Origin: Xestospongia bergquistia
Taxonomy: Eukaryota; Porifera; Demospongiae; Haplosclerida; Petrosiidae
Direction of reading: 5' to 3'
Assembly (NCBI GenBank): GCA_963965975.1
Contig: OZ014411.1
Location: 23,853,249-23,917,248, forward strand
Length of the DNA stretch: 64,000 nucleotides
Below are positions 1 through 64,000 of the stretch, piece after piece. A program made the translations under genes and the position numbers. The notes beneath the pieces are model-generated. The model did not search any database, had not been told where the DNA came from, and saw only the letters and a program-made list of their open reading frames with translations. Numbering within the stretch: position 1 is the stretch's first letter; the number at the start of each line of letters is the position of its first letter.

Positions 1-891
1 GCAGAAATTTTAGACCAGTTACATTCAGGAGTGGTTGGTGGACACTTGGGCAAGGCTAAAACCTTAGGTAAACTCAAATCACAGTACTATTGTCCAGGTC
101 ATTATCAGGATGTTCAAAATCACTGTAATACATGTCCTACTTGTGCTACTCGTAAAACACCAGCACCACAGGCCAGAGGCCCACTACAGAACATTACAGT
201 CAGCAGTCCCATGCAAATGGTAGGAGTTGATTTGCTTGGGCCCATTCCACAAAGTCACACTGGCAACATGTATCTATTAGTCACAATGGATTACTTCACA
301 AAATGGGGTGAAGCATACCCAATCACTAATATGGAAGCAGCCACTGTTGCAAACATGTTGACCAATGAGATTTTTTTTCGATTTTCACCACCGAACGAAT
401 CCACTCCAATCAGGGGCGGCAATTTGAGTCTAAATTGTTCAAAAAAGTATGTAGAATATTACAAATATATATACATGTACTATGCAACATACCATCCTCA
501 ATGCGATGGACTCATTGAGCGTTATAATCGTACTCTCCTAGATATGCTGGCCATTGCTTCTAAAGGTAATCCTAATGACTGGGAAAAATTTGTTAGACCA
601 CTTTGTTTTGCATACAATACAAGCATTCAAGCTTCAACTGGATATACTCCATACTACTTGATGTATGGGCATGAAGCTCGATTACCTATTGATCTACAGT
701 TTGGGACTTCGTTTTCAGATATTCTTTCAGACAGACAATTTCAGACGATGAGCAAGAAGATCATATTGATACATCAACATGCAATGTTCATCGGTATCCA
801 GTTCGAACTCGTCGTCCACCCGATCGGTTATATCCCTATATCACTTCATAATACGGGATGTATTCTTTTTTCAAAGAAGGGAGCAATGTAA
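1..891 (+). mobile_element. Ty3/Gypsy LTR retrotransposon fossil, integrase end of pol
   Basis: The reading shows an H2C2 zinc-binding segment with the end pattern CNTCPTC, then an integrase core (MVGVDLLGPIPQ, VTMDYFTKWGEAYP, YHPQCDGLIERYNRTLLDML, WEKFVRPLCFAYNTS) and a C-terminal stretch with EARLPIDLQ, the order known for Gypsy-class pol. The element runs off the left edge of the window, so gag, protease, reverse transcriptase and any 5' LTR are not visible, and no 3' LTR was recognised. It is a broken, truncated copy, of moderate age judging by how readable the integrase still is. It is treated as a fossil. Confidence 0.85.
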
Positions 892-2017
892 TGTATTAAT
901 ATTCATTCTAATTAGTCTACAGAACACTCTAGAACATAATTAGACAATCAGAACAAGGCACCTATTCTTATGGACAATTTAACACTTGTTATAATTAGTC
1001 TACAGAACATTTTCATGATATGATATATATAATACTTTTGTTAGTTTTTGTGTTAATGTTGATCAAGCTGTTTTGTTTCATTTCTATTGTTTAAATGAAG
1101 TGAAAGGCTGAGCAGAAGCTGTCTCTTGGAATGAAACAAAGCGACCTGTTTCCAATTAAGATGGGAGTGTGAACAGTGGCTGAAGGCAGACATACAATTC
1201 CATTTCGTAATTTCATATTTTGCTTTGAATTTTTTCCAAAATATTCCAATTCAAATTATATTTCTATCCTTGGATGGAATATCCAACAACTGAAATCCTA
1301 TATTCCCACTCCAACTGGAAATATGTTGTTTTGTTCCATACTAGGTGACAGCTCCCAGTCCTTGCTTCATGGAATTGAGTGATGGAAATTTGAATTGGAA
1401 TTGGAATATCTGCCTTCGGCTTCCATAGGTATAGGATTTTAGTCATTAAATATTCCATCTAGGATAGAAAATAGAATCACAATTGCACCATCTATTAGAG
1501 GAATGGAGATTATTTTGTTTACATATGGAGATGGCAATAAAAGTTAATAATAATTATTATTATCATCATATAAATAAAATGAAGCTTTGTTTTATAAATA
1601 TTTTTAACCCAACATTTACAGAAATATCAAGTTCTAAAGCTCGACTATCTCTCATTCTACAAATATGAACAGAGAAAGAGAAAGTAACTATTAATTTTAT
1701 ACTGATACTAACATGTAGATAGAATATACTAAGTAGCATTAAAGCTTTAAAAATCAAACTGTACGTATCATCATAATTCAATTAAATTCTTCACTGCTGT
1801 GATTTTGTATTAAAACATTATTTGTAATAACAAGAAGTTGACAAAATAAACAAAATAATAATTATAATTTTAAAAAATAATAACAGCAATAGCTTAAGCA
1901 AAATATGTTATCAAAATGGCAACATAAAAGTTTGTTGTCAAAATACACAATGGCAATTATTAATATAGTTCTAGTTGAAAAAAATCAAAATTTTTGCTAA
2001 AAAAATCAAACACCGAT
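892..2017. other. Intergenic: MITE copy and gene-flank duplication
   Basis: No gene is supported here. After the retroelement fossil comes a foldback element (1176-1426). About 1580-2017 resembles 15.9-16.3 kb and 33.2-33.6 kb, the 3' flanks of P2 and P3, so the duplication unit of the cluster runs several hundred bases past the last exon. Confidence 0.6.
1176..1426. repeat. Foldback MITE family A, copy 1
   Basis: The left end reads GGCTGAAGGCAGACATACA and the right end, reversed, GGAAGCCGAAGGCAGATATT, so the ends are inverted repeats. The interior is AT-rich with further inverted AATTC-containing blocks and no coding capacity. Two related copies lie at 23334-23625 and 25171-25401. This is probably a nonautonomous DNA transposon; no transposase partner was recognised in the window. 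Confidence 0.65.
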
Positions 2018-2078
2018 TTTAATTAATAAGTGTAACCACACATAGTATTTGTTAGAGAAGTAGCAAGGACAGACCACA

Positions 2079-2127
2079 TCAATTATCCTCATTTATAATT
2101 GATATAGGTTCATCGGGGTCTGTGTAG
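2079..2127 (-). CDS. P1 proposed C-terminal tail exon
   Basis: After a CATTAG acceptor, phase 2 joining to the SMB exon gives Cys followed by YTDPDEPISIINEDN and a TGA stop. The same exon occurs downstream of SMB in P2, P3 and P4; P3 lacks exactly one codon, so the frame is kept. A variant poly(A) signal ATTAAA lies at 2023-2018. If the donor inside TGGTAA is not used, this block is instead 3' flank. Confidence 0.6.
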
Positions 2128-5100
2128 CTAATGAAGATGTAGCAATAAATATTTCATAAGTTTTACATTTTAAAGAGAAAATTCAGTAACTACATGCATA
2201 TACAAGTACTTCATACATTGATGGACTATATCTGACTAACATAATATGGGCACATGTTTGAAAATGTCAAATTTGTTTCTACTATATTTTGTAATTACTA
2301 TATATTTTGTACAATGATGTAGTAAAAAAGAAATTTAACAGACAAAGGCATTGAATCATCAAGCAAATATTAACTGATCAATGCAGCTGATGCTCATCCT
2401 AGTTGATGATTATTTTTTACAATCTACTAAAATTTATGAGATTGCTTGACTTAAAAACTAATAAAGCAAGAGTTTGTTATCACTGAAGAACAAAATGGGA
2501 TTGATTTCAACAAGCTGATTTAAAAATTGTTTTTATCCTGTCTCTTATTGTGTAATTTTTTCAAAGTATCTATAAATGTATTTTATTATCACTGAAGTGC
2601 CATATCACCAAGAGTTATGTCATTTGTGTAATCCTGAGTTGGCAGGTTTTTATCTTGCAGTAGACAATGAATTTTGATATATTATATAACATATCATGAA
2701 AGTCTCATTGTTCCACATCACCATTCTTTTAAAAGTTAATAGATATTGCTTAGAGATATAACTCAGATATCTAATTCTTATATTATATTATATTATATAT
2801 ATATATATAACAGAGTTGAAGGACAAAAGAACAGAGCACTCGCTTTGTTGCTGTTATTCCGAGTTTCATGCGTTATGCGATCATCAGACAGATATAATGA
2901 GTTTAGAGTCTATACATTTTGAATGTGTCACCTCTATATAATGCATATAGACCTGATATCATGTTAATATGCAAGAATATTGTACTTGACAAGTTAAATG
3001 GCCCATTGGGTGATACCTTTATAAATTTCTTTTTTTAACAGGTTTATTTAATGTATTTATATGAGGTGCCGTTTGTGTCAAAATTGAAAAATAATCATGA
3101 TATAACAAATAAGTCATTATTTATCAAATTACTGTTGAATTACTTCTTATTTATGGAGCACTGTTTGTGTCAAAATTAGATGCATTCAATGGTACATTTA
3201 ACATGTTATGATTTACTTTTTATTGTTACTTAATAAAATGTGGAGCACAAGTACCACGAGCCATCTCATAGAATCGAGCGTCAGCAAGATGTTTCCAGTT
3301 GGGTTGGGTGCCTGACTTTTGTTGTATATTTGTAGGTCTATTATTTAGGGAAGTTAAGGACGGACATTAAAACTCCGTATAATCCCGTTATATTGAAATT
3401 GGAATGTCCGTGACAGTCCATCTGAGGCTTCTGTATATTTTAATAAATAATAACTTATTTATTATATCATGAAAAAATTTCCAATTTTGACACAAACAGT
3501 GCCCCATACATTTAGACATCTGAACCATGATATATATTATACATATATGCTATATATAAAAAATACTTTTAGAAATATTACTGTTATCATTTCAATGAGA
3601 TGAGCACCTTTTGAAGTTCTCATCTATCCTTCACTATTCCATTATCAATAATTGAATAGATACTATAAAATTGTGCCATCATTGCTGTGCTCTTTCTATT
3701 TTTTTCTGATGAACACTGATGTATTACATAAACTATTGTTTTGCCTTACCAGTTAGAGTAGCAACCAATATCAGCTATATCACTACAACAATCATTATAT
3801 TCGTGACAGCTTTCATCACAAAAGCATCTGAAGTTATAGCATTTTCCTGACAAGGACCGTTTACAACATCCAGAATAGCTCTGCTTAAGTGCTAAACATG
3901 AACCTAAAATAAATATATGAACACCTTGATTCAATTTGTAGTGCTCATTTACCTTGTATAGGTGAAGGTGCGATTTTTGAGCCTATATAAGAATAGTAAT
4001 AAAAATGATGATTGTTATATAATGTTATGGGTTAGTATCACGTCAGTAAATCTATGCTCTAGAATCTATTCTCTATATTTTAAGGTTTATTTTGTTAATA
4101 TTTAGAGTTTACATTTCTAAAAAATTCATTTGCAATAACCAGGGTCCACAATTTAAAGTATCTTGATACATCACAAAATTAAAAGTAAACAGCATCATTT
4201 AACTACTGATACATACAACAGCCAATGATTTTCATTAATGCTAACCATAAGAGATTCAACAAATGATGCTTGAAACTTTTCACTAGGTTACTTTTATGCC
4301 TTTAATTCCTGTTATTCTTATGTTATATTCTTCCCCAGACACTCCTGCTAATTATATACACTCTATTCAGTGTTTCACTTAGAAATGTGTATGTTTCAAA
4401 AATTTGCAGGGTAGTTTTTCAGCTATAATCTTGTTGTTCCTTTTTTGTATCTATGTAGATCATGTCATCATATTTTCTTCTAAGACATTTGTCAACTTTG
4501 AGCAATTTTTGCTGTTGAAAATGACTTTAGGTCATATCTTGTAGATATTAAGTTTGTATCCAGTAGTAGTATGTCAATTGTAAACTATCATCACTTAACT
4601 ATATCAACATATATTATAGTACTTTTCATTGGTATAGGAATTGCTAATCATAATAGTCAAGATTTTGAAAAAATATATATTTTGCATAAATTAAAGGGAA
4701 AATCATGTGTAAGTGAATTTTATCATTCTCTCAACCTCATAAATATAAGCTCCTGTAAGGATCCACTTTGTAATATGTAAAGTAGATTGCTTGTCTAGAG
4801 TTACTATGGTTTTAACACTTCACTAACAACTTCCAAAAAAGGAAATAGGGAGTGATTTGTAGTAACAATTAAAATTGTGACAGCCTTACATTATTATTGC
4901 ATGCAGGACAATGAAGTATCTGTTAAAACTTCTTTATGTAAATAAGATGTTAAAAAGAATTTAGTAGCTCTGATAATTAACTACAAGAATGTTAAGTTAT
5001 AATCAGTATGCATAAGTAATAACAAAAGTATGACAGTAAATAAAATATGCAATATTCAAACATGACATCATTAGTATGACTCTACTTAATTATTAGATAT

Positions 5101-8100
5101 ATGTGACAATAAATGCATTCAAAAAGCATCCAAATTGCAAATTTCTAAAAGCATTCAAATTGAGGTTATTCATTCTATATTTCATTTTACTACAACTAAC
5201 TGTTATGAAGTTAAACAAATAGAATAACAAATTTTATACAAAGCAGTCATTTTTTTTTGTTTTGTGGTTTTTGGTTAGTATTGAATACTACAAGAAAAAC
5301 GTTGTATTACTCTTTTGCAATCATCATATATTGCTGTTATAATAGACTAGATTTAATTGATTTGTAGTCACTTGTCTTGTCTTGTAATGTATGCTTCCCC
5401 TAAAACAATATACACTGTTTTGATTATTACTTACTATGGAACTTCACACTTTATATACTTGAACATACAAATTCTTTAAACGAACATGTGTGTAGCATGT
5501 ACTATAAATCTATAATAACAGATCTTATACACCTAAAATAACACAGATTAGATTAGATTATTTGATAACACAAATGTCTACTAACCATGAAACTTCTTCA
5601 AATTCATAATGAGCTATATAGACATTAAGCTGAATGTACATCAATTTGATAATAAGCTCAGTACATGACTCTCATTTAACAGATAACAGCATTATGTATT
5701 GAATAATGGATTTCAAACTAACATCACCTGACAACTTCTGCAGTGATGGTTCTACAATCTACACTATAGTGTTTTTCATTGGTATAGTAGTTGGTAATCA
5801 CAATTATTTTAATGCAAGAAAGACACTTTTGTGATATCAGTTTCTGCTAGGCTTGTTACATCCTAAGAGTTTATTTATAGTTGTTATTAATTAATAAATT
5901 TATAAAATATAAATTACTTTACAGTATGATAGCACATGTAAGTGCATTACAGAATTCTCTTTACCTCCTAGATGCAAACCTATGTAAAGATCCTTATCAA
6001 TTTGTCACTATATTGTTTTGATTGTTATAGTTACTATGGATTTGACATTTCACAAATGACTTCTAAAAAGCAAATAAGGAGTACTCTATAACTATAATAA
6101 AAGTAATGACAACCCTTACACACAGAACCATATAGAATCTGTTAAATTTTCTTTTGTCTAACTAATGAGATATCAAACTAATCATAATAGTTCTGACTAA
6201 TAATTATCTATAGTATTGTTAGGTATCAGTCAGTATATATATATATACACATGCACAAAGACGTTTTATTATAACCGTTGTTGCTTAAAAAGAATAGCAC
6301 ATGTAATTGCACTCCAGTATTCTCTCAAATTCCTACATATATACCTCTGTCATGATCCTTATCTCTCCACTATATATTACTTAAACTACATTGTTTGTCA
6401 CTATGCTGTTTTTAAAGCCATAGTTACTATGAATTTGTCAATCACAAAAGACTTCCAAAAAAGGAAAAAGTGAGTACTCTTTAAAAACAATAAAAATAGT
6501 GACAGCCCTTACATTGTTACACACAAGACAATGCAGCATTTTATATATATATAAGTAATGAAACTATTAATTATAATGAATGAATCTGATTGATATTATT
6601 AATGATAATGAACTGTATATATGATAGCTGTTAAAATATATTTGTTATAAGCAGATTGTACCTTATTTTGATAAACTCAGTATATGAGTCACAATTAGTA
6701 TATTTTAGAGAAACAGTATTGTTATGTTTAGTATATTTTGTCATATAAAGTTTAAATATGGATTACAAACTAAATTTCTAAAAATGGTCATGTGTGTAAT
6801 ATGTACTATAAATTCTATTTTAACACATCTGTAATATCACAGCAAGATTATATAATGACAGTCATAACTCATACACCCACCATCCTTAAAAATTATTTTG
6901 TCTTCATAATGAGCTATATAAACATTAAGCAGGATGTACATCACTTTTTTAATAAACTCAGTCTATAGCTCAATTAAGAGAAAACAACATCATGTTTTTA
7001 CTATATTATAACATATAATATATAAATGTAGATTATTAATTATTATTGCTATTAATTCTGTATATACAAAATACAATACTCCAAATCTAATGTAGAAATT
7101 TTTATAATAATGTTTTAATCTTCAGATTGCCTACCATACAATGTGTCATGCTGTAAAAATCATTGGACGCACATATAATAACGTTTTCAGATAATGCAAA
7201 ATTTTACAATATTTAAAGAAAATTACTATTGATGTATAAAAGCCAGTTAGTTGTTGTATTTTGTAAACTGTAGAAAAAAAACTATATTCTAGTGTTTCCA
7301 ATAGGTTTTGTTTAATCTGAGATGAAGTCAATAGTTGGTTAACTTACTGTTAATGTACAAAAGACAGTTGGGAGATGTGTCTTGTAAAATAATGGGAAGA
7401 TTATTAAAGTTTAGTACACTCATTAAACAATCTTCTGATAGTTTTTCCGCTATCTGAAATGGAGTCAGCAGTGGTTGTTGCTGTAAATATAGTGCTATTA
7501 CACCACTAACTAAAGGAGTAGCCATAGATGTTCCTGATAGAGTTAAAGTACAAGTACATTCACTACAGCGGTAATCAGCTCCTATCACATCTGAGCCAGG
7601 AGCAAATATATCAACACAAGAGCCACCATTCGAGAAAAAAGACACATCATCTCCTCGAGCAGAGCTAGCAACAGTAATAACACCAGGTGCACTAGCAGGA
7701 CTGAGATCACAGGCATCACCTCGACTATTGCCAGCAGATGTAACTATTGGTATTCCTATATTAATGATATTGCTTGACACATTGTTAAATAAACTAGAAG
7801 TTGGACTATTCAATGACATAGAGATGATAGCTGGACGATGAGGATTTTTATTGGTGATATTTGTTGCAGCAGAATTTAATCCATCTATTATAACATTCAA
7901 TGGTGCAAATCCCCAACAATTTAATACACGAACACTGTAACAGTTAGCTTTTATAGCAACACCATAAAGTTTACCACAAGCAAGACTTGCTACATGAGTT
8001 CCATGTCCACGACAATCTCTACCATGTAGAGTAGTGTTATAGTAGTTGTCAACTGGGTCATATCCGGTATACAGTGCTCTGTTATTATCAAATTCACTAT

Positions 8101-9064
8101 GGTTGTAATTAATACCTATACATAGAATTAAATTTATACAAAACATCCATAGCTTTTTTGTTTACCTGTATCTAAAATATAAATGTCAACACCTTCTCCA
8201 TCTAGTCCAGTTTCAAATATACTATCTAATACTGGACTGACTTGATCAATACGATCCAGTGCCCATGAAAGTGAAGCTTCAGCAAATGTCTCTTCTTCAA
8301 CAAACTCAACATTGTCAAGATCTTTTATCTGAGTAAAAGTTATGTAATTATAATATTATATGCTTCATATAATGAGATTCATAGTCTATACATCTTAGTT
8401 GGTTCTATAAAGTAAAATGTAAGAGCATTGACAGATTGTTTTATCTTTGATAATGATAAAAATAGTAGGTTCATAACATCTTATAACAACCTTTATTGAT
8501 TGGTCAATAAGCATTATATAATCCTCCTTATATGAGATTTTGCAGTTAACAAAAATATAATATTGATTGACAGGCAGATGCTACTTTAATAGTGATAATT
8601 TAGTGTGAATGTCATGATAATGTATATCAATATTATAATGGTTTATCAACTATGTGTGATACATAAACCCACTAACTGTAACACTGTAATATATAGCACT
8701 CATTGAAATTGTCACAAACATCTTAGTTCACAATCACACACACACACACAATTTATATATAATTTCTATGTTTATATCTATGTTTAAGGCTAACCTTATT
8801 TGCTTCATCTACTGACAACTCTGTCACAATAACTTTAGCAAATTGACCTTCTATTTTATGGATTTCGGAACTTAAGGACTGATTTTGAACTTTTTCAGCA
8901 ATGGCTTCAAATCTTTCATGACTAGTATCAAGTGTCAGTACAACCATATACTGACCTGTTGTCTCTATTCCAGGAGCAGCATGAATAACTTCACGTGTCT
9001 GCACTGCCGCTACAAGGAGAATAACTAATATCAGAACTTGGTACTGACTTGTACGAAATTGCAT
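2079..9064 (-). CDS. P1: secreted proteinase K-like S8 protease with SMB domain, no NIDO
   Basis: Model of six exons on the minus strand: 9064-8795, 8328-8166, 8115-7348, 3982-3953, 3903-3746 and a proposed tail 2127-2079. All junctions have GT/AG and phases fit (0, 1, 1, 1, 2). If translation stops at the TAA at 3748-3746 the product is 462 aa; with the tail exon it is 477 aa. Order: signal peptide about 1-23, I9 prodomain about 38-90, S8 domain about 110-400, a 10-residue linker, then SMB. Catalytic residues are Asp143, His182, oxyanion Asn274 and Ser341. Intron 3 is 3.4 kb and holds no recognisable NIDO exon, unlike P2 and P4. The product is expected to be secreted. Exon structure is inferred from homology between copies, without transcripts. 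Confidence 0.82.
2811..2892. repeat. Half copy of foldback element family B
   Basis: The sequence matches one arm plus the centre of the 38374-38509 element (shared words GACAAAAGAACAGAGC and CGCGTTATGCGATC with small changes), in reverse orientation. It sits beside a (TA)n run, as the full copy does. It lies in the proposed last intron of P1. Confidence 0.6.
3052..3512. repeat. Foldback MITE family C with about 80-bp inverted ends
   Basis: The left end has GTTTGTGTCAAAATTG followed by CATGATATAA and AAATAAGT. The right end read in reverse has the same words in the same order, so the terminal inverted repeats are about 80 bp. A related internal copy of GTTTGTGTCAAAATT occurs near 3165. P2 and P3 lack this segment at the matching place, so it inserted after the duplications. 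It is noncoding. Confidence 0.65.
3746..3982 (-). CDS. P1 linker exon and somatomedin B exon
   Basis: A 30-nt exon (3982-3953) encodes SKIAPSPIQ, the counterpart of Pro/Thr linkers in the other copies. The next exon (from 3903) encodes an SMB-type domain with ten cysteines in the pattern SC..GCC..KC..RCFCDESC..DCCSDIADIGC. The exon ends AACTG followed by GTAAGG, which can be read either as Trp-stop (TGG TAA) or as a splice donor in phase 2. SMB domains are extracellular, disulfide-rich protein-binding modules (vitronectin, ENPP family). Confidence 0.8.
   Translation of the reverse strand, partial: AQKSHLHLYKVNEHYKLNQGVHIFILGSCLALKQSYSGCCKRSLSGKCYNFRCFCDESCHEYNDCCSDIADIGCYSNW
3983..7347 (-). 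other. P1 intron 3 with dispersed repeats
   Basis: This stretch between protease and linker exons carries several degenerate copies of a repeat also found in intron 3 of P2, P3 and P4 (marker phrases TTCACTAA...CTTCYAAAAAAGGAAATAGGGAG and GTGAGGGTTCTACAATCTAC). Copies lie near 4560-4870, 5720-6110 and 6300-6540. Short open frames at 4571-4780 and 6216-6473 are not shared with other copies. No NIDO-like exon was seen on either strand. Confidence 0.6.
7348..9064 (-). CDS. P1 protease module (signal peptide, I9, S8)
   Basis: Exon 1 (270 nt) encodes a hydrophobic leader (VLILVILLVAAVQT) and the I9 propeptide core GQYMVVLTLDTSHERFEAIA. Exon 2 (163 nt) carries the Asp motif YILDTG; exon 3 (768 nt) carries DCRGHGTHVAS, VTSAGN and SGTSMATPLVSG. 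The start is the ATG at 9064 rather than 9085: in P4 the upstream in-frame triplet is GTG, so only the MQF/MKF methionine is shared. The substrate-binding strand reads SMSLNSP where P2 and P4 have SMSLGG, so specificity may differ. Exon 3 ends ATTAACA|GTAAGT, identical in P1, P2 and P4. Confidence 0.88.
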
Positions 9065-9069
9065 GTTTA

Positions 9070-9140
9070 ACATCACGATACACAAAGCTACCTTGGCTGA
9101 CTAGTTGCTTTATAGGTTTCACGTTAAACCACACCTCTAA
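9070..9140 (-). promoter_or_regulatory. P1 core promoter, conserved between copies
   Basis: Reading on the minus strand: GAGGTGTGGTTTAACGTGA, then CTATAAAG as TATA-like box, then GTGTATCGTGAT just before the start codon. P2, P3 and P4 have the same three blocks in the same order, more alike than the surrounding intergenic DNA. Confidence 0.6.
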
Positions 9141-9560
9141 ATATGAAACGATGATCTAATGAATAATAAGTGTTCTTAGTTATGGCAATGACTAGGCTTG
9201 TTCATTTTAAGTACATTAAAAAAGTTTTTTCATCTGTACTGCATAATGTGAGAATAATAGGGCCAAGTTTCAAGCATAAATGATTTTACTAAAACCATAA
9301 TATGCATGTTTTTCAAGCATTGTTTAAAAGAATAATGCTCAGTTTTATGAGCATAATGTGGATGGTAAATAAATAATTATTTTTTGCTATATTGCATCAT
9401 TAATGAAGTTTCAATGTAATCTTGAAGGCTGCATTGCTGACGATCACTAAATGAGTTCTGTAGCAACAAAAAAACCCTTTCAACAGCAATTTACAACGTT
9501 AATACAATGGTATAATTATGGATGAAATATTTAAGATAATTTTAAAATCATGACAAAAGG

Positions 9561-9785
9561 ATTGTATTATATACATTGTATAAACAACAATTGTATTAAT
9601 AATGTATATATTACAACAATGTTACAATTGTTGTAATATATACATTGTATAAACAACAGTGGTATTAACAATGTTTATATTACAACAATGTTACAATTGT
9701 TGTAATAAGAATTGTAATATATACATTGTATAAATGACAGTGGTATTAATAATGTATATATTACAACAATGTTACAATTGTTGTA
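9561..9785. repeat. Tandem repeat, three units of about 75 bp
   Basis: Each unit contains TATACATTGTATAAA, a block near GGTATTAATAATGT, and the palindrome-like ACAATGTTACAATTGTTGT. Units differ by a few bases. There are no spacers of constant length and no neighbouring cas genes, so this is a minisatellite and not a CRISPR array. Confidence 0.8.
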
Positions 9786-9929
9786 CAAAATATATGATAT
9801 ATCATGTATATATACGACATCTAAAAAATACATGGCACATTTTTCTTGATAAATTTAAGATTGTAATTGCACAAAAAATCAATACCTTTACAACATAAAA
9901 ACAATGAATGCATTCAATATATTTTTCCT

Positions 9930-10180
9930 GTGGAACTGGGTTCCACCAACAAAATGGTTTTACGCAAAGTAGCTAGGTATGGTAGCTGTGGATTGTAGAT
10001 ACTTTTCGTTTTCGACAAAGCTCAGACTCCGTTGGAGCTATCAAATACAGCCAGTAAGATTTTAGCATTCATGGAAGAGCTACTTGCTAGACCTTCATCC
10101 TCTATCACACACAGTCTATCTCACAGTCACTGCCTGACAATGACAAAGTACTTTCTTGACCTTCAGCCATGTTGAATGCA
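9930..10180 (-). pseudogene. Decayed transposase-like fragment (DNA transposon)
   Basis: On the minus strand a short frame starts MAEGQESTLSLSGSDCEID, and a second one contains LIAPTESELCRKRKV, which recalls the basic segment preceding the zinc finger in some animal DNA-transposon proteins. Flanking repeats with ATTATGC and GCATAAT motifs (9300-9360 and 10310-10390) suggest the outer parts of the element. The frame is interrupted and no catalytic domain is visible; family assignment (hAT-like) is a guess. Confidence 0.3.
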
Positions 10181-10439
10181 TGTGCACTAGACTAGCACTC
10201 TAATAAAAGGCCAATTCTCAAATTATTAGTTGTAGTTAAGTAATTTATAATTATCAATGATGAATTTTGTTTTGTTTTGTTTTTTTATAGGAAATGGTAC
10301 ATATTCTCTAATTATTCCCTATTATGCTGGCATAATTCTACTATGCCAGCTCCTACCTATTATGCTCAAAATTATGCTTGCATAATGTGGACATTACTAG
10401 CAATGACACATGTGATTGCAAAATAGTATGTTAAAACAA

Positions 10440-11310
10440 TAAACAAATAAAATAAAATCTTTTTATGCACCACTCTCTACTCTATACAGTGTTATTAATT
10501 ATCATATCCATATTGCTCTAGTCAGTCAGTGTTTCACAGTGAAGTCAAGCAAGATCTTCAATAACAATCATATGACATTTAATATATTTTCAACTGTGAG
10601 TTTTTTTTTTAATTTGCATGTACAGACACATAATACATTGTATCACTGTATCAAGTGCAAATTGCACTTACTGAGGGAAAGTATAGATACAACAGAAATC
10701 AAATTTTCCCTTTTCAAGAAAAATTTCAATGGGACAAAACAAAAGTTACATTTTCCTTTCCTTTTCATAATTTAATAATTGTTAAGCTGTGGATGTAACC
10801 TCAATAGATATGTCATAATTATTAGTTATCAGATTGAGCTCTAACTAGATCTAGATCCTTAAGCAATATGTACATGATAGTATTGTATGTTAGTAAATGC
10901 ACCATCATACTTACATAACAAATATTTAATTTTTTGTAGCAATAGTAATAATGAATAGCAATGTTCTAATTGAAGAAAAAGACATAAATGCTTGCCTAGA
11001 GTAGATATCAATTAAATGCTTAAATAAAATACTTGTATTGACCAATATTGGCTTTAGCAGTGATTGATGTAATTTTATTTCTACTTCTATTTTGAATTTA
11101 TTGAATCTAATAGTCTGGAACTCGACAGTGCGGACTATAATATATAATAAATTAGTCCATTGAAATCATCTCATTATATATAGTAGTGATGTATAAACAC
11201 CTAGCTATCATTACTTAATAAGAGCTCTTATATGATACTTAATCTATTGATGAAGTCATCTATTTAATGTTGTTATCCATTCTTTATCGTGACGGAGAGT
11301 GTTCAAGGTA
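10440..11310. repeat. Segmental duplication R1, copy 1
   Basis: It matches 12430-13500 in direct orientation: shared markers include TTGCTCTAGTCAGTCAGT, TATTGTATGTTAGTAAATGC and GATGAAGTCATCTATTTAAT. A third, inverted partial copy is at 44440-44735. It is noncoding and probably the old upstream flank of a cluster gene. Confidence 0.65.
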
Positions 11311-12318
11311 GAGTTTTCAAGATGAAACAAGTGGTGTTATGTCTATAATAACATAATTAGAGGAATGTACTGTGATAATTCTGTTATTTGTACCAAACAT
11401 TAATTATTGTAAGAAAAAAATTTCAAGCAAAGCCAAACTTCATGTGAAACCGGTCCTGGGATCTATCACACTGTATCATTTCTGTGTCATAAGATTATGA
11501 AAGTTTGTACAGACAATAGAGGGGAATGAAGATAATCAAACACATGCATGTATGAGTATAGCTTCAAATCTCTTAAACAATGGAAAAATCAGTAGTCTGC
11601 TGTACTAAAAATGATTGAAGACCTTCTAAATCAGAAACTGTTTTTTTAAGTCTTTGAATAGCATTGATGGGTATACCATTTAAGAATCTATTGCTTGTAA
11701 TGATGTCTTTCTCTTTAAAACTCATATTTAGCTCCTTGGCCCATAACTGCTTCAACAGTAAAAAATGATGTGCACTAAGATAGTAATATACGAACATTCT
11801 CTGTTGTTTCATTGTCCTTCTCCTGAATGGTGCTTTTATGCATGCACCTCAGCCTTAAGTAATTCTTATGAAATGTCTTGGCTGGTATCTTTATTTAACA
11901 CTTGTTCCCCTGGTATATTTTATAGAGCCTAAATAATGTGCAGTGTTAGAGTTTTAATAATGGCATTATCAGTAGCTTTTACTAAAAATGGAAAGTCACT
12001 AGTGTCTTTATAATTTTATCCCCTGCTACAAATATTACTCAAAATGAAACGTACATCCTTTCAATAAATGGCTGCCAAACACCAGCCAATATGTCTGAGT
12101 CAAACAATTTTTCGTCTGGCACACAAAGGTTACTATACAGTCCTAAGAACATTTTTTACCATGTATCATAATTGCATAAGGTATATTTGTAGGTATAAAG
12201 TAAAATCGCATTGTGTTTAATATAGTCTTAGCTGAGTAATGTCAAACGTATCAACAATATATAATCCTCTTATATAGTACAATGTCTAAAGGATATATAA
12301 GTAAAATTATATATATAT

Positions 12319-12350
12319 GTAACCACACCTCCAAATATGAAACGATGTGC
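12319..12350 (-). promoter_or_regulatory. Orphan P-family promoter relic
   Basis: The plus-strand text AACCACACCTCCAAATATGA followed by AACGATG matches the distal promoter block of P1 at 9127-9151. No start codon context or exon 1 follows on the minus strand. It marks the former 5' end of a lost or deleted family member. Confidence 0.5.
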
Positions 12351-12429
12351 AATAAATACTAATAATATTCCTTTAAAATTTAAGGGAACGACGCATGAGA
12401 AAGTAATATATTATATTGAAGCAATAAAT

Positions 12430-13500
12430 AAATAAACATTATATTCTTACCGCTCTCTACTCTTCCTTAGACAATGTTACTAATTATCATATCTTTATTG
12501 CTCTAGTCAGTCAGTATTTCACAGTTGAGTCAAAATTTATAATAATAATCATATGACATTTAATTTATTTTCAATTATAGGATTTGTTTCTACATGTAAA
12601 GATATATAATACTCTAAAACTAAATATGTAAATATATATAATATATACTAATACTCTAAATATGTAAAACTCTGGTCTGTATCAATTACCAATTATAAAT
12701 ACTGACGGTTAGTAGATAATAATAATAAAAATTAATGGGATATTTAACTTTCTTTATTTAAAAAACTTTCAGCTTGTGGATGTAAGTACAATAGATATGA
12801 TATGATTATTAGTCATCAAATCTATCTAGATCTTGAAGAAATATCTAGAAAGTATTATTGTATGTTAGTAAATGCTACATTATATATACATAATGAATAT
12901 TTAAATTGTTGCTTGCAGCAGTGCTAAATATGAATAGCAATGTGTAGTGACCAAGTGAATTGGAGAAGAATTAGAGACCGGCTATTTGTACAACTGACAA
13001 CCGACCCAATTACAATAATAATAATGATAGCTTAACATGCGGTATTTATATCGATACAAGACGTAATAACACACAATATGTATATGTAATTAATACATAT
13101 AGGTTCAAGGTTTATCAAGTTACCTAATATATCACACAATGTTCTAATTGAAGAAAGAGACATGGAAGTTAGCCAAGAGTAGGTACCATTTGGAATGCTT
13201 AAATGAAAATTTTATTGACCAATACTGCTTTAGCTGTGATAAACAATAGTTCAGGTAATTTTATTTCTACTTCTATTTTTAATTTATTGTATTTAATACT
13301 CTGGAATTCAACAATGTGGACTATAATATGTAATACATTAGTCCACTGAAATCATCCCATGATATATAGTAGTGATATATAAACCCCTAACTATCATTAT
13401 TGAAAAAGAGCTGTTATATGACACTTAATTTATTGATGAAGTCATCTATTTAATTATTGCTATCCACTATGTATCATGATGGTGGGTGTTCAGTTAATTT
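12430..13500. repeat. Segmental duplication R1, copy 2
   Basis: Direct partner of 10440-11310, about 2 kb away. Similarity is interrupted by an unshared stretch near 12940-13150. No coding frame is conserved between the copies. Confidence 0.6.
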
Positions 13501-13904
13501 ATGTGATATTATCAGAACAATTTAGTTATTTGCAATGACTTTTGGCAACTCAGTGATAAATTTACATAATGTTTGGTAATAACTTTGTTCAAAATTTATA
13601 GATGATTGTTATCAATGCATGATATGCAATAAATGCTGTGTTTCACATATGTTAACTTATACTTTAAGAAAGACAAATAGGTGGAAGTTGATATACAAGT
13701 TAGTAGTAGGATTGAAGTAAGAAGTGTAATGTACCAATAAATGTTTAGTTTTTAGACACGTACTTTTTAAAAAGCTCTGTTTGCATAGCTAGAAGTATGC
13801 CATGATGCAGCATTGGAATCCCTTACATTAGGTAAATGTATGGCCATGTCTCAACCTTTACATGCTATGATTAATCTTGATGTAGGTATTCAGAGTTAAC
13901 ATGT

Positions 13905-13995
13905 TCAACCATAGGGGTAGGAAGGGGGGGGCAGGAGGGGCTGAAGCCCCCCAACTTCAAATCAGGGGGTTTGAAACTGCTGAAATCACCATCAT
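13905..13995. repeat. G/C-rich patch, likely small repeat element
   Basis: In otherwise AT-rich DNA this stretch has runs of eight and more G, GGAGGGGCTGAAGCCCCCC and a later CAGGGGG. The GGGGCTGAAGCCCC core can form a hairpin. It looks like an inserted repetitive element, but no second copy is present in the window. Confidence 0.4.
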
Positions 13996-15539
13996 TACCA
14001 TGATTACTGAACTAATTGTAAAGATGTGAAACAGTCAATGAGTGAAAATTGTATTAATTGCATTAATCCATCAGGTATAGAAAATTTGAACGATATTCTT
14101 CTTATTCTTTATTCAACTTGTTATTTAATCGATACTTTTCATCAACAGTTGCAAAACCCACTTTGGCTCTGTGGTAAGTATGATCAAAGTAATTGCATAT
14201 ATAATATTTTTTGGCCTAGTCTTCAGGAGCCACATAGAAGTACGGTGAATTGTAGGAACACTCAGAAACGTTTGGAAAGAAGGACATTATTAAAGAGGGA
14301 TAAAGTTATCTATGTTCCTTTTTTGCTAATTCTTGAAAGATTATAGTACACTGTAAAAGTAACAAGCCAGCTCCAATTTTTAAAGTCGATCTTTCATAAC
14401 TAGAGTCTAACTCGAAACAACATCATATAGTGTGTAAGGCAATAATTTGTGTGCTAACACATTTAATCTATTAATGTAAATGTGGACTTTTTCAAGATTT
14501 CTACCCCATTTTATGGCACCTCTGATTACTGAGGACAAATGAGATTTGGCTGTACTTCCTTTGTCTATTAGATATAATTAATATTTTGTTTGCTAATTCT
14601 ATTAGATATAATTAACACTTTGTTTGCTAATTCTATTTCTCAAGATAATTGTGCTTATTTAGAGTCTCATGTCATACCTGCTTTCATCAATTCTATCTAA
14701 ATGTGAGTATTATTTTAAAGGTGCATGGAATGATTAGCATGCCACTATGTATTATACTAGAGTCAATCTTAATTGAACATACATTCTTAGTGTAATAATT
14801 ATTTAAATTGCACGTGTAGGTATGGGCCCCTTGTATCATACTAGAGAGCTAGATTTGAAGCAAAGGATAATTTGTTTAATATTTAACTCCTGTAACTGGG
14901 ACATTTCACAAATATACATCACTTAAAATACATTCTTTGTCACTACGAATACTATGGATTTGACACTTCACTAATAAATTCTAAAAAAGGATGTAGGGAG
15001 TGCTGTCTAGTAATAATAACAATATTAACAGCCTTTACACTGTTACACTCAGAACAATGCTACAACTGTCATAACTTTTTTGTCTAACTAAACAAATTAA
15101 ACAGAACCTTATTAGCTCTAAGAATTTAATACAAGATTGTGGGGTATTGATTTGTATATATATATAGAAGTAAAGGGACCTGTTTTATATTATGTATTAT
15201 ATACAACATACATTTATTAGGTATTTGGTATATAGTATATTTCTATAATATAATATCTGATTCATTGTCACTGAAATGACTTATAATGCATGCTTTACCA
15301 AAATGAATATACATTGCTTTTGTTTTCATTATTACTTACTATATGACTTCGCACTTTATATACTTAAACATATGACTTCTCAAAAAGGAAATGTATGCAG
15401 CATAGACTATAAATTTTAGTGTATTCTACCTGTCTGTGTATATGTGTAGTTGTATATATAGGTGATACAGCTAGGAAGAATTTTTAAAATCTGGTAAAAA
15501 AGAGCATCGAATTTAAAAAGTAAAACTGGTGGAAGAGAT

Positions 15540-15840
15540 GAAATAAAGAAGCCATCTACACAAGAACCATCCACAACATGATCAGTATTGATATATTGGA
15601 CACTGTCTACACAATTAATGATAAAAATCCTGAGGAGATAATTTCTTCTTCAACTATCATAATGTACACTGTGCTTTGTAATTAGCCATTATTTCTTGTT
15701 GATTTGATATTACACAGTTGATGAAGGCCTTTAACCATGATTATAAGAATATCATGTTTAAATAAAGCTTAACTAATAAATTTCCAGATTCTATTCTATA
15801 GTTCTATGTTATGAATTAGGATAAGATAGAAAGTCTACAA
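15540..15840. repeat. Segmental duplication R2, inverted partial copy
   Basis: Reverse complement of part of 31670-32040 and 55510-55890: shared words include TTCTATGTTATGAATTA, ATTTCTTGTTGATTTGAT and the AAATCCTGAGGAGATAA region. It places a third copy of this block just 3' of the P2 flank. Confidence 0.5.
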
Positions 15841-16377
15841 AATCATCTATAAAAAAACTATTACATACAGAACACTCAATCTATTGATGCAGGTATATTT
15901 GTACTTGTTTCTGTCTATTGTTTAGGAATTATCTATTTTGTCTTTAAGAATTTGTTTGCAAGTTTAAAGAGAAAGGAATTTGTTACTTGTGTTCAAATAC
16001 ATAAAATGTATAGAGAATATATTAAGTAGCATTTTTAGTTAAAACAATTCCAAATGTTCTTCTTAATTGAGTTAAAGTCTTCATTTAATTGTTTTATTAC
16101 TAATATTTTGTATCAAAACAGCATTTTTAATAACAAGAAGTTATCATACTTAAAATAATAATGTATAAAAAATCTATAACAGCAATAGTTTTACAGCAAA
16201 AATATGCTGTAAAAATTGCAACATAAAAAGCTTGTTATCAAAACTACACAATGGCAATTTCAATATAATTATAGATAAAATAAATCCAAAAAATTACTAA
16301 AACTCACACATTCTACTTTAATTAATAAGTGTAACCACACATAGTATTAGTTAGTGAAGTAGCAAGGACAGACCACA

Positions 16378-16426
16378 TCAATTATCCTCATTTATAATTG
16401 ATATAGGTTCATCAATGTCTGTGTAG
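16378..16426 (-). CDS. P2 proposed C-terminal tail exon
   Basis: The acceptor CATTAG is followed by a frame giving YTDIDEPISIINEDN and TGA, identical in protein to P4. ATTAAA lies at 16322-16317 as a likely poly(A) signal. This depends on use of the GTAAGA donor that overlaps the TGGTAA end of the SMB exon. Confidence 0.6.
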
Positions 16427-19400
16427 CTAATGAAGATACAACAATAAATATATTTGATAATTATTACCGCTTGTAATAAATGATTCAGAAACTATATGTA
16501 TATACAACTATTTTATACATTGATAAACAATATGCAACTAACATAATATGAACACATGTTTGACAGTGTCAAATCTGGCTAGCTATTTTGAGATGTTAGT
16601 GTAACTTGTATGTAATGCAACATATAGAATGTCCTGACAGCTTAAATAGCCCATTAAGTCATACATTTTATAAATTATCTCATTGGCAGGCTTATATAAT
16701 GAATATATACCTTTGAATCATGATATATATTATACATATATATAAATACACTTTTGAAAATATTAGAGAAATTATATATTATTGAAAAAATGTGTAACTA
16801 ATGTATTGAAGCGTCATCATATCAAAGTGACAGGCACTCTTTGTAGTTTTCATGTACCTTTACTATTCCATTATAAATAATTAAATAGATGCTCAAAAAA
16901 TTGTGCTTGTGTATTGTGCCTTTTGTGTTACTTTTTCTGGTTAACACTGATGTGTTATATGAGCTATTGATTTGTCTTACCAGTTATAATGGCAATCAAT
17001 ATCAGCTATATCACTACAACAATCATTGTATTCATGACAGCTTTCATCACAATAGCATCCGTTATCATAACATTGTGATGACAAGGACTGTTTACAACAT
17101 CCACAATAGGTCAAGTTAAGTGCTAAACATGAACCTAAAATAAATATATGAACAACTTCATTTAATTTGTAGTGCTCACTTACCTTGCATAGTTGGTGTA
17201 GGTGAATGTGTGACAGTTATGTCTATTTAAGAATGATAATAATAATAATTGTTATACCATGTAAGAGATGATTATCATGTCACTAAATTTATATCATTAC
17301 TACTTCATGCATGAACTGTTAGTAAAAAATTCTAAATTAGACTAAAATGTAATCGATCTTACAAAGAAACATGAAAGATGCTATATTGAGATAACATGCA
17401 ATGACTAAGTTTAATAAATTTAAATTACCATTATTTTGTATAGGGATTCCATACATTAGTAATTTAACTAATGATTTTAGTGTGTCATTGTATATGTATA
17501 ATATGGATCATGTACATATGAAATAATGTATTTAACTAAATTATACTCTTTTTGACTACTTTGGTTGACCAACAAAATCATTACTTTATAATGCCATTGC
17601 CATGTCATGTATAAAACAAACTACTAGTTTAAATATATACAGAATTAACAAATGTTACAATACAGATTATGTCAATCATGATATATATCTTGCTGATTCA
17701 TATGACTAAGTTAATACAGTATTATCATAAGAAATTTGGATAACTGACAGTAGCACACTTGACTTTAGTTATAAGCTCAGATAAAAAATTAACAATAATA
17801 ACCATTTGCGATAATTAGGGTCCACAATTTTAAGAATCTTTGTATATAACAAAATTAAAAGTAAACAACATAATTTAACCAACAATGTATACACCAACTA
17901 CTGATTTTCTTAAACCTTAACTTTAACCAATATAACAAATAATGTATGAAACTTTCACTCTCTTACTTCTCTGCCTATATTCCTATTTTCAATACTTATA
18001 TTCTACACTGTTGTTAACTAAACACTCTATCCAGTGTGTCACTGTTACATTAATATCTTTCAAATATTTGTAGGTTGTTTTTTAAGTTGTAATCTTAAAT
18101 TGTTTGCATTTGCATCAATGCATTGCATCGATGCAATGATGTAGGTTGATGTGCATTTGTCTCAGAAATTTGTCATCTTGTGAGCTATTCCTGCCGTTGA
18201 AAATGATCATATTTTATATATTAAGTTCTCATGGAGTGCTAGTATGGCAATTACATCTCTGTGCTACTTCTGCAGTGAGGATTCTACAATCTACACTATA
18301 ATGTTTTTCAGTGGTATAGAAATTGCTAATCGTAATTATTCAAAGCAAGAAATTTCAGATTCCAAAACAAAATTAAATTAAAAATATAATTATTAAAACA
18401 AATGTATATGTATATGTTCTAAATACTTTTATCATTGACTTGTTAACTACATCCATTGCTTAATAGTATTTACCTATAGTTTGAGTAGGTGTCACTATAA
18501 TAGATGTAGGGTCAATACTTGTTGATGGCTGAGGAGTTACACTAATAGTTTCTGAAGATGAAAAGAGTTAGTCAATAACATGTTAAGTAAAAAAAATATG
18601 CGATATTGACTGTGCTTTAAGGACATTGCAAGACAGGCTCAATTATATATGCATTCAGTATCATTGAGACAGTGAAGCACATACATAGTTTAATTCACAT
18701 TACTCTAGAGTTAACTTATTTAATGACTTACCATTTATGCCAGAGCCAGCTCCTGAACCAGAACCAGTGCCTATATGAAATGATGTATTCACATGAAATG
18801 AAGAACAACACACTTTTATAATGTTCAGTTATGTAAAGTTTTTATAAGGAACCAATAACACAACAACAAATATATAATGAACATTTTTTTACTTCATATG
18901 CTTATAAGTATGAATAAGTTCAAAAGAATTTATTATTACTATTTTTTTGACTGTAAATAATTAATATAAGTTTAATGCACACAAAACCATGCAACAAGTT
19001 GAAATGTAACATTTTACATATAGTCCAGTTAATATACTCAGAATTTAATAATCTCTTACCATTTATGCCAGACCCTGAGGATATAATAACTGGAGCATAG
19101 GAATGAAATAAAGAAAATTACATTTTGTAATGTTGTCAAGAAGCTATTACAGCAACAACAATAAATAATAATAATAATAATAATAATAATAGAATACCAT
19201 AGCCATGTCAAAAATAGTAAAGAACAAATAATATTATTTGTTAAGCAGAAAGTCCTTTGTATATCAACAAGATGATAACTAACAAAAGCATTTGCATGCA
19301 ATATTTTTGACTTCATAGATAAGCATAATAGACATAATCAGGGTGGGTGTTATAGAAGATTATTCATTGCAATACTTTATTGATTTATTATTAAATTAAC

Positions 19401-22400
19401 TTATACCTTCATTTAGATTATAAACAACATTTGACCATACAGATGATGGATAATTTAGACAGTCAATGTCAGTAACTCTTGATGTTCTAGAAAAAGGATG
19501 ATTTGCAAAATTATTATTTCCAGCACTATAACCAATTGCTGCAATATTGTTAGTCCATTGAAGAAGATTACATTTATAAGTAAATATAGCATAGGAAATT
19601 GATCCTTGAGATGCTATCACAACTTGGAATGTATTTGTCTAGAATAAAATAATAGTACCTTTTTTCAAAATATTGTATATGATTAATTACTTGAGTACAT
19701 TTGCTGTTTCCATATGGACAGACATTCACCCATTTCGCTACTAAAACCCAATCTAACTCCACAGCAATATTTTGATTTAGTCTCAAGAATGCTTCCACTT
19801 TATTGATGTCACTTGATCCATTGGCTGAAGTAACAATTCCATACTCAACTATTCCTGTTTTTGTTAATATGATATCATCCCAAAATGGAGCTATCACTAC
19901 TGCAAATGAGAGTGGGAATGATCTTGGTACAAAGCTTGTGAATGGCGTTCCAAAACTAAGTAGACCATTTGAGCTTATCTAAATCAATGGAAGGCTAATA
20001 TGATACTACTTATTAAGATAACAACTAAATCTTACATATAAACTATGAAATGTTTTACTTCCAAAAATAAATATAGAAGGCAAATCAACTTTAACAGTGT
20101 GATCATCAACACTTCTAAATATTTTAACTTGTAAGTCATCCAAGAATTTCAAATACTCGGGCTCTATTCCAGACCCAGTGACAATTTCTAATGTAATTTA
20201 GAAAATAATTATAATCAATGATAAAAAAATAATACAGTCAGTTAGGAATATCTTTTGAAAAGTGTATTTAGTGTTTTCTGACTATTTAACACATAATAAG
20301 ATAAGGCTGTCATTATGAATGTCTATCAAATTGTCAAAAGCTCGTGCAATTAACTGTAGAGTTAACTTTTTTAATGACTTACCTATTTTGCCAGATCCTG
20401 AGGGTAACCCAGAGCCAGATCCAGTGCCTGTATGGAATAGTTTATTCACATGAAATGAAGAACAATACACTTTTATAAAGAAGTAATAAAACAACAACAA
20501 ATGTATAGTAATGTCAAAGAATAGTAAACAACAAATAATATTATTTATTAAGCGGAAAGTGCTTTGTGTATCACATTACTAAATAACACGCAAAAGCACA
20601 TACAATCAATTCTATTGATTACATAAATGAGCAGGATGAATTGAGGTATACATATGACTGTATGTCTAGTTGATTGTATTCTAATGTGGTCTTAGTTAGA
20701 TCAGTCAACTAGATATAAACAGGGTGGGTGTATGTTGAAAAGTAAACAGTACAGTTATGATTTATTCACTACAATGCTTGTTACACACTTGATTAGCATT
20801 TTTCTTGTTTAATTATACCTTCACTTAGATTATAAACCACATTTGACCATAGAGATGATGGATAATTTAGACAGTCAATGTCAGTAACTCTTGATGTTCT
20901 AGATAATGGATGATTTGCAAAATTATTATGTCCAGCACTATAACCGATTGTTGTACTGTATCTAGTCCATTGCAGAAGATCACATTTATAAGTAAATATA
21001 GCATAAGATGTCGATCCTTCAGATGCAACCACAACCTGAAATGTGTTAGTCTATAACAAAGAATAGTAATACATGTGTAAAACAAGTATAGAATAATTTA
21101 CTTGAGCACAATAGCTATTTCCATATGGACAGACATTTACCCATTTAGCTACCATAACCCAGTCTAATTCTAATTCAAGATATTGGTTTAGCTTTAAAAA
21201 TTCTTCCACTTCATTAATGATACTTGATGTATTGGAAGAATTGATAATTCCATACTCAACTATTCCTGAGTATGTCAATTGGATATCATCCCAAAATGGA
21301 GCAATTACTACAGCAGATGATAGTGGAAATTTTGTTGATGAATGGCTTGTGAATGATCTTCCAAGACTAAGAAGACCATTAGAGCTTATCTACATCAAAA
21401 TAAACACAAAATTTATACCACAAAAATAACAAGTAAATTTTACATATAGAGTGTGGAAAGTTTGTCTTCCAATATTAAGAGGAGAAGGAAGTTCAACTGC
21501 TCTAGAGCCATCATCAACATTTCTAAATATTTTAGCTTGTAAGCCAAGATCAAAGAAAGTCAAATATTTGGACTCCATTCCAGATCCAAAGACAACTTCT
21601 ATTGAGATTTAGATATTAACCATAAACAATGATAGTAAAATAATAAAATAAGTTATGATGTCTTTTCAAAAAATTGCGTTTATTGTTTTCTGACTAATTA
21701 GCATCTTATAAGGCAGGGAATGTGAATGTCTATAAAGTTGTCATTGTTTCCTAATATCATATGACAAATCTTTCATGTTGAGTGGCTAATAATTATATGA
21801 AATAAACAGTAAGTAATCTAATTTTAGGTTTTATCTCAAATTCAAAAGTAAAAAGATTACCTATAATTATAATTATAAGAGTTACTATCAATTTTTAAGC
21901 AAAGACAACAAACTATTTCTCTGTAATGTGATTATTTAAACATATAACACATTGTAGTGTAACTTATGGAATTTCATAAAGTAAGCACTTACATGCATAG
22001 CTCAATTTAACCATCCATAGTAGAGATCATAAAACTAAAAGCATAAACATGCTAGGCTTTTTTAAGGAGGAGATAGCCCTTGTGTGTAATATATATATAT
22101 ATATATATATATGTACATATATATATCATATTAAGTTTTTACCTTCATTTACATTATAAACCACATTTGACCATACAGACGAGGGATAATTGAGACAATC
22201 AATGTCTGTAACTCTTGATGTTCTGGAGAATTGATGATTTGCAAAATAGTATTGTCCACCACTGTATCCAATTGTTGTTTTGTTTCCAGTCCATTGCAGA
22301 AGATCACATTTATAGGTAAAGATGGCATAAGAAGATGATCCTTCAGATGCAAGCACAACCTGGAATGTGTTTGTCTATAAAGAAAAATAGTAAAAAATGC

Positions 22401-25400
22401 TTAAAAGTACTATGAAATAATTTACTTGATCACAATTCCTGTTTATTGATGGACAGACATTATCCCACTTGGCTACAAAAACCCAATCTAAGTTTAAATC
22501 AACACTTTGATTAAGCTTTAAGAATCTTTCCACTTCATTGATGACACTTGATGTACTTGATGAAGTGAAAATGCCATATTCAACTATTCCTGTATTTGTC
22601 AATATGATATCATCCCAAAATGGAGCTATGACTACTGCAAATGGAATTGGGAACGATGTTGTTGAAGAACTTGCAAATGATGTTCCAAAACTAAGTAGAC
22701 CATTAGAGCTTATCTATATCAAAGTAAAGGTTAATATCATCCCACAAAAGGTATTGACTAAGTCTTACATAGAGAGTATTATAAGGATGTCTTCCAATAT
22801 TAAATGTAGAAGGAAGTTGAACTGCTCTAGTATAATCATCAGCATATCTAAATATGTTCGCTTGTGAGCAAATGTCTAGAAATGTTAAGTCTTTGGAATG
22901 CATTCCTGATCCAGAGACTAACAGTGATTCTGAATTTATAACTCTAGATCGAGAACCTGAAATTAATAAATAATGTATCATCCAATAGCACTGCTGATGT
23001 AGTTTTATCCTAGATTGTCCATTGACACATTTTTAGTATATTTAAGAGATATCAACAATGTGATGTTTACTACATTATAACATATATACAGGCAAACTAA
23101 CATCACTTGGCTATTTATGTGGTAAGGTTTCTACAATCTACACTATGTTTCTTTTTATTGAAATAGGAGTTGTAATTAATAATTATTTTCAAAGAAAAAA
23201 CTTCATATTTTTATACATTTTCTGCTACATTAATACACCCTAAGATGTTTTCTAAAATAATTATTGTTAACTATTTTTGAAACAAGTAATATTATTGTTT
23301 ATATGGGATAGTGGCATAGTGCATGTAAATACTGATGCCAAAAGGTGGACATCCATTTCTACTTAAAAATTTCATATTCTGCTTAAAACTTTTCTGAAAT
23401 TATCCAATTGTACTTTGCAGCTTTCCAAAAATATTTCAATTCGAATTGTATTTTCTAGTCTATTGATGGAATATTTACAACCAAATACTATAATCTCAAC
23501 CTAACTGGAAACATGTCACTTCACCCAATTCTAAGATATGGCACGCGATTCTCGAGCTCTGCGTTTTACTTCATAGAGTGATAGAAAGTAGAATTGGAAT
23601 TGGAATGTCCACCTTTGGCTTTCCTATAAAATAAATTTTGTTACTACACTGTTTTGATTGCTATAGATATTATAGTTTTGATACTTCACTAAAGACTTCT
23701 AAAAAAGGAAATAGGGATTGCTGTCTAATAACAATAACAGCTGTTAGACATAGAACAATGCAGAAAAAACAGAATCTTAATAGTTCTGATAATTAACCAC
23801 AGGAATGTCAAGTATCAATCAGTATATCACATATATATGTGTGTGTGTGTGTTATAGTTAATGAAATAAGTATGATGTTACACTATTTATAGCTGATAGA
23901 CACTTACCTTGCAATGAATACTTCTCCCAAAACAACATACAATTTTTTAATTATTTCTTACTATGGAACTTCATAGCTTATATACTTAAACACACAGGCC
24001 CCACCATCGATAAATTATTTTGTGCTCATAATAAACTAGAAATTAAGCAAAATGTACCATCATTTTGAAAATAAAGTCAGTGCATGACTCTTAATTAGTA
24101 TCTGTTAGAAATAATATCATTACGACTTTACAATATAATATGAATATATATTGCAAACTAGCATCACTTGGCTACATCCCTGATGAGGGTTCTAAAATCT
24201 ACACTGTTTTGTTTTTCATAGATCTTGATGATATAGTTATTTCAAAAAAGAAACTTCAGATTTTCTTTCTTTAAAGTTTTACCATCTTGATACCTCCTAG
24301 ATATAGGGCTCTTAAAGACCTCCATTCACCACTATATATCACTTTAAATACATTTTCTTACTACACTGTTTTAATTGCTATAGATATTATAGTTTTGACA
24401 CTTCACTAAAAAAACAGGGAGTGCTCTCTAGTAACAATAAAATAACGACAGCTGTTACTCACAGCACAATGCAGCATCTAGTAAAATTCTTTTGTCTAAC
24501 TAATGAGATGTTAAACAGATTCTTAATAGATCTGTTATAAATAAAAGACCATATAGTATTATTCAATATGTACATTATAAGTAATGAAGCCAGTATATTA
24601 TTACGTATAATATGCAACATGGAAAGTAGATATTATTATTCTCATTCCACTGAAGTAACAGATATTTGTGACTATTAATGCAAAAAGATATATATCACTA
24701 AAGTTACTTTAATTGAGACTATGCTGTTTCTAAAACATTTTGAACGATATTAAGGACATACTATTACTAATTTATGCTCAATAGAATTTCAAAACTACAA
24801 GAAGACCTGATGTGTTACCTTTTTTGCATTTTGACATATTATTGTTATAATAGACAGATAATAACTGACCCATAGTCATTTGGCTTGCAATTATTTAACA
24901 TTATGTTACAATATATTTTTACCAGTTGCTACACACATGTACTTTTAAAGAGTCATAGTAAGAAATAATCAAAAAGTGTATATATTTGCAAGCGACATAA
25001 CTACAAATCAGCTATAATCAGTCTATTATAAAAGTACCATAAATCCTACATGGTTCGGTGTATAACAGCTGTCTTTGTTTTTACTGTTTTTATACAACAC
25101 TCCCAATATCCTTTTTTAGAAGTAATTAGTGAAGTGTTAAATATGTAATATCTATAGCAATCAAAAGTATGGAAGCCAAAGGTGGACATCCAATTCTACT
25201 TCAATATTGTCTTTTGCAGTTTTCCAAAATACTCCAATTCTATTTTCTATCATTCAATTGAATTTTTAACAAATAAAAATCCTATTACCCAACCTAACTA
25301 GAAAATGGCACTTTTTTAATCTTAAGAGAGGGATTATAGTGCTCACACCTCATTAAGTGATGGAAAATAGAATTGGAATTAGAATGTTCGCCTTCGGCTT

Positions 25401-26695
25401 CTGTACAAAACAGTATAATGACAAATATCTACTTTAAGATATATATAGTGGTTAATGAAGATCTTTAGGGGGGGCTTATATATCTAGAAGGTAGAGATAA
25501 TGATGGAGAGCACTTACATTTACAATCCCTTTTAATAATGAATTTAGTTGTTACCAATTTTTAATAATAATGATTATAAAGAAAAATCTTTAGCTATAGT
25601 AAGCCTATCAAGGTGGGAATACTCCAAAGAAAAAATCTGAAGTTTCTTGGTTTAAAAAAACCATGATAAGCAAGATCGTAATACCAATAAAAAGCAAAAT
25701 AATATAGATTATGAAATCTTCATCATAGTAAACTAGAAATTAAGCAAAATATGCATTATTTTAAAAAATAAAGTCAGTACTTGACTCTTAATCAGTATTT
25801 GTTAAAGATAATAGCTTTTATGATATTTACGATATCATATATAATATTTGAATATGGATTACATGCTAGTATCACCTGGCTAATAAAAATATACGTGGTC
25901 ACAAAGTAATTTTATCAATGGTTGGTCTGTGTGCTTTGACTTTTATTATATAACCTTGCTGTGTTATCACAAATTCATGCTTTCCCAAAAACAACATACA
26001 CTGTTTTCAATATAACTTATAGTGAAATGTTCTATACTTACAAAGGACATGTATCTTGCATGTACTATTAAAACTTCTATTGTAACAAATCTTATATAGT
26101 AACACAGCGATTTTACATAAGGACAGCATAATACACACCATTATCCATAACAATTATTTTGTTTTTATATAATGAGCTAGGCATTAAGCAAAGGGACCTT
26201 ATTTTGATTATGAATTAAGTAAACGATTGTCAATAAGTATATTAAAGATATATTAGCATTCTGATGTTTACTATATTATACTATATAATTAATGATTGGT
26301 ACACATCGAGGTCAGTAAACAAAATTGTCTTACATTAAGGCCGACATTTATAATGGCTAAGCTCAGTTAATTCTTAAATGTCTAAAAGTTTTTTTTTTTA
26401 TTTCTGATGTTTTGAAGACACATAACTAATTAAAAATATTCATAGAATATTTCTGTTCAAGATATTTGGGATTTACAAAGTGTCTTAAGTTTACAGCATT
26501 ATACCTATTATTAGAACTATAAACTCATAAATAATACATACACAACAATTCTATCACCAAAATCTATTACAAAAAACAAAACAAGTGATTGAAAAATCTC
26601 TGTTACATTGGGACATAAACAAAATCATTAATAAAGCTGATAATAAACCGTTTTATTAAGAAAGAGCAATAGCTAGTATAAACATTTATTTATAG

Positions 26696-26729
<34 letters not shown>

Positions 26730-29700
26730 CTATAAATATTCTCCATGCAATTTTATATATTTTCAGATACAATGAAATTTATTAATATGTAAGTTCTTGT
26801 ACAGTAGACCCTCGGTTATCCGAACCTCGCGCATCCGTCACCTCGAATATCCGAAATTTTTTTGGAAGGACACACCCACGACGCCATACCACGTGGTACC
26901 TAACTTAGTCACAAATGGAAGCTGCTCCTCCTGCAAAAAAAAGAAAAAGAAAGGTCCTTACCATCGACCAAAAGCTGGAGATAATAAAAAAACTCGAAGC
27001 TGGTACTTCACAATCTAAAATTGGTGAAGAGTACGATATTGGGCGATCTACTGTTCTAGATATCAAACGAAACAAAACAAAACTAGAATTGTTTTCACGG
27101 AAAATGGTTGACATGGGAATGAATAAAGGCACAAAGATAATGAAAGTTGGTGAATATGAAAAGCTCGACCAAGCTTTATATGTCTGGTTTAAACAAGAAA
27201 GGGAGAAAAATACACCTATCACTGGGCCAATAATCGCTGAAAAGGCCAAAGTTCTGTTTCCTTTACTTTATCCAGAAACAAGCAAACCTTTTAAAGCAAG
27301 TCAAGGATTTTTGTGGCGCTTTTGCAAGAGACATGGAGTGAGGGAAATTAGCATTCAAGGGGAAAAATTGTCAGCAGATATGGTTGGGGCTACTGTTTTT
27401 CAAGAGGAGTTTAAAAGTCTCGTTGGTGAATACTCTTTGGATCAAATCTTTAACTGCGATGAAACTGGCTTATACTATCGCCTTCTACCAAGGAAAACAC
27501 TTGCCTGTGTGTTTGAGAAGCAAGCAGATGGTCAAAAGAAGTGTAAAGATCGTGTCACAATAAATGCTTGCTCAAATGCTAGTGGATCTATCAAGTTACC
27601 ACTACTTTTCATAGGGAAATCTGCTAGACCAAGATGTTTTAGGGGATTAAATATGGCTGCACTCTCAGTTATTTACAAAAATCAGAAAAATGCTTGGGCT
27701 GATTCGCACATATTTTCAGAATGGTTCCATAATAATTTTGTGACAACAATTCAGGCAAGATTGAAAGAAATGAAACAAACTCCTAAGGCACTGTTACTAT
27801 TAGATAACTGCTCAGCACATCCGGATGAAAGTGAGTTAATTTCTCAAGATGGCTTGGTAAAGGCTGTATTTTTGCCACCCAATGTTACTAGTCTCATTCA
27901 ACCAATGGACCAGGGGGTTCTTGAGGCATTAAAACGAAGGTATCGAAAGTTCCTCCTGAGGGACTTACTTCTCTCAGATGATGTGGACATTATTGAACAT
28001 TTGAAATCCATCAACATACTTAAAGTTATTAAGAATATATCATTAGCTTGGGAAGAGATTAGTCAATTGACTATTCAACATTCTTGGAGAAAGCTCATTC
28101 CAGAGGTTGAGGAAAATGGATCAGGTGAAAGTGAGAACCTGCCACCATCTAACTCAGAATTTGTAGCAGATTTATTGTCATTAGTATCTGCTGATGTTCA
28201 AGAAGCAGATGTTGAAGAATGGTTATCTTCAGATGATTTAGGTTACCAACATTTAGATGATGAACAGATTGTTGCCATGGTTAATGAGTCTAATGATGAT
28301 CAGCAGGAACATGATTTATGTAGTTCTGAGTCAGAAGATGAAGTCACAGTTACATCTATTTCTGCATGTCCAGTATCAAACAAGGAAGCTGTGCAGTTAT
28401 TTGAGAAATGTATAGTATGGCTTCAACATCAGCCGGAATCGACAGTCTATAGTACAACGTTGCTAATGTCACTTAAGGATTTGGCTGCTAAAAAAAGACT
28501 TTTGCAATTAAAGCAATTACATATTACTTCATTCATGTAATCATTACTTGTATAAAATTCAATTACATGTCCATAATACAGTTAATTTGGTTACAATTCA
28601 CTTATCTGAGCAATTTCGACTATCCGAACAGCATTCATGAATGTCAGTGCCCAAAGCTGGTCGGATAACCGAGGGTCTACTGTATTAGCAATGTCATATA
28701 GTCAATATGCGTATAAAAAACAATAATTATAAAACCATTTATAGATTAGAGTTGGTAGAGGTTGCATGAGATACATCACAAGCATTCAAAGTTCTTATAA
28801 AAACTTATCACTCACACTATAGTCATATTTAAGTGTGATGTTTATAATCATTTGTTAAGGTATGTGTTTTTAGTTTAATCATTAGTCACAAAACTCATGC
28901 TAATAATAGAATAAAACAATGTAAAATACATAGAACTGTATATAAAAGAACTATTTGGTCGTAAACAGTCTTAGCACTACCTGACACACACAGTTACCAT
29001 AAATATTATTAGATATTTCATAATTTACAATGTTTAGACAAACTTACTGTTAATGTGTAAAAGACAATTAGTTGTTGTATTTCGTAATCTGTAGGACAAA
29101 AATCTTAAATCTAGTGCATTTTTCAAACAATTCTCTGTTAAATTTTCGATAATCTCAGATGGAGTCAGTAGTGGTTGTTCCTGTAAGTATAGTGCTATTG
29201 CACCACTAACTAAAGGAGCAGCCATTGATGTTCCAGAATCTAGTCTTGTACATGAACAGCTATTACAGCTATGATCAGCTGCTTTCACATCAGAGCCTGG
29301 AGCAAATATATCAACACAAGAGCCACCATTTGTGAAGGAAGACACATAATCTCCTTGAGCAGAGCTAGCAACAGTTATGACTCCTGGTGCACTGGCAGGA
29401 CTATAATCACAGGCATCATCTCCATCATTCCCAGCAGCTGCAACAATTGGTATTCCACTGTTAACAATATTGCTTGACACGTTGTTAACTGAACTAGTAT
29501 AATAACCACCCAATGACATTGAGATGATAGCTGGACGACGAGGATTCTTATTGGTGATATTTGTTGCAGCAGAATTTAATCCATCTATTATAACACTCCA
29601 TGCTCCAGAACCCCAACAATCTAATACACGAACACTGTAACAGTTAGCTTTTTTGGCAACACCATAAAGTTTTCCACAAGCAAGACTTGCTACATGAGTT

Positions 29701-30745
29701 CCATGTCCATAACAATCTCGACCTTTTTGGTCAGTTCCATCATAGTTGTCAACTGGGTCATATCCGGTATACAATGCTCTGTTGCCATCAAATTCATAGT
29801 GATCATAATTAATACCTATATATAAAATTAACTTTATACAAAACATCCATAGCATTCTTGTTTACCTGTATCTAAAATATAAATGTCAACACCTTCTCCA
29901 TCTCGTCCAGGTTCAAATATACCATCTAATACTGGACTGACTTGGTCAATACGATCCAGTGCCCATGAAAGTGAAGCTTTAGCAAATGTCTCCTCTTCAA
30001 CAAACTCCACATTGTCAAGATTTTTTATCTGAATAATAGTTATATAGCGATAATATTATTTACGTCATATAATGAGATTCATAGTCAGTACATTTTAATT
30101 AGGACTGTTTGATCTATAATATAGCTTTTTCATCTTTTTGGCAACTTTATCATTGTTGATGGGCCTATAATTATTATATAATCTTGCTAATGAGAGTCTT
30201 TTAAGTTAAGAAATTAATATTATTTGACAAGCACGATATTTATGTAGCAATAGGGATAGGTTAGCATGAATCTCATGCTAAGGCATATCCATATTATCAT
30301 GGTTCATTATATATGTATGTTACATAAACCTTTTTTGAAAATTGTACACTCTAACTTACAAACTATCCAGTTGGCAGATTTTTAGAATACAAATACACCT
30401 CTATACCATAGTAAAAAAAGCACAGATATATATTTGCTTATGTGTGTGTGTGCATGTGTGTGTTTTAAGGCTAACCTTATGTGCTTCATCTACTGAGAGC
30501 TTTGTGACAACCACTTTGGCAAATGGACCTTCAATTTTGTGAATTTTGGAATTCAAGGACTGAGCTCGAACTATTTCAGCAATGGCTTCAAATCTCTCAT
30601 GACTGGTATCTGGAGTCAGTACAACCATATATTGACCTGTTGTCTTGATTCCAGGAGCAGCACGAATTACTCGACGTGTCTGCACCACAGCCGCAAGGAG
30701 AAGAACTAATATCAGAACTTGGTTATGGCTTGTACGAAATTGCAT
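16378..30745 (-). CDS. P2: S8 protease with three NIDO domains and SMB
   Basis: Minus-strand model: protease exons 30745-30476, 30028-29866, 29815-29048; NIDO-1 22956-22769, 22713-22426, 22374-22143; NIDO-2 21598-21444, 21389-21102, 21050-20819; Gly/Ser linker 20427-20383; NIDO-3 20187-20036, 19978-19691, 19638-19407; linkers 19074-19060 (uncertain), 18770-18732, 18551-18474, 17222-17184; SMB 17134-16977; proposed tail 16426-16378. With all linkers it encodes about 1209 aa ending at the SMB stop, or about 1224 aa with the tail. All junctions are GT/AG and phases agree. Catalytic Asp, His, Asn and Ser are present. It is predicted to be a secreted protease tethered to matrix or partner proteins by NIDO and SMB modules. 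A Tigger transposon lies in the 6-kb intron 3, antisense to the gene. Confidence 0.82.
16977..17134 (-). CDS. P2 somatomedin B exon
   Basis: Encodes SCLALNLTYCGCCKQSL and continues with QCYDNGCYCDESCHEYNDCC and SDIADIDC. It has the SMB spacing with CxC, C, CC and a final C, plus an extra cysteine (YCGCC) not in P1. It ends HYNW then TAA, or donor GTAAGA after AACTG. Confidence 0.85.
17184..19074 (-). CDS. P2 linker exons (Gly/Ser and Pro/Thr rich)
   Basis: Small phase-1 exons join NIDO-3 to SMB. 18770-18732 (39 nt) encodes GTGSGSGAGSGIN, 18551-18474 (78 nt) encodes ETISVTPQPSTSIDPTS and continues IIVTPTQTI, and 17222-17184 (39 nt) encodes ITVTHSPTPTMQ. A further 15-nt candidate, 19074-19060, would encode GSGIN; it has a CTCAG acceptor and a GTAAGA donor but looks like a truncated copy of the Gly/Ser linker and may be skipped. 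Such stretches usually act as flexible, possibly O-glycosylated spacers. Confidence 0.65.
18892..18957. repeat. Single copy of the repeat that brackets the P3 SMB cassette
   Basis: In P3 the related 65-bp sequence occurs twice (36353-36418 and 36788-36853) around an extra SMB exon. Here only one copy is present and the SMB cassette is absent, as expected for recombination between such repeats. Confidence 0.5.
19407..20187 (-). CDS. P2 NIDO domain 3
   Basis: Exons of 152, 288 and 232 nt. The first encodes FRSVDDHTVKVDLPSIFIFG and HSLY, the second ISSNGLLSFG, VVIAPFWDDI, GIVEYG and LDWVLVAKWVNVCP, the third TNTFQVVIASQGSISYAIF, YKCNLLQW and NVVYNLNEG. These are the landmarks of nidogen/tectorin-type NIDO domains. 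It is preceded by a 45-nt linker exon (20427-20383) encoding GTGSGSGLPSGSGKI. Confidence 0.85.
20383..20427 (-). CDS. P2 Gly/Ser linker between NIDO-2 and NIDO-3
   Basis: A 45-nt phase-1 exon with CAG acceptor and GTAAGT donor encoding GTGSGSGLPSGSGKI. P4 has Gly/Ser residues fused to the start of its NIDO exons instead, so spacing between domains varies between paralogs. Confidence 0.7.
   Translation of the reverse strand, partial: ALDLALGYPQDLAK
20819..21598 (-). CDS. P2 NIDO domain 2
   Basis: Exons of 155, 288 and 232 nt: VVFGSGMESKYLTFFDL start, GIVEYGIINSSNTSSIIN middle, NTFQVVVASEGSTSYAIF and end NVVYNLSEG. It is nearly identical in the middle exon to NIDO-2 of P3, far closer than to NIDO-1 or NIDO-3 of its own gene, so the domain triplication is older than the P2/P3 gene duplication. 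Confidence 0.85.
22082..22131. repeat. (TA)n microsatellite
   Basis: Pure TA run inside the intron between P2 NIDO-1 and NIDO-2. Similar TA runs lie at 2790-2810, 26698-26727, 35820-35845, 38255-38320, 38512-38540, 40830-40950, 45810-45870 and 54610-54655. Confidence 0.8.
22143..22956 (-). CDS. P2 NIDO domain 1
   Basis: Exons of 188, 288 and 232 nt. The first carries a Ser/Gly/Arg-rich lead (SRSRVINSESLLVSGSG) and then YADDYTRAVQLPSTFNIG; the second has ISSNGLLSFG, VVIAPFWDDI and LDWVFVAKWDNVCP; the third has NTFQVVLASEGSSSYAIF and NVVYNVNEG. The middle exon differs from that of P3 NIDO-1 by only a residue or so over its length, pointing to recent duplication or gene conversion. Confidence 0.85.
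23334..23625. repeat. Foldback MITE family A, copy 2
   Basis: Left end GATGCCAAAAGGTGGACATC, right end reversed GGAAAGCCAAAGGTGGACAT. Inner AATTGGAATTGGAAT and TCCAATT blocks also pair. It is slightly longer than the other two copies. Confidence 0.7.
25171..25401. repeat. Foldback MITE family A, copy 3
   Basis: Left end GGAAGCCAAAGGTGGACATC, right end reversed GAAGCCGAAGGCGAACATTC. It is the shortest copy, noncoding, in P2 intron 3 about 1.5 kb from copy 2. Confidence 0.7.
26802..28682 (+). mobile_element. Complete pogo/Tigger-type DNA transposon
   Basis: Both ends show the inverted repeat CAGTAGACCCTCGGTTATCC, identical for at least 22 bases, and the element is flanked by TA dinucleotides (26800-26801 and 28683-28684), the target duplication of Tc1/mariner-pogo elements. 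Its 1881 bp enclose one open transposase gene. It lies in P2 intron 3 on the opposite strand, and no matching element lies in intron 3 of P1, P3 or P4, so it arrived after the gene duplications. Confidence 0.93.
26915..28540 (+). CDS. Tigger/pogo transposase (DDE_1, CENP-B-like)
   Basis: Uninterrupted 541-residue protein. Residues about 10-55 form the first helix-turn-helix (LTIDQKLEIIKKLEAG, GRSTVLDIKRNK) after a basic KKRKRK stretch that could serve in nuclear import. Residues about 80-150 are the CENP-B-type second DNA-binding domain. The catalytic core has Asp182 (FNCDETGLYY), Asp297 (LLLLDNCSAHP) and Asp332 (LIQPMDQGV), the DDD triad of pogo-like enzymes, with 34 residues between the last two. 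The C-terminal region is acidic. Because the frame, catalytic residues and both ends are kept, this copy could be recent or even functional; a domesticated gene is unlikely since the TIRs are retained. Confidence 0.95.
   Translation: MEAAPPAKKRKRKVLTIDQKLEIIKKLEAGTSQSKIGEEYDIGRSTVLDIKRNKTKLELFSRKMVDMGMNKGTKIMKVGEYEKLDQALYVWFKQEREKNTPITGPIIAEKAKVLFPLLYPETSKPFKASQGFLWRFCKRHGVREISIQGEKLSADMVGATVFQEEFKSLVGEYSLDQIFNCDETGLYYRLLPRKTLACVFEKQADGQKKCKDRVTINACSNASGSIKLPLLFIGKSARPRCFRGLNMAALSVIYKNQKNAWADSHIFSEWFHNNFVTTIQARLKEMKQTPKALLLLDNCSAHPDESELISQDGLVKAVFLPPNVTSLIQPMDQGVLEALKRRYRKFLLRDLLLSDDVDIIEHLKSINILKVIKNISLAWEEISQLTIQHSWRKLIPEVEENGSGESENLPPSNSEFVADLLSLVSADVQEADVEEWLSSDDLGYQHLDDEQIVAMVNESNDDQQEHDLCSSESEDEVTVTSISACPVSNKEAVQLFEKCIVWLQHQPESTVYSTTLLMSLKDLAAKKRLLQLKQLHITSFM
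29048..30745 (-). CDS. P2 protease module (signal peptide, I9, S8)
   Basis: Exons of 270, 163 and 768 nt, the same lengths as P1. Leader VLILVLLLAAVVQT, propeptide GQYMVVLTPDTSHERFEAIA, Asp motif YILDTG, His motif DCYGHGTHVAS, SMSLGG substrate strand, oxyanion VAAAGNDGDDACD and Ser motif SGTSMAAPLVSG. The extra cysteines in CNSCSC near the active site are shared in position with P1 and P4. The start chosen is the ATG at 30745, although two earlier in-frame ATGs exist (30802, 30754). Confidence 0.9.
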
Positions 30746-30750
30746 ATTTA

Positions 30751-30830
30751 GCATCACGATACACTGTGTTAATTTGAGTAGCTGCTTACTTATAACCATC
30801 ACGTTAAAACCACTCCTCCAAATACACGAA
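30751..30830 (-). promoter_or_regulatory. P2 core promoter
   Basis: On the minus strand: GGAGGAGTGGTTTTAACGTG, then GGTTATAAGTAAG as TATA-like box, then ACACAGTGTATCGTGATGC next to the start. The same arrangement occurs in P1, P3 and P4. Confidence 0.6.
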
Positions 30831-30926
30831 ACGATGATGTAATAAATACAATGACACGTCAGATGAGGTACCTGGATCGTTAAGCACTACAAAAATAGTC
30901 ATAGCATGCAATATCTGTCTTAAAAG

Positions 30927-31025
30927 AGATGAGCTAATATCAGAACTTAAGTATATTTTGTACGAAATTGAACATTTATCATCACAATACATAATGCTAG
31001 CTTGGCTATTTGTTTGTGTGAAACC
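30927..31025 (-). pseudogene. Relic of a P-family exon 1 and promoter edge
   Basis: The plus-strand words CTAATATCAGAACTT, TTGTACGAAATTG and ATCATCACAATACA match, in order, the start of exon 1 and the GTGTATCGTGAT block of P1 and P2. The coding part is short and altered. It lies directly upstream of P2 and is a leftover of another copy. Confidence 0.55.
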
Positions 31026-31144
31026 ATGATGCAATTAATGCTTAACATTCAATCAATTGTTTATAGTGCCTACGTACGTTAGATAGTATAATATAACTTT
31101 AAAATGTGAACCAATATAATTTTAAAGAACTGGTTGTTATATAA

Positions 31145-31225
31145 ATATAGATAGATATAGATGATAGATAGATAAATAGATAGATAGATATATAGACAGA
31201 CAGAAAGACAGAAAGACAGACAGAT
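31145..31225. repeat. Tetranucleotide microsatellite (GATA/GACA type)
   Basis: Repeated ATAG/GATA units pass into CAGACAGAAAGACAG units. It lies in the P2 upstream region; the related stretch near 43.7 kb has a poly-G run instead. Confidence 0.8.
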
Positions 31226-31231
31226 AGTTAG

Positions 31232-31430
31232 ATAGAGATATTTTCATGTCCTTATTCTTAATGTTTGTAACAACAATATATGTGACATCATTATTAGTCA
31301 TCATTAATAAATCTCCATCTAGAAATTAATACAACATTTACTCTAAACTTGACAATAATATCATATCTGACTATAGTGTCCTGCATTGATCTGTGTTGGT
31401 TTTAACACAAGTTATACATATTCTGCTCTC
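31232..31430. repeat. Segmental duplication R4, copy 1
   Basis: Direct match to 43725-43917, with shared words ATTTTCATGTCCTTATTC, TATGTGACATCAT and AGTGTCCTGCATTGATCTGT. It belongs to the duplicated 5' flank of P2 and P3. Confidence 0.7.
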
Positions 31431-31669
31431 TAATGTATGCAACAATCAAAGTAATAAGATATTTTACTGTTTAGCTTACGAGAAAATGTTTAACAATCAA
31501 AGTCCTGAACAACATTTAATAATTTATCTATCCACACATACAGCCAAAATGAACTTAAATAGCAAGTACAACAATAATGGGTGTGACTGGTCGTACTCAA
31601 ACCTTTGCATTAAGGCTTGGTGATATTAAGTTTTTATAAAGAGTCAATACAAAATATAAAGCAAAACGT

Positions 31670-32650
31670 ACCTTGAATGTCTTGCTTACTGGTAATTTCT
31701 TAAGGCTTCTAGCTTATCTTAATTCATAACATAGAACAGAATCTGGAATTAATTCACTACATTTTATAATTTTAAGATCAGAGATAGTTGAACTTTATAA
31801 ACAACATATTTTTATAAATAATGATTAAATGCCTTCATTAGCTGCATACTATCAAATCAACAGGAAATAATGGTAAGATACTAAGCAAAGTGTACATTAT
31901 GATAGTTTAAGAGGTTATTCTCTCAGAATTTTATTATTAATAATGTAGATAAGGTTCAATATAAGTCTTTGATCAATATAGATTGTCTTATCAATAGTTC
32001 TTGTGTAGATGGCTTCTTTAGTTCATCTGTTCCACCAGTCTATTTCTTGTTCAGGTCTTAATGAACATTAATCCTGTCCTGTTGTGCAATGAAATTGTTT
32101 GAATCTCTAGTTTTGATTTCAATTTGAAAGTTCTGCATTTTTCACCAATATATCCAGCTACACATATATATATAGTCTGGTAGAATGCAATAGAATTTAT
32201 AATAAATACTATACACATGTCCTTTTGAGAAATCATATGTTTAAATATATAAAGTGAAAGGCTCCATAGTGGAAAGATATTGTTTCTTTTTAAAGTCCTA
32301 TAAATGACCCACAATTCAAATAACTGGGTAAACTGACTATAACAAGATCCAAAATAAAAGTTCCTTATCTTATTTTCTTCTATATTGCAATTTTATATTA
32401 AAATAGTACATTTTTTATATTTTGTTAAATATAAGGCATAATTTTGATGTTACATTATTATCACTTATGTAATATAAAGAATATAATATTATAGTTAGTG
32501 TTAATCAAGCAATGTATTATATTTTTATGGTCATGCCAGGTCTTCATAAATTGTGATCACATTCTGACATAATTTACAGGTAATTTCAGGACCTACAGAG
32601 AATACATCAAAATATGATACCAATAATTTAGTCATTGTTCTGAAAACAAT
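31670..32650. repeat. Segmental duplication R2, copy 1
   Basis: About 1 kb in direct orientation with 55510-56490 and roughly nine bases in ten alike by eye: shared words include ACTGGTAATTTCTTAAGGCT, GGTCATGCCAGGTCTTCATA and GACATAATTTACAGGTAATT. Both copies have a minus-strand protease-exon relic just to their right. Open frames in it are not conserved. Confidence 0.75.
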
Positions 32651-32696
32651 TTAATTATAAACAAAATAAGAACTTATTGGAATGATGATATTTGTA

Positions 32697-32790
32697 TCTA
32701 AAATATAAATGTCAACATCTTCTCCATCTCGTTCAAGTTCAAATATACCATCTAATACTGTACTGACTTGATCAATATGATCTACTGCCA
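32697..32790 (-). pseudogene. Relic of P-family protease exon 2
   Basis: The minus strand encodes DHIDQVSTVLDGIFELERD followed by GEDVDIYILDT, clearly related to exon 2 of P1, P2 and P4. The 5' third of the exon and the neighbouring exons are missing, and the 3' splice donor context is changed. It is a fragment of a dead copy. Confidence 0.75.
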
Positions 32791-32876
32791 TGAATGATGT
32801 ATGAAGATGGAAAAAGTCTAATGAAACAAAGTATCCAAATACACAAACTATAACTACTAATACAGCTATTACAACA

Positions 32877-33100
32877 TTATTGACATCCCTCATCAGTCAA
32901 ACGAAAAGACTGGTAAATATCATCTGCTGTATCTCCCATGGAATATATCAAAGTGCTAATTTGGTTCTCTTCTGTCTTTCTTTCAAATCGTCTGATCCAT
33001 TTAGGCCAATCATCTGTGTTGGAGAAGTCGAATGGCTCTTGGGCTGGGATTTGGTACGTGGCCATCGTATCCCCGCTCCTGACACCATGTAAAGTTCACA
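32877..33100 (-). mobile_element. LTR-retrotransposon gag-like fossil
   Basis: The minus strand encodes a short gag-like start (PAQEPFDFSNTDDWPKWIRR and STLIYSMGDTADDIYQSF), typical of Gypsy-class gag proteins. Only this small piece is present, next to a protease-exon relic, so it is a broken fragment of an old insertion. No LTR pair was identified. Confidence 0.6.
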
Positions 33101-33679
33101 ACTCAATAATAACAACTGTTTTTAAAACAAAATATACCAATATATATACTACAAACTTATGAATATTATAATTCAAGTACAAAGTCCAAGGGATACTACA
33201 TACACAACATTCGATCTATTGATAATACAGCTATCTTTGTACTTGTTCCTGTCTATTGTTAAGAAATCATTCCTTTTGTCTTTATGAATTTGTTTACAAG
33301 TTGAAAGAGAAAGGAAACTGTTACTTGCAAATACATAACACGCATATAAAGAATACGTTAATTTAAAATTTAAGCAATTCCAGCTGATCATCATAATTGA
33401 ATAATAAATTTTTCACTTAACTATGCTATTGCTAGTATTTTCTATCAAAACAGCATTTGTAATAACAAGTTATCAAACTAAACAAAATAATAATATATTT
33501 TGCAAAAATCTATAACAGCAATAGTTTTGATGTTTAAGCAAAAATATCCTATAACTAATACAAAATAAAAAGTTTGTTATCAAAATATACAATGGAAAAT
33601 ATTTTTTAAAAATAATTTTAAAAAATATACAAAAAATCACACATAGTACTAATTAGGTACTTAGTGAGGACAGACCACA
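33101..33679. other. P3 3' flank, shared with P1 and P2
   Basis: Noncoding. About 33200-33600 matches 15.88-16.3 kb and parts of 1.6-2.0 kb (for example ATTTTGTATCAAAACAGCAT-like and AACAGCAATAGTTTT words), showing that the duplication unit reaches beyond the last exon. P3 lacks the ATTAAA box found in P1, P2 and P4 at this position. Confidence 0.55.
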
Positions 33680-33725
33680 TCAATTATCCTCATTTATAAT
33701 AGTTATAGGTTCAGTGTCTGTGTAG
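33680..33725 (-). CDS. P3 proposed C-terminal tail exon
   Basis: Encodes YTDTEPITIINEDN then TGA after a CATTAG acceptor. Compared with P2 and P4 it lacks three bases, so one residue is lost while the frame is kept. That pattern fits coding sequence. Confidence 0.55.
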
Positions 33726-36700
33726 CTAATGAAGACATAGTAATAAACATTTGATAAATATCAAATATTATAAGAGATAATTATGTATATGCAACTGTTT
33801 AATATATTAATAGACTATATGTGACTAACATAATGCGAGCATATGTTTGGAAGTGTGAAATCAGACAGTCACACTTTGAATGTTAGTGTAACTTCTTTAT
33901 AATGAATATAAGAAGGTTAATATATGAAAATAATGTACTTGACAAGTTAAATAGCCCATCAAGCAATATATTTTATAAATTTCCTCATTGGCAGGTTTCT
34001 ATAATGCATATAGACCTCTGATATATATTTTACATATAATTATGCTGTATATATAAATATACTTTTAAAATATTATAAATTATTGACAAAAATGTGTGAC
34101 TCATGTATTGTAGTTGCTATCATATTATAGTGACAAGCACCCTTTGAAGTTTTCATGTATCCTTCACTATTCCACTGTAAATAATTTAATAGATGCAGAA
34201 AAATGACTGTGCATGTGCTACTTTTCCTTTTTTTGGTGAACATTGATGTATTATGTGAGCTATTAATTTGTCTTACCAGTTGGAATAGCAATCAATATCA
34301 GCTATATCACTACAACAATCATTGTATTCATGACAGCTTTCATCACAATAGCATCCGTTATCATAACATTGTGATGACAAAGACTGTTTACAACATCCAC
34401 AATAGGTCAAGTTAAGTGCTAAACATGAACCTAAAATAAAACATATGAACAACTTCATTTCATTTATAGTCCTCATTTACCTTGTATAGTAGGTGGTGTA
34501 GGTGAAGGTGTGACTGTTATGTCTATATGAAAATGATAATAAAAATAATTGCTGTATCATAATATAATTCTTATACCATGTAAGGGATAATTATCATATC
34601 ATTAAATTTAAATCATAACTACTTAATGATTGAATTCGTAGAAAGAGAATTATTGACTTGACAAAAATGTGATTACATAAGATGTGATCTTACAGAGAAA
34701 CATGAAAGAAAATTTACTGAGATAACATGCAATGAAAAGCATAATAAATTTAATTTCCCTTAATTTTATATAAGACTTCCATATAATAATGATTTAACTA
34801 ATGATTTCAGTGTGTCAATTGAAGTTTGCATATGTATATTATGGATAATATACATATTAATAAGGTATTTCACTAAATTTCATTCTTTTTACTACATTGG
34901 TTCACAACAAAATCATTTTTATAATGACATTGTCATAATGTATTTATAGTCATGTATAAAACAAATATTAGTTGCATCATACACAGAATTAACAAAGGTT
35001 ATAGTTATAGTACAGTTTATTCTAATCATGATATCTTGCTGACTTCCACAAATGCATACACCAACCACTGATTTTCATGAACCCTAACTGTAATCAATAC
35101 AACAAATAATGTATGAAACTTTTCACTATCTTGCTTCATTGCCTGTATTTCTGTTATTCTATACTTAAAATCTTTCCTAGACACTGCTGTTAATTGTACA
35201 CTCTAATCAATGTTTCACTGTTACATTAATATCTTTCAAAAATTTGTAATATGTTTTTCAAAGATAATGTTAAATGGTATAACTTGTTGCATATGTACAA
35301 TGATATAGATTATGTGATCATGTGCTCAAACTCAGAAATTTTTCAACTTATGAGCAATTTCTGCCAGATCATATCTTCTCTATTAAGTTCTCATGAAGAG
35401 CTAGCATGGCAATTACAGACTAAAATCATTGCGCTACATCTGTACAAAGGGTTCTACAATCAATTAAATAACTGTTTTTATTGGTATATGAATTGCTAAT
35501 CATAATTATTTAAAGGAGGAAGGTCGAGATTCCAAAAGAAATAATACAATTATTAAAGTAATTCATACCATGTATTTCTACACTAAGCTAACTATATAAC
35601 TAATAATGTGCTTTCTAAAATATTTTTTATCAATGACTTATTAACTACATGCATTGTTTAATATTATTTACCTATAGTTTGAGTAGGTGTGACTATAATA
35701 GATGAAGTGTCAATACTTGTTGATAGCTGAGGAGTTACACTAATAGTTTCTGAAGATGAAAAGAATTAGTCCACACATTCCAATGCTGTAGTATAAAGTT
35801 TTGCCCTTTGACTTACTTTCATATATATATATATATATATATATAGTGTTTCCTCCCATTATGTATGGCTATTTAGCTGAGATAGCTAACAAAGTTGTGT
35901 GTTTTGAAAATTTTATTATTCATGTGATGCCATAATTATTAGTAAGTTATAATAAAATGAAAGCTTATAATACTATAATAGATACAATCAACCTCATTGT
36001 GCAATAAAACATGGCAGAACTAAATTATAAAATTGCTTCTATTCAGAGATATTGAGCATGCATAAGGATATTGCAAGACAGGCTCAACTATATATGCATT
36101 TAGAATCATTAAGACTTCTAGCATTTCATACAGTGAAGCACATACATAGTTTAATTCACATTACTCTAGAGTTAACTTATTTAATGACTTACCATTTATG
36201 CCAGAGCCAGCTCCTGAACCAGATCCAGTGCCTGTATGAAATGGTGTATTCACATGAAATGAAGAACAACACACTTTTATAATATTCAGTTATGTAAAGT
36301 TTTTATAAGGAACCAATAACACAACAACAAATGTATAATTAACATTGTTTTACTTCATATGCTTATAAGTATGAATAAGTTCAAAATAATTTATTATTAC
36401 TATACTTTTGACTGTAAATAAATAATATGAGTTTTGAATAACGGGAGCTTTTGTCTTACCAATTGTAGGAGGGTGACAGCCAATATCAGCTACATCACTA
36501 CAACAGTCTCCCACAGTGTGACAGATTTGATCACAATAACATCCATAATTCCAACAAGTTTGTGACAATGACGGCACACAACATCCAGAATAGTTGAGAT
36601 TAAGTGCCAAACAAGACCCTATATATTGATTGCGTGAACAACTACATTTCATTATAGTGTTACTTACCTTCAGGAACAGGTGGTGTAGGTGCAACTGTGA

Positions 36701-38248
36701 AGTAAAAATGAATAGATGAAGTAAAAGCAGTGAGACATTTGCTTATTGCAAGAAAAAAATGCAAAAGGTTGGATTTAATACTGTTTTAATTCATACGCTT
36801 ATAAGTATAAAAACGTTCAAAGAAATTTATTATTACTATACTTTTGACTGTATACATATAACCTTGCATTGACTGTACTCTAATGTGTTCTTAGTTACTA
36901 CATTGAACTAGACATAAGAAGGATTGGTGTTCTTCTGGATGTAAACACTATAGCTATGAATTATTCAAATATTATAATACATGTTACACACTTGATTAGC
37001 ATTTTATCTTGTTTAATTATACCTTCACTTAGATTATAAACCACATTTGACCATACAGATGATGGATAATTGAGACAGTCAATGTTTATAACTCTTTCAG
37101 TTCTAGATAATGGATGATTTGCAAAATTATTAAGTCCAGCACTATAGCCAATTGCTGCATTGTATCTAGTCCATTGTAGAAGATCACATTTATAAATAAA
37201 TATAGCATAAGAAGTTGATCCTTCAGATGCAATCACAACCTGGAATGTGTTGGTCTATAACAAATGAATAGAAATACATTTTTTAAATATATAGAATAAT
37301 TTACCTGATTACAATTGGTGTTTCCATATGGACAGACATTTACCCATTTAGCTACCATAACCCAGTCTAATTCTAATTCAAGATATTGGTTTAGCTTCAA
37401 AAATTCTTCCACTTCATTAATGATACTTGATGTATTGGAAGAATTGATAATCCCATACTCAACTATTCCTGTGTTTGTCAATTGGATATCATCCCAAAAT
37501 GGAGCGATTACTACAGCAGATGATAGTGGAAATGTTGCTGGTGAATAGCTTGTGAATGATTTTCCAAGACTAAGGAGACCATTAGAACTTATCTACATCA
37601 AAGTAAACACGCAATCATTACCACAAAAATAACAACTAAATTTACATATAGAGTATGGAAAGTTTGTCCTCCAACATTAAGCGGAGAAGGAAGCCCAACT
37701 GCTCTAGAACCATAAGTAACATTTTTAAACATTTTAGCATGTAAGCCAAGATCTTGAAAAGTCAAATAATTGGAGTCCATTCCAGATCCAAAGATAAATT
37801 CTATTGAAATTTAGAAATTAATCATAAACAATGACATTAAAGTAATAAAGTCAGTTATGATGTCTGTTCAAAAATTGTGTTTATTATTTTCTGACTAATT
37901 AACAACTTATATGGAAGGCTGGTAATGTGTCTATAAATTGTCATTTTTTCGTTATGTCATATGACAAATCATTCATATTGAGCGACTAATAATTATAGGA
38001 AATAAATTATAAGAAACTTAATTTTATGGTTTATTCAAAAATAGTACTTGTATAATTATAAGAGTTGCTATCAAATTTTAAGCAAAGACAACAAACTATT
38101 TCTCTGTAATGTGATTATTTAAATTGATTTACAGTTGAGTGTATGACTTCATAAAATTAAGCACTTACATGCATAGCTCAATTTAACCTTCTATTATGTT
38201 TAATGTTCACCCAGTTTTAAGATTGTTTTGGATTAAGTGGCATGTATA

Positions 38249-38319
<71 letters not shown>

Positions 38320-38505
38320 TTAAGTATCTAAGTCTGTTGAAGAGTGCTCGATGTCGTTTAGACAGAGCGGGTTAGAACAGAATTAAAGGGCAAAAGAACA
38401 GAGCTCTCGCTGTGTTGCAGACAGCTGTCTGACGATCGCATAACGCGTGAAACTCGGAGTAACAGCAACACAGCGAGAGCTCTGTTCTTTTGTCCTTTAA
38501 TTCTG

Positions 38506-38542
<37 letters not shown>

Positions 38543-39603
38543 AAGCCCTTGAGTAAGCACATTTTGAATTTTGAAGTCATTGCAAGGAGGTTACTAGTGG
38601 ACCTTACAAACATACAACCATGGCAAGGGGAATTGTTCTTTCTACAGCCCATAGCAAAACAAATAAGTCCATACTAGATCTCAATGAACTAAAAACATAA
38701 ATGTGTTAGGCATTTTTAAGGACGACATGGTTAAAGACTATAGTTATGATTTAGATATATTGTATTTGGATATCATATAAAATTTTTACCTGGATTTAGA
38801 TTATATACCACATTTGACCATACAGACGAGGGATAATTGAGACAGTCAATGTCCGTAACCTTTGATGTTCTAGAGAATGCATGGTTGGCAAAATTATATT
38901 GTCCAGCACTGTAGCCAATTGCTGCATTATGCCTAGTCCATCGCAAATGATCACATTTATAAGTAAATATAGCATAAGAAGTTGATCCTTGAGATGCAAC
39001 CACAACCTGAAATGTGTTTGTCTATAAAGAAAAATAGTGAAAAATGCTTAAAGGTACTATGAAATAATTTACTTGATCACAATTGCTGTTTATTGATGGA
39101 CAGACATTATCCCACTTGGCTACAAAAACCCAATCTAAGTTTAAATCAACACTTTGATTAAGCTTTAAGAATCTTTCCACTTCATTGATGACACTTGATG
39201 TACTTGATGAAGTGAAAATTCCATACTCAACTATTCCTGTATTTGTCAATTTGATATCATCCCAAAATGGAGCTATGACTACTGCAAATGGAATTGGGAA
39301 TGATGTTGCTGAAGAACTTGTAAAGGGTGTTCCAAAACTAAGTAGACCATTAGGGCTTATCTATATCAAAGTAAAGACTAATATGATACTGCAAAATGTA
39401 TTGACTAAGACTTACATAGAGAGTATGGTAAGTACGTCTTCTAATATTAAATGTAGAAGGAAGTTGAACTGCTCTAGTATAATCATTAGCATATCTAAAT
39501 ATGCTAGCGTATGAACAAATGTCTAGAAATTTCAAGTATTTTGAATGCATACCAGATCCGGAGACAAATAGTGATTCTGAATTTATAACCCTAGATCGAG
39601 AAC
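33680..39603 (-). CDS. P3: NIDO-SMB gene without protease
   Basis: Minus-strand exons: NIDO-1 39603-39416, 39360-39073, 39021-38790; NIDO-2 37800-37646, 37592-37305, 37254-37023; linker 36694-36668; extra SMB 36618-36460; linkers 36231-36193, 35749-35672, 34522-34481; SMB 34430-34273; proposed tail 33725-33680. All frames are open, all junctions are GT/AG and phases agree with P2. No protease exons precede it: the matching segment was deleted (see the relic at 43393-43557). The first exon of any transcript is therefore unknown. It could be a living, protease-free paralog, possibly acting as a decoy or scaffold, or a recent pseudogene. Confidence 0.7.
34273..34430 (-). CDS. P3 terminal somatomedin B exon
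   Basis: Encodes SCLALNLTYCGCCKQSL, QCYDNGCYCDESCHEYNDCC and SDIADIDCYSNW, almost the same as P2 and P4. It is 158 nt to the TAA, with the same overlapping GTAAGA donor. Confidence 0.85.
34481..36231 (-). CDS. P3 linker exons
   Basis: 36231-36193 encodes GTGSGSGAGSGIN, 35749-35672 encodes ETISVTPQLSTSIDTSS and continues IIVTPTQTI, and 34522-34481 encodes ITVTPSPTPPTIQ. Order and sizes (39, 78, 42 nt) match P2, and each begins and ends in phase 1. Confidence 0.7.
36353..36853. repeat. Direct 65-bp repeats bracketing the extra SMB cassette
   Basis: The words TTATAAGTAT, GTTCAAA and TTATTATTACTATACTTTTG recur in order at 36353-36418 and 36788-36853. The linker (36694-36668) and extra SMB exon (36618-36460) lie between them. 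P2 has a single copy at 18892-18957 and no extra SMB. Confidence 0.65.
36460..36694 (-). CDS. P3 extra SMB cassette (linker plus SMB-prime)
   Basis: Linker exon 36694-36668 encodes VAPTPPVPE. The SMB exon 36618-36460 (159 nt, phase 1 to 1) encodes SCLALNLNYSGCCVPSL, TCWNYGCYCDQICHTVGDCC and SDVADIGCHPPTI. It is diverged from the terminal SMB and must be spliced at GTAAGA to reach the next linker. That donor is the same sequence that overlaps the stop in the terminal SMB exon. Confidence 0.75.
37023..37800 (-). CDS. P3 NIDO domain 2
   Basis: Exons of 155, 288 and 232 nt: FIFGSGMDSNYLTFQDL, GIVEYGIINSSNTSSIIN with LDWVMVAKWVNVCP, and NTFQVVIASEGSTSYAIF with NVVYNLSEG. It corresponds to NIDO-2 of P2. 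No NIDO-3 follows, so P3 lost it or never had it. Confidence 0.83.
38374..38509. repeat. Foldback element family B, full copy with 45-bp arms
   Basis: Arms 38374-38418 and 38465-38509 are inverted copies with one mismatch (key words AGAACAGAATTAAAGG and CAGAGCTCTCGCTGTGTTGC). The centre holds CAGACAGCTGTCTG. The element is GC-richer than its surroundings and sits within a long (TA)n run. A half copy is at 2811-2892. Confidence 0.85.
38790..39603 (-). CDS. P3 NIDO domain 1
   Basis: Exons of 188, 288 and 232 nt: SRSRVINSESLFVSGSG lead, YANDYTRAVQLPSTFNI, then VVIAPFWDDI and LDWVFVAKWDNVCP, then NTFQVVVASQGSTSYAIF and NVVYNLNPG. It corresponds to NIDO-1 of P2. It would be the first visible coding domain of P3 after the missing 5' end. 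Confidence 0.83.
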
Positions 39604-40239
39604 CTGAAATTAATAAACAATGCATCATCCAGTAGCACTGTCCATTGTCCATTGAAACACAATTACTATATTTAAAAGATATCAAAATTGTCATGTTAAC
39701 CATATATACATGCAAGCTAACATCATTTGGCTACTTCTGTGGTGAAGGTTCTATGATCTTGGTGCTTTTCATTTAGATAGAAGTTGCAAATCATAATTAT
39801 TTTTAAAAATAAGGACTCCATTTTTTACTAGTTTCTGCTATGTTGATAGATTTACTACAATTTAGATAATTACTGAATGTTAAATAATTTTGTAAAAACT
39901 AACATTGTTGTTTAAATGGGATAATATACACTCTTTACTACAATTTAGATATAAACCTAGGTAAAATCTTTATCTATTAACTATAAATCACTTACGGTAG
40001 GTTTTTACTATATTGATAATTAACTAGAGGACTGTAAGTATCAATTAGGCTTATATATTTAAAGACACAGGCCCACCATCAATTATACAATTATTTTATG
40101 TTTATAATAAAATAGAAATTAACCAAAATGTACATCATTTGAAAATAAAGTCAATACATGACTCTTAAATAATATTTGTAAGATATATTAGCATCATGAT
40201 CCTTACTATATCATATATAATATATAATATGTGACATAT

Positions 40240-40867
40240 ATTTTAAACTAGCTTCACTTGGCTACATCTGTAGTGAGGGTTCTATAATCTACACTATTAT
40301 CCTTTTCGTTGGTATTATAAATCTTGCTTATCATATTTATTTCAGACCAAGAAACTCCAGATTTTTTTTTATTTTGCCACCTTTATACCTTTTAGATATA
40401 CATCTCTTTAAAGATATCCATTAACCACTAATATCACTTAAAGTAGGTTTTGTCACTACAAAGTTTTGATTGCTATAGATACTATAGTTTTGACACTTCA
40501 CTAATAACTTCTAAAAAAGGAATAGGAAGTGCTATCTAATGACAATAAAATATGAACAGCTGGTGCACACAGAACAATCCAACATCTGTTAAAACTCCTT
40601 TGTCTAACTAATGAGATGTTAAACAGAGTCTTAACAGCTGTGATAATGAATACAAGACTATAAAGTATTAATCAATACATACATTTATTAGTAGCGATAC
40701 TAATATAACACAATAACAAAAAAAGTAATAAAATTCTTACACTGTTTTAGCATTTGCTAAAACCCTTTGTCAAAATAAAATGAGATCTTAATAGCTCTGA
40801 TAATAACTACAGGATATCAATCATTATATAAAATATATATATATATATATATCAGTATGTGTGTGTT

Positions 40868-40938
<71 letters not shown>

Positions 40939-42155
40939 ATATATATATATATTAACTAGTATGATTAAAACATAGGCATGATGTTATGGTTCTACTCAAT
41001 TGTTAGATATAACTCTTATAATGCACTGTATATAACTGATTTATAGTCACTTGTCTTCCAATGTATGCTTTTCCAAAAGCAACATGCACTGTTTTGTTAT
41101 TTCTTACTATGGAATGTCACAGTTTGTATACCTAAACATGAAACTTTTTTAAAAGGACATGTATGTACCATGTGCTATAAGTTATACTGCAACAAATGTG
41201 ACCTGATTTGCAATAAGGGACCACTTCCATGAAACCATTTGTGGCCTGATTTGTGAAAAAGGACAACTATTAAAACATATCAAAAACACTTTTGTATACA
41301 CATACAGTTGCTATATATGCACAACTATTCTGTATGTATAGAAAACTGTTTTTTGAGATGTTTTAATAGTGTTGTTTGTAACAAATCAGGTGATGAATGT
41401 TTTGACAGAAGTGGTCCCAATCACGCCATAAATGTTACACACCTGCAATAACAGAGCAAGGTTACATAATGACAGTCAAAACTGACAGGCCCACTATCAA
41501 TAATTTTGCTTTGTGTTCATTATGAACTGGAAATTGAGCAAAATGTACATCATTTTTGAAAAATAGAATTTGGAAAAGATAATAGCATCATGATGTTTAC
41601 TATATAATATATAATATATAATATATGAACATAGATTTCTAACTAGCTTCACTTGGCTACATCTGTGGTGAGGGTTCTATAATCTACACTATTTTGCTTT
41701 TCATTACTATTATAGATCTTGCTTATCAATAAGCAAAATCTATGTTCTTGTTTTGAAATACCTATATCATAGTTATTTCAAAACAAGAGACTCCAGATTT
41801 TTTCTTTGAGTTATGCCACCTTTATACCTTTTAGACATAGGTCTCTGTGAAGATCTCCGTTAACCACTAATATCACTTAAAAGTAGATTTTGTCACTACA
41901 AAGTTTTGATTGCTATAGATACTATAGTTTTGACACTTCACTAATAACTTCTAAAAAAGGAATAGAAAGTGCTATTTAATGACAATAAAATATGAACAGC
42001 TGGTACACACAGAACAATGAAACATCTGTTAAAACTCCTTTGTCTAACTAATAAGATGTTAAACAGAATATTAACAGCTGTGATAATGAATACAAGACTA
42101 TAGAGTATTAATCAATACATACATTATAAGTAGTGATACCAATATGTTATTGTAT
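40240..42155. repeat. Direct repeat R3, two units of about 460-520 bp
   Basis: Units 40240-40700 and 41635-42155 share GAGGGTTCTATAATCTACAC, AGTTTTGACACTTCACTAAT and CAAGACTATA-type phrases almost base for base. Weaker relatives occur in intron 3 of P1, P2 and, inverted, P4 (47640-48660). Confidence 0.75.
41218..41418. repeat. Foldback element family D
   Basis: Ends GGGACCACTTC and GAAGTGGTCCC are perfect inverted repeats. Inner blocks CCTGATTTGT and AACTATTAAAACAT pair with ACAAATCAGG and ATGTTTTAATAGT. The 201-bp element is noncoding and can fold over most of its length. It is probably a nonautonomous DNA transposon. Confidence 0.75.
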
Positions 42156-43392
42156 ATGATATGCAACTTGTAAAGTATAGGCATTATTATGATGATTCTA
42201 CTGAAGTATTAGATATTTGTGACTACAAATGTATTAATGTAACAGTAATATAACAATAAATGTAATAAATGTATTATCATTATTTTTACTGTTATTAGAC
42301 AACAACACCAATTAGGGGATGTCAAATCGGTCAAATTATGATTATAAAAAAAAACTAGGTCTAGTAAGCCTAAAGAATACAGTAAACATCATAATGCTAT
42401 TATATCTAACAAATATTAATAAGAGTCCAACTTAATTCTCAAAATTATGCATTTTTGACTTCATTTCGAGTTTATTATGAACACAAATTAATTTTAGTGA
42501 TGATGGGCCTGTGTGTTTTGACTTTAATAATGTAATCTTGCTATTTCATTGTAAGTGCATGTTTTCACAACAATAATAATACACATTGTTTTGATTATTA
42601 CTTACTATAGAACATTAAAATTTTTATACAATAGTCAAGCTTATTTAAATGCTATATATATTATATATATGTTTTAATATCTGACTATATTTTTTTATTT
42701 TATTTTTGCAAAGAGAAGTTACTTATAAAAGGTATTAAGAGAAAATTTCTGTTCTAGGTATTTTGTGTGTAATAACTACCTTATAAGCATCCAGTATTAC
42801 ATCTGTTATTAGAACTATAAACTCATAAATAAACACACACATATACACACCAATTTGATCACTAAAATCTACTTAAAAACATAAACGAGTGATTACAAAA
42901 AATTACTATTACGCTAGGACACAAACAAATTCATTTATATAGCTGATAATAAACCACTTTATTAAGTAATAACATTAGGTAGTGATAAACATTACTCTAA
43001 CATTTTGTAAAATGTAAAAAGAGCATGTCAATAGGACTACATTAACAATAATGGGATAAAAATGATTCCTATATTTAGTAACCACACAATTGAATCTAAT
43101 ACATAGCGTTATTCATGCTTCACAGCTATTTCCTTGATACTTTCATATATATTGTCATTACATACTCTATGCAATGAAATGTATCAACTTGTAAGTTCTT
43201 TAATTAGTCTATCTCATATTGAAAGTATGCACATAAAAGATTACAATTGTAAAATCATATATAGATGAGTTAATAGAAGTTGCATGATATATATTAGATG
43301 TGTTTAAGAAATTCAAAGTTTTATAAAATTTATCTCTCACACTATGTTCATGTTTAATGTATGATTTTTAAATTCATTTGTTAAGGTATGCA

Positions 43393-43557
43393 TCAGCAAT
43401 GAATGCTCTCATGACTGATATCAGCTGTCAGTACAACCATATATTGACCTGTTGTCTTGATTCCAGGGGCAGCACGAATTACTCGACGTGTCTGAACCAC
43501 AGCCGCAAAGAGAAGAACTAATATCAAAACTTGGTTATGGCTTGTAGGAAATTGCAT
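43393..43557 (-). pseudogene. P3 exon 1 remnant, rest of protease deleted
   Basis: The minus strand encodes MQFPTSHNQVLILVLLFAAV, the leader and the first part of the I9 propeptide to ISHES. There similarity to P2 exon 1 stops and continues with P2 intron 3 sequence (TTTGTTAAGGTATG words). About 1.7 kb equal to P2 28.87-30.60 kb is therefore missing, including the rest of exon 1 and exons 2 and 3. A weak GT (CAG|GTCAAT, phase 1) inside the remnant could in principle splice to NIDO-1, but this is unproven. Confidence 0.8.
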
Positions 43558-43562
43558 ATTTA

Positions 43563-43640
43563 GCATCACGATACACTGTGTTAATTTGAGTAGCTGATTA
43601 CTTATAACCATCACGTTGAAACCACTCCTCCAAATTCACG
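43563..43640 (-). promoter_or_regulatory. P3 core promoter, preserved
   Basis: GGAGGAGTGGTTTCAACGTG, GGTTATAAGTAATC and ACACAGTGTATCGTGATGC are kept, almost identical to P2. The promoter has survived although the protease exons behind it are gone. Confidence 0.6.
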
Positions 43641-43668
43641 AACTAACAAATTACAATGACAGGTCAGA

Positions 43669-43685
43669 TGGGGGGGGGGGGGGTG
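43669..43685. repeat. Poly-G run
   Basis: A run of about 14 G plus TGG where the P2 flank has only GATGAGG. Its length may be unreliable in the assembly. Confidence 0.7.
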
Positions 43686-43724
43686 GTACCTGGATCGTTT
43701 AGTGAAATTATTCAAAAAGTGGGG

Positions 43725-43917
43725 GAAAATATTTTCATGTCCTTATTCTTATTTAAGCAACAATATATGTGACATCATCATTAGTCATCATTAATAAATC
43801 TTTATCTAGAAATTAATACATTTACTTGACAATAATATCATATCTGACTATAGTGTCCTGCATTGATCTGTGTTGGCTTTAACATAAGTTATATTCATTC
43901 TGCTGTCTAATTGTACA
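43725..43917. repeat. Segmental duplication R4, copy 2
   Basis: Partner of 31232-31430; see the shared words listed there. It lies between the P3 promoter and an older protease relic. Confidence 0.7.
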
Positions 43918-43927
43918 GCATGCCAGA

Positions 43928-44190
43928 CAGTTTTTTGGCAACACCATAATTTTTTCCACAAGCAAAACTTGCTACATGATTTCCATGTCCTCTACCCCTT
44001 TGGTTAATTCCATCATTGTTGTCAACTGGATCATACCCAGTGTACAGTGCTCTGTTACCATCAAATTCATAGTGATCATAATTAATACCTATATATAGAA
44101 TAAAAACATCCATAAAATTCTTGTTTACCTGTATCTAAAATATAAATATCAACACCTTCTCCATCTCCTCCATGTTCAAATATACCAGAT
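43928..44190 (-). pseudogene. Relic of protease exons 2 and 3 from another copy
   Basis: Exon 2 end (44190-44129) encodes FEHGGDGEGVDIYILDT, followed by a normal GTAAAC donor. Exon 3 start (from 44088) encodes INYDHYEFDGNRALYTGYDP and GRGHGNHVASFACGK. The catalytic-His motif has Asn in place of Thr, and both ends are cut off. It lies upstream of the P3 promoter, so it belonged to a different gene copy. Confidence 0.75.
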
Positions 44191-44194
44191 TATT

Positions 44195-44405
44195 GCATAT
44201 TCAAATTCACGATTTTACAGAGAAATTGACGATTACCAATCAAGAATTGCACATTAACTTCAAAATTGTTAATTTGCGATTTGCAATAATTGAGATTTCT
44301 CGGTAATCAAGAAGTGGAAGAATCACGAATTCATAGCAAATCGTGAATTGTAAAATATGATATCGCAAATTTCCGGTTAAATCGTGAATTTTTAATATGG
44401 AATAT
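44195..44405. repeat. AT-rich foldback element with TCACGATTT motifs
   Basis: TATTCAAATTCACGATTTTA near the left end pairs with TAAATCGTGAATTTTTAATA near the right. Several inner AATCGTGAAT and ATTCACGA words are also inverted. It cuts off the exon 2 relic on its left. Pairing is imperfect, so this may be an old element. Confidence 0.5.
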
Positions 44406-44439
44406 CGTGAATCAGACACCTAGTTTTGTCATAGTTCGT

Positions 44440-44735
44440 ATTTCATAAGTTAGGGGCTTATACATCATTGCTATATATCATGGGATGATTTCAGTGGATT
44501 AATTTATTAAATATTAATATCCACATTGTCAAGGTCCAGACTAATACAATAATAAATTCAAAATAGAAGTAAAAATAAAATTATCTCAATTATGGTACAT
44601 TACACTTAAAGCAAACATTGGTCAATATAAATGTATTCTTTTAACCATTACATTGATACCTACTCAATTAGAATGTTACTATTCATTAAATATAAATAAA
44701 TATAATTATGTTCCTAATGATGTTCTTGTGTTCCA
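44440..44735. repeat. Segmental duplication R1, inverted third copy
   Basis: Reverse complement of about 13100-13420: ATATATCATGGGATGATTTC, AAATAGAAGTAAAAATAAAA and GGGGCTTATACATCA-type words. It is placed at the turning point between minus-strand P3 and plus-strand P4. Confidence 0.55.
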
Positions 44736-45104
44736 AAATCTGCATTCTTACATCTTTAGTTTTTCACATTCTCTCAATCAGAGCGTCCCGTTTTTAAAAT
44801 TTCTGCTCATTCAAATTCTTTCTTCTAAAGCGCCATACCTCTTTGAGACTTTTTCCTCCCCTTATTAATAATCTTAATTCTTTCTCCACTTTTAAATAAA
44901 GGCTATTAGCTATTTTTCATGTCATTAATTAACCATCTTCTCTCTTAGACTATTTAATTCACCATTAATCACTAATTTATTGTTGATTTATTTGCTCTTT
45001 GCGTTGACTTCATTATTGAGCATCTTATTGTCTTTTGTAATATTTTATTATCTCATCCTTATATAGCACTAACAATTTGGAAAGTTACGTCATCTTTTCT
45101 TATT
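44736..45104. other. P4 upstream region
   Basis: AT- and pyrimidine-rich DNA without a recognised gene. An open frame at 44653-44868 has no conserved counterpart. Confidence 0.5.
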
Positions 45105-45175
45105 AGGAGGTGTGGTTCAACGTGATAAATAGAAACCGATCATGCTAACCAACACAGTGTATCGTGATACTAATC
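45105..45175 (+). promoter_or_regulatory. P4 core promoter
   Basis: AGGAGGTGTGGTTCAACGTG, then ATAAATAG as TATA-like box, then ACACAGTGTATCGTGATAC before the ATG at 45176. The blocks match P1-P3 in order and spacing, now on the plus strand. Confidence 0.65.
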
Positions 45176-45815
45176 ATGAAATTTCGTACAAGTCAATACC
45201 AAGTTCTGATATTACTTCTTCTTCTTGTAGCTGTGGGGCATACACGTCAAGTTATTCGTGCTGCTCCTGGAATAGAGACAACAGGTCAGTATATGGTTGT
45301 ACTGACACCTGATACTACTCATGAAAGATTTGAAGCCATTGTTGAAAAAGTTCAAAGTCATTCCTTGACTGGTAAAATCCATAAAATAGAAGGTCAATTT
45401 GCTAAAGTAATTGTTGCAAAACTGTCAGTAGATGAAGCACATAAGGTTAGCCTTAACAGACAAGCACACGCACACAGATCTATATATAACTTATAAATTT
45501 TGAATAATGAAAGTGTTGGCTCTATATAACACATATAGAGCTCATAGCAGATTATAGTTAAAAATATTTTACCTAATAAAAGTTCTAATAGCTAACTCCT
45601 TTTATAAAACAGCAAAGAGGCAAGTTTATATGGACCTGATCTTATTTTTAATATTATTGAGAGGTCTATAAGCATTATAAACCTGCTAACATCAGAATTT
45701 GAAAGACTATTACTATTGCTATATTATCAAGTGATAGTGGTAGATTGGTATGAATCTCATGATAAGTTATATCACACATCTGTTATAACAAATCTATATA
45801 CGGCCATTTGATATA

Positions 45816-45871
<56 letters not shown>

Positions 45872-47066
45872 CTCATTGATAGGCTTATATATCAGCAGAA
45901 CACAAAAAGATAGTTTTGTGGTTTGCATGAACCACCACTTTGCAAATATATATTAAAAATCAATAACCTGCCTACATTCTCAGGTTATAAGTTATTTTAG
46001 TCCAACTCAAAATACATGGAATATGTGACTCGTTGATATATACAATAAAAAGAATAATACTATTATATAACTATCATTATTTAGATAAAATATCTTGACA
46101 ATGTGGAGTTTGTCGAAGAAGAGACATTTGTTAAAGCATCACTTTCATGGGCATTGGATCGTATTGATCAAGTCAGTCCAATATTAGATGGTATATTTGA
46201 ACCTGGAAGAAATGGAAAAGGTGTTGACATTTTTATCTTAGATACAGGTAATGAAGAATACTTCAAATATGTGATACTAAATTCTATATAAATAGGTATT
46301 AATTATGATCACTATGAATTTGATGGTGATAGAGCCATATATCCTGGTTATGACCCAGTTGACAACTACTATAATACTACTCTACATGGTAGAGATTGTC
46401 ATGGACATGGAACTCATGTAGCAAGTCTTGCTTGTGGAAAACTTTATGGTGTTGCTAAAAAAGCTAACTGTTACAGTGTTCGTGTAATTACTTGTATCGA
46501 CTCAACACCATTGAGTATTATTGTAGATGGATTAAATTTTGCTGCAACAAGTATCACCAATAAGAATCCTCGTCGTCCAACTATCATCTCAATGTCATTA
46601 GGTGGTCCATTTAACCATTTACTCAACAATATGTCAAACAATATTGTTAATATAGGAATACCAATTGTTGTAGCTGCTGGTAATGAAAGAGATGATGCCT
46701 GTTATTATAGTCCTGCAAGTGCATCAGAAGTTATTACTGTTGCTGGCTCTGCTCAAGGAGATGATGTTTACTACTACACAAATGGTGGCCCTTGTGTTGA
46801 CATATTTGCTCCTGGCCATAATGTAATAGCAGCTGATTATAGCTGTAGTGGATGTGCATGTAAAATGGCTAATTCAGGAACATCAATGGCTACTCCTTTA
46901 GTTAGTGGAGCAATAGCACTATACTTACAGGAACAACCACTACTGACTCCATTTCAGATTAAGCAAAAACTACATGAAGACTGTTTAAAAAATGTACTAA
47001 ACTTTGACGATCTGTCCTTTTATTTGCTGCGAAACACATCTCACAATTGTCTTTTACACATTAACA
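45176..47066 (+). CDS. P4 protease module (signal peptide, I9, S8)
   Basis: Leader VLILLLLLVAVGHT; propeptide GQYMVVLTPDTTHERFEAIV; FILDTG; DCHGHGTHVAS; SMSLGGP; VVAAGNERDDACYY; SGTSMATPLVSG. Exons are 270, 163 and 771 nt. The ATG at 45176 is the only methionine near the leader, since the position used as an earlier ATG in P1 and P2 is ATA here. Exon 3 ends ATTAACA|GTAAGT; reading through instead would stop six codons later and give a protease alone, so a short isoform is possible. Confidence 0.9.
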
Positions 47067-50000
47067 GTAAGTTTCTCTAAACCTATGAAATATTTTAAGT
47101 GTGTTCAATAAGAATTTGCAGTAGCACACCGTGTGTGTCAGGTAGTCTTGAGACTGCTATTACATTAGAGCCACTTAGTATGTTTATGTGCAATTTTATG
47201 CACTTTATTTTATTTTATTCTATTACTGTATGAGACTTATATGATATATTGAATTGCAAGCATTGACTGCTGATGAACACTTAAGAAATGATTATCAGTG
47301 TCATAGCATACTATGGTGTGAGTGATAGTTGTTATATGAACTTTGAAATTCTTAAATACTGTTGAAGTACCTCATGCAACTTCTAACAACTTTAAATAAT
47401 ATATAAATGATTTTACAATTATATTTCTGATGTGAATATTTACAATATCACAATGACTAATAAAGAACTTAAAAGTTACTAAATTTTTTGAATGCATATC
47501 TGCATAAAATATCTAAACACCTTGCATAGAGTATATATGGCAATACATGTATATCAATATAATAGCTATAAAAATATATAAGACTTTATATATGCAAATT
47601 CAAACACATGGTCCTACAATACATGAACTGTAATCATTCTCTTAAGTTCTTATTTAATAACATCTCTAGACAACAACACAGAAATAAAAATAAACAAAGG
47701 ACAATCTGTTAAAACAAAGGCGTTTTAACAAATTCTGTCTTGTTTTGCGTGTAACAATGTAAGGGCTATCATTTTATTTTATTGCTATTACACATGCAGC
47801 ACTTCCTATGACCTTTTTTGAAGTCATTAGTAAAGTGTCAAATCCATAGTAACTCCAGCTATCAAAACAGTATAGTGATAACTATCTACTTTAAGTTTGG
47901 ATAGATAATGATCTTTACAGAAGTCAATATTTATGAGGTATTACAATAGAATTTATAGCACAGTATACACACTTGACCTTTCTGAAAAGTCGTATGATTA
48001 AGTAAATAAACTGTGAAGTTAGATAGTTAGTAATAGTCAAAACAGTTATTGTGTTGACATTTGCAAGATAAGTAACTACAACTAGTTGCAACAGTTCTAT
48101 TCTATCATTAATATTCCATAAATGCTAAAAGGGAACATGTCATTTTTTAAATACAAGCTAAAATCATAAAACAAGCTGATTGTATGTATTTGAAATTTTA
48201 ACAAATATAACTTGAGCATAGTAAGTCCTTTTATCATTTGAAATATAATATAGGCCTAGTAATGAATGTTTTAGAAACACTATAACCTCATCATTACCAA
48301 CAATTTTAGTAATTATTTAGTACTAAATTTATGTATCATTTTATGCATTTATTGTCACATATCTAATTGTTTATTAGATGCATAATATCCATACTTTGAA
48401 TGTTGCACATCATAATTATAGTATACTGGTTTCATCACTTTTTTAATATACTGTTAGATACTTGACAGTATTTTAGTTGATATCAGAGTTTTTAACATTT
48501 TTTTAACATTCCATTAATTAGACAAAAGACTCTAACAGATGCTACATTGTTTTTTGTGTAGCAGAGTAACAGCTGTCACTATTTTTATTGTTATCAGACA
48601 ACACTACATATTTCTTTTTATAGAAGTTATTAGTGAAGTGTCAAATCCGTAGTAACTCTAGCTATCAAAACAGTATAGTAGCAAACAATTTGAGTGTATA
48701 TATGATATAGAGTAAGTAGATAAGAACCTTTACAAAGACATATACAATTTTTTTCGTTGCTTCAAATTTAATAATACTTTTTATAAAAAAAAACAACTTT
48801 AGTAATAACAAACCTATCAAATAGTCAACTCTAAGTGATAAATAATAAATAGATAAAGTCTCTTTACATGAACTTGTATTTATAAGATAGAAAGAAGGAT
48901 AGAGTGAAATTACATTTGGTAGCACTTTTAAAAAGAAATTTAGTTGTTTTAAATTATTTAAAAAATATGGTCATAAAAAACACATTAGAATAGAAGAAAT
49001 ACCAAAACAAAATGTGGACTTTCGGACTTTCTTACTTTCATTAACTATAATTAGTAGCTAAATCAAAGCACAATTGTAATACCCTTGCTGCAAAAGTAGA
49101 AAAATAATGCTTGTTTGCAATTACCCTTACTCTTACTGCACTAGAATTTACTAAACAAGATATAATAGGTAATCTTTTATAGCAGTAAAAAAGTTGAGAA
49201 CTCGACTATTATTTTTAAGACAAATTCATACAAATGCGCCGTACATTATCTACTTGATTGCATAGATAAAAGTTGTTATATAGGTTAGCAAAAAATTAAA
49301 ATCACCATAACTTCAAATCAAACCAAGATTCCAATGTTGGATTTGTTGTAATGATTTTTTGTACATGACATAATTTTTTGAAGTGTTTAAACTTACTTTA
49401 TTGCGTGGGCAGACAAGTACATATATCATATACAAAGCAGTTCTCTTGTTTGCACAAATATTGCAATTGTTAACATTTGCTAACATGCAATTCATTACTT
49501 CTTTCTATAATAATACGTTACTATATGTATGTTTTATTATGTCCATTATTAAAGAAAGAAAGAAAAAAATAATACTTAAAAACTTCCTTCTCATTTCACT
49601 ATTTAACTTAAACACTAAAAGCACTAATATTTCTTCTGACATTCTGAAAACAAGACGTATGAAGAACAATACTTACTAATGAGCACATTATTTCTATGTC
49701 TTTTGTGTCAAATTTGTTCATAGTTGTGAGGTTATTATATGAGATTAAAAGTAGAGGAAAGATAAACAAAACTAAAACTTAATGCTTTGTGCTTACAAAA
49801 CCAAATCAAAATGACTAAATCATAACAAAATAGTGTCACAAAAAGAATTCTGCAAAGAGTTAAAATATTATGAGCAGTTTTGAGTGATGTGTTTATTATT
49901 ATCTAACAATATACTTCAATAGACTATCATGGCTATCCCTATATAAGCACAGCTATTTCATGCTTGATAAATTATTTATTAGGCTCGGCAGACGTTATTC

Positions 50001-53000
50001 CTGGACTTGGATCAGGAGCTATAGAGTCAAAACCAGGATCTGGAATGCATTTCAAATACTTAAGATTTCTAGACATATGTACACAAGCTGAGTTATTTAG
50101 ATATGTTAATGATGATACTAGAGCAGTTACACTTCCTTCTACACTTACTATTGGAAAATGCTCATATCACAATTTATATGTAAGGCTTAGTCACTACTTT
50201 TGTTGCATGATATTAGTCTTTCCATTGATTTAGATAAGCTCTAATGGTCTACTTAGTTTTGGAATATCGTTTACAAGCTCTTCACCAAAATCATTCCCAC
50301 TCCCATATGCAGTAGTGATAGCTCCATTTTGGGATGATATATCGTTAACGAATGAAGGAATAGTTGAGTATGCCATTGTCACTTCAGCAAGTGCACCAAA
50401 TATTATCAATGAAGTGGAAGGATTCTTGAAAATCAATGAAAATGTGGACTTGAAATTAGATTGGGTTTTTGTAGCAAAGTGGGATAATGTCTGTCCAATT
50501 GGAAATATCACTTGTGTTCAAGTAAATTCTTATATAATTTTATTTGAAAAAATTTGTTACTATTCATTCATTATAGGCAAACACATTCCAGGTTGTGATT
50601 GCATCTCAAGGATCAACTTCTTACGCTATATTTACTTATAAATGTGGTCTTCTTCAATGGACTAGTTACAATGCATCAATTGGTTATAGTGCTGGACAAA
50701 AGAATTTTGCAAATCACCCATTATCTACAACATCAAATGTTACAGACATTGACTGTCTTAATTATCCATCATCTGAATGGTCAAATGTGGTTTACAATCT
50801 AAATCAAGGTAAAACTAAATATTATTATATATATTTATAACTATATACTCAGCTAAGTACTTTCTATATGTATTTAATATATTTGAATATTTTTGCATGC
50901 ATAAAAAGTAAACTTGATAATAGGCTGAATTTTAAACAACAATATGAACAACCCAATTAAAATCAAGTTAACAGACTAACCATTGTTGGTATAGTCAAAG
51001 CAATTGCTCAGGTGATTATTAGTACTGTGAAACAATAAGCATTTAAGGCTATCAGTATTTATAAACACGGATGACTTTGAAAGAATTCTGCAAAAAGTTA
51101 AAATATTTTGATCTGTTTTGAGTGATGTATTTATTGGTTTCTACTAATTCATGTATAGCACTGCTATTTTATGTTTGAATTACTTTTTTTTTAATTTCAA
51201 CTGACTTTGTTCTAGGGACTGGATCTAGAGTTATAGACTCAGAATCACAATCTGAATCTGGATCTGGAATGCATTCCAAACACTTGATGTTTTTAGATAT
51301 TTGTTCACAATTTAACATGTTTAGAAATGTTGATGATGATACTGAAGTAGTTGAACTTCCTTCTTCACTTAGTTTTGGGAGAATCACTTACAACAAAATA
51401 TATGTAAGTTTTTGTCACTATATTTATGGCATCATATTAGCTTTCCATTGATTTAGATAAGCTCTAATGGTCTACTTAGTTTTGGAAAACCATTTACAAG
51501 CTTTTCACCAACATCATTCCCACTTCCATTTGCAGTAGTGATAGCTCCATTTTGGGATGATATCATATTAACAAATACTGGAATAGTTAAGTATAGCATT
51601 GTCACTTCAAGAACTACATCAAATGTCATCAATGAAGTGGAGAGATTTTTGAAACTAAATGAAAATGTCAATTTAGAATTAGATTGGGCTTTTGTAGCAA
51701 ATTGGGTGAATGTCTGTCCACTTGGAAGCATCAATTGTAATCAGGTGAATTATTCTATACTTTTAAACATGGATTACTATTTACTTCATAGACAAACACA
51801 TTTGAAGTTGTGATTGCATCTCAAGGATCAACTTCTTATGCTATATTTACTTATAAATGTGATCTTCTGCAATGGACTAGTAACATCGCAACAATTGGTT
51901 ATAGTGATGGACACAACAATTTTGCAAACCATCCTTTCTCCAAAACATCAACAGTTACAGACATTGATTGTCTTAATTATCCATCATCTGTATGGTCAAA
52001 TGTTGTTTATAATTTAAATGAAGGTAAAGGATATCAATTAGACATAATTCATAAATATAGCCCTTAAGCCAAGCCCTTTTAAAGAAAGCCTAACATTATC
52101 ATATGTTTAGTTCAGTGAAGTTCAAGGGTCAGTAGAATACTTTTAAACATGTTTTAGAGTTTAAGAATATTTGTGTTGGATTCTATATCGCAACCATATT
52201 AAAATAAGGCAACAATTGCATGTTAATTAATTTCAACCTTTTAGTCTCCCATATTAAGTCATGAAATTTAACTCATCACTAGTCTGAAAGTTATACAACA
52301 GCATGAAAATCCACATTCCAAATAAATTAACAGACTATCCATTTTTTTGTTATAGTCAAGAGAAATTGTTCAGGTTAATAATACAATATAAAACTGTTTG
52401 AATCAATAAGCACAGAGATCTTATCAGACATCCAAGTTCTATACAAACTCATGTTGTAATACTTGTGCATTTCAATTACTCTGTATCTCATATTTGTATA
52501 TAACCAGATTTCATGATGTGTATACTTAATTCAAACAATATGAATTATTTGTCACATTACACGAGAAGACAGTGAAAACTTGACAGACATTCACAATGAC
52601 AAACTTACCTTACTATGTGTTAAATAGTTAGAGAATATTAAATTTGCATTTTGTAAAATATACTTAATGGACCTTATTATTTTATTATCATTGATAATAG
52701 TTCATTTCTAAATTACAGTAGGATTTGTCTCTGGATCTGGAATGGAATCCAAGTATTTGAAATTCATTGACTTACAAGCTAAAATATTTAGAAATGCTGA
52801 TGATCAGACTATAGAAGTTGAACTGCCTTCTACATTTAGTATTGGAAGAAACATTTATAATACTACATATGTAAGATTTAGTTGCTAACTTATTATGTGG
52901 TATCATTTTAGCCTTTAATTTTTTAGATTAGTTCTAATGGTCTGCTTAGTTTTGGAGAATCATTCACAAACCTTTTTCCAAGACCATTCCCACTCTCATC

Positions 53001-54598
53001 AACTGTAGTGATAGCTCCATTTTGGGATGATATCATATTGACAGAAACGGGAATAGTTGAGTATGGGATAGTCACTCAAGCCACTTCATCAAATATCATT
53101 AATAAAGTGGAAATATTCTTGAAACTAAGTCAAAATATTGATGTGGAATTAGATTGGATTTTAGTAGCAAAGTGGGTGAATGTCTGTCCATTTGGAAACA
53201 GTGATTGTGATCAAGTAATTAAATATATACTATATTTTGAATTATTATTTGTTACTATTATTTTAATAGACAAACACATTTCAGGTTGTGATTGCATCTC
53301 AAGGATCAACTTCTTATGCTATATTTACTTATAAATGTAACTTATTACAATGGACTAGTTACGATGCAGGAATTGGCTATAGTGCTGGAAGTAACAATTT
53401 TGCAAATCATCCATTATCTAGAACATCAAGAGTTACAGAGATTGACTGTCTAAATTATCCATCATCTGTATGGTCAAATGTGGTTTATAAACTAAATGAA
53501 GGTACAACTTAACTAGATAAAATATTGTTGTGAGTAATCTTCAATAACACCTCCCGTGATTATGTCTATTATGATTATCTGTTAAATCAAAAATGTTGCA
53601 CAGATGTGCTTTTGTTAGTTATCATCTTATTGATATACAAAGCACTTTCTGCTTAACAAATAATAACACTCGTTGTTTACTATTTTTTGATGGTATTCCA
53701 TTATTATTATTATTATTGTTTGTTGTTGTTGTAATAGCTTAACAACATAACAAAGCGTAATTTTCTTAATATAAGTATATTATGGCATGACATTATTAAA
53801 ATAATGATTTTATTGTTCAACCAGGCAGAGTAAAAGGATTATAATTTAGTTAAATACCTTATTTCCTATATACATGATCCATATTATACATATACAAACT
53901 TCAATGGACACACATTACTCAAAGTACTAATGTGTGAATTCTTACATAAAATAAAACTAACTTAAACTATTAATTCTTCTTCATTGTTGTTATCTCAATA
54001 TAGTTTCTTTCATACATATCTTAAGATCACATCTTGTGTTAGTCACATTTTAGTCTAGTCAATTATTCTGGTTTAGTACTTTTTAGTTCATCATTAAGTA
54101 GTAATGATATGAATTCAATAATGTGATAATTATCCATTACATGGTATAACAATTATTACTATTAACATTTCTTATATAGACATACCTACACCTCCACCAC
54201 CACCTAAACAAGGTAAAAGAACACTATAAATCAAATCAAGGTGTTTATATGTTTGTTTTAGGTTCATGTGTAGCACTTAATCTCAGCTATTGTGGCTGTT
54301 GTAAACAATCCTTGTCATCACAATGTTATGATAATGGATGTTATTGTGATGAAAGCTGTCATTACTATAATGATTGCTGTAGTGATATAGCAGATATAGG
54401 TTGCTATTCCAACTGGTAAGACAAATCAATACATCATATAATACATCAGTGTTTATTAGAAAAGAAATACAATGTGCACAACAGCAATTATTTATAATGG
54501 AATAGTAAGTATCCATAAGAACTTCAAAGGATGCTTATACATGATAACAATACAATACATTAGCCTAATTTCTCTAATATTTCCAAATATATACATAC

Positions 54599-54683
<85 letters not shown>

Positions 54684-55034
54684 TATAATTATATATAGCA
54701 ACTTGATTAAGAGGTCAATATTATAAACCTGTTAATAAGGGAATTTATAAAATATATCAATTGATGGACTATTTAAGCCGTCATTACAATATTTTAACAT
54801 ATTAACCTGCTGCATGTACAGAAGTGGCATTAACTTTCCAAATGTGACTGTCAGGTTTAACACTCTCAAGCATGTCCCCTTATTATGTTAGATATTGTCC
54901 ATAAATGTATGAAATACATATAGTTACTGAATATTCTCTTTAAAATGTAAAAATTATCAAATATTTATTCCTATATCTTCATTAGCTACACAGACATTGA
55001 TGAACCTATATCAATTATAAATGAGGATAATTGA
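45176..55034 (+). CDS. P4: S8 protease with three NIDO domains and SMB
   Basis: Plus-strand exons: 45176-45445, 46085-46247, 46296-47066 (protease); 49983-50179, 50234-50521, 50577-50808 (NIDO-1); 51216-51403, 51457-51744, 51792-52023 (NIDO-2); 52719-52870, 52927-53214, 53270-53501 (NIDO-3); 54180-54212 (linker); 54262-54419 (SMB to stop); 54986-55034 (proposed tail). It encodes 1163 aa to the SMB stop, or 1178 aa with the tail. Approximate order: leader 1-22, I9 38-90, S8 110-401, NIDO 402-1100, linker 1101-1111, SMB from 1112. Asp, His, Asn and Ser of the S8 site are present. It lacks the Gly/Ser and Ser/Thr linker exons of P2 and P3. It is predicted to be secreted and proteolytic. Confidence 0.85.
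45810..45870. repeat. (TA)n microsatellite in P4 intron 1
   Basis: Long TA run between exons 1 and 2 of P4, absent from the 466-nt intron 1 of P1. Confidence 0.8.
47067..49982 (+). other. P4 intron 3 with inverted repeat copies
   Basis: Contains reverse-oriented copies of the intron-3 repeat (47640-47890 and 48500-48680; phrases TAGTGAAGTGTCAAATCC and AGCTATCAAAACAGTATAG). Since P4 is itself inverted, the repeats keep their orientation relative to the gene. Open frames at 48665-48925 and 49313-49679 look like chance. Confidence 0.55.
49983..50808 (+). CDS. P4 NIDO domain 1
   Basis: Exons of 197, 288 and 232 nt. Lead SADVIPGLGSGAIESKPGSG, then YVNDDTRAVTLPSTLTIG; VVIAPFWDDI, GIVEYAIVTSAS and LDWVFVAKWDNVCP; NTFQVVIASQGSTSYAIF and NVVYNLNQG. 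The third exon starts GCA where the other copies have ACA. Confidence 0.85.
51216..52023 (+). CDS. P4 NIDO domain 2
   Basis: Exons of 188, 288 and 232 nt. Lead GTGSRVIDSESQSESGSG, then NVDDDTEVVELPSSLSFG; VVIAPFWDDI, GIVKYSIVTS and LDWAFVANWVNVCP; NTFEVVIASQGSTSYAIF, NVVYNLNEG. The lead resembles that of NIDO-1 in P2 and P3, so exon-level shuffling or conversion has mixed the domain order. Confidence 0.85.
52719..53501 (+). CDS. P4 NIDO domain 3
   Basis: Exons of 152, 288 and 232 nt: VGFVSGSGMESKYLKFIDL, ADDQTIEVELPSTFSIG; VVIAPFWDDI, GIVEYGIVTQATSSNIIN, LDWILVAKWVNVCP; NTFQVVIASQGSTSYAIF, NVVYKLNEG. It is closest to NIDO-3 of P2. Confidence 0.85.
54180..54419 (+). CDS. P4 proline linker and somatomedin B exon
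   Basis: The 33-nt exon 54180-54212 encodes IPTPPPPPKQ. The SMB exon 54262-54419 encodes SCVALNLSYCGCCKQSL, QCYDNGCYCDESCHYYNDCC and SDIADIGCYSNW, then TAA. As in the other copies the stop overlaps a GTAAGA donor. Confidence 0.85.
   Translation, partial: TYLHLHHHLNKVKEHYKSNQGVYMFVLGSCVALNLSYCGCCKQSLSSQCYDNGCYCDESCHYYNDCCSDIADIGCYSNW
54591..54687. repeat. Compound microsatellite (ATAC)n (TA)n (TATG)n
   Basis: A palindromic run: ACAT units, then TA units, then TATG units. The open frames across it on both strands are low-complexity and not genes. It lies in the proposed last intron of P4. Confidence 0.85.
54986..55034 (+). CDS. P4 proposed C-terminal tail exon
   Basis: CATTAG acceptor, then YTDIDEPISIINEDN and TGA. 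ATTAAA at 55081-55086 is a likely poly(A) signal 47 bases downstream. Protein identical to P2. Confidence 0.6.
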
Positions 55035-55509
55035 TGTGTTCTGTCCTTACTGCTAGTACTGTGTGTGATTACACTTATTAATTAAAGTAGAATATGTGTG
55101 ATTTTTAGTAATTTTTGGACTTATTTTAACTATAACTAATAATTTCTATCAAGTATTTTGACAACAACTTTTTTGTTGCCATTTTATAAACATATTTTAA
55201 TTAAACAGCAAAACTATTGCTGTTATAGATTTTATATATATATTATTTCTTTGTTTAGTTTGACAACTTGTTAATTTAAATATTGTTTGATGATATAAAA
55301 TAACAGCAGTAAGCAGTTAAGGATTAAATTTATTTACAATGACTAGTTAAATTATTTAAGCTTTAAATGCTAATTACCATATTCCCTATACATATTTTAC
55401 ACATTTGACAAATTGCTTAGCTTGCAAGCAAAATTTTTTAAAAAGGATTATTCCTAAACAACAGACAAAGACAACTCCAAGATACTTTCAGTACATTAAG
55501 TAATCCATA

Positions 55510-56490
55510 ACAGCTCTTGCTTACTGGTAATTTCTTAAGGCTTCTGGCTTATCTTAATTCATAACATAGAACAGAATCTGGAATTAATTCACTACATTTT
55601 ATAATTCTAGGATCAGAGATAGTTGAGCTTTATAAACAACATATTTTTAAAAATAATGATTAAATGCCTTCATTAGCTTCATAATATTCAATCAACAAGA
55701 AATAACAGCAATATATAAAGCAAATGTACATTATGATAGTTTAAAAAGTTATCCCCTCTGGACTTTATTATTAATAATGTAGGTAAGGTTCAATATAAGT
55801 CTTTTTCAATATATTGATCTTGTCAATTGTTCTTGTGTAGATGGCTTCATTAGTTCATCTGTTCCTCCAGTTTATTTCTTGATCAGGTCTTAATGAACAT
55901 TAACCCTGTGCAATGGAATTGTTTGAATCTCTGGTTTTGATTTTAAAAGTTCTGCACTTTTCACCAAATGTATCTAGCCACACTTATATATAGTCTAGTA
56001 GAATGCAGTAGAATTTATAATAAATACTACACGCATGTCCTTTTTGAGATATCATATGTTAAAATATATAAAGTGAAAATGCTCCATAGTTGAAAGAGAG
56101 TATTTCCTTTGAAGTCCTACAAATGACCCACAATTCAACTAACGGGTGTTCAACATGGTTATGACCAGGTCCAAAATAAAAGTTCCCATTCTTATTTTGT
56201 TCTATATTGCAATTTTATATCAAAATATTGAATTTTTTATATCTTGTTAAATATAAGGCATAATTTTGATGTTACATGTACTATCACTTTTGTAATATAA
56301 AGAATATGATATTATAGTTAGTGTTAATCAAGCAATGTATTATATTTTTATGGTCATGCCAGGTCTTCATAAATTGTGATCACATTCTGACATAATTTAC
56401 AGGTAATTTCAGAACCTACAGAGAATACATCAAAAAATGATACCAATAATTTAGTCATTGTTCTGAAAACAATTTAATTATAAACAAAAT
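55510..56490. repeat. Segmental duplication R2, copy 2
   Basis: Direct partner of 31670-32650, 23.8 kb away. As there, a minus-strand protease relic lies just to the right, so the duplicated unit probably carried an already dying gene copy. Confidence 0.75.
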
Positions 56491-56624
56491 AAGCACTTTG
56501 TCCTACTTTGAGATTTATTGCACTACAAGTGTATAAATTTATACAAATGATATGAATTTATACAAAAAAATAATATACAAATTGGACACTTATACAATAA
56601 TTTGTATTATTCTGTTTGTTTTTG

Positions 56625-57005
56625 CAAAATCTGAGATGGAGTAAGTAGTCGTTGATCCTATTAATATAGTGCTATTACACTATTAACTAAAGGAGTAGCC
56701 ATAGATGTTCCTGATAGATCCAGAACATTCACTATATAATTGTAACTATAATTGCTTCAATTACATTAGAGCCAAAAGTAAAGATATTGAGACAAAACCA
56801 TCATTTATGTAATAGTAAACATCATCTCCTTGAACAGAGTCAGCATTAATAATAACTTCTTGTGCACTAGATGCGATATAATAACAGGTATCATCTCCAT
56901 TATATCTAATAATGTTTCTTGACAGAACATTAGCTGAACTAGTATATGGCCCACTCGAAGACATTGAGATGACAGTTAAGTGACTGGGGAACTTATTGAT
57001 GATAT
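56625..57005 (-). pseudogene. Relic of P-family protease exon 3
   Basis: The minus strand resembles the second half of exon 3: VISMSSSGPYTSSANVLSRN, SVQGDDVYYYINDGF and, in another frame, SIAT-like sequence before TPLVNSVIALY. Frame changes and internal loss make it a dead copy. No other exons lie nearby. Confidence 0.7.
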
Positions 57006-57344
57006 TTGTTGCTATGAATTATTAATAAAATCTGTATTGCTCATATCAGTTTTATGTACTACACTAACTTTGACTTTTATATTTAAAATTTATTAAGATA
57101 ATTGTAATCAAGGAGTTGTTTCACATATTATTTCTGATGTCAATGCTTATACTTAACACTTCTTTTCAAGATAATATTAAGCAGCTATCAATGTTAAAAT
57201 AATGGTTAATTAAGAACAAAACAAGATGATTATACTAATGTAATAAAATAACAATATTTTCATAAATAATATTAGTGTCATTATCCTTTTAAAAAATTAA
57301 TAACAATATATATGGAAACAACACATTACATTGTTATGATAATA

Positions 57345-58505
57345 CTAAAGAGAATATTCTTGTAACTGTGCTAACCTCTTCTCTATCCATAATTTCTCTT
57401 CTTCCAAGTTATATTTTTGAAAAAATGTCTTCATATCTTTATATCGTTGGACAACATTAAAACCACACAAAACTTCAAGTTTATGTAAATCAACAGGACA
57501 TAGAAACATAGGCTGACGAAAATCCTCTTCTAAATGACCTGATCCATTCATACAACACTCGTACCAGATACAGTGGTCAACTCCCAACAAATGAGCAATT
57601 TCATGAACTATCAACTTACAGCTACGTTGTAATATCAATTGCTGTCCTATTTCTTTCTTCAAACTCTTTAAGTATATTAAGTCATACCATAATTCTATTG
57701 AGAATTCACATGTTGGATCGTAACGAAGAAAGCTAAATACGCCAACTCGATGGTTACCAGCTGCCATACCAGCTACAAATAAATCTGTTACAGCCTCAAA
57801 CAAGTCATACATAGTTAATGCCATAACAAACAAAGCATTGCTAGGAATATAGGACTTTAGTAAGAGTAGTATTGACTGAACACGTAGTTGGATGTGGCCA
57901 GTTATAGAATTATATCTACTTTCTATTAAATACCTTTTTTTCCTCAAACTGATTCGTGTTTTATGATCTTTACTATCAGAGGTCAATTGATTTGGCAACT
58001 CCACAAGATAGATGTTTTTCCCTTCACATTGCAGGTCCAGACCTTCTAAAATTTGAACAGGTAATCCATAAAACACTTTAACATACTCCACTAAAGCCTC
58101 AAAGCATGGTGACAACCCAGATGTAGTTCCATCAAAGTTTCCTAATCTCAAAAGATATATTGCTCCCTCAGGATATTTTTCTCGTATGTTAGTTCCTTCA
58201 GGAACAAACGTTTGCTTAATCTGTTTCCATCTTCTTTTGGAAAGCCATGGACATTCATTAATAAACTGTCTATAAGACTGTCCTGACTCATTATACTGGG
58301 CTAACCAGTCATCAACACTAGTAGGAGGTGGAATTGGATGATAGAAGTCAGGTAAAGGCTGTAGATAGAGTGGTAAAGCACTCACTGGTACTACGGGATG
58401 AGTAATGGCATGATGACATCTTTTTGAGGATGGTGGACGGTAGCCTCGAGCGTATGGTACAATTGAAGTACCCTGTTTCTTTCCTTTGGTTTGACCTTTG
58501 GGCAT
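57345..58505 (-). CDS. Archaemetzincin-type zinc metalloprotease (AMZ-like)
   Basis: Intronless 386-residue protein. The zinc-binding and active-site motif HEIAHLLGVDHC (residues 301-312) has the family form HExxHxxGxxHC, followed by Cys317 and Met319 (ECCM, the Met-turn). GVGVFSF-like GVGVFSFLRYDP upstream and LCPVDLHKLE downstream also match AMZ1/AMZ2 proteins. Family members end this motif with CxxC (CPxC); here the second cysteine is Asp339, so the second zinc site may be altered. The N-terminus is basic (MPKGQTKGKKQG) with no signal peptide, so it is probably cytosolic or nuclear. AMZ enzymes are thought to be aminopeptidase-like; the exact substrate is unknown. It is unrelated to the P genes. 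Confidence 0.92.
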   Translation of the reverse strand: MPKGQTKGKKQGTSIVPYARGYRPPSSKRCHHAITHPVVPVSALPLYLQPLPDFYHPIPPPTSVDDWLAQYNESGQSYRQFINECPWLSKRRWKQIKQTFVPEGTNIREKYPEGAIYLLRLGNFDGTTSGLSPCFEALVEYVKVFYGLPVQILEGLDLQCEGKNIYLVELPNQLTSDSKDHKTRISLRKKRYLIESRYNSITGHIQLRVQSILLLLKSYIPSNALFVMALTMYDLFEAVTDLFVAGMAAGNHRVGVFSFLRYDPTCEFSIELWYDLIYLKSLKKEIGQQLILQRSCKLIVHEIAHLLGVDHCIWYECCMNGSGHLEEDFRQPMFLCPVDLHKLEVLCGFNVVQRYKDMKTFFQKYNLEEEKLWIEKRLAQLQEYSL

Positions 58506-61500
58506 GTCGAAGTGGACACGCCTACAATATAGTCTCGTTTTGAAGTCCGGAAGTAATTATTACAGATGAGGAAATGTAATTTTCAAGAGGTAAAATTAAC
58601 TCTGAGATGGAAACAGATTATTTAACATGTTGTTGACTATTCCTTTATTGACAAAATCCCACGTAGACGCAGAAGTGGTTTCTCGAGGATGCGGAAGTAG
58701 TCATATTATCTTTGAATTCAGTACTTAAAAAACAATTTAAAAAAAGAAAGAGCAGTGAACCCTCATTGGTTGCTGACTAAGATAGAAAATGAGGGAATAG
58801 TCCCTACAAATTATAGCTCCGTCGCTAGAACTCAATCTTTCTGGTAATATCTAGAAGGTGGGAGGGGATCAATCATATCTAGTAGTGGAAGATAAGTCTT
58901 TCAAAAGAAACAAAATTTAATAAGAATAAAATGTTGAAAAACTTTTAGTACTCGATGACAAGAAAGTTGCAAGTCAGTGCATCTAAAAATTATATTTTTG
59001 AAGGTTACTTGTAGTTGATGACAACATATGTGCAATTTGTGGCGGAGAAGAAATATGAGAATGCAAGAGACTCTTACACTAAGTTGTTTCATTATAAAAG
59101 TATGTATATGATTTACAATGTCATCTTGTTATGTTAAATTCTATTGTAGTTATACTGTTACTCTTTTATCATGTACTGACCATTTTATGATTTTATTGCA
59201 AATTCTTATGGTCTTTTGATCTTCACATTCATTATGTATTCATATACCTTCTGTGTATTTATTATCATGTCATTCCATACCTTTTACAACATTATTGTTT
59301 TCTCATTATTAGAAATATAGTGCCTAGATCTTGTGTGCTAACCCAATATCTGATAATCACGAAGCAGTAACTGCCTATAATGATTTCTTTGACCTGTCTT
59401 AGATTTATATACAGGGCAGACCAAGGCAACATGCAATAGTAACAAGTATTAAAAAATGAGCAATTTTTTGTTACAATGATCTTCAAAATTGATTTAAAAC
59501 ATATCCTCTTAACAGTATGCCATGAGTCTAAGTAAGATTCTGAAGGTACTGTGTTGTTAATATTTGTAAGGTGCTTTGTATATATAAGGAAGGCAAAGGC
59601 TTCGTTCGTTCATTATGTTCATTATTTTCTCCTCTTTCTTTTAAGATGTTTCAAAAAGGACAACACATTGAACATAATAACACACCCTACCAGTCCTCCT
59701 CCTCTTTAGGATAATATGTCACTTAGTAGACTTGCCAGATCTACAGATTCACATCTGCGTTTTTGTTTCACCAGTTTTACTGAGTTTGGTAGAATCACAA
59801 ATTTGACCACAAATGATTGTGACTTTTTCACTTCATTGGTAGCCACAATTTCATACATTTTACCAGATTTGGGATGAGAGGCAAAATCGAACCATCACTT
59901 GTTTGACTTACTTTGGAATTTAATGAGATCTCTGAAAAATTCTTTAGCACCAATCCCAGCCATGATTGTGCTATGGAAAAAAATAACCTGAGAATGATAG
60001 TGAATGAACAAAACATAAGCAATAGGATAAATCACAGCCTGATATATAATCAGCTATAACATCCAATACTATACACTACATTAAATAAAAAGAAAAACCC
60101 TCCAAATGTCTGGATCCTCTTCTATGAGTAACCGCAAGGAGCCTGTCTGTGTCTTTGTATACAGTTATACAGATTTGAATCCTTATTTAGCTCCCCTGAA
60201 TAAGTTGCTTTTTATCATTGAACAAGTCCTAAAAGCCAACTGCATGTGAGACCATATTGATGCCTAACTGGATCATGATACTGAATACCTACTCAATGCT
60301 CAAAATCAGGTCTAAAAGATCTGTCTCACAATTGTCACAGCAAACCTATCAATTGTAAGTGTAGTACGCAAAATTAAAGTACTGTTGACATTATATTAAT
60401 GATACTTATTGGGGCGGCTTTTTTATGCTGTGTAACATTCAATGAGGAAAACTAAAAGAGATCATTTGCTTGTATGTGATGGTGTGAATAAGATTCTATG
60501 TGTCTGTAGTTGTTGGTGTTTGTGAAGAAGATCCTGTTGTACTTGAAAGTGGATTTAGTCCATTCATGGTTATCTGTGAGTTACATTACATACACTGTGT
60601 GACTGATTAGGCAGACTATAAGCATGAGTCAGTGGCTTTTGTTCAACCCAACTTATACGCTTGATACGTATACACTACAAACTTACAGTTAATACATTAT
60701 GTTTGATAGCTTTAAGCTACTTGAGCTTAAGTTTAATATCATTGAATGCTCCATATATGATGAGGGTGTGAATTGTAGCCATATACCTATATTGTTAATA
60801 TTTACTACACTCTTACAATTAACAAAACTCTTACACTCTAAATATTTAATTTAACATGGACCAGCAGTAGTTAATGCTCAATTTTTATGACATTAATACT
60901 AACATATGATGTTGTATATCTCAAATTGTCACCAGTTTATTTATCATATGATCCTCACTTGGTCTTTCAAATTTCCTTTTGTACGAGATGTGCTTTAATA
61001 TTACAATGCATTGGAGTAACATAACTACAAGGTGATAATCATAGTAGCAACAACTTTCTTCACTATAGTGCTTTTCATCATACATCTATATGCCTTCAAG
61101 GACCTGTAAGCTTTCTCTTACTCTAAAGATAATATTCCCACTCACAGCCGATATACCACTACAAATTTCGCTAACTACTGGAATAGTAAGTGTGTAACAT
61201 GTTTCTGTTACAGCATTAATTCTCCAAGTTAGTTTCAAAGTTGAAGTTAAAGGATAAACCTGTATAAGTTTAAGAAAGAAAATTCAGAGCTTATGTAAAA
61301 AAATGAAAGGGATGATATCATAAATGATATAGTAGCATGTGATTGGATGATTAAGTTTATTGAGAACCTAAAGGTGCCTTAGCATGTATGTAACAATCAT
61401 AACCTAAAAACATGAATACAATTGTAAAATCAAACTACAGGAACTAGTGTTGAAATCATAAACATAACATCATACTTGATTACTTAGAAAAAATTGTAGA

Positions 61501-62232
61501 ATATTAAGCAAGCTAATAATTAAAAATATTAATTAAATACTACATACAAATCAGATAGTCTGATAGTCTGTTACAAATGCAGACACTCCAGACTGACTGC
61601 AACACATTTTATGACTCTCCTAAAATGCATAATATAATTCCCATTAGGAAGAAGAGCTCTATTCTGCAATGCCAACTTTGTATTGACATGCAGTGAGCTC
61701 TGCATAGTAAACCTTATCTATCAGACTATAAATATGAAAATAATATTTCACAGTGATGTGTGTGGTTTAGTTAAAAGTACATATTCTATAGCACACTGCT
61801 TTTTGTAATGTCCATAAATATTTTCTTTATCCTGGATTGTACATATTAGTTTTAACTATGACAGAAATTTGTTTTATCATTCATATGCATTATTGTCTAC
61901 TCAAAACTTTTTTCGTATTAAAAATGCATGATATGTCTTCCCACACATGTAGTCTATATACATATGTGCTACATAGCATCCTTATATAGTATATTGTCAT
62001 ACCAATTAGGAAACTGAAATTACAAATAGGACTTATTAAATTAATTTATTACTTTACAATTCTTCATTTTGTATATAAAAACAACAACCATTATTTCATA
62101 CTTCAATTATACTAAAAAGGGTATACAAATAACTAAAACACATTAAAAATTTAAAAAAATGTGCACAACAGCCACAAAAAATGTCCTATTAACTTTTGTG
62201 TCAATAAATGTTTTAGTCTTCCCACAAATACA
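58506..62232. other. Intergenic between AMZ and inhibitor gene
   Basis: No gene is supported over 3.7 kb. The first 400 bases, slightly GC-richer, are the AMZ upstream region. On the minus strand near 59960-59720 there are short frames (MAGIGAKEFFRDLIKFQSKS, then YEIVATNEVKKSQSFVVKFV) with a stop between them; they may be a decayed gene or element that I do not recognise. The rest is AT-rich DNA without clear repeats. Confidence 0.5.
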
Positions 62233-63733
62233 TTAGCAGGATTTATGATACCAACAACGAAAATTTTCTGGAACTACTTCATGAGGTTGAACCTGTTGTT
62301 AAAAAAGTAGTATCAAAAAAATCAAATGTTAGTACCAATGCTTTAAAAGGTACAGTTACTAACAGACAAACAGCATTACATAAAGGATCTACTATAAAGG
62401 ACTGACTATGTAATTAACTATTGAAAAAAATAGGCCTACCCCAGTTTTATAGATCCTAGAATATGATCTGCGAACACAACGACCCCACTTCTTCATACAA
62501 TCCTCATTCAATATATCGTTACATTGTTGAGGGCAAGATGGAGGCAACTGAGGAAACGGTAATGTGTTGTAGGAATAATAACAAGCCTGACAGTTTGTGA
62601 TAGTGCAATTATTGGACTGACAGTCAAATGTTGAAGGTCTAAAAAATTGATGAAATGTGTCAACAATATATATGTTGCAATATATGAACAATTGTAAGTT
62701 TTACTTATGCTACATTCAGTATGTTGATTAAACAGAAGATATATATAAACAAAATTTGTTTATAATACAATTATGATACTGTTATTTTATGTTAATAAGT
62801 TATTGCTAAGTCCCTTTTATAATAATTGTAATGAATTAATATTAACGCTATAATAAATTATCATTTCCAAGTTAAACTTACATTGTACAGATAGCATCTC
62901 TTATCACTGTACAAAATTCACTAGTACAAGTAGGTGGGCAAGCTACATTGAACATAAAGGCATTGTCAAATCTGGACTAATATACAAATACTGCGCACTA
63001 ACCTGAGCATTTCTGTTGACACTGATATTGTGTGAAAAAATTGTTTTCATTGCCATAACTACCTCTATATAAAAATTTCTCACATTTTTGGCTTGTAGTA
63101 TTATAAAAGTAGCGTGGAAAAGCACCATAACCTGGACCAATAACTAGAGGTTGGTTACAGGGGTTTGGTTCTAGGGGTAAAGTATAATTTGACATTCATA
63201 TGTGCATGTGACATTGTCTTCTTGATATTAATTGTATGTAATACTGATAAACATACTTGGACAATTGTTAGGATCAACACATCGTTTTTTATCTTCATCA
63301 ATAAGTTGTCCTGGAGGACAACCACATCCTGGTGGTGCATTGCCATCACAGGATATATCAGGATTAGAACATGTTTTTGGACAAGTACGTTTTTGTTGAT
63401 AGACTTGACCAGCAATAGAACAATCTAGTAAAGCACATTATTATCATAAAAATTAACTTATTGCAGTCATACACAAAATAATACGTGTCCAGGTACATAA
63501 TAAAGTAAACAGACAACAACAGGTCCAATTTAAAAGTTTTACATGTATTACAACATATAATCACACATGGTTTTTAAAACATCCTTCCACAATGCATGAT
63601 TCTGGAGGTACATTAAACACAGCAGGCTATTTTTAAATTTATATATAAAGTATAATTTACTTGACACTGCTGAACATGCTTTAATTAATACAAGCCAGAC
63701 TAAATTGCATATGTTTATAGCAGTATTATACAT
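62233..63733 (-). CDS. Secreted TIL-Kunitz-cysteine-rich protease inhibitor
   Basis: Six-exon minus-strand model: 63733-63661, 63424-63257, 63170-63003, 62942-62882, 62638-62440, 62292-62233, total 242 aa, all GT/AG with matching phases (1, 1, 1, 2, 0). Exon 1 is a signal peptide (MYNTAINICNLVWLVLIKAC). Exon 2 is a TIL-type domain with eight cysteines (CSIAGQVYQQKRTC, CPPGQLIDEDKKRC). Exon 3 is a Kunitz/BPTI domain (NPCNQPLVIGPGYGAFPRYF, YGNENNFFTQYQCQQKC). Exons 4-6 encode a cysteine-rich region (CPPTCTSEFC, CQACYYSY, CPQQCNDILNEDCMKKWGRC) ending FRCWYHKSC. The Kunitz domain lacks Cys14 and Cys38, with Gly and Ser instead, and has Tyr at the P1 position. It likely inhibits extracellular serine proteases, perhaps chymotrypsin-like. 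Exon 1 is the least certain. Confidence 0.8.
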
Positions 63734-64000
63734 AGAGACAATGTCCAATGCAAGAACATATAAAATTTTAAGATATTGATTTTCTTTTTTCTTTTTATGT
63801 GACAATTTCCTGCATACATAGTTAAAAATAATTATTGATTTAAGTTTATGATACTTGCATTATTGTAGTTGGTGGATAGTACATGATTGGATACAGTGTT
63901 ATTCACCCACATGTAGTGCAGTGATAATTTTCAAATCATATATTGACTTTAATAAATTAAACACGCACTAATCAGGTTAGTGTGTTCTGTTCATTTTTTG
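63734..64000. other. Upstream of the inhibitor gene
   Basis: AT-rich sequence with no recognised exon or promoter motif beyond its position 5' of the signal-peptide exon. Confidence 0.4.

Follow-up and report, generated by a model that had tools for sequence, protein, structure and literature searches.

The loci of the window

The window analysed here is the whole stretch of 64,000 nucleotides from the sponge Xestospongia bergquistia, and four loci (A to D) were read in it. Gene A lies on the minus strand and gave an open spliced model of 477 amino acids with GT-AG introns, in which an S8 protease is followed by a linker and an SMB-like module, with NIDO absent. Exon 1 (8795..9064) encodes the predicted signal peptide and the start of the putative prodomain, exon 2 (8166..8328) the remaining prodomain and the catalytic Asp, and exon 3 (7348..8115) the S8 catalytic domain with His, Asn, and Ser, ending in a phase-1 GTAAGT. 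These are followed by a linker exon of phase 1-1 (3953..3982), a terminal-type SMB-like exon (3750..3903), and the last exon with the stop (2079..2127). The Peptidase_S8 score of gene A is 129.3 bits against a Pfam cut-off of 21.8.

Gene B (1229 amino acids, minus strand) and gene D (1178 amino acids, plus strand) are also open spliced models with GT-AG introns, and both have the order predicted signal peptide, putative prodomain, S8, three NIDO modules, SMB-like module, and tail. For gene B, the signal peptide and prodomain are in exon 1 (30476..30745), the prodomain end and the Asp in exon 2 (29866..30028), and the S8 catalytic domain in exon 3 (29048..29815). The NIDO modules, each of three exons, occupy 22143..22956, 20819..21598, and 19407..20187, and a Ser-Gly-rich linker exon (20383..20427) stands at the junction of the second and third. 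Four more linker exons within 17184..19089 (19060-19089, 18732-18770, 18474-18551, and 17184-17222) precede the terminal SMB-like exon (16981..17134) and the last exon with the stop (16378..16426).

The corresponding exons of gene D are exon 1 (45176..45445; signal peptide and prodomain), exon 2 (46085..46247; prodomain end and catalytic Asp), and exon 3 (46296..47066; S8 catalytic domain, phase-1 GTAAGT donor). Its NIDO modules are at 49983..50808 (49983-50179, 50234-50521, 50577-50808), 51216..52023 (51216-51403, 51457-51744, 51792-52023), and 52719..53501 (52719-52870, 52927-53214, 53270-53501). A proline-rich linker exon of phase 1-1 (54180..54212), a terminal SMB-like exon of phase 1-2 (54262..54415), and the last exon with the stop (54986..55034) complete the model. 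The spliced gene D protein matched Pfam S8 (E 1.2e-39, 136.8 bits against a cut-off of 21.8) and, in three stretches, Pfam NIDO (E 3.2e-86, 288.5 bits against a cut-off of 25), and these were the only Pfam families past their cut-offs.

In locus C (minus strand), the S8 part is broken, and two NIDO and two SMB-like modules are kept. The relics are a truncated exon 1 that runs into a stop (43393..43557) and, upstream of it, a separate fragment of exons 2 and 3 (43931..44186). With limits set by eye, the NIDO modules are at 38790..39603 and 37023..37800, an internal-type SMB-like exon of phase 1-1 at 36460..36618, a terminal-type SMB-like exon at 34277..34430, and the last exon at 33680..33725.

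The original prediction described a cluster from 2079 to 55034 of four related loci with consistent phases, three of them with a proteinase K-like catalytic domain and all four with NIDO and SMB domains. Our models agree with the end points, the phases, and the three catalytic exons (A, B, and D). However, locus C no longer has an intact S8 part, and NIDO is found in B, C, and D but not in A (2079-9064). The predicted SMB exon is present at all four loci, but it scores below the Pfam SMB cut-off, and we therefore call the module SMB-like.

The protease domain and the tail modules

By its alignments, the protease belongs to the proteinase K/PCSK9 type, and its triad is intact. The catalytic Asp was kept in 15/15 full-length exon-2 matches, and the His, oxyanion Asn, and Ser in 14/14 full-length exon-3 matches. 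In three of these 14 copies the Gly preceding the catalytic His is substituted, and in two a His replaces the Gly adjoining the oxyanion Asn; thus, activity may not be required of every copy. A single alignment to PCSK9 (query 36-380 to 75-425) takes in both the prodomain and the catalytic domain and includes a Cys pair (CSGC/CSTC). The scores of the two PDB types were nearly equal (proteinase K-type E 7e-54 versus PCSK9 E 3e-52), and the alignment of a proteinase K chain, 8rse_A, likewise extends over the N-terminal part (query 13-356, E 1.1e-40). The prodomain matched neither Pfam I9 (up to E 0.1) nor, taken alone, any PDB entry (up to E 1), and its region paired with N-terminal sequence of PCSK9 and of a proteinase K chain only inside longer matches.

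These alignments bear on a different function, in which the enzyme would cut only itself, the prodomain would stay bound, and the mature protein would act as a secreted ligand, binding receptors with its tail and catalytic surface. Both the PCSK9 alignment and the Cys pair fit this reading. In addition, PCSK9 is described as leaving the cell in an inactive form together with its prodomain (PMC8551645). Its C-terminal CHRD consists of three tandem modules. However, proteinase K-type structures score equally well and also cover the N-terminal part. Every full copy examined has retained the triad, yet a self-cleaving enzyme would keep it too. We consider a ligand of this kind unlikely, and an active protease is preferred below.

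The assignment of the NIDO modules is firm at the level of profile matches. A NIDO module is made of three exons and an SMB-like module of one, and the internal modules are of phase 1-1, so shuffling is possible. Seven of ten SMB-like members matched Pfam SMB at E ≤ 1 (best E 0.064), and member 1 reached 10.7 bits against the cut-off of 23.1. PF01033 gave five matches among the 150 of 186 candidates scored, none at these loci. The SMB domain has eight Cys, whereas the SMB-like exon has 10 conserved Cys; the core C-x-C-D-x2-C-x5-CC is common to it and the SMB domains of vitronectin and endoribonuclease (weak matches, E 1.1-4.9). The AlphaFold model of the exon had a mean pLDDT of 40.8, which is too low to use. 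A PCSK9-type CHRD of three modules was not recognised: the modules of the tail gave NIDO matches and weak SMB matches, and neither the SMB-like profile nor NIDO module 1 matched PCSK9 in the PDB searches. Trypsin-type enzymes as alternative carriers of the tails gave 28 matches, none at the S8 array. Elsewhere in the genome, NIDO adjoins fibrinogen-type matches. These two families mark the DNA as animal; a silicatein query gave 67 cathepsin-type matches, and the exact signature pattern gave 0.

The tandem array and the junction of protease and tail

The window lies within a tandem array of subtilase genes on contig C1 (about 23.51-23.91 Mb). The four loci are thus part of a larger array with 28 first-exon matches on C1, and the predicted lineage expansion of the family is borne out. 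A further 200 kb was read next to the window, and 134 of its 137 domain-exon matches were on the same strand. The array is under purifying selection, and the dN/dS medians over pairs of array copies ranged from 0.29 to 0.53 (0.31 for exon 2, 0.40 for exon 3, 0.53/0.29/0.30 for the NIDO exons, and 0.39 for the SMB-like exon). These medians, the strand bias, and the Pfam S8 and NIDO matches of gene D greatly exceed what chance would give. A set of mostly decaying copies with little function is therefore highly improbable: locus C is broken, as are several fragments, and one first-exon match on C1 has two stops, but 24 of the 28 are open, with the query covered from residue 1-6 to 90, and the dN/dS medians are well under 1.

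The number of NIDO modules varies among units (none, one, two, three, four, or eight). The longest unit covers 56 kb, from a first exon ending at C1:23616380 to a last SMB-like exon at 23559888, and would comprise S8, then eight NIDO modules and as many as 19 SMB-like ones, including a partial copy, with no recognised terminal-type exon to mark its end. Perhaps tail length and composition differ quickly between copies, and between individuals too. One could speculate, with little confidence, that the array yields very long mosaic proteases whose fast-varying tails form a variable system for recognition or self-marking, the protease being the effector end. Digestive or defensive secreted proteases, with tails that bind food particles, mucus, or microbes and not host matrix, are a secondary possibility; the tandem expansion with variable tails and the fibrinogen-type neighbours of NIDO noted above are consistent with it, and we regard it as rather unlikely.

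Whether protease and tail belong to one gene depends on the end of exon 3. We found 21 matches to the S8 exon, five of them without an intact end, and a phase-1 donor ends the exon in 16/16 array copies with the end intact. The position of the next in-frame stop beyond it is not conserved. Thus, the S8 exon does not appear to be terminal. Furthermore, in 13 of 15 three-exon S8 units, NIDO or SMB-like exons come next on the same strand before the following unit in the DNA examined; of the 13, one shows nothing but a weak NIDO exon, and another (first exon ending at 23697586) nothing but an SMB-like exon whose acceptor is lost. The first NIDO or SMB-like exon behind the S8 exon has its AG in phase 1 in 12/13 cases. 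In the unit whose first exon ends at 23650380, no tail exon was detected within 5.9 kb.

The same exons could come from two interleaved families, one of short S8 genes and the other of NIDO/SMB-like genes in their own right, co-amplified as neighbours in the array. Large NIDO and SMB-like exon arrays do exist elsewhere in the genome without an adjoining S8 match, and some units have a long gap between S8 and tail (6,100 bp for gene B and at most 6,950 bp). However, 6/14 gaps are only 662-1,316 bp long, and the phase-1 donor in all intact S8 ends, with no conserved stop, speaks against short S8 genes. Signal-peptide-like first exons within the gaps (41,271 bp) numbered six in sense versus 14 in antisense; four of the six are at genes B (two, overlapping) and D (two). 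A comparable scan flagged 16/16 true exon-1 regions, a control which requires phase 0 and often settles on some donor-like site in place of the real one, and which tests signal-peptide detection and not donor calling. Separate first exons for the tails were rejected since the sense candidates did not exceed the antisense control. An in-frame ATG with a hydrophobic stretch lies ahead of 2/13 first tail exons versus 16/62 internal exons, and in the copies read this pattern is the acceptor pyrimidine tract. The ATG as a tail start was also rejected, as first exons are not richer in it than internal ones.

Relatives on other contigs show the same junction. On C4, the same phase-1 donor is followed by linker and SMB-like exons, and this joint retention of S8 and SMB-like exons also speaks against interleaved families, which we hold to be improbable. 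On C13, the donor was found in 3/3 loci read and is followed by Thr/Ser-rich sequence, with a weak fibrinogen-like match in the tail of one locus (L016). On C10, it is followed by a BTRD1-like exon in phase. In a relative on C7 (L009), a stop comes directly after the S8 domain. We infer from these exons and phases that the S8 exon is spliced into the tail. The predicted fusion of protease, NIDO, and SMB is well supported for B and D by exon anatomy: the phase-1 donor is conserved, the acceptor phases match, the intron is common to the relatives on other contigs, and alternative first exons are not in excess over the control. In gene A, the protease would be joined to the SMB-like exon alone.

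Proposed proteins and comparison with known systems

The exons and their phases, the donor conserved at the S8 exon, the triad, the signs of purifying selection, and the variable tails observed here are best explained by a tandem family of proteinase K/PCSK9-type subtilases that are secreted, with one protein per gene and a variable adhesive tail that tethers an active protease. We regard this explanation as fairly probable. Each product would have a signal peptide, an inhibitory prodomain that is cleaved by the enzyme itself, and a catalytic domain with Asp-His-Ser. The conserved phase-1 intron would then lead into a tail of three-exon NIDO modules, one-exon SMB-like modules, and small linkers. 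Secretion, and protease activity following maturation, are suggested by these features. Judged from the kinds of domain, the tail may keep the active enzyme attached to extracellular matrix or to cell surfaces, and the originally proposed matrix or cell-surface partners are a reasonable inference; such tethering could thus determine substrate choice. Because the internal modules are of phase 1-1, unequal crossing-over would alter tail length with the frame kept, which would account for the range of NIDO numbers among the units.

Nidogen joins NIDO to a G2 beta barrel and EGF and YWTD repeats, whereas gene D passes the Pfam cut-offs for S8 and NIDO only. Mesh and the tectorins are other NIDO proteins. 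MUC4 is likewise an extracellular protein with NIDO (PMC5354666). In MUC4, NIDO goes with AMOP and vWD, which are absent among the Pfam matches of gene D, and MUC4 is not known to have an enzyme attached. For Corallium rubrum, an animal skeletal Peptidase S8 (CR_30) is described in both mineralised matrices, and NIDO is among the domains named (PMC7853314); the likeness is one of description, and the consulted portion of that paper does not indicate S8 and NIDO in one protein. No S8-NIDO-SMB protein is named in the titles and abstract openings of the literature searched, which holds few subscription journals and mostly gave papers on other questions; this is weak evidence of absence.

Human PCSK9 is a single gene, whereas the subtilase family here forms a tandem array. 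The two share the catalytic domain, the Cys pair near the active Ser, and a Cys-rich modular C-terminal part, which in PCSK9 is described as mediating binding; the putative prodomain aligns with PCSK9 within a longer match. However, the tail of the array proteases consists of NIDO and SMB-like modules without a PCSK9 match.

PACE4 and PC5A (PCSK6 and PCSK5) have a kexin-type catalytic domain and a P domain, whereas the catalytic domain here is proteinase K-type, and no Pfam match to the P domain was found in genes A and D up to E 0.1. They are secreted subtilases, and their C-terminal Cys-rich domain is described, in the consulted text, as the anchor that holds them at the cell surface (PMC9296861). 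By analogy, the tethering of the array proteases would resemble that of PACE4/PC5A in principle. A subtilase with a C-terminal anchor is a known principle, and NIDO/SMB-like tails were not found in the literature searched. If the fusion is true, the array clearly illustrates exon shuffling in phase 1, with interchangeable tails (NIDO/SMB-like, perhaps fibrinogen-like, and BTRD1-like) on one protease body and with many of its stages present together in one genome. The family would then offer a route to ask how tail modules steer an extracellular protease toward its substrates, and whether tethered enzymes of the proteinase K type arose in animals apart from the PACE4/PC5A and PCSK9 solutions.

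Gene models and protease domain

Genes A and B (minus strand) and gene D (plus strand) were modelled by hand in the window, which sits at C1:23853249-23917248 of a 146-Mb genome. In these models, all introns are GT-AG, internal stops are absent, and a single stop stands at the end. In gene D (1178 aa), exons 1 to 3 are followed by three NIDO modules, each split over three exons, then by one linker, the SMB-like exon, and finally the last exon. Its exon 1 encodes the signal peptide and prodomain, exon 2 the prodomain end and the catalytic Asp, and exon 3 the His, Asn, and Ser. Gene B (1229 aa) has the same order but five linker exons, and gene A (477 aa) runs from exon 3 through a linker and an SMB-like exon to the last exon, with NIDO absent. 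Locus C, a broken relative on the minus strand, retains the last exon together with two NIDO modules and two SMB-like exons; of its S8 part there remain a truncated exon 1 and a displaced exon 2/exon 3 fragment. The original prediction of an S8 protease joined to NIDO and SMB domains is supported for the models of genes B and D, and for gene A as far as the SMB-like exon alone; in locus C the S8 part is broken, and the third domain is SMB-like only.

The protease domain matched Pfam S8 with 136.8 bits in gene D and 129.3 bits in gene A. Its closest solved relatives were enzymes of the proteinase K type, at E 7e-54, and PCSK9, at E 3e-52. The alignment to PCSK9 covers the prodomain as well and places CSGC opposite CSTC. 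A proteinase K chain that includes its N-terminal part likewise aligns (query 13-356), so a prodomain match is not peculiar to PCSK9. The catalytic triad is complete in every full-length copy examined, and 5 of 14 copies carry a substitution directly beside the His or the oxyanion Asn.

Several other features were found in the window. An open 543-aa frame, stop to stop (26909-28540, plus strand; DDE_1, HTH_Tnp_Tc5, and CENP-B_N matches), which we take to be a pogo/Tigger-like transposase, lies antisense to gene B, within the intron between its S8 and NIDO exons. Exon queries also matched relics of an S8 exon (56610-57018) and of exon 2 (32693-32830), dead minus-strand pieces adjoining live genes. 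In addition, there is a retroelement integrase piece truncated by the window edge (1-891, plus strand; Integrase_H2C2, with rve below cut-off) and an open frame of 403 aa that matches Peptidase_M54 (57345-58556, minus strand; E 2.3e-7).

Tail modules and their probable connection to the protease

Pfam NIDO matched gene D with 288.5 bits over three stretches. Of 23 first NIDO exons, 18 carry an [ST]GSG motif in the stretch where NIDO begins (20 upstream codons counted), and none of 156 other exons does; Ser-Gly stretches of this kind are candidate sites for glycosaminoglycan chains. The SMB-like exon reached at best E 0.064 against Pfam SMB (E<=1 in 7 of 10 members). Its profile search of PDB returned four sequences, none significant. 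The first was a defence-related peptide (E 0.51). An endoribonuclease (E 1.1) and two entries for vitronectin (E 2.7 and 4.9) came next, all three aligning over the C-x-C-D-x2-C-x5-CC core. Because these matches are weak, we use the name "SMB-like".

A phase-1 GT donor ends exon 3 in all 16 copies with an intact 3' end (21 matches in total). When reading continues past this donor, the stop position differs among copies, and one copy has no stop within 20 codons. A phase-1 AG precedes the first tail exon in 12 of 13 cases and SMB-like exons in 49 of 52 matches; in several NIDO copies, the acceptor lay inside the match, was misplaced by the script, and was located by eye. Among 46 SMB-like matches not of terminal type, donors were in-frame phase-1 GTAAG[A/T] in 34, weaker in 9, and lacking in 3. 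The terminal SMB-like exon could alternatively end at TGG-TAA. Since each of the six loci with a terminal-type SMB-like exon carries the last exon in almost the same form, the predicted splice into it is preferred.

A scan for signal-peptide exons in the S8-to-tail gaps (41,271 bp) gave 6 sense versus 14 antisense candidates, the former falling two per gap in three gaps, including those of genes B and D; as a control, a scan of this kind picked out all 16 true exon-1 regions. An in-frame ATG combined with a hydrophobic run lies immediately before 2 of 13 first versus 16 of 62 internal tail exons, and is therefore no mark of gene starts.

Other contigs carry this intron behind the S8 domain as well. 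On C4, linker and SMB-like exons lie behind it. On C13 (~838,000-858,000; L011, L012, and L016), where there are four related exon-1 matches, the three S8 genes read all have it, followed by Thr/Ser-rich sequence; a fibrinogen-like match behind it in L016 is weak (E 0.055, below cut-off). On C10 (~6,865,000, L010), the exon to which it leads in phase matches a BTRD1 repeat (E 1.3e-6). A relative on C7 has a stop where the others have the intron. From this exon/intron anatomy, we infer that the S8 and tail exons would be spliced as one gene.

Tandem array and module turnover

Exon queries gave 184 matches in the window plus 200 kb (C1:23515001-23715000), and 134 of 137 matches in the 200 kb lie on the minus strand. 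The 138 kb from 23715000 to the window is represented by search matches and the short loci L043 and L045. Fifteen units with exons 1 to 3 were found, and behind 13 of them NIDO or SMB-like exons come before the next unit (one with just a weak NIDO exon, and one with just an SMB-like exon that has lost its acceptor). In another unit, no tail exon was detected within 5.9 kb, and the remaining one sits at the border of the sequence read, beyond which an SMB-like match is listed at 23512022. Five more pieces, short or weak, came from a profile search.

Across the genome, the exon-1 query gave 35 matches: 28 on C1, 3 on C4, and 4 on C13. Those on C1 comprise 24 open matches (query residue 1-6 to 90), one with stops, and three partial. 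For SMB-like exons, the best 150 of 357 candidates were scored and all 150 match; NIDO exons gave at least 151 matches. Both form further arrays elsewhere, with S8 absent beside them among the matches listed. Large SMB-like arrays lie at C1:21.9-22.34 Mb and C2:8.18-8.31 and 10.98-11.2 Mb, with S8 and NIDO absent nearby among the matches listed. NIDO and Fibrinogen_C matches adjoin at C1:12.54-12.56 Mb, C4:6.84-6.94 Mb, and C8:6.54-6.57 Mb, likely a second shuffled NIDO architecture.

Internal module borders are in phase 1, so modules could be added, dropped, or exchanged without breaking the frame. The array shows recent turnover: near 23.57-23.595 Mb, repeats of 1.8-5.2 kb that contain NIDO and SMB-like exons share 91.6-97.3% identity, and six NIDO matches at 23770441-23785365 are spaced ~2.88 kb apart with nearly equal scores.

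Proposed function and known systems

The best explanation, held with moderate confidence, is that these are tandem secreted subtilases of the proteinase K/PCSK9 type, each a single protein tethered by its tail. Two findings lower that confidence slightly: the prodomain also matches proteinase K, and some copies have substitutions close to the active site. The protein would likely be secreted and remove its own prodomain, and the tail would likely set the position of the protease.

To our knowledge, there is no example of a NIDO/SMB-like tail on a subtilase. No protein joining S8 with NIDO or SMB was found in the literature searched, mostly titles and abstract openings. This combination does not appear in the available portions of PMC7853314, PMC9296861, PMC8551645, and PMC5354666, and a term search of the accessible text of PMC12549020 had no match, S8 joined to NIDO or SMB not being shown there. 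Tails of Cys-rich or adhesive type are already known on subtilases. As described in the portions available, the Cys-rich domain of PACE4 and PC5A holds the enzyme at the cell surface (PMC9296861), and the three-module C-terminal domain of PCSK9 serves sorting (PMC8551645). These two domains are the counterparts we cite for positioning by the tail here.
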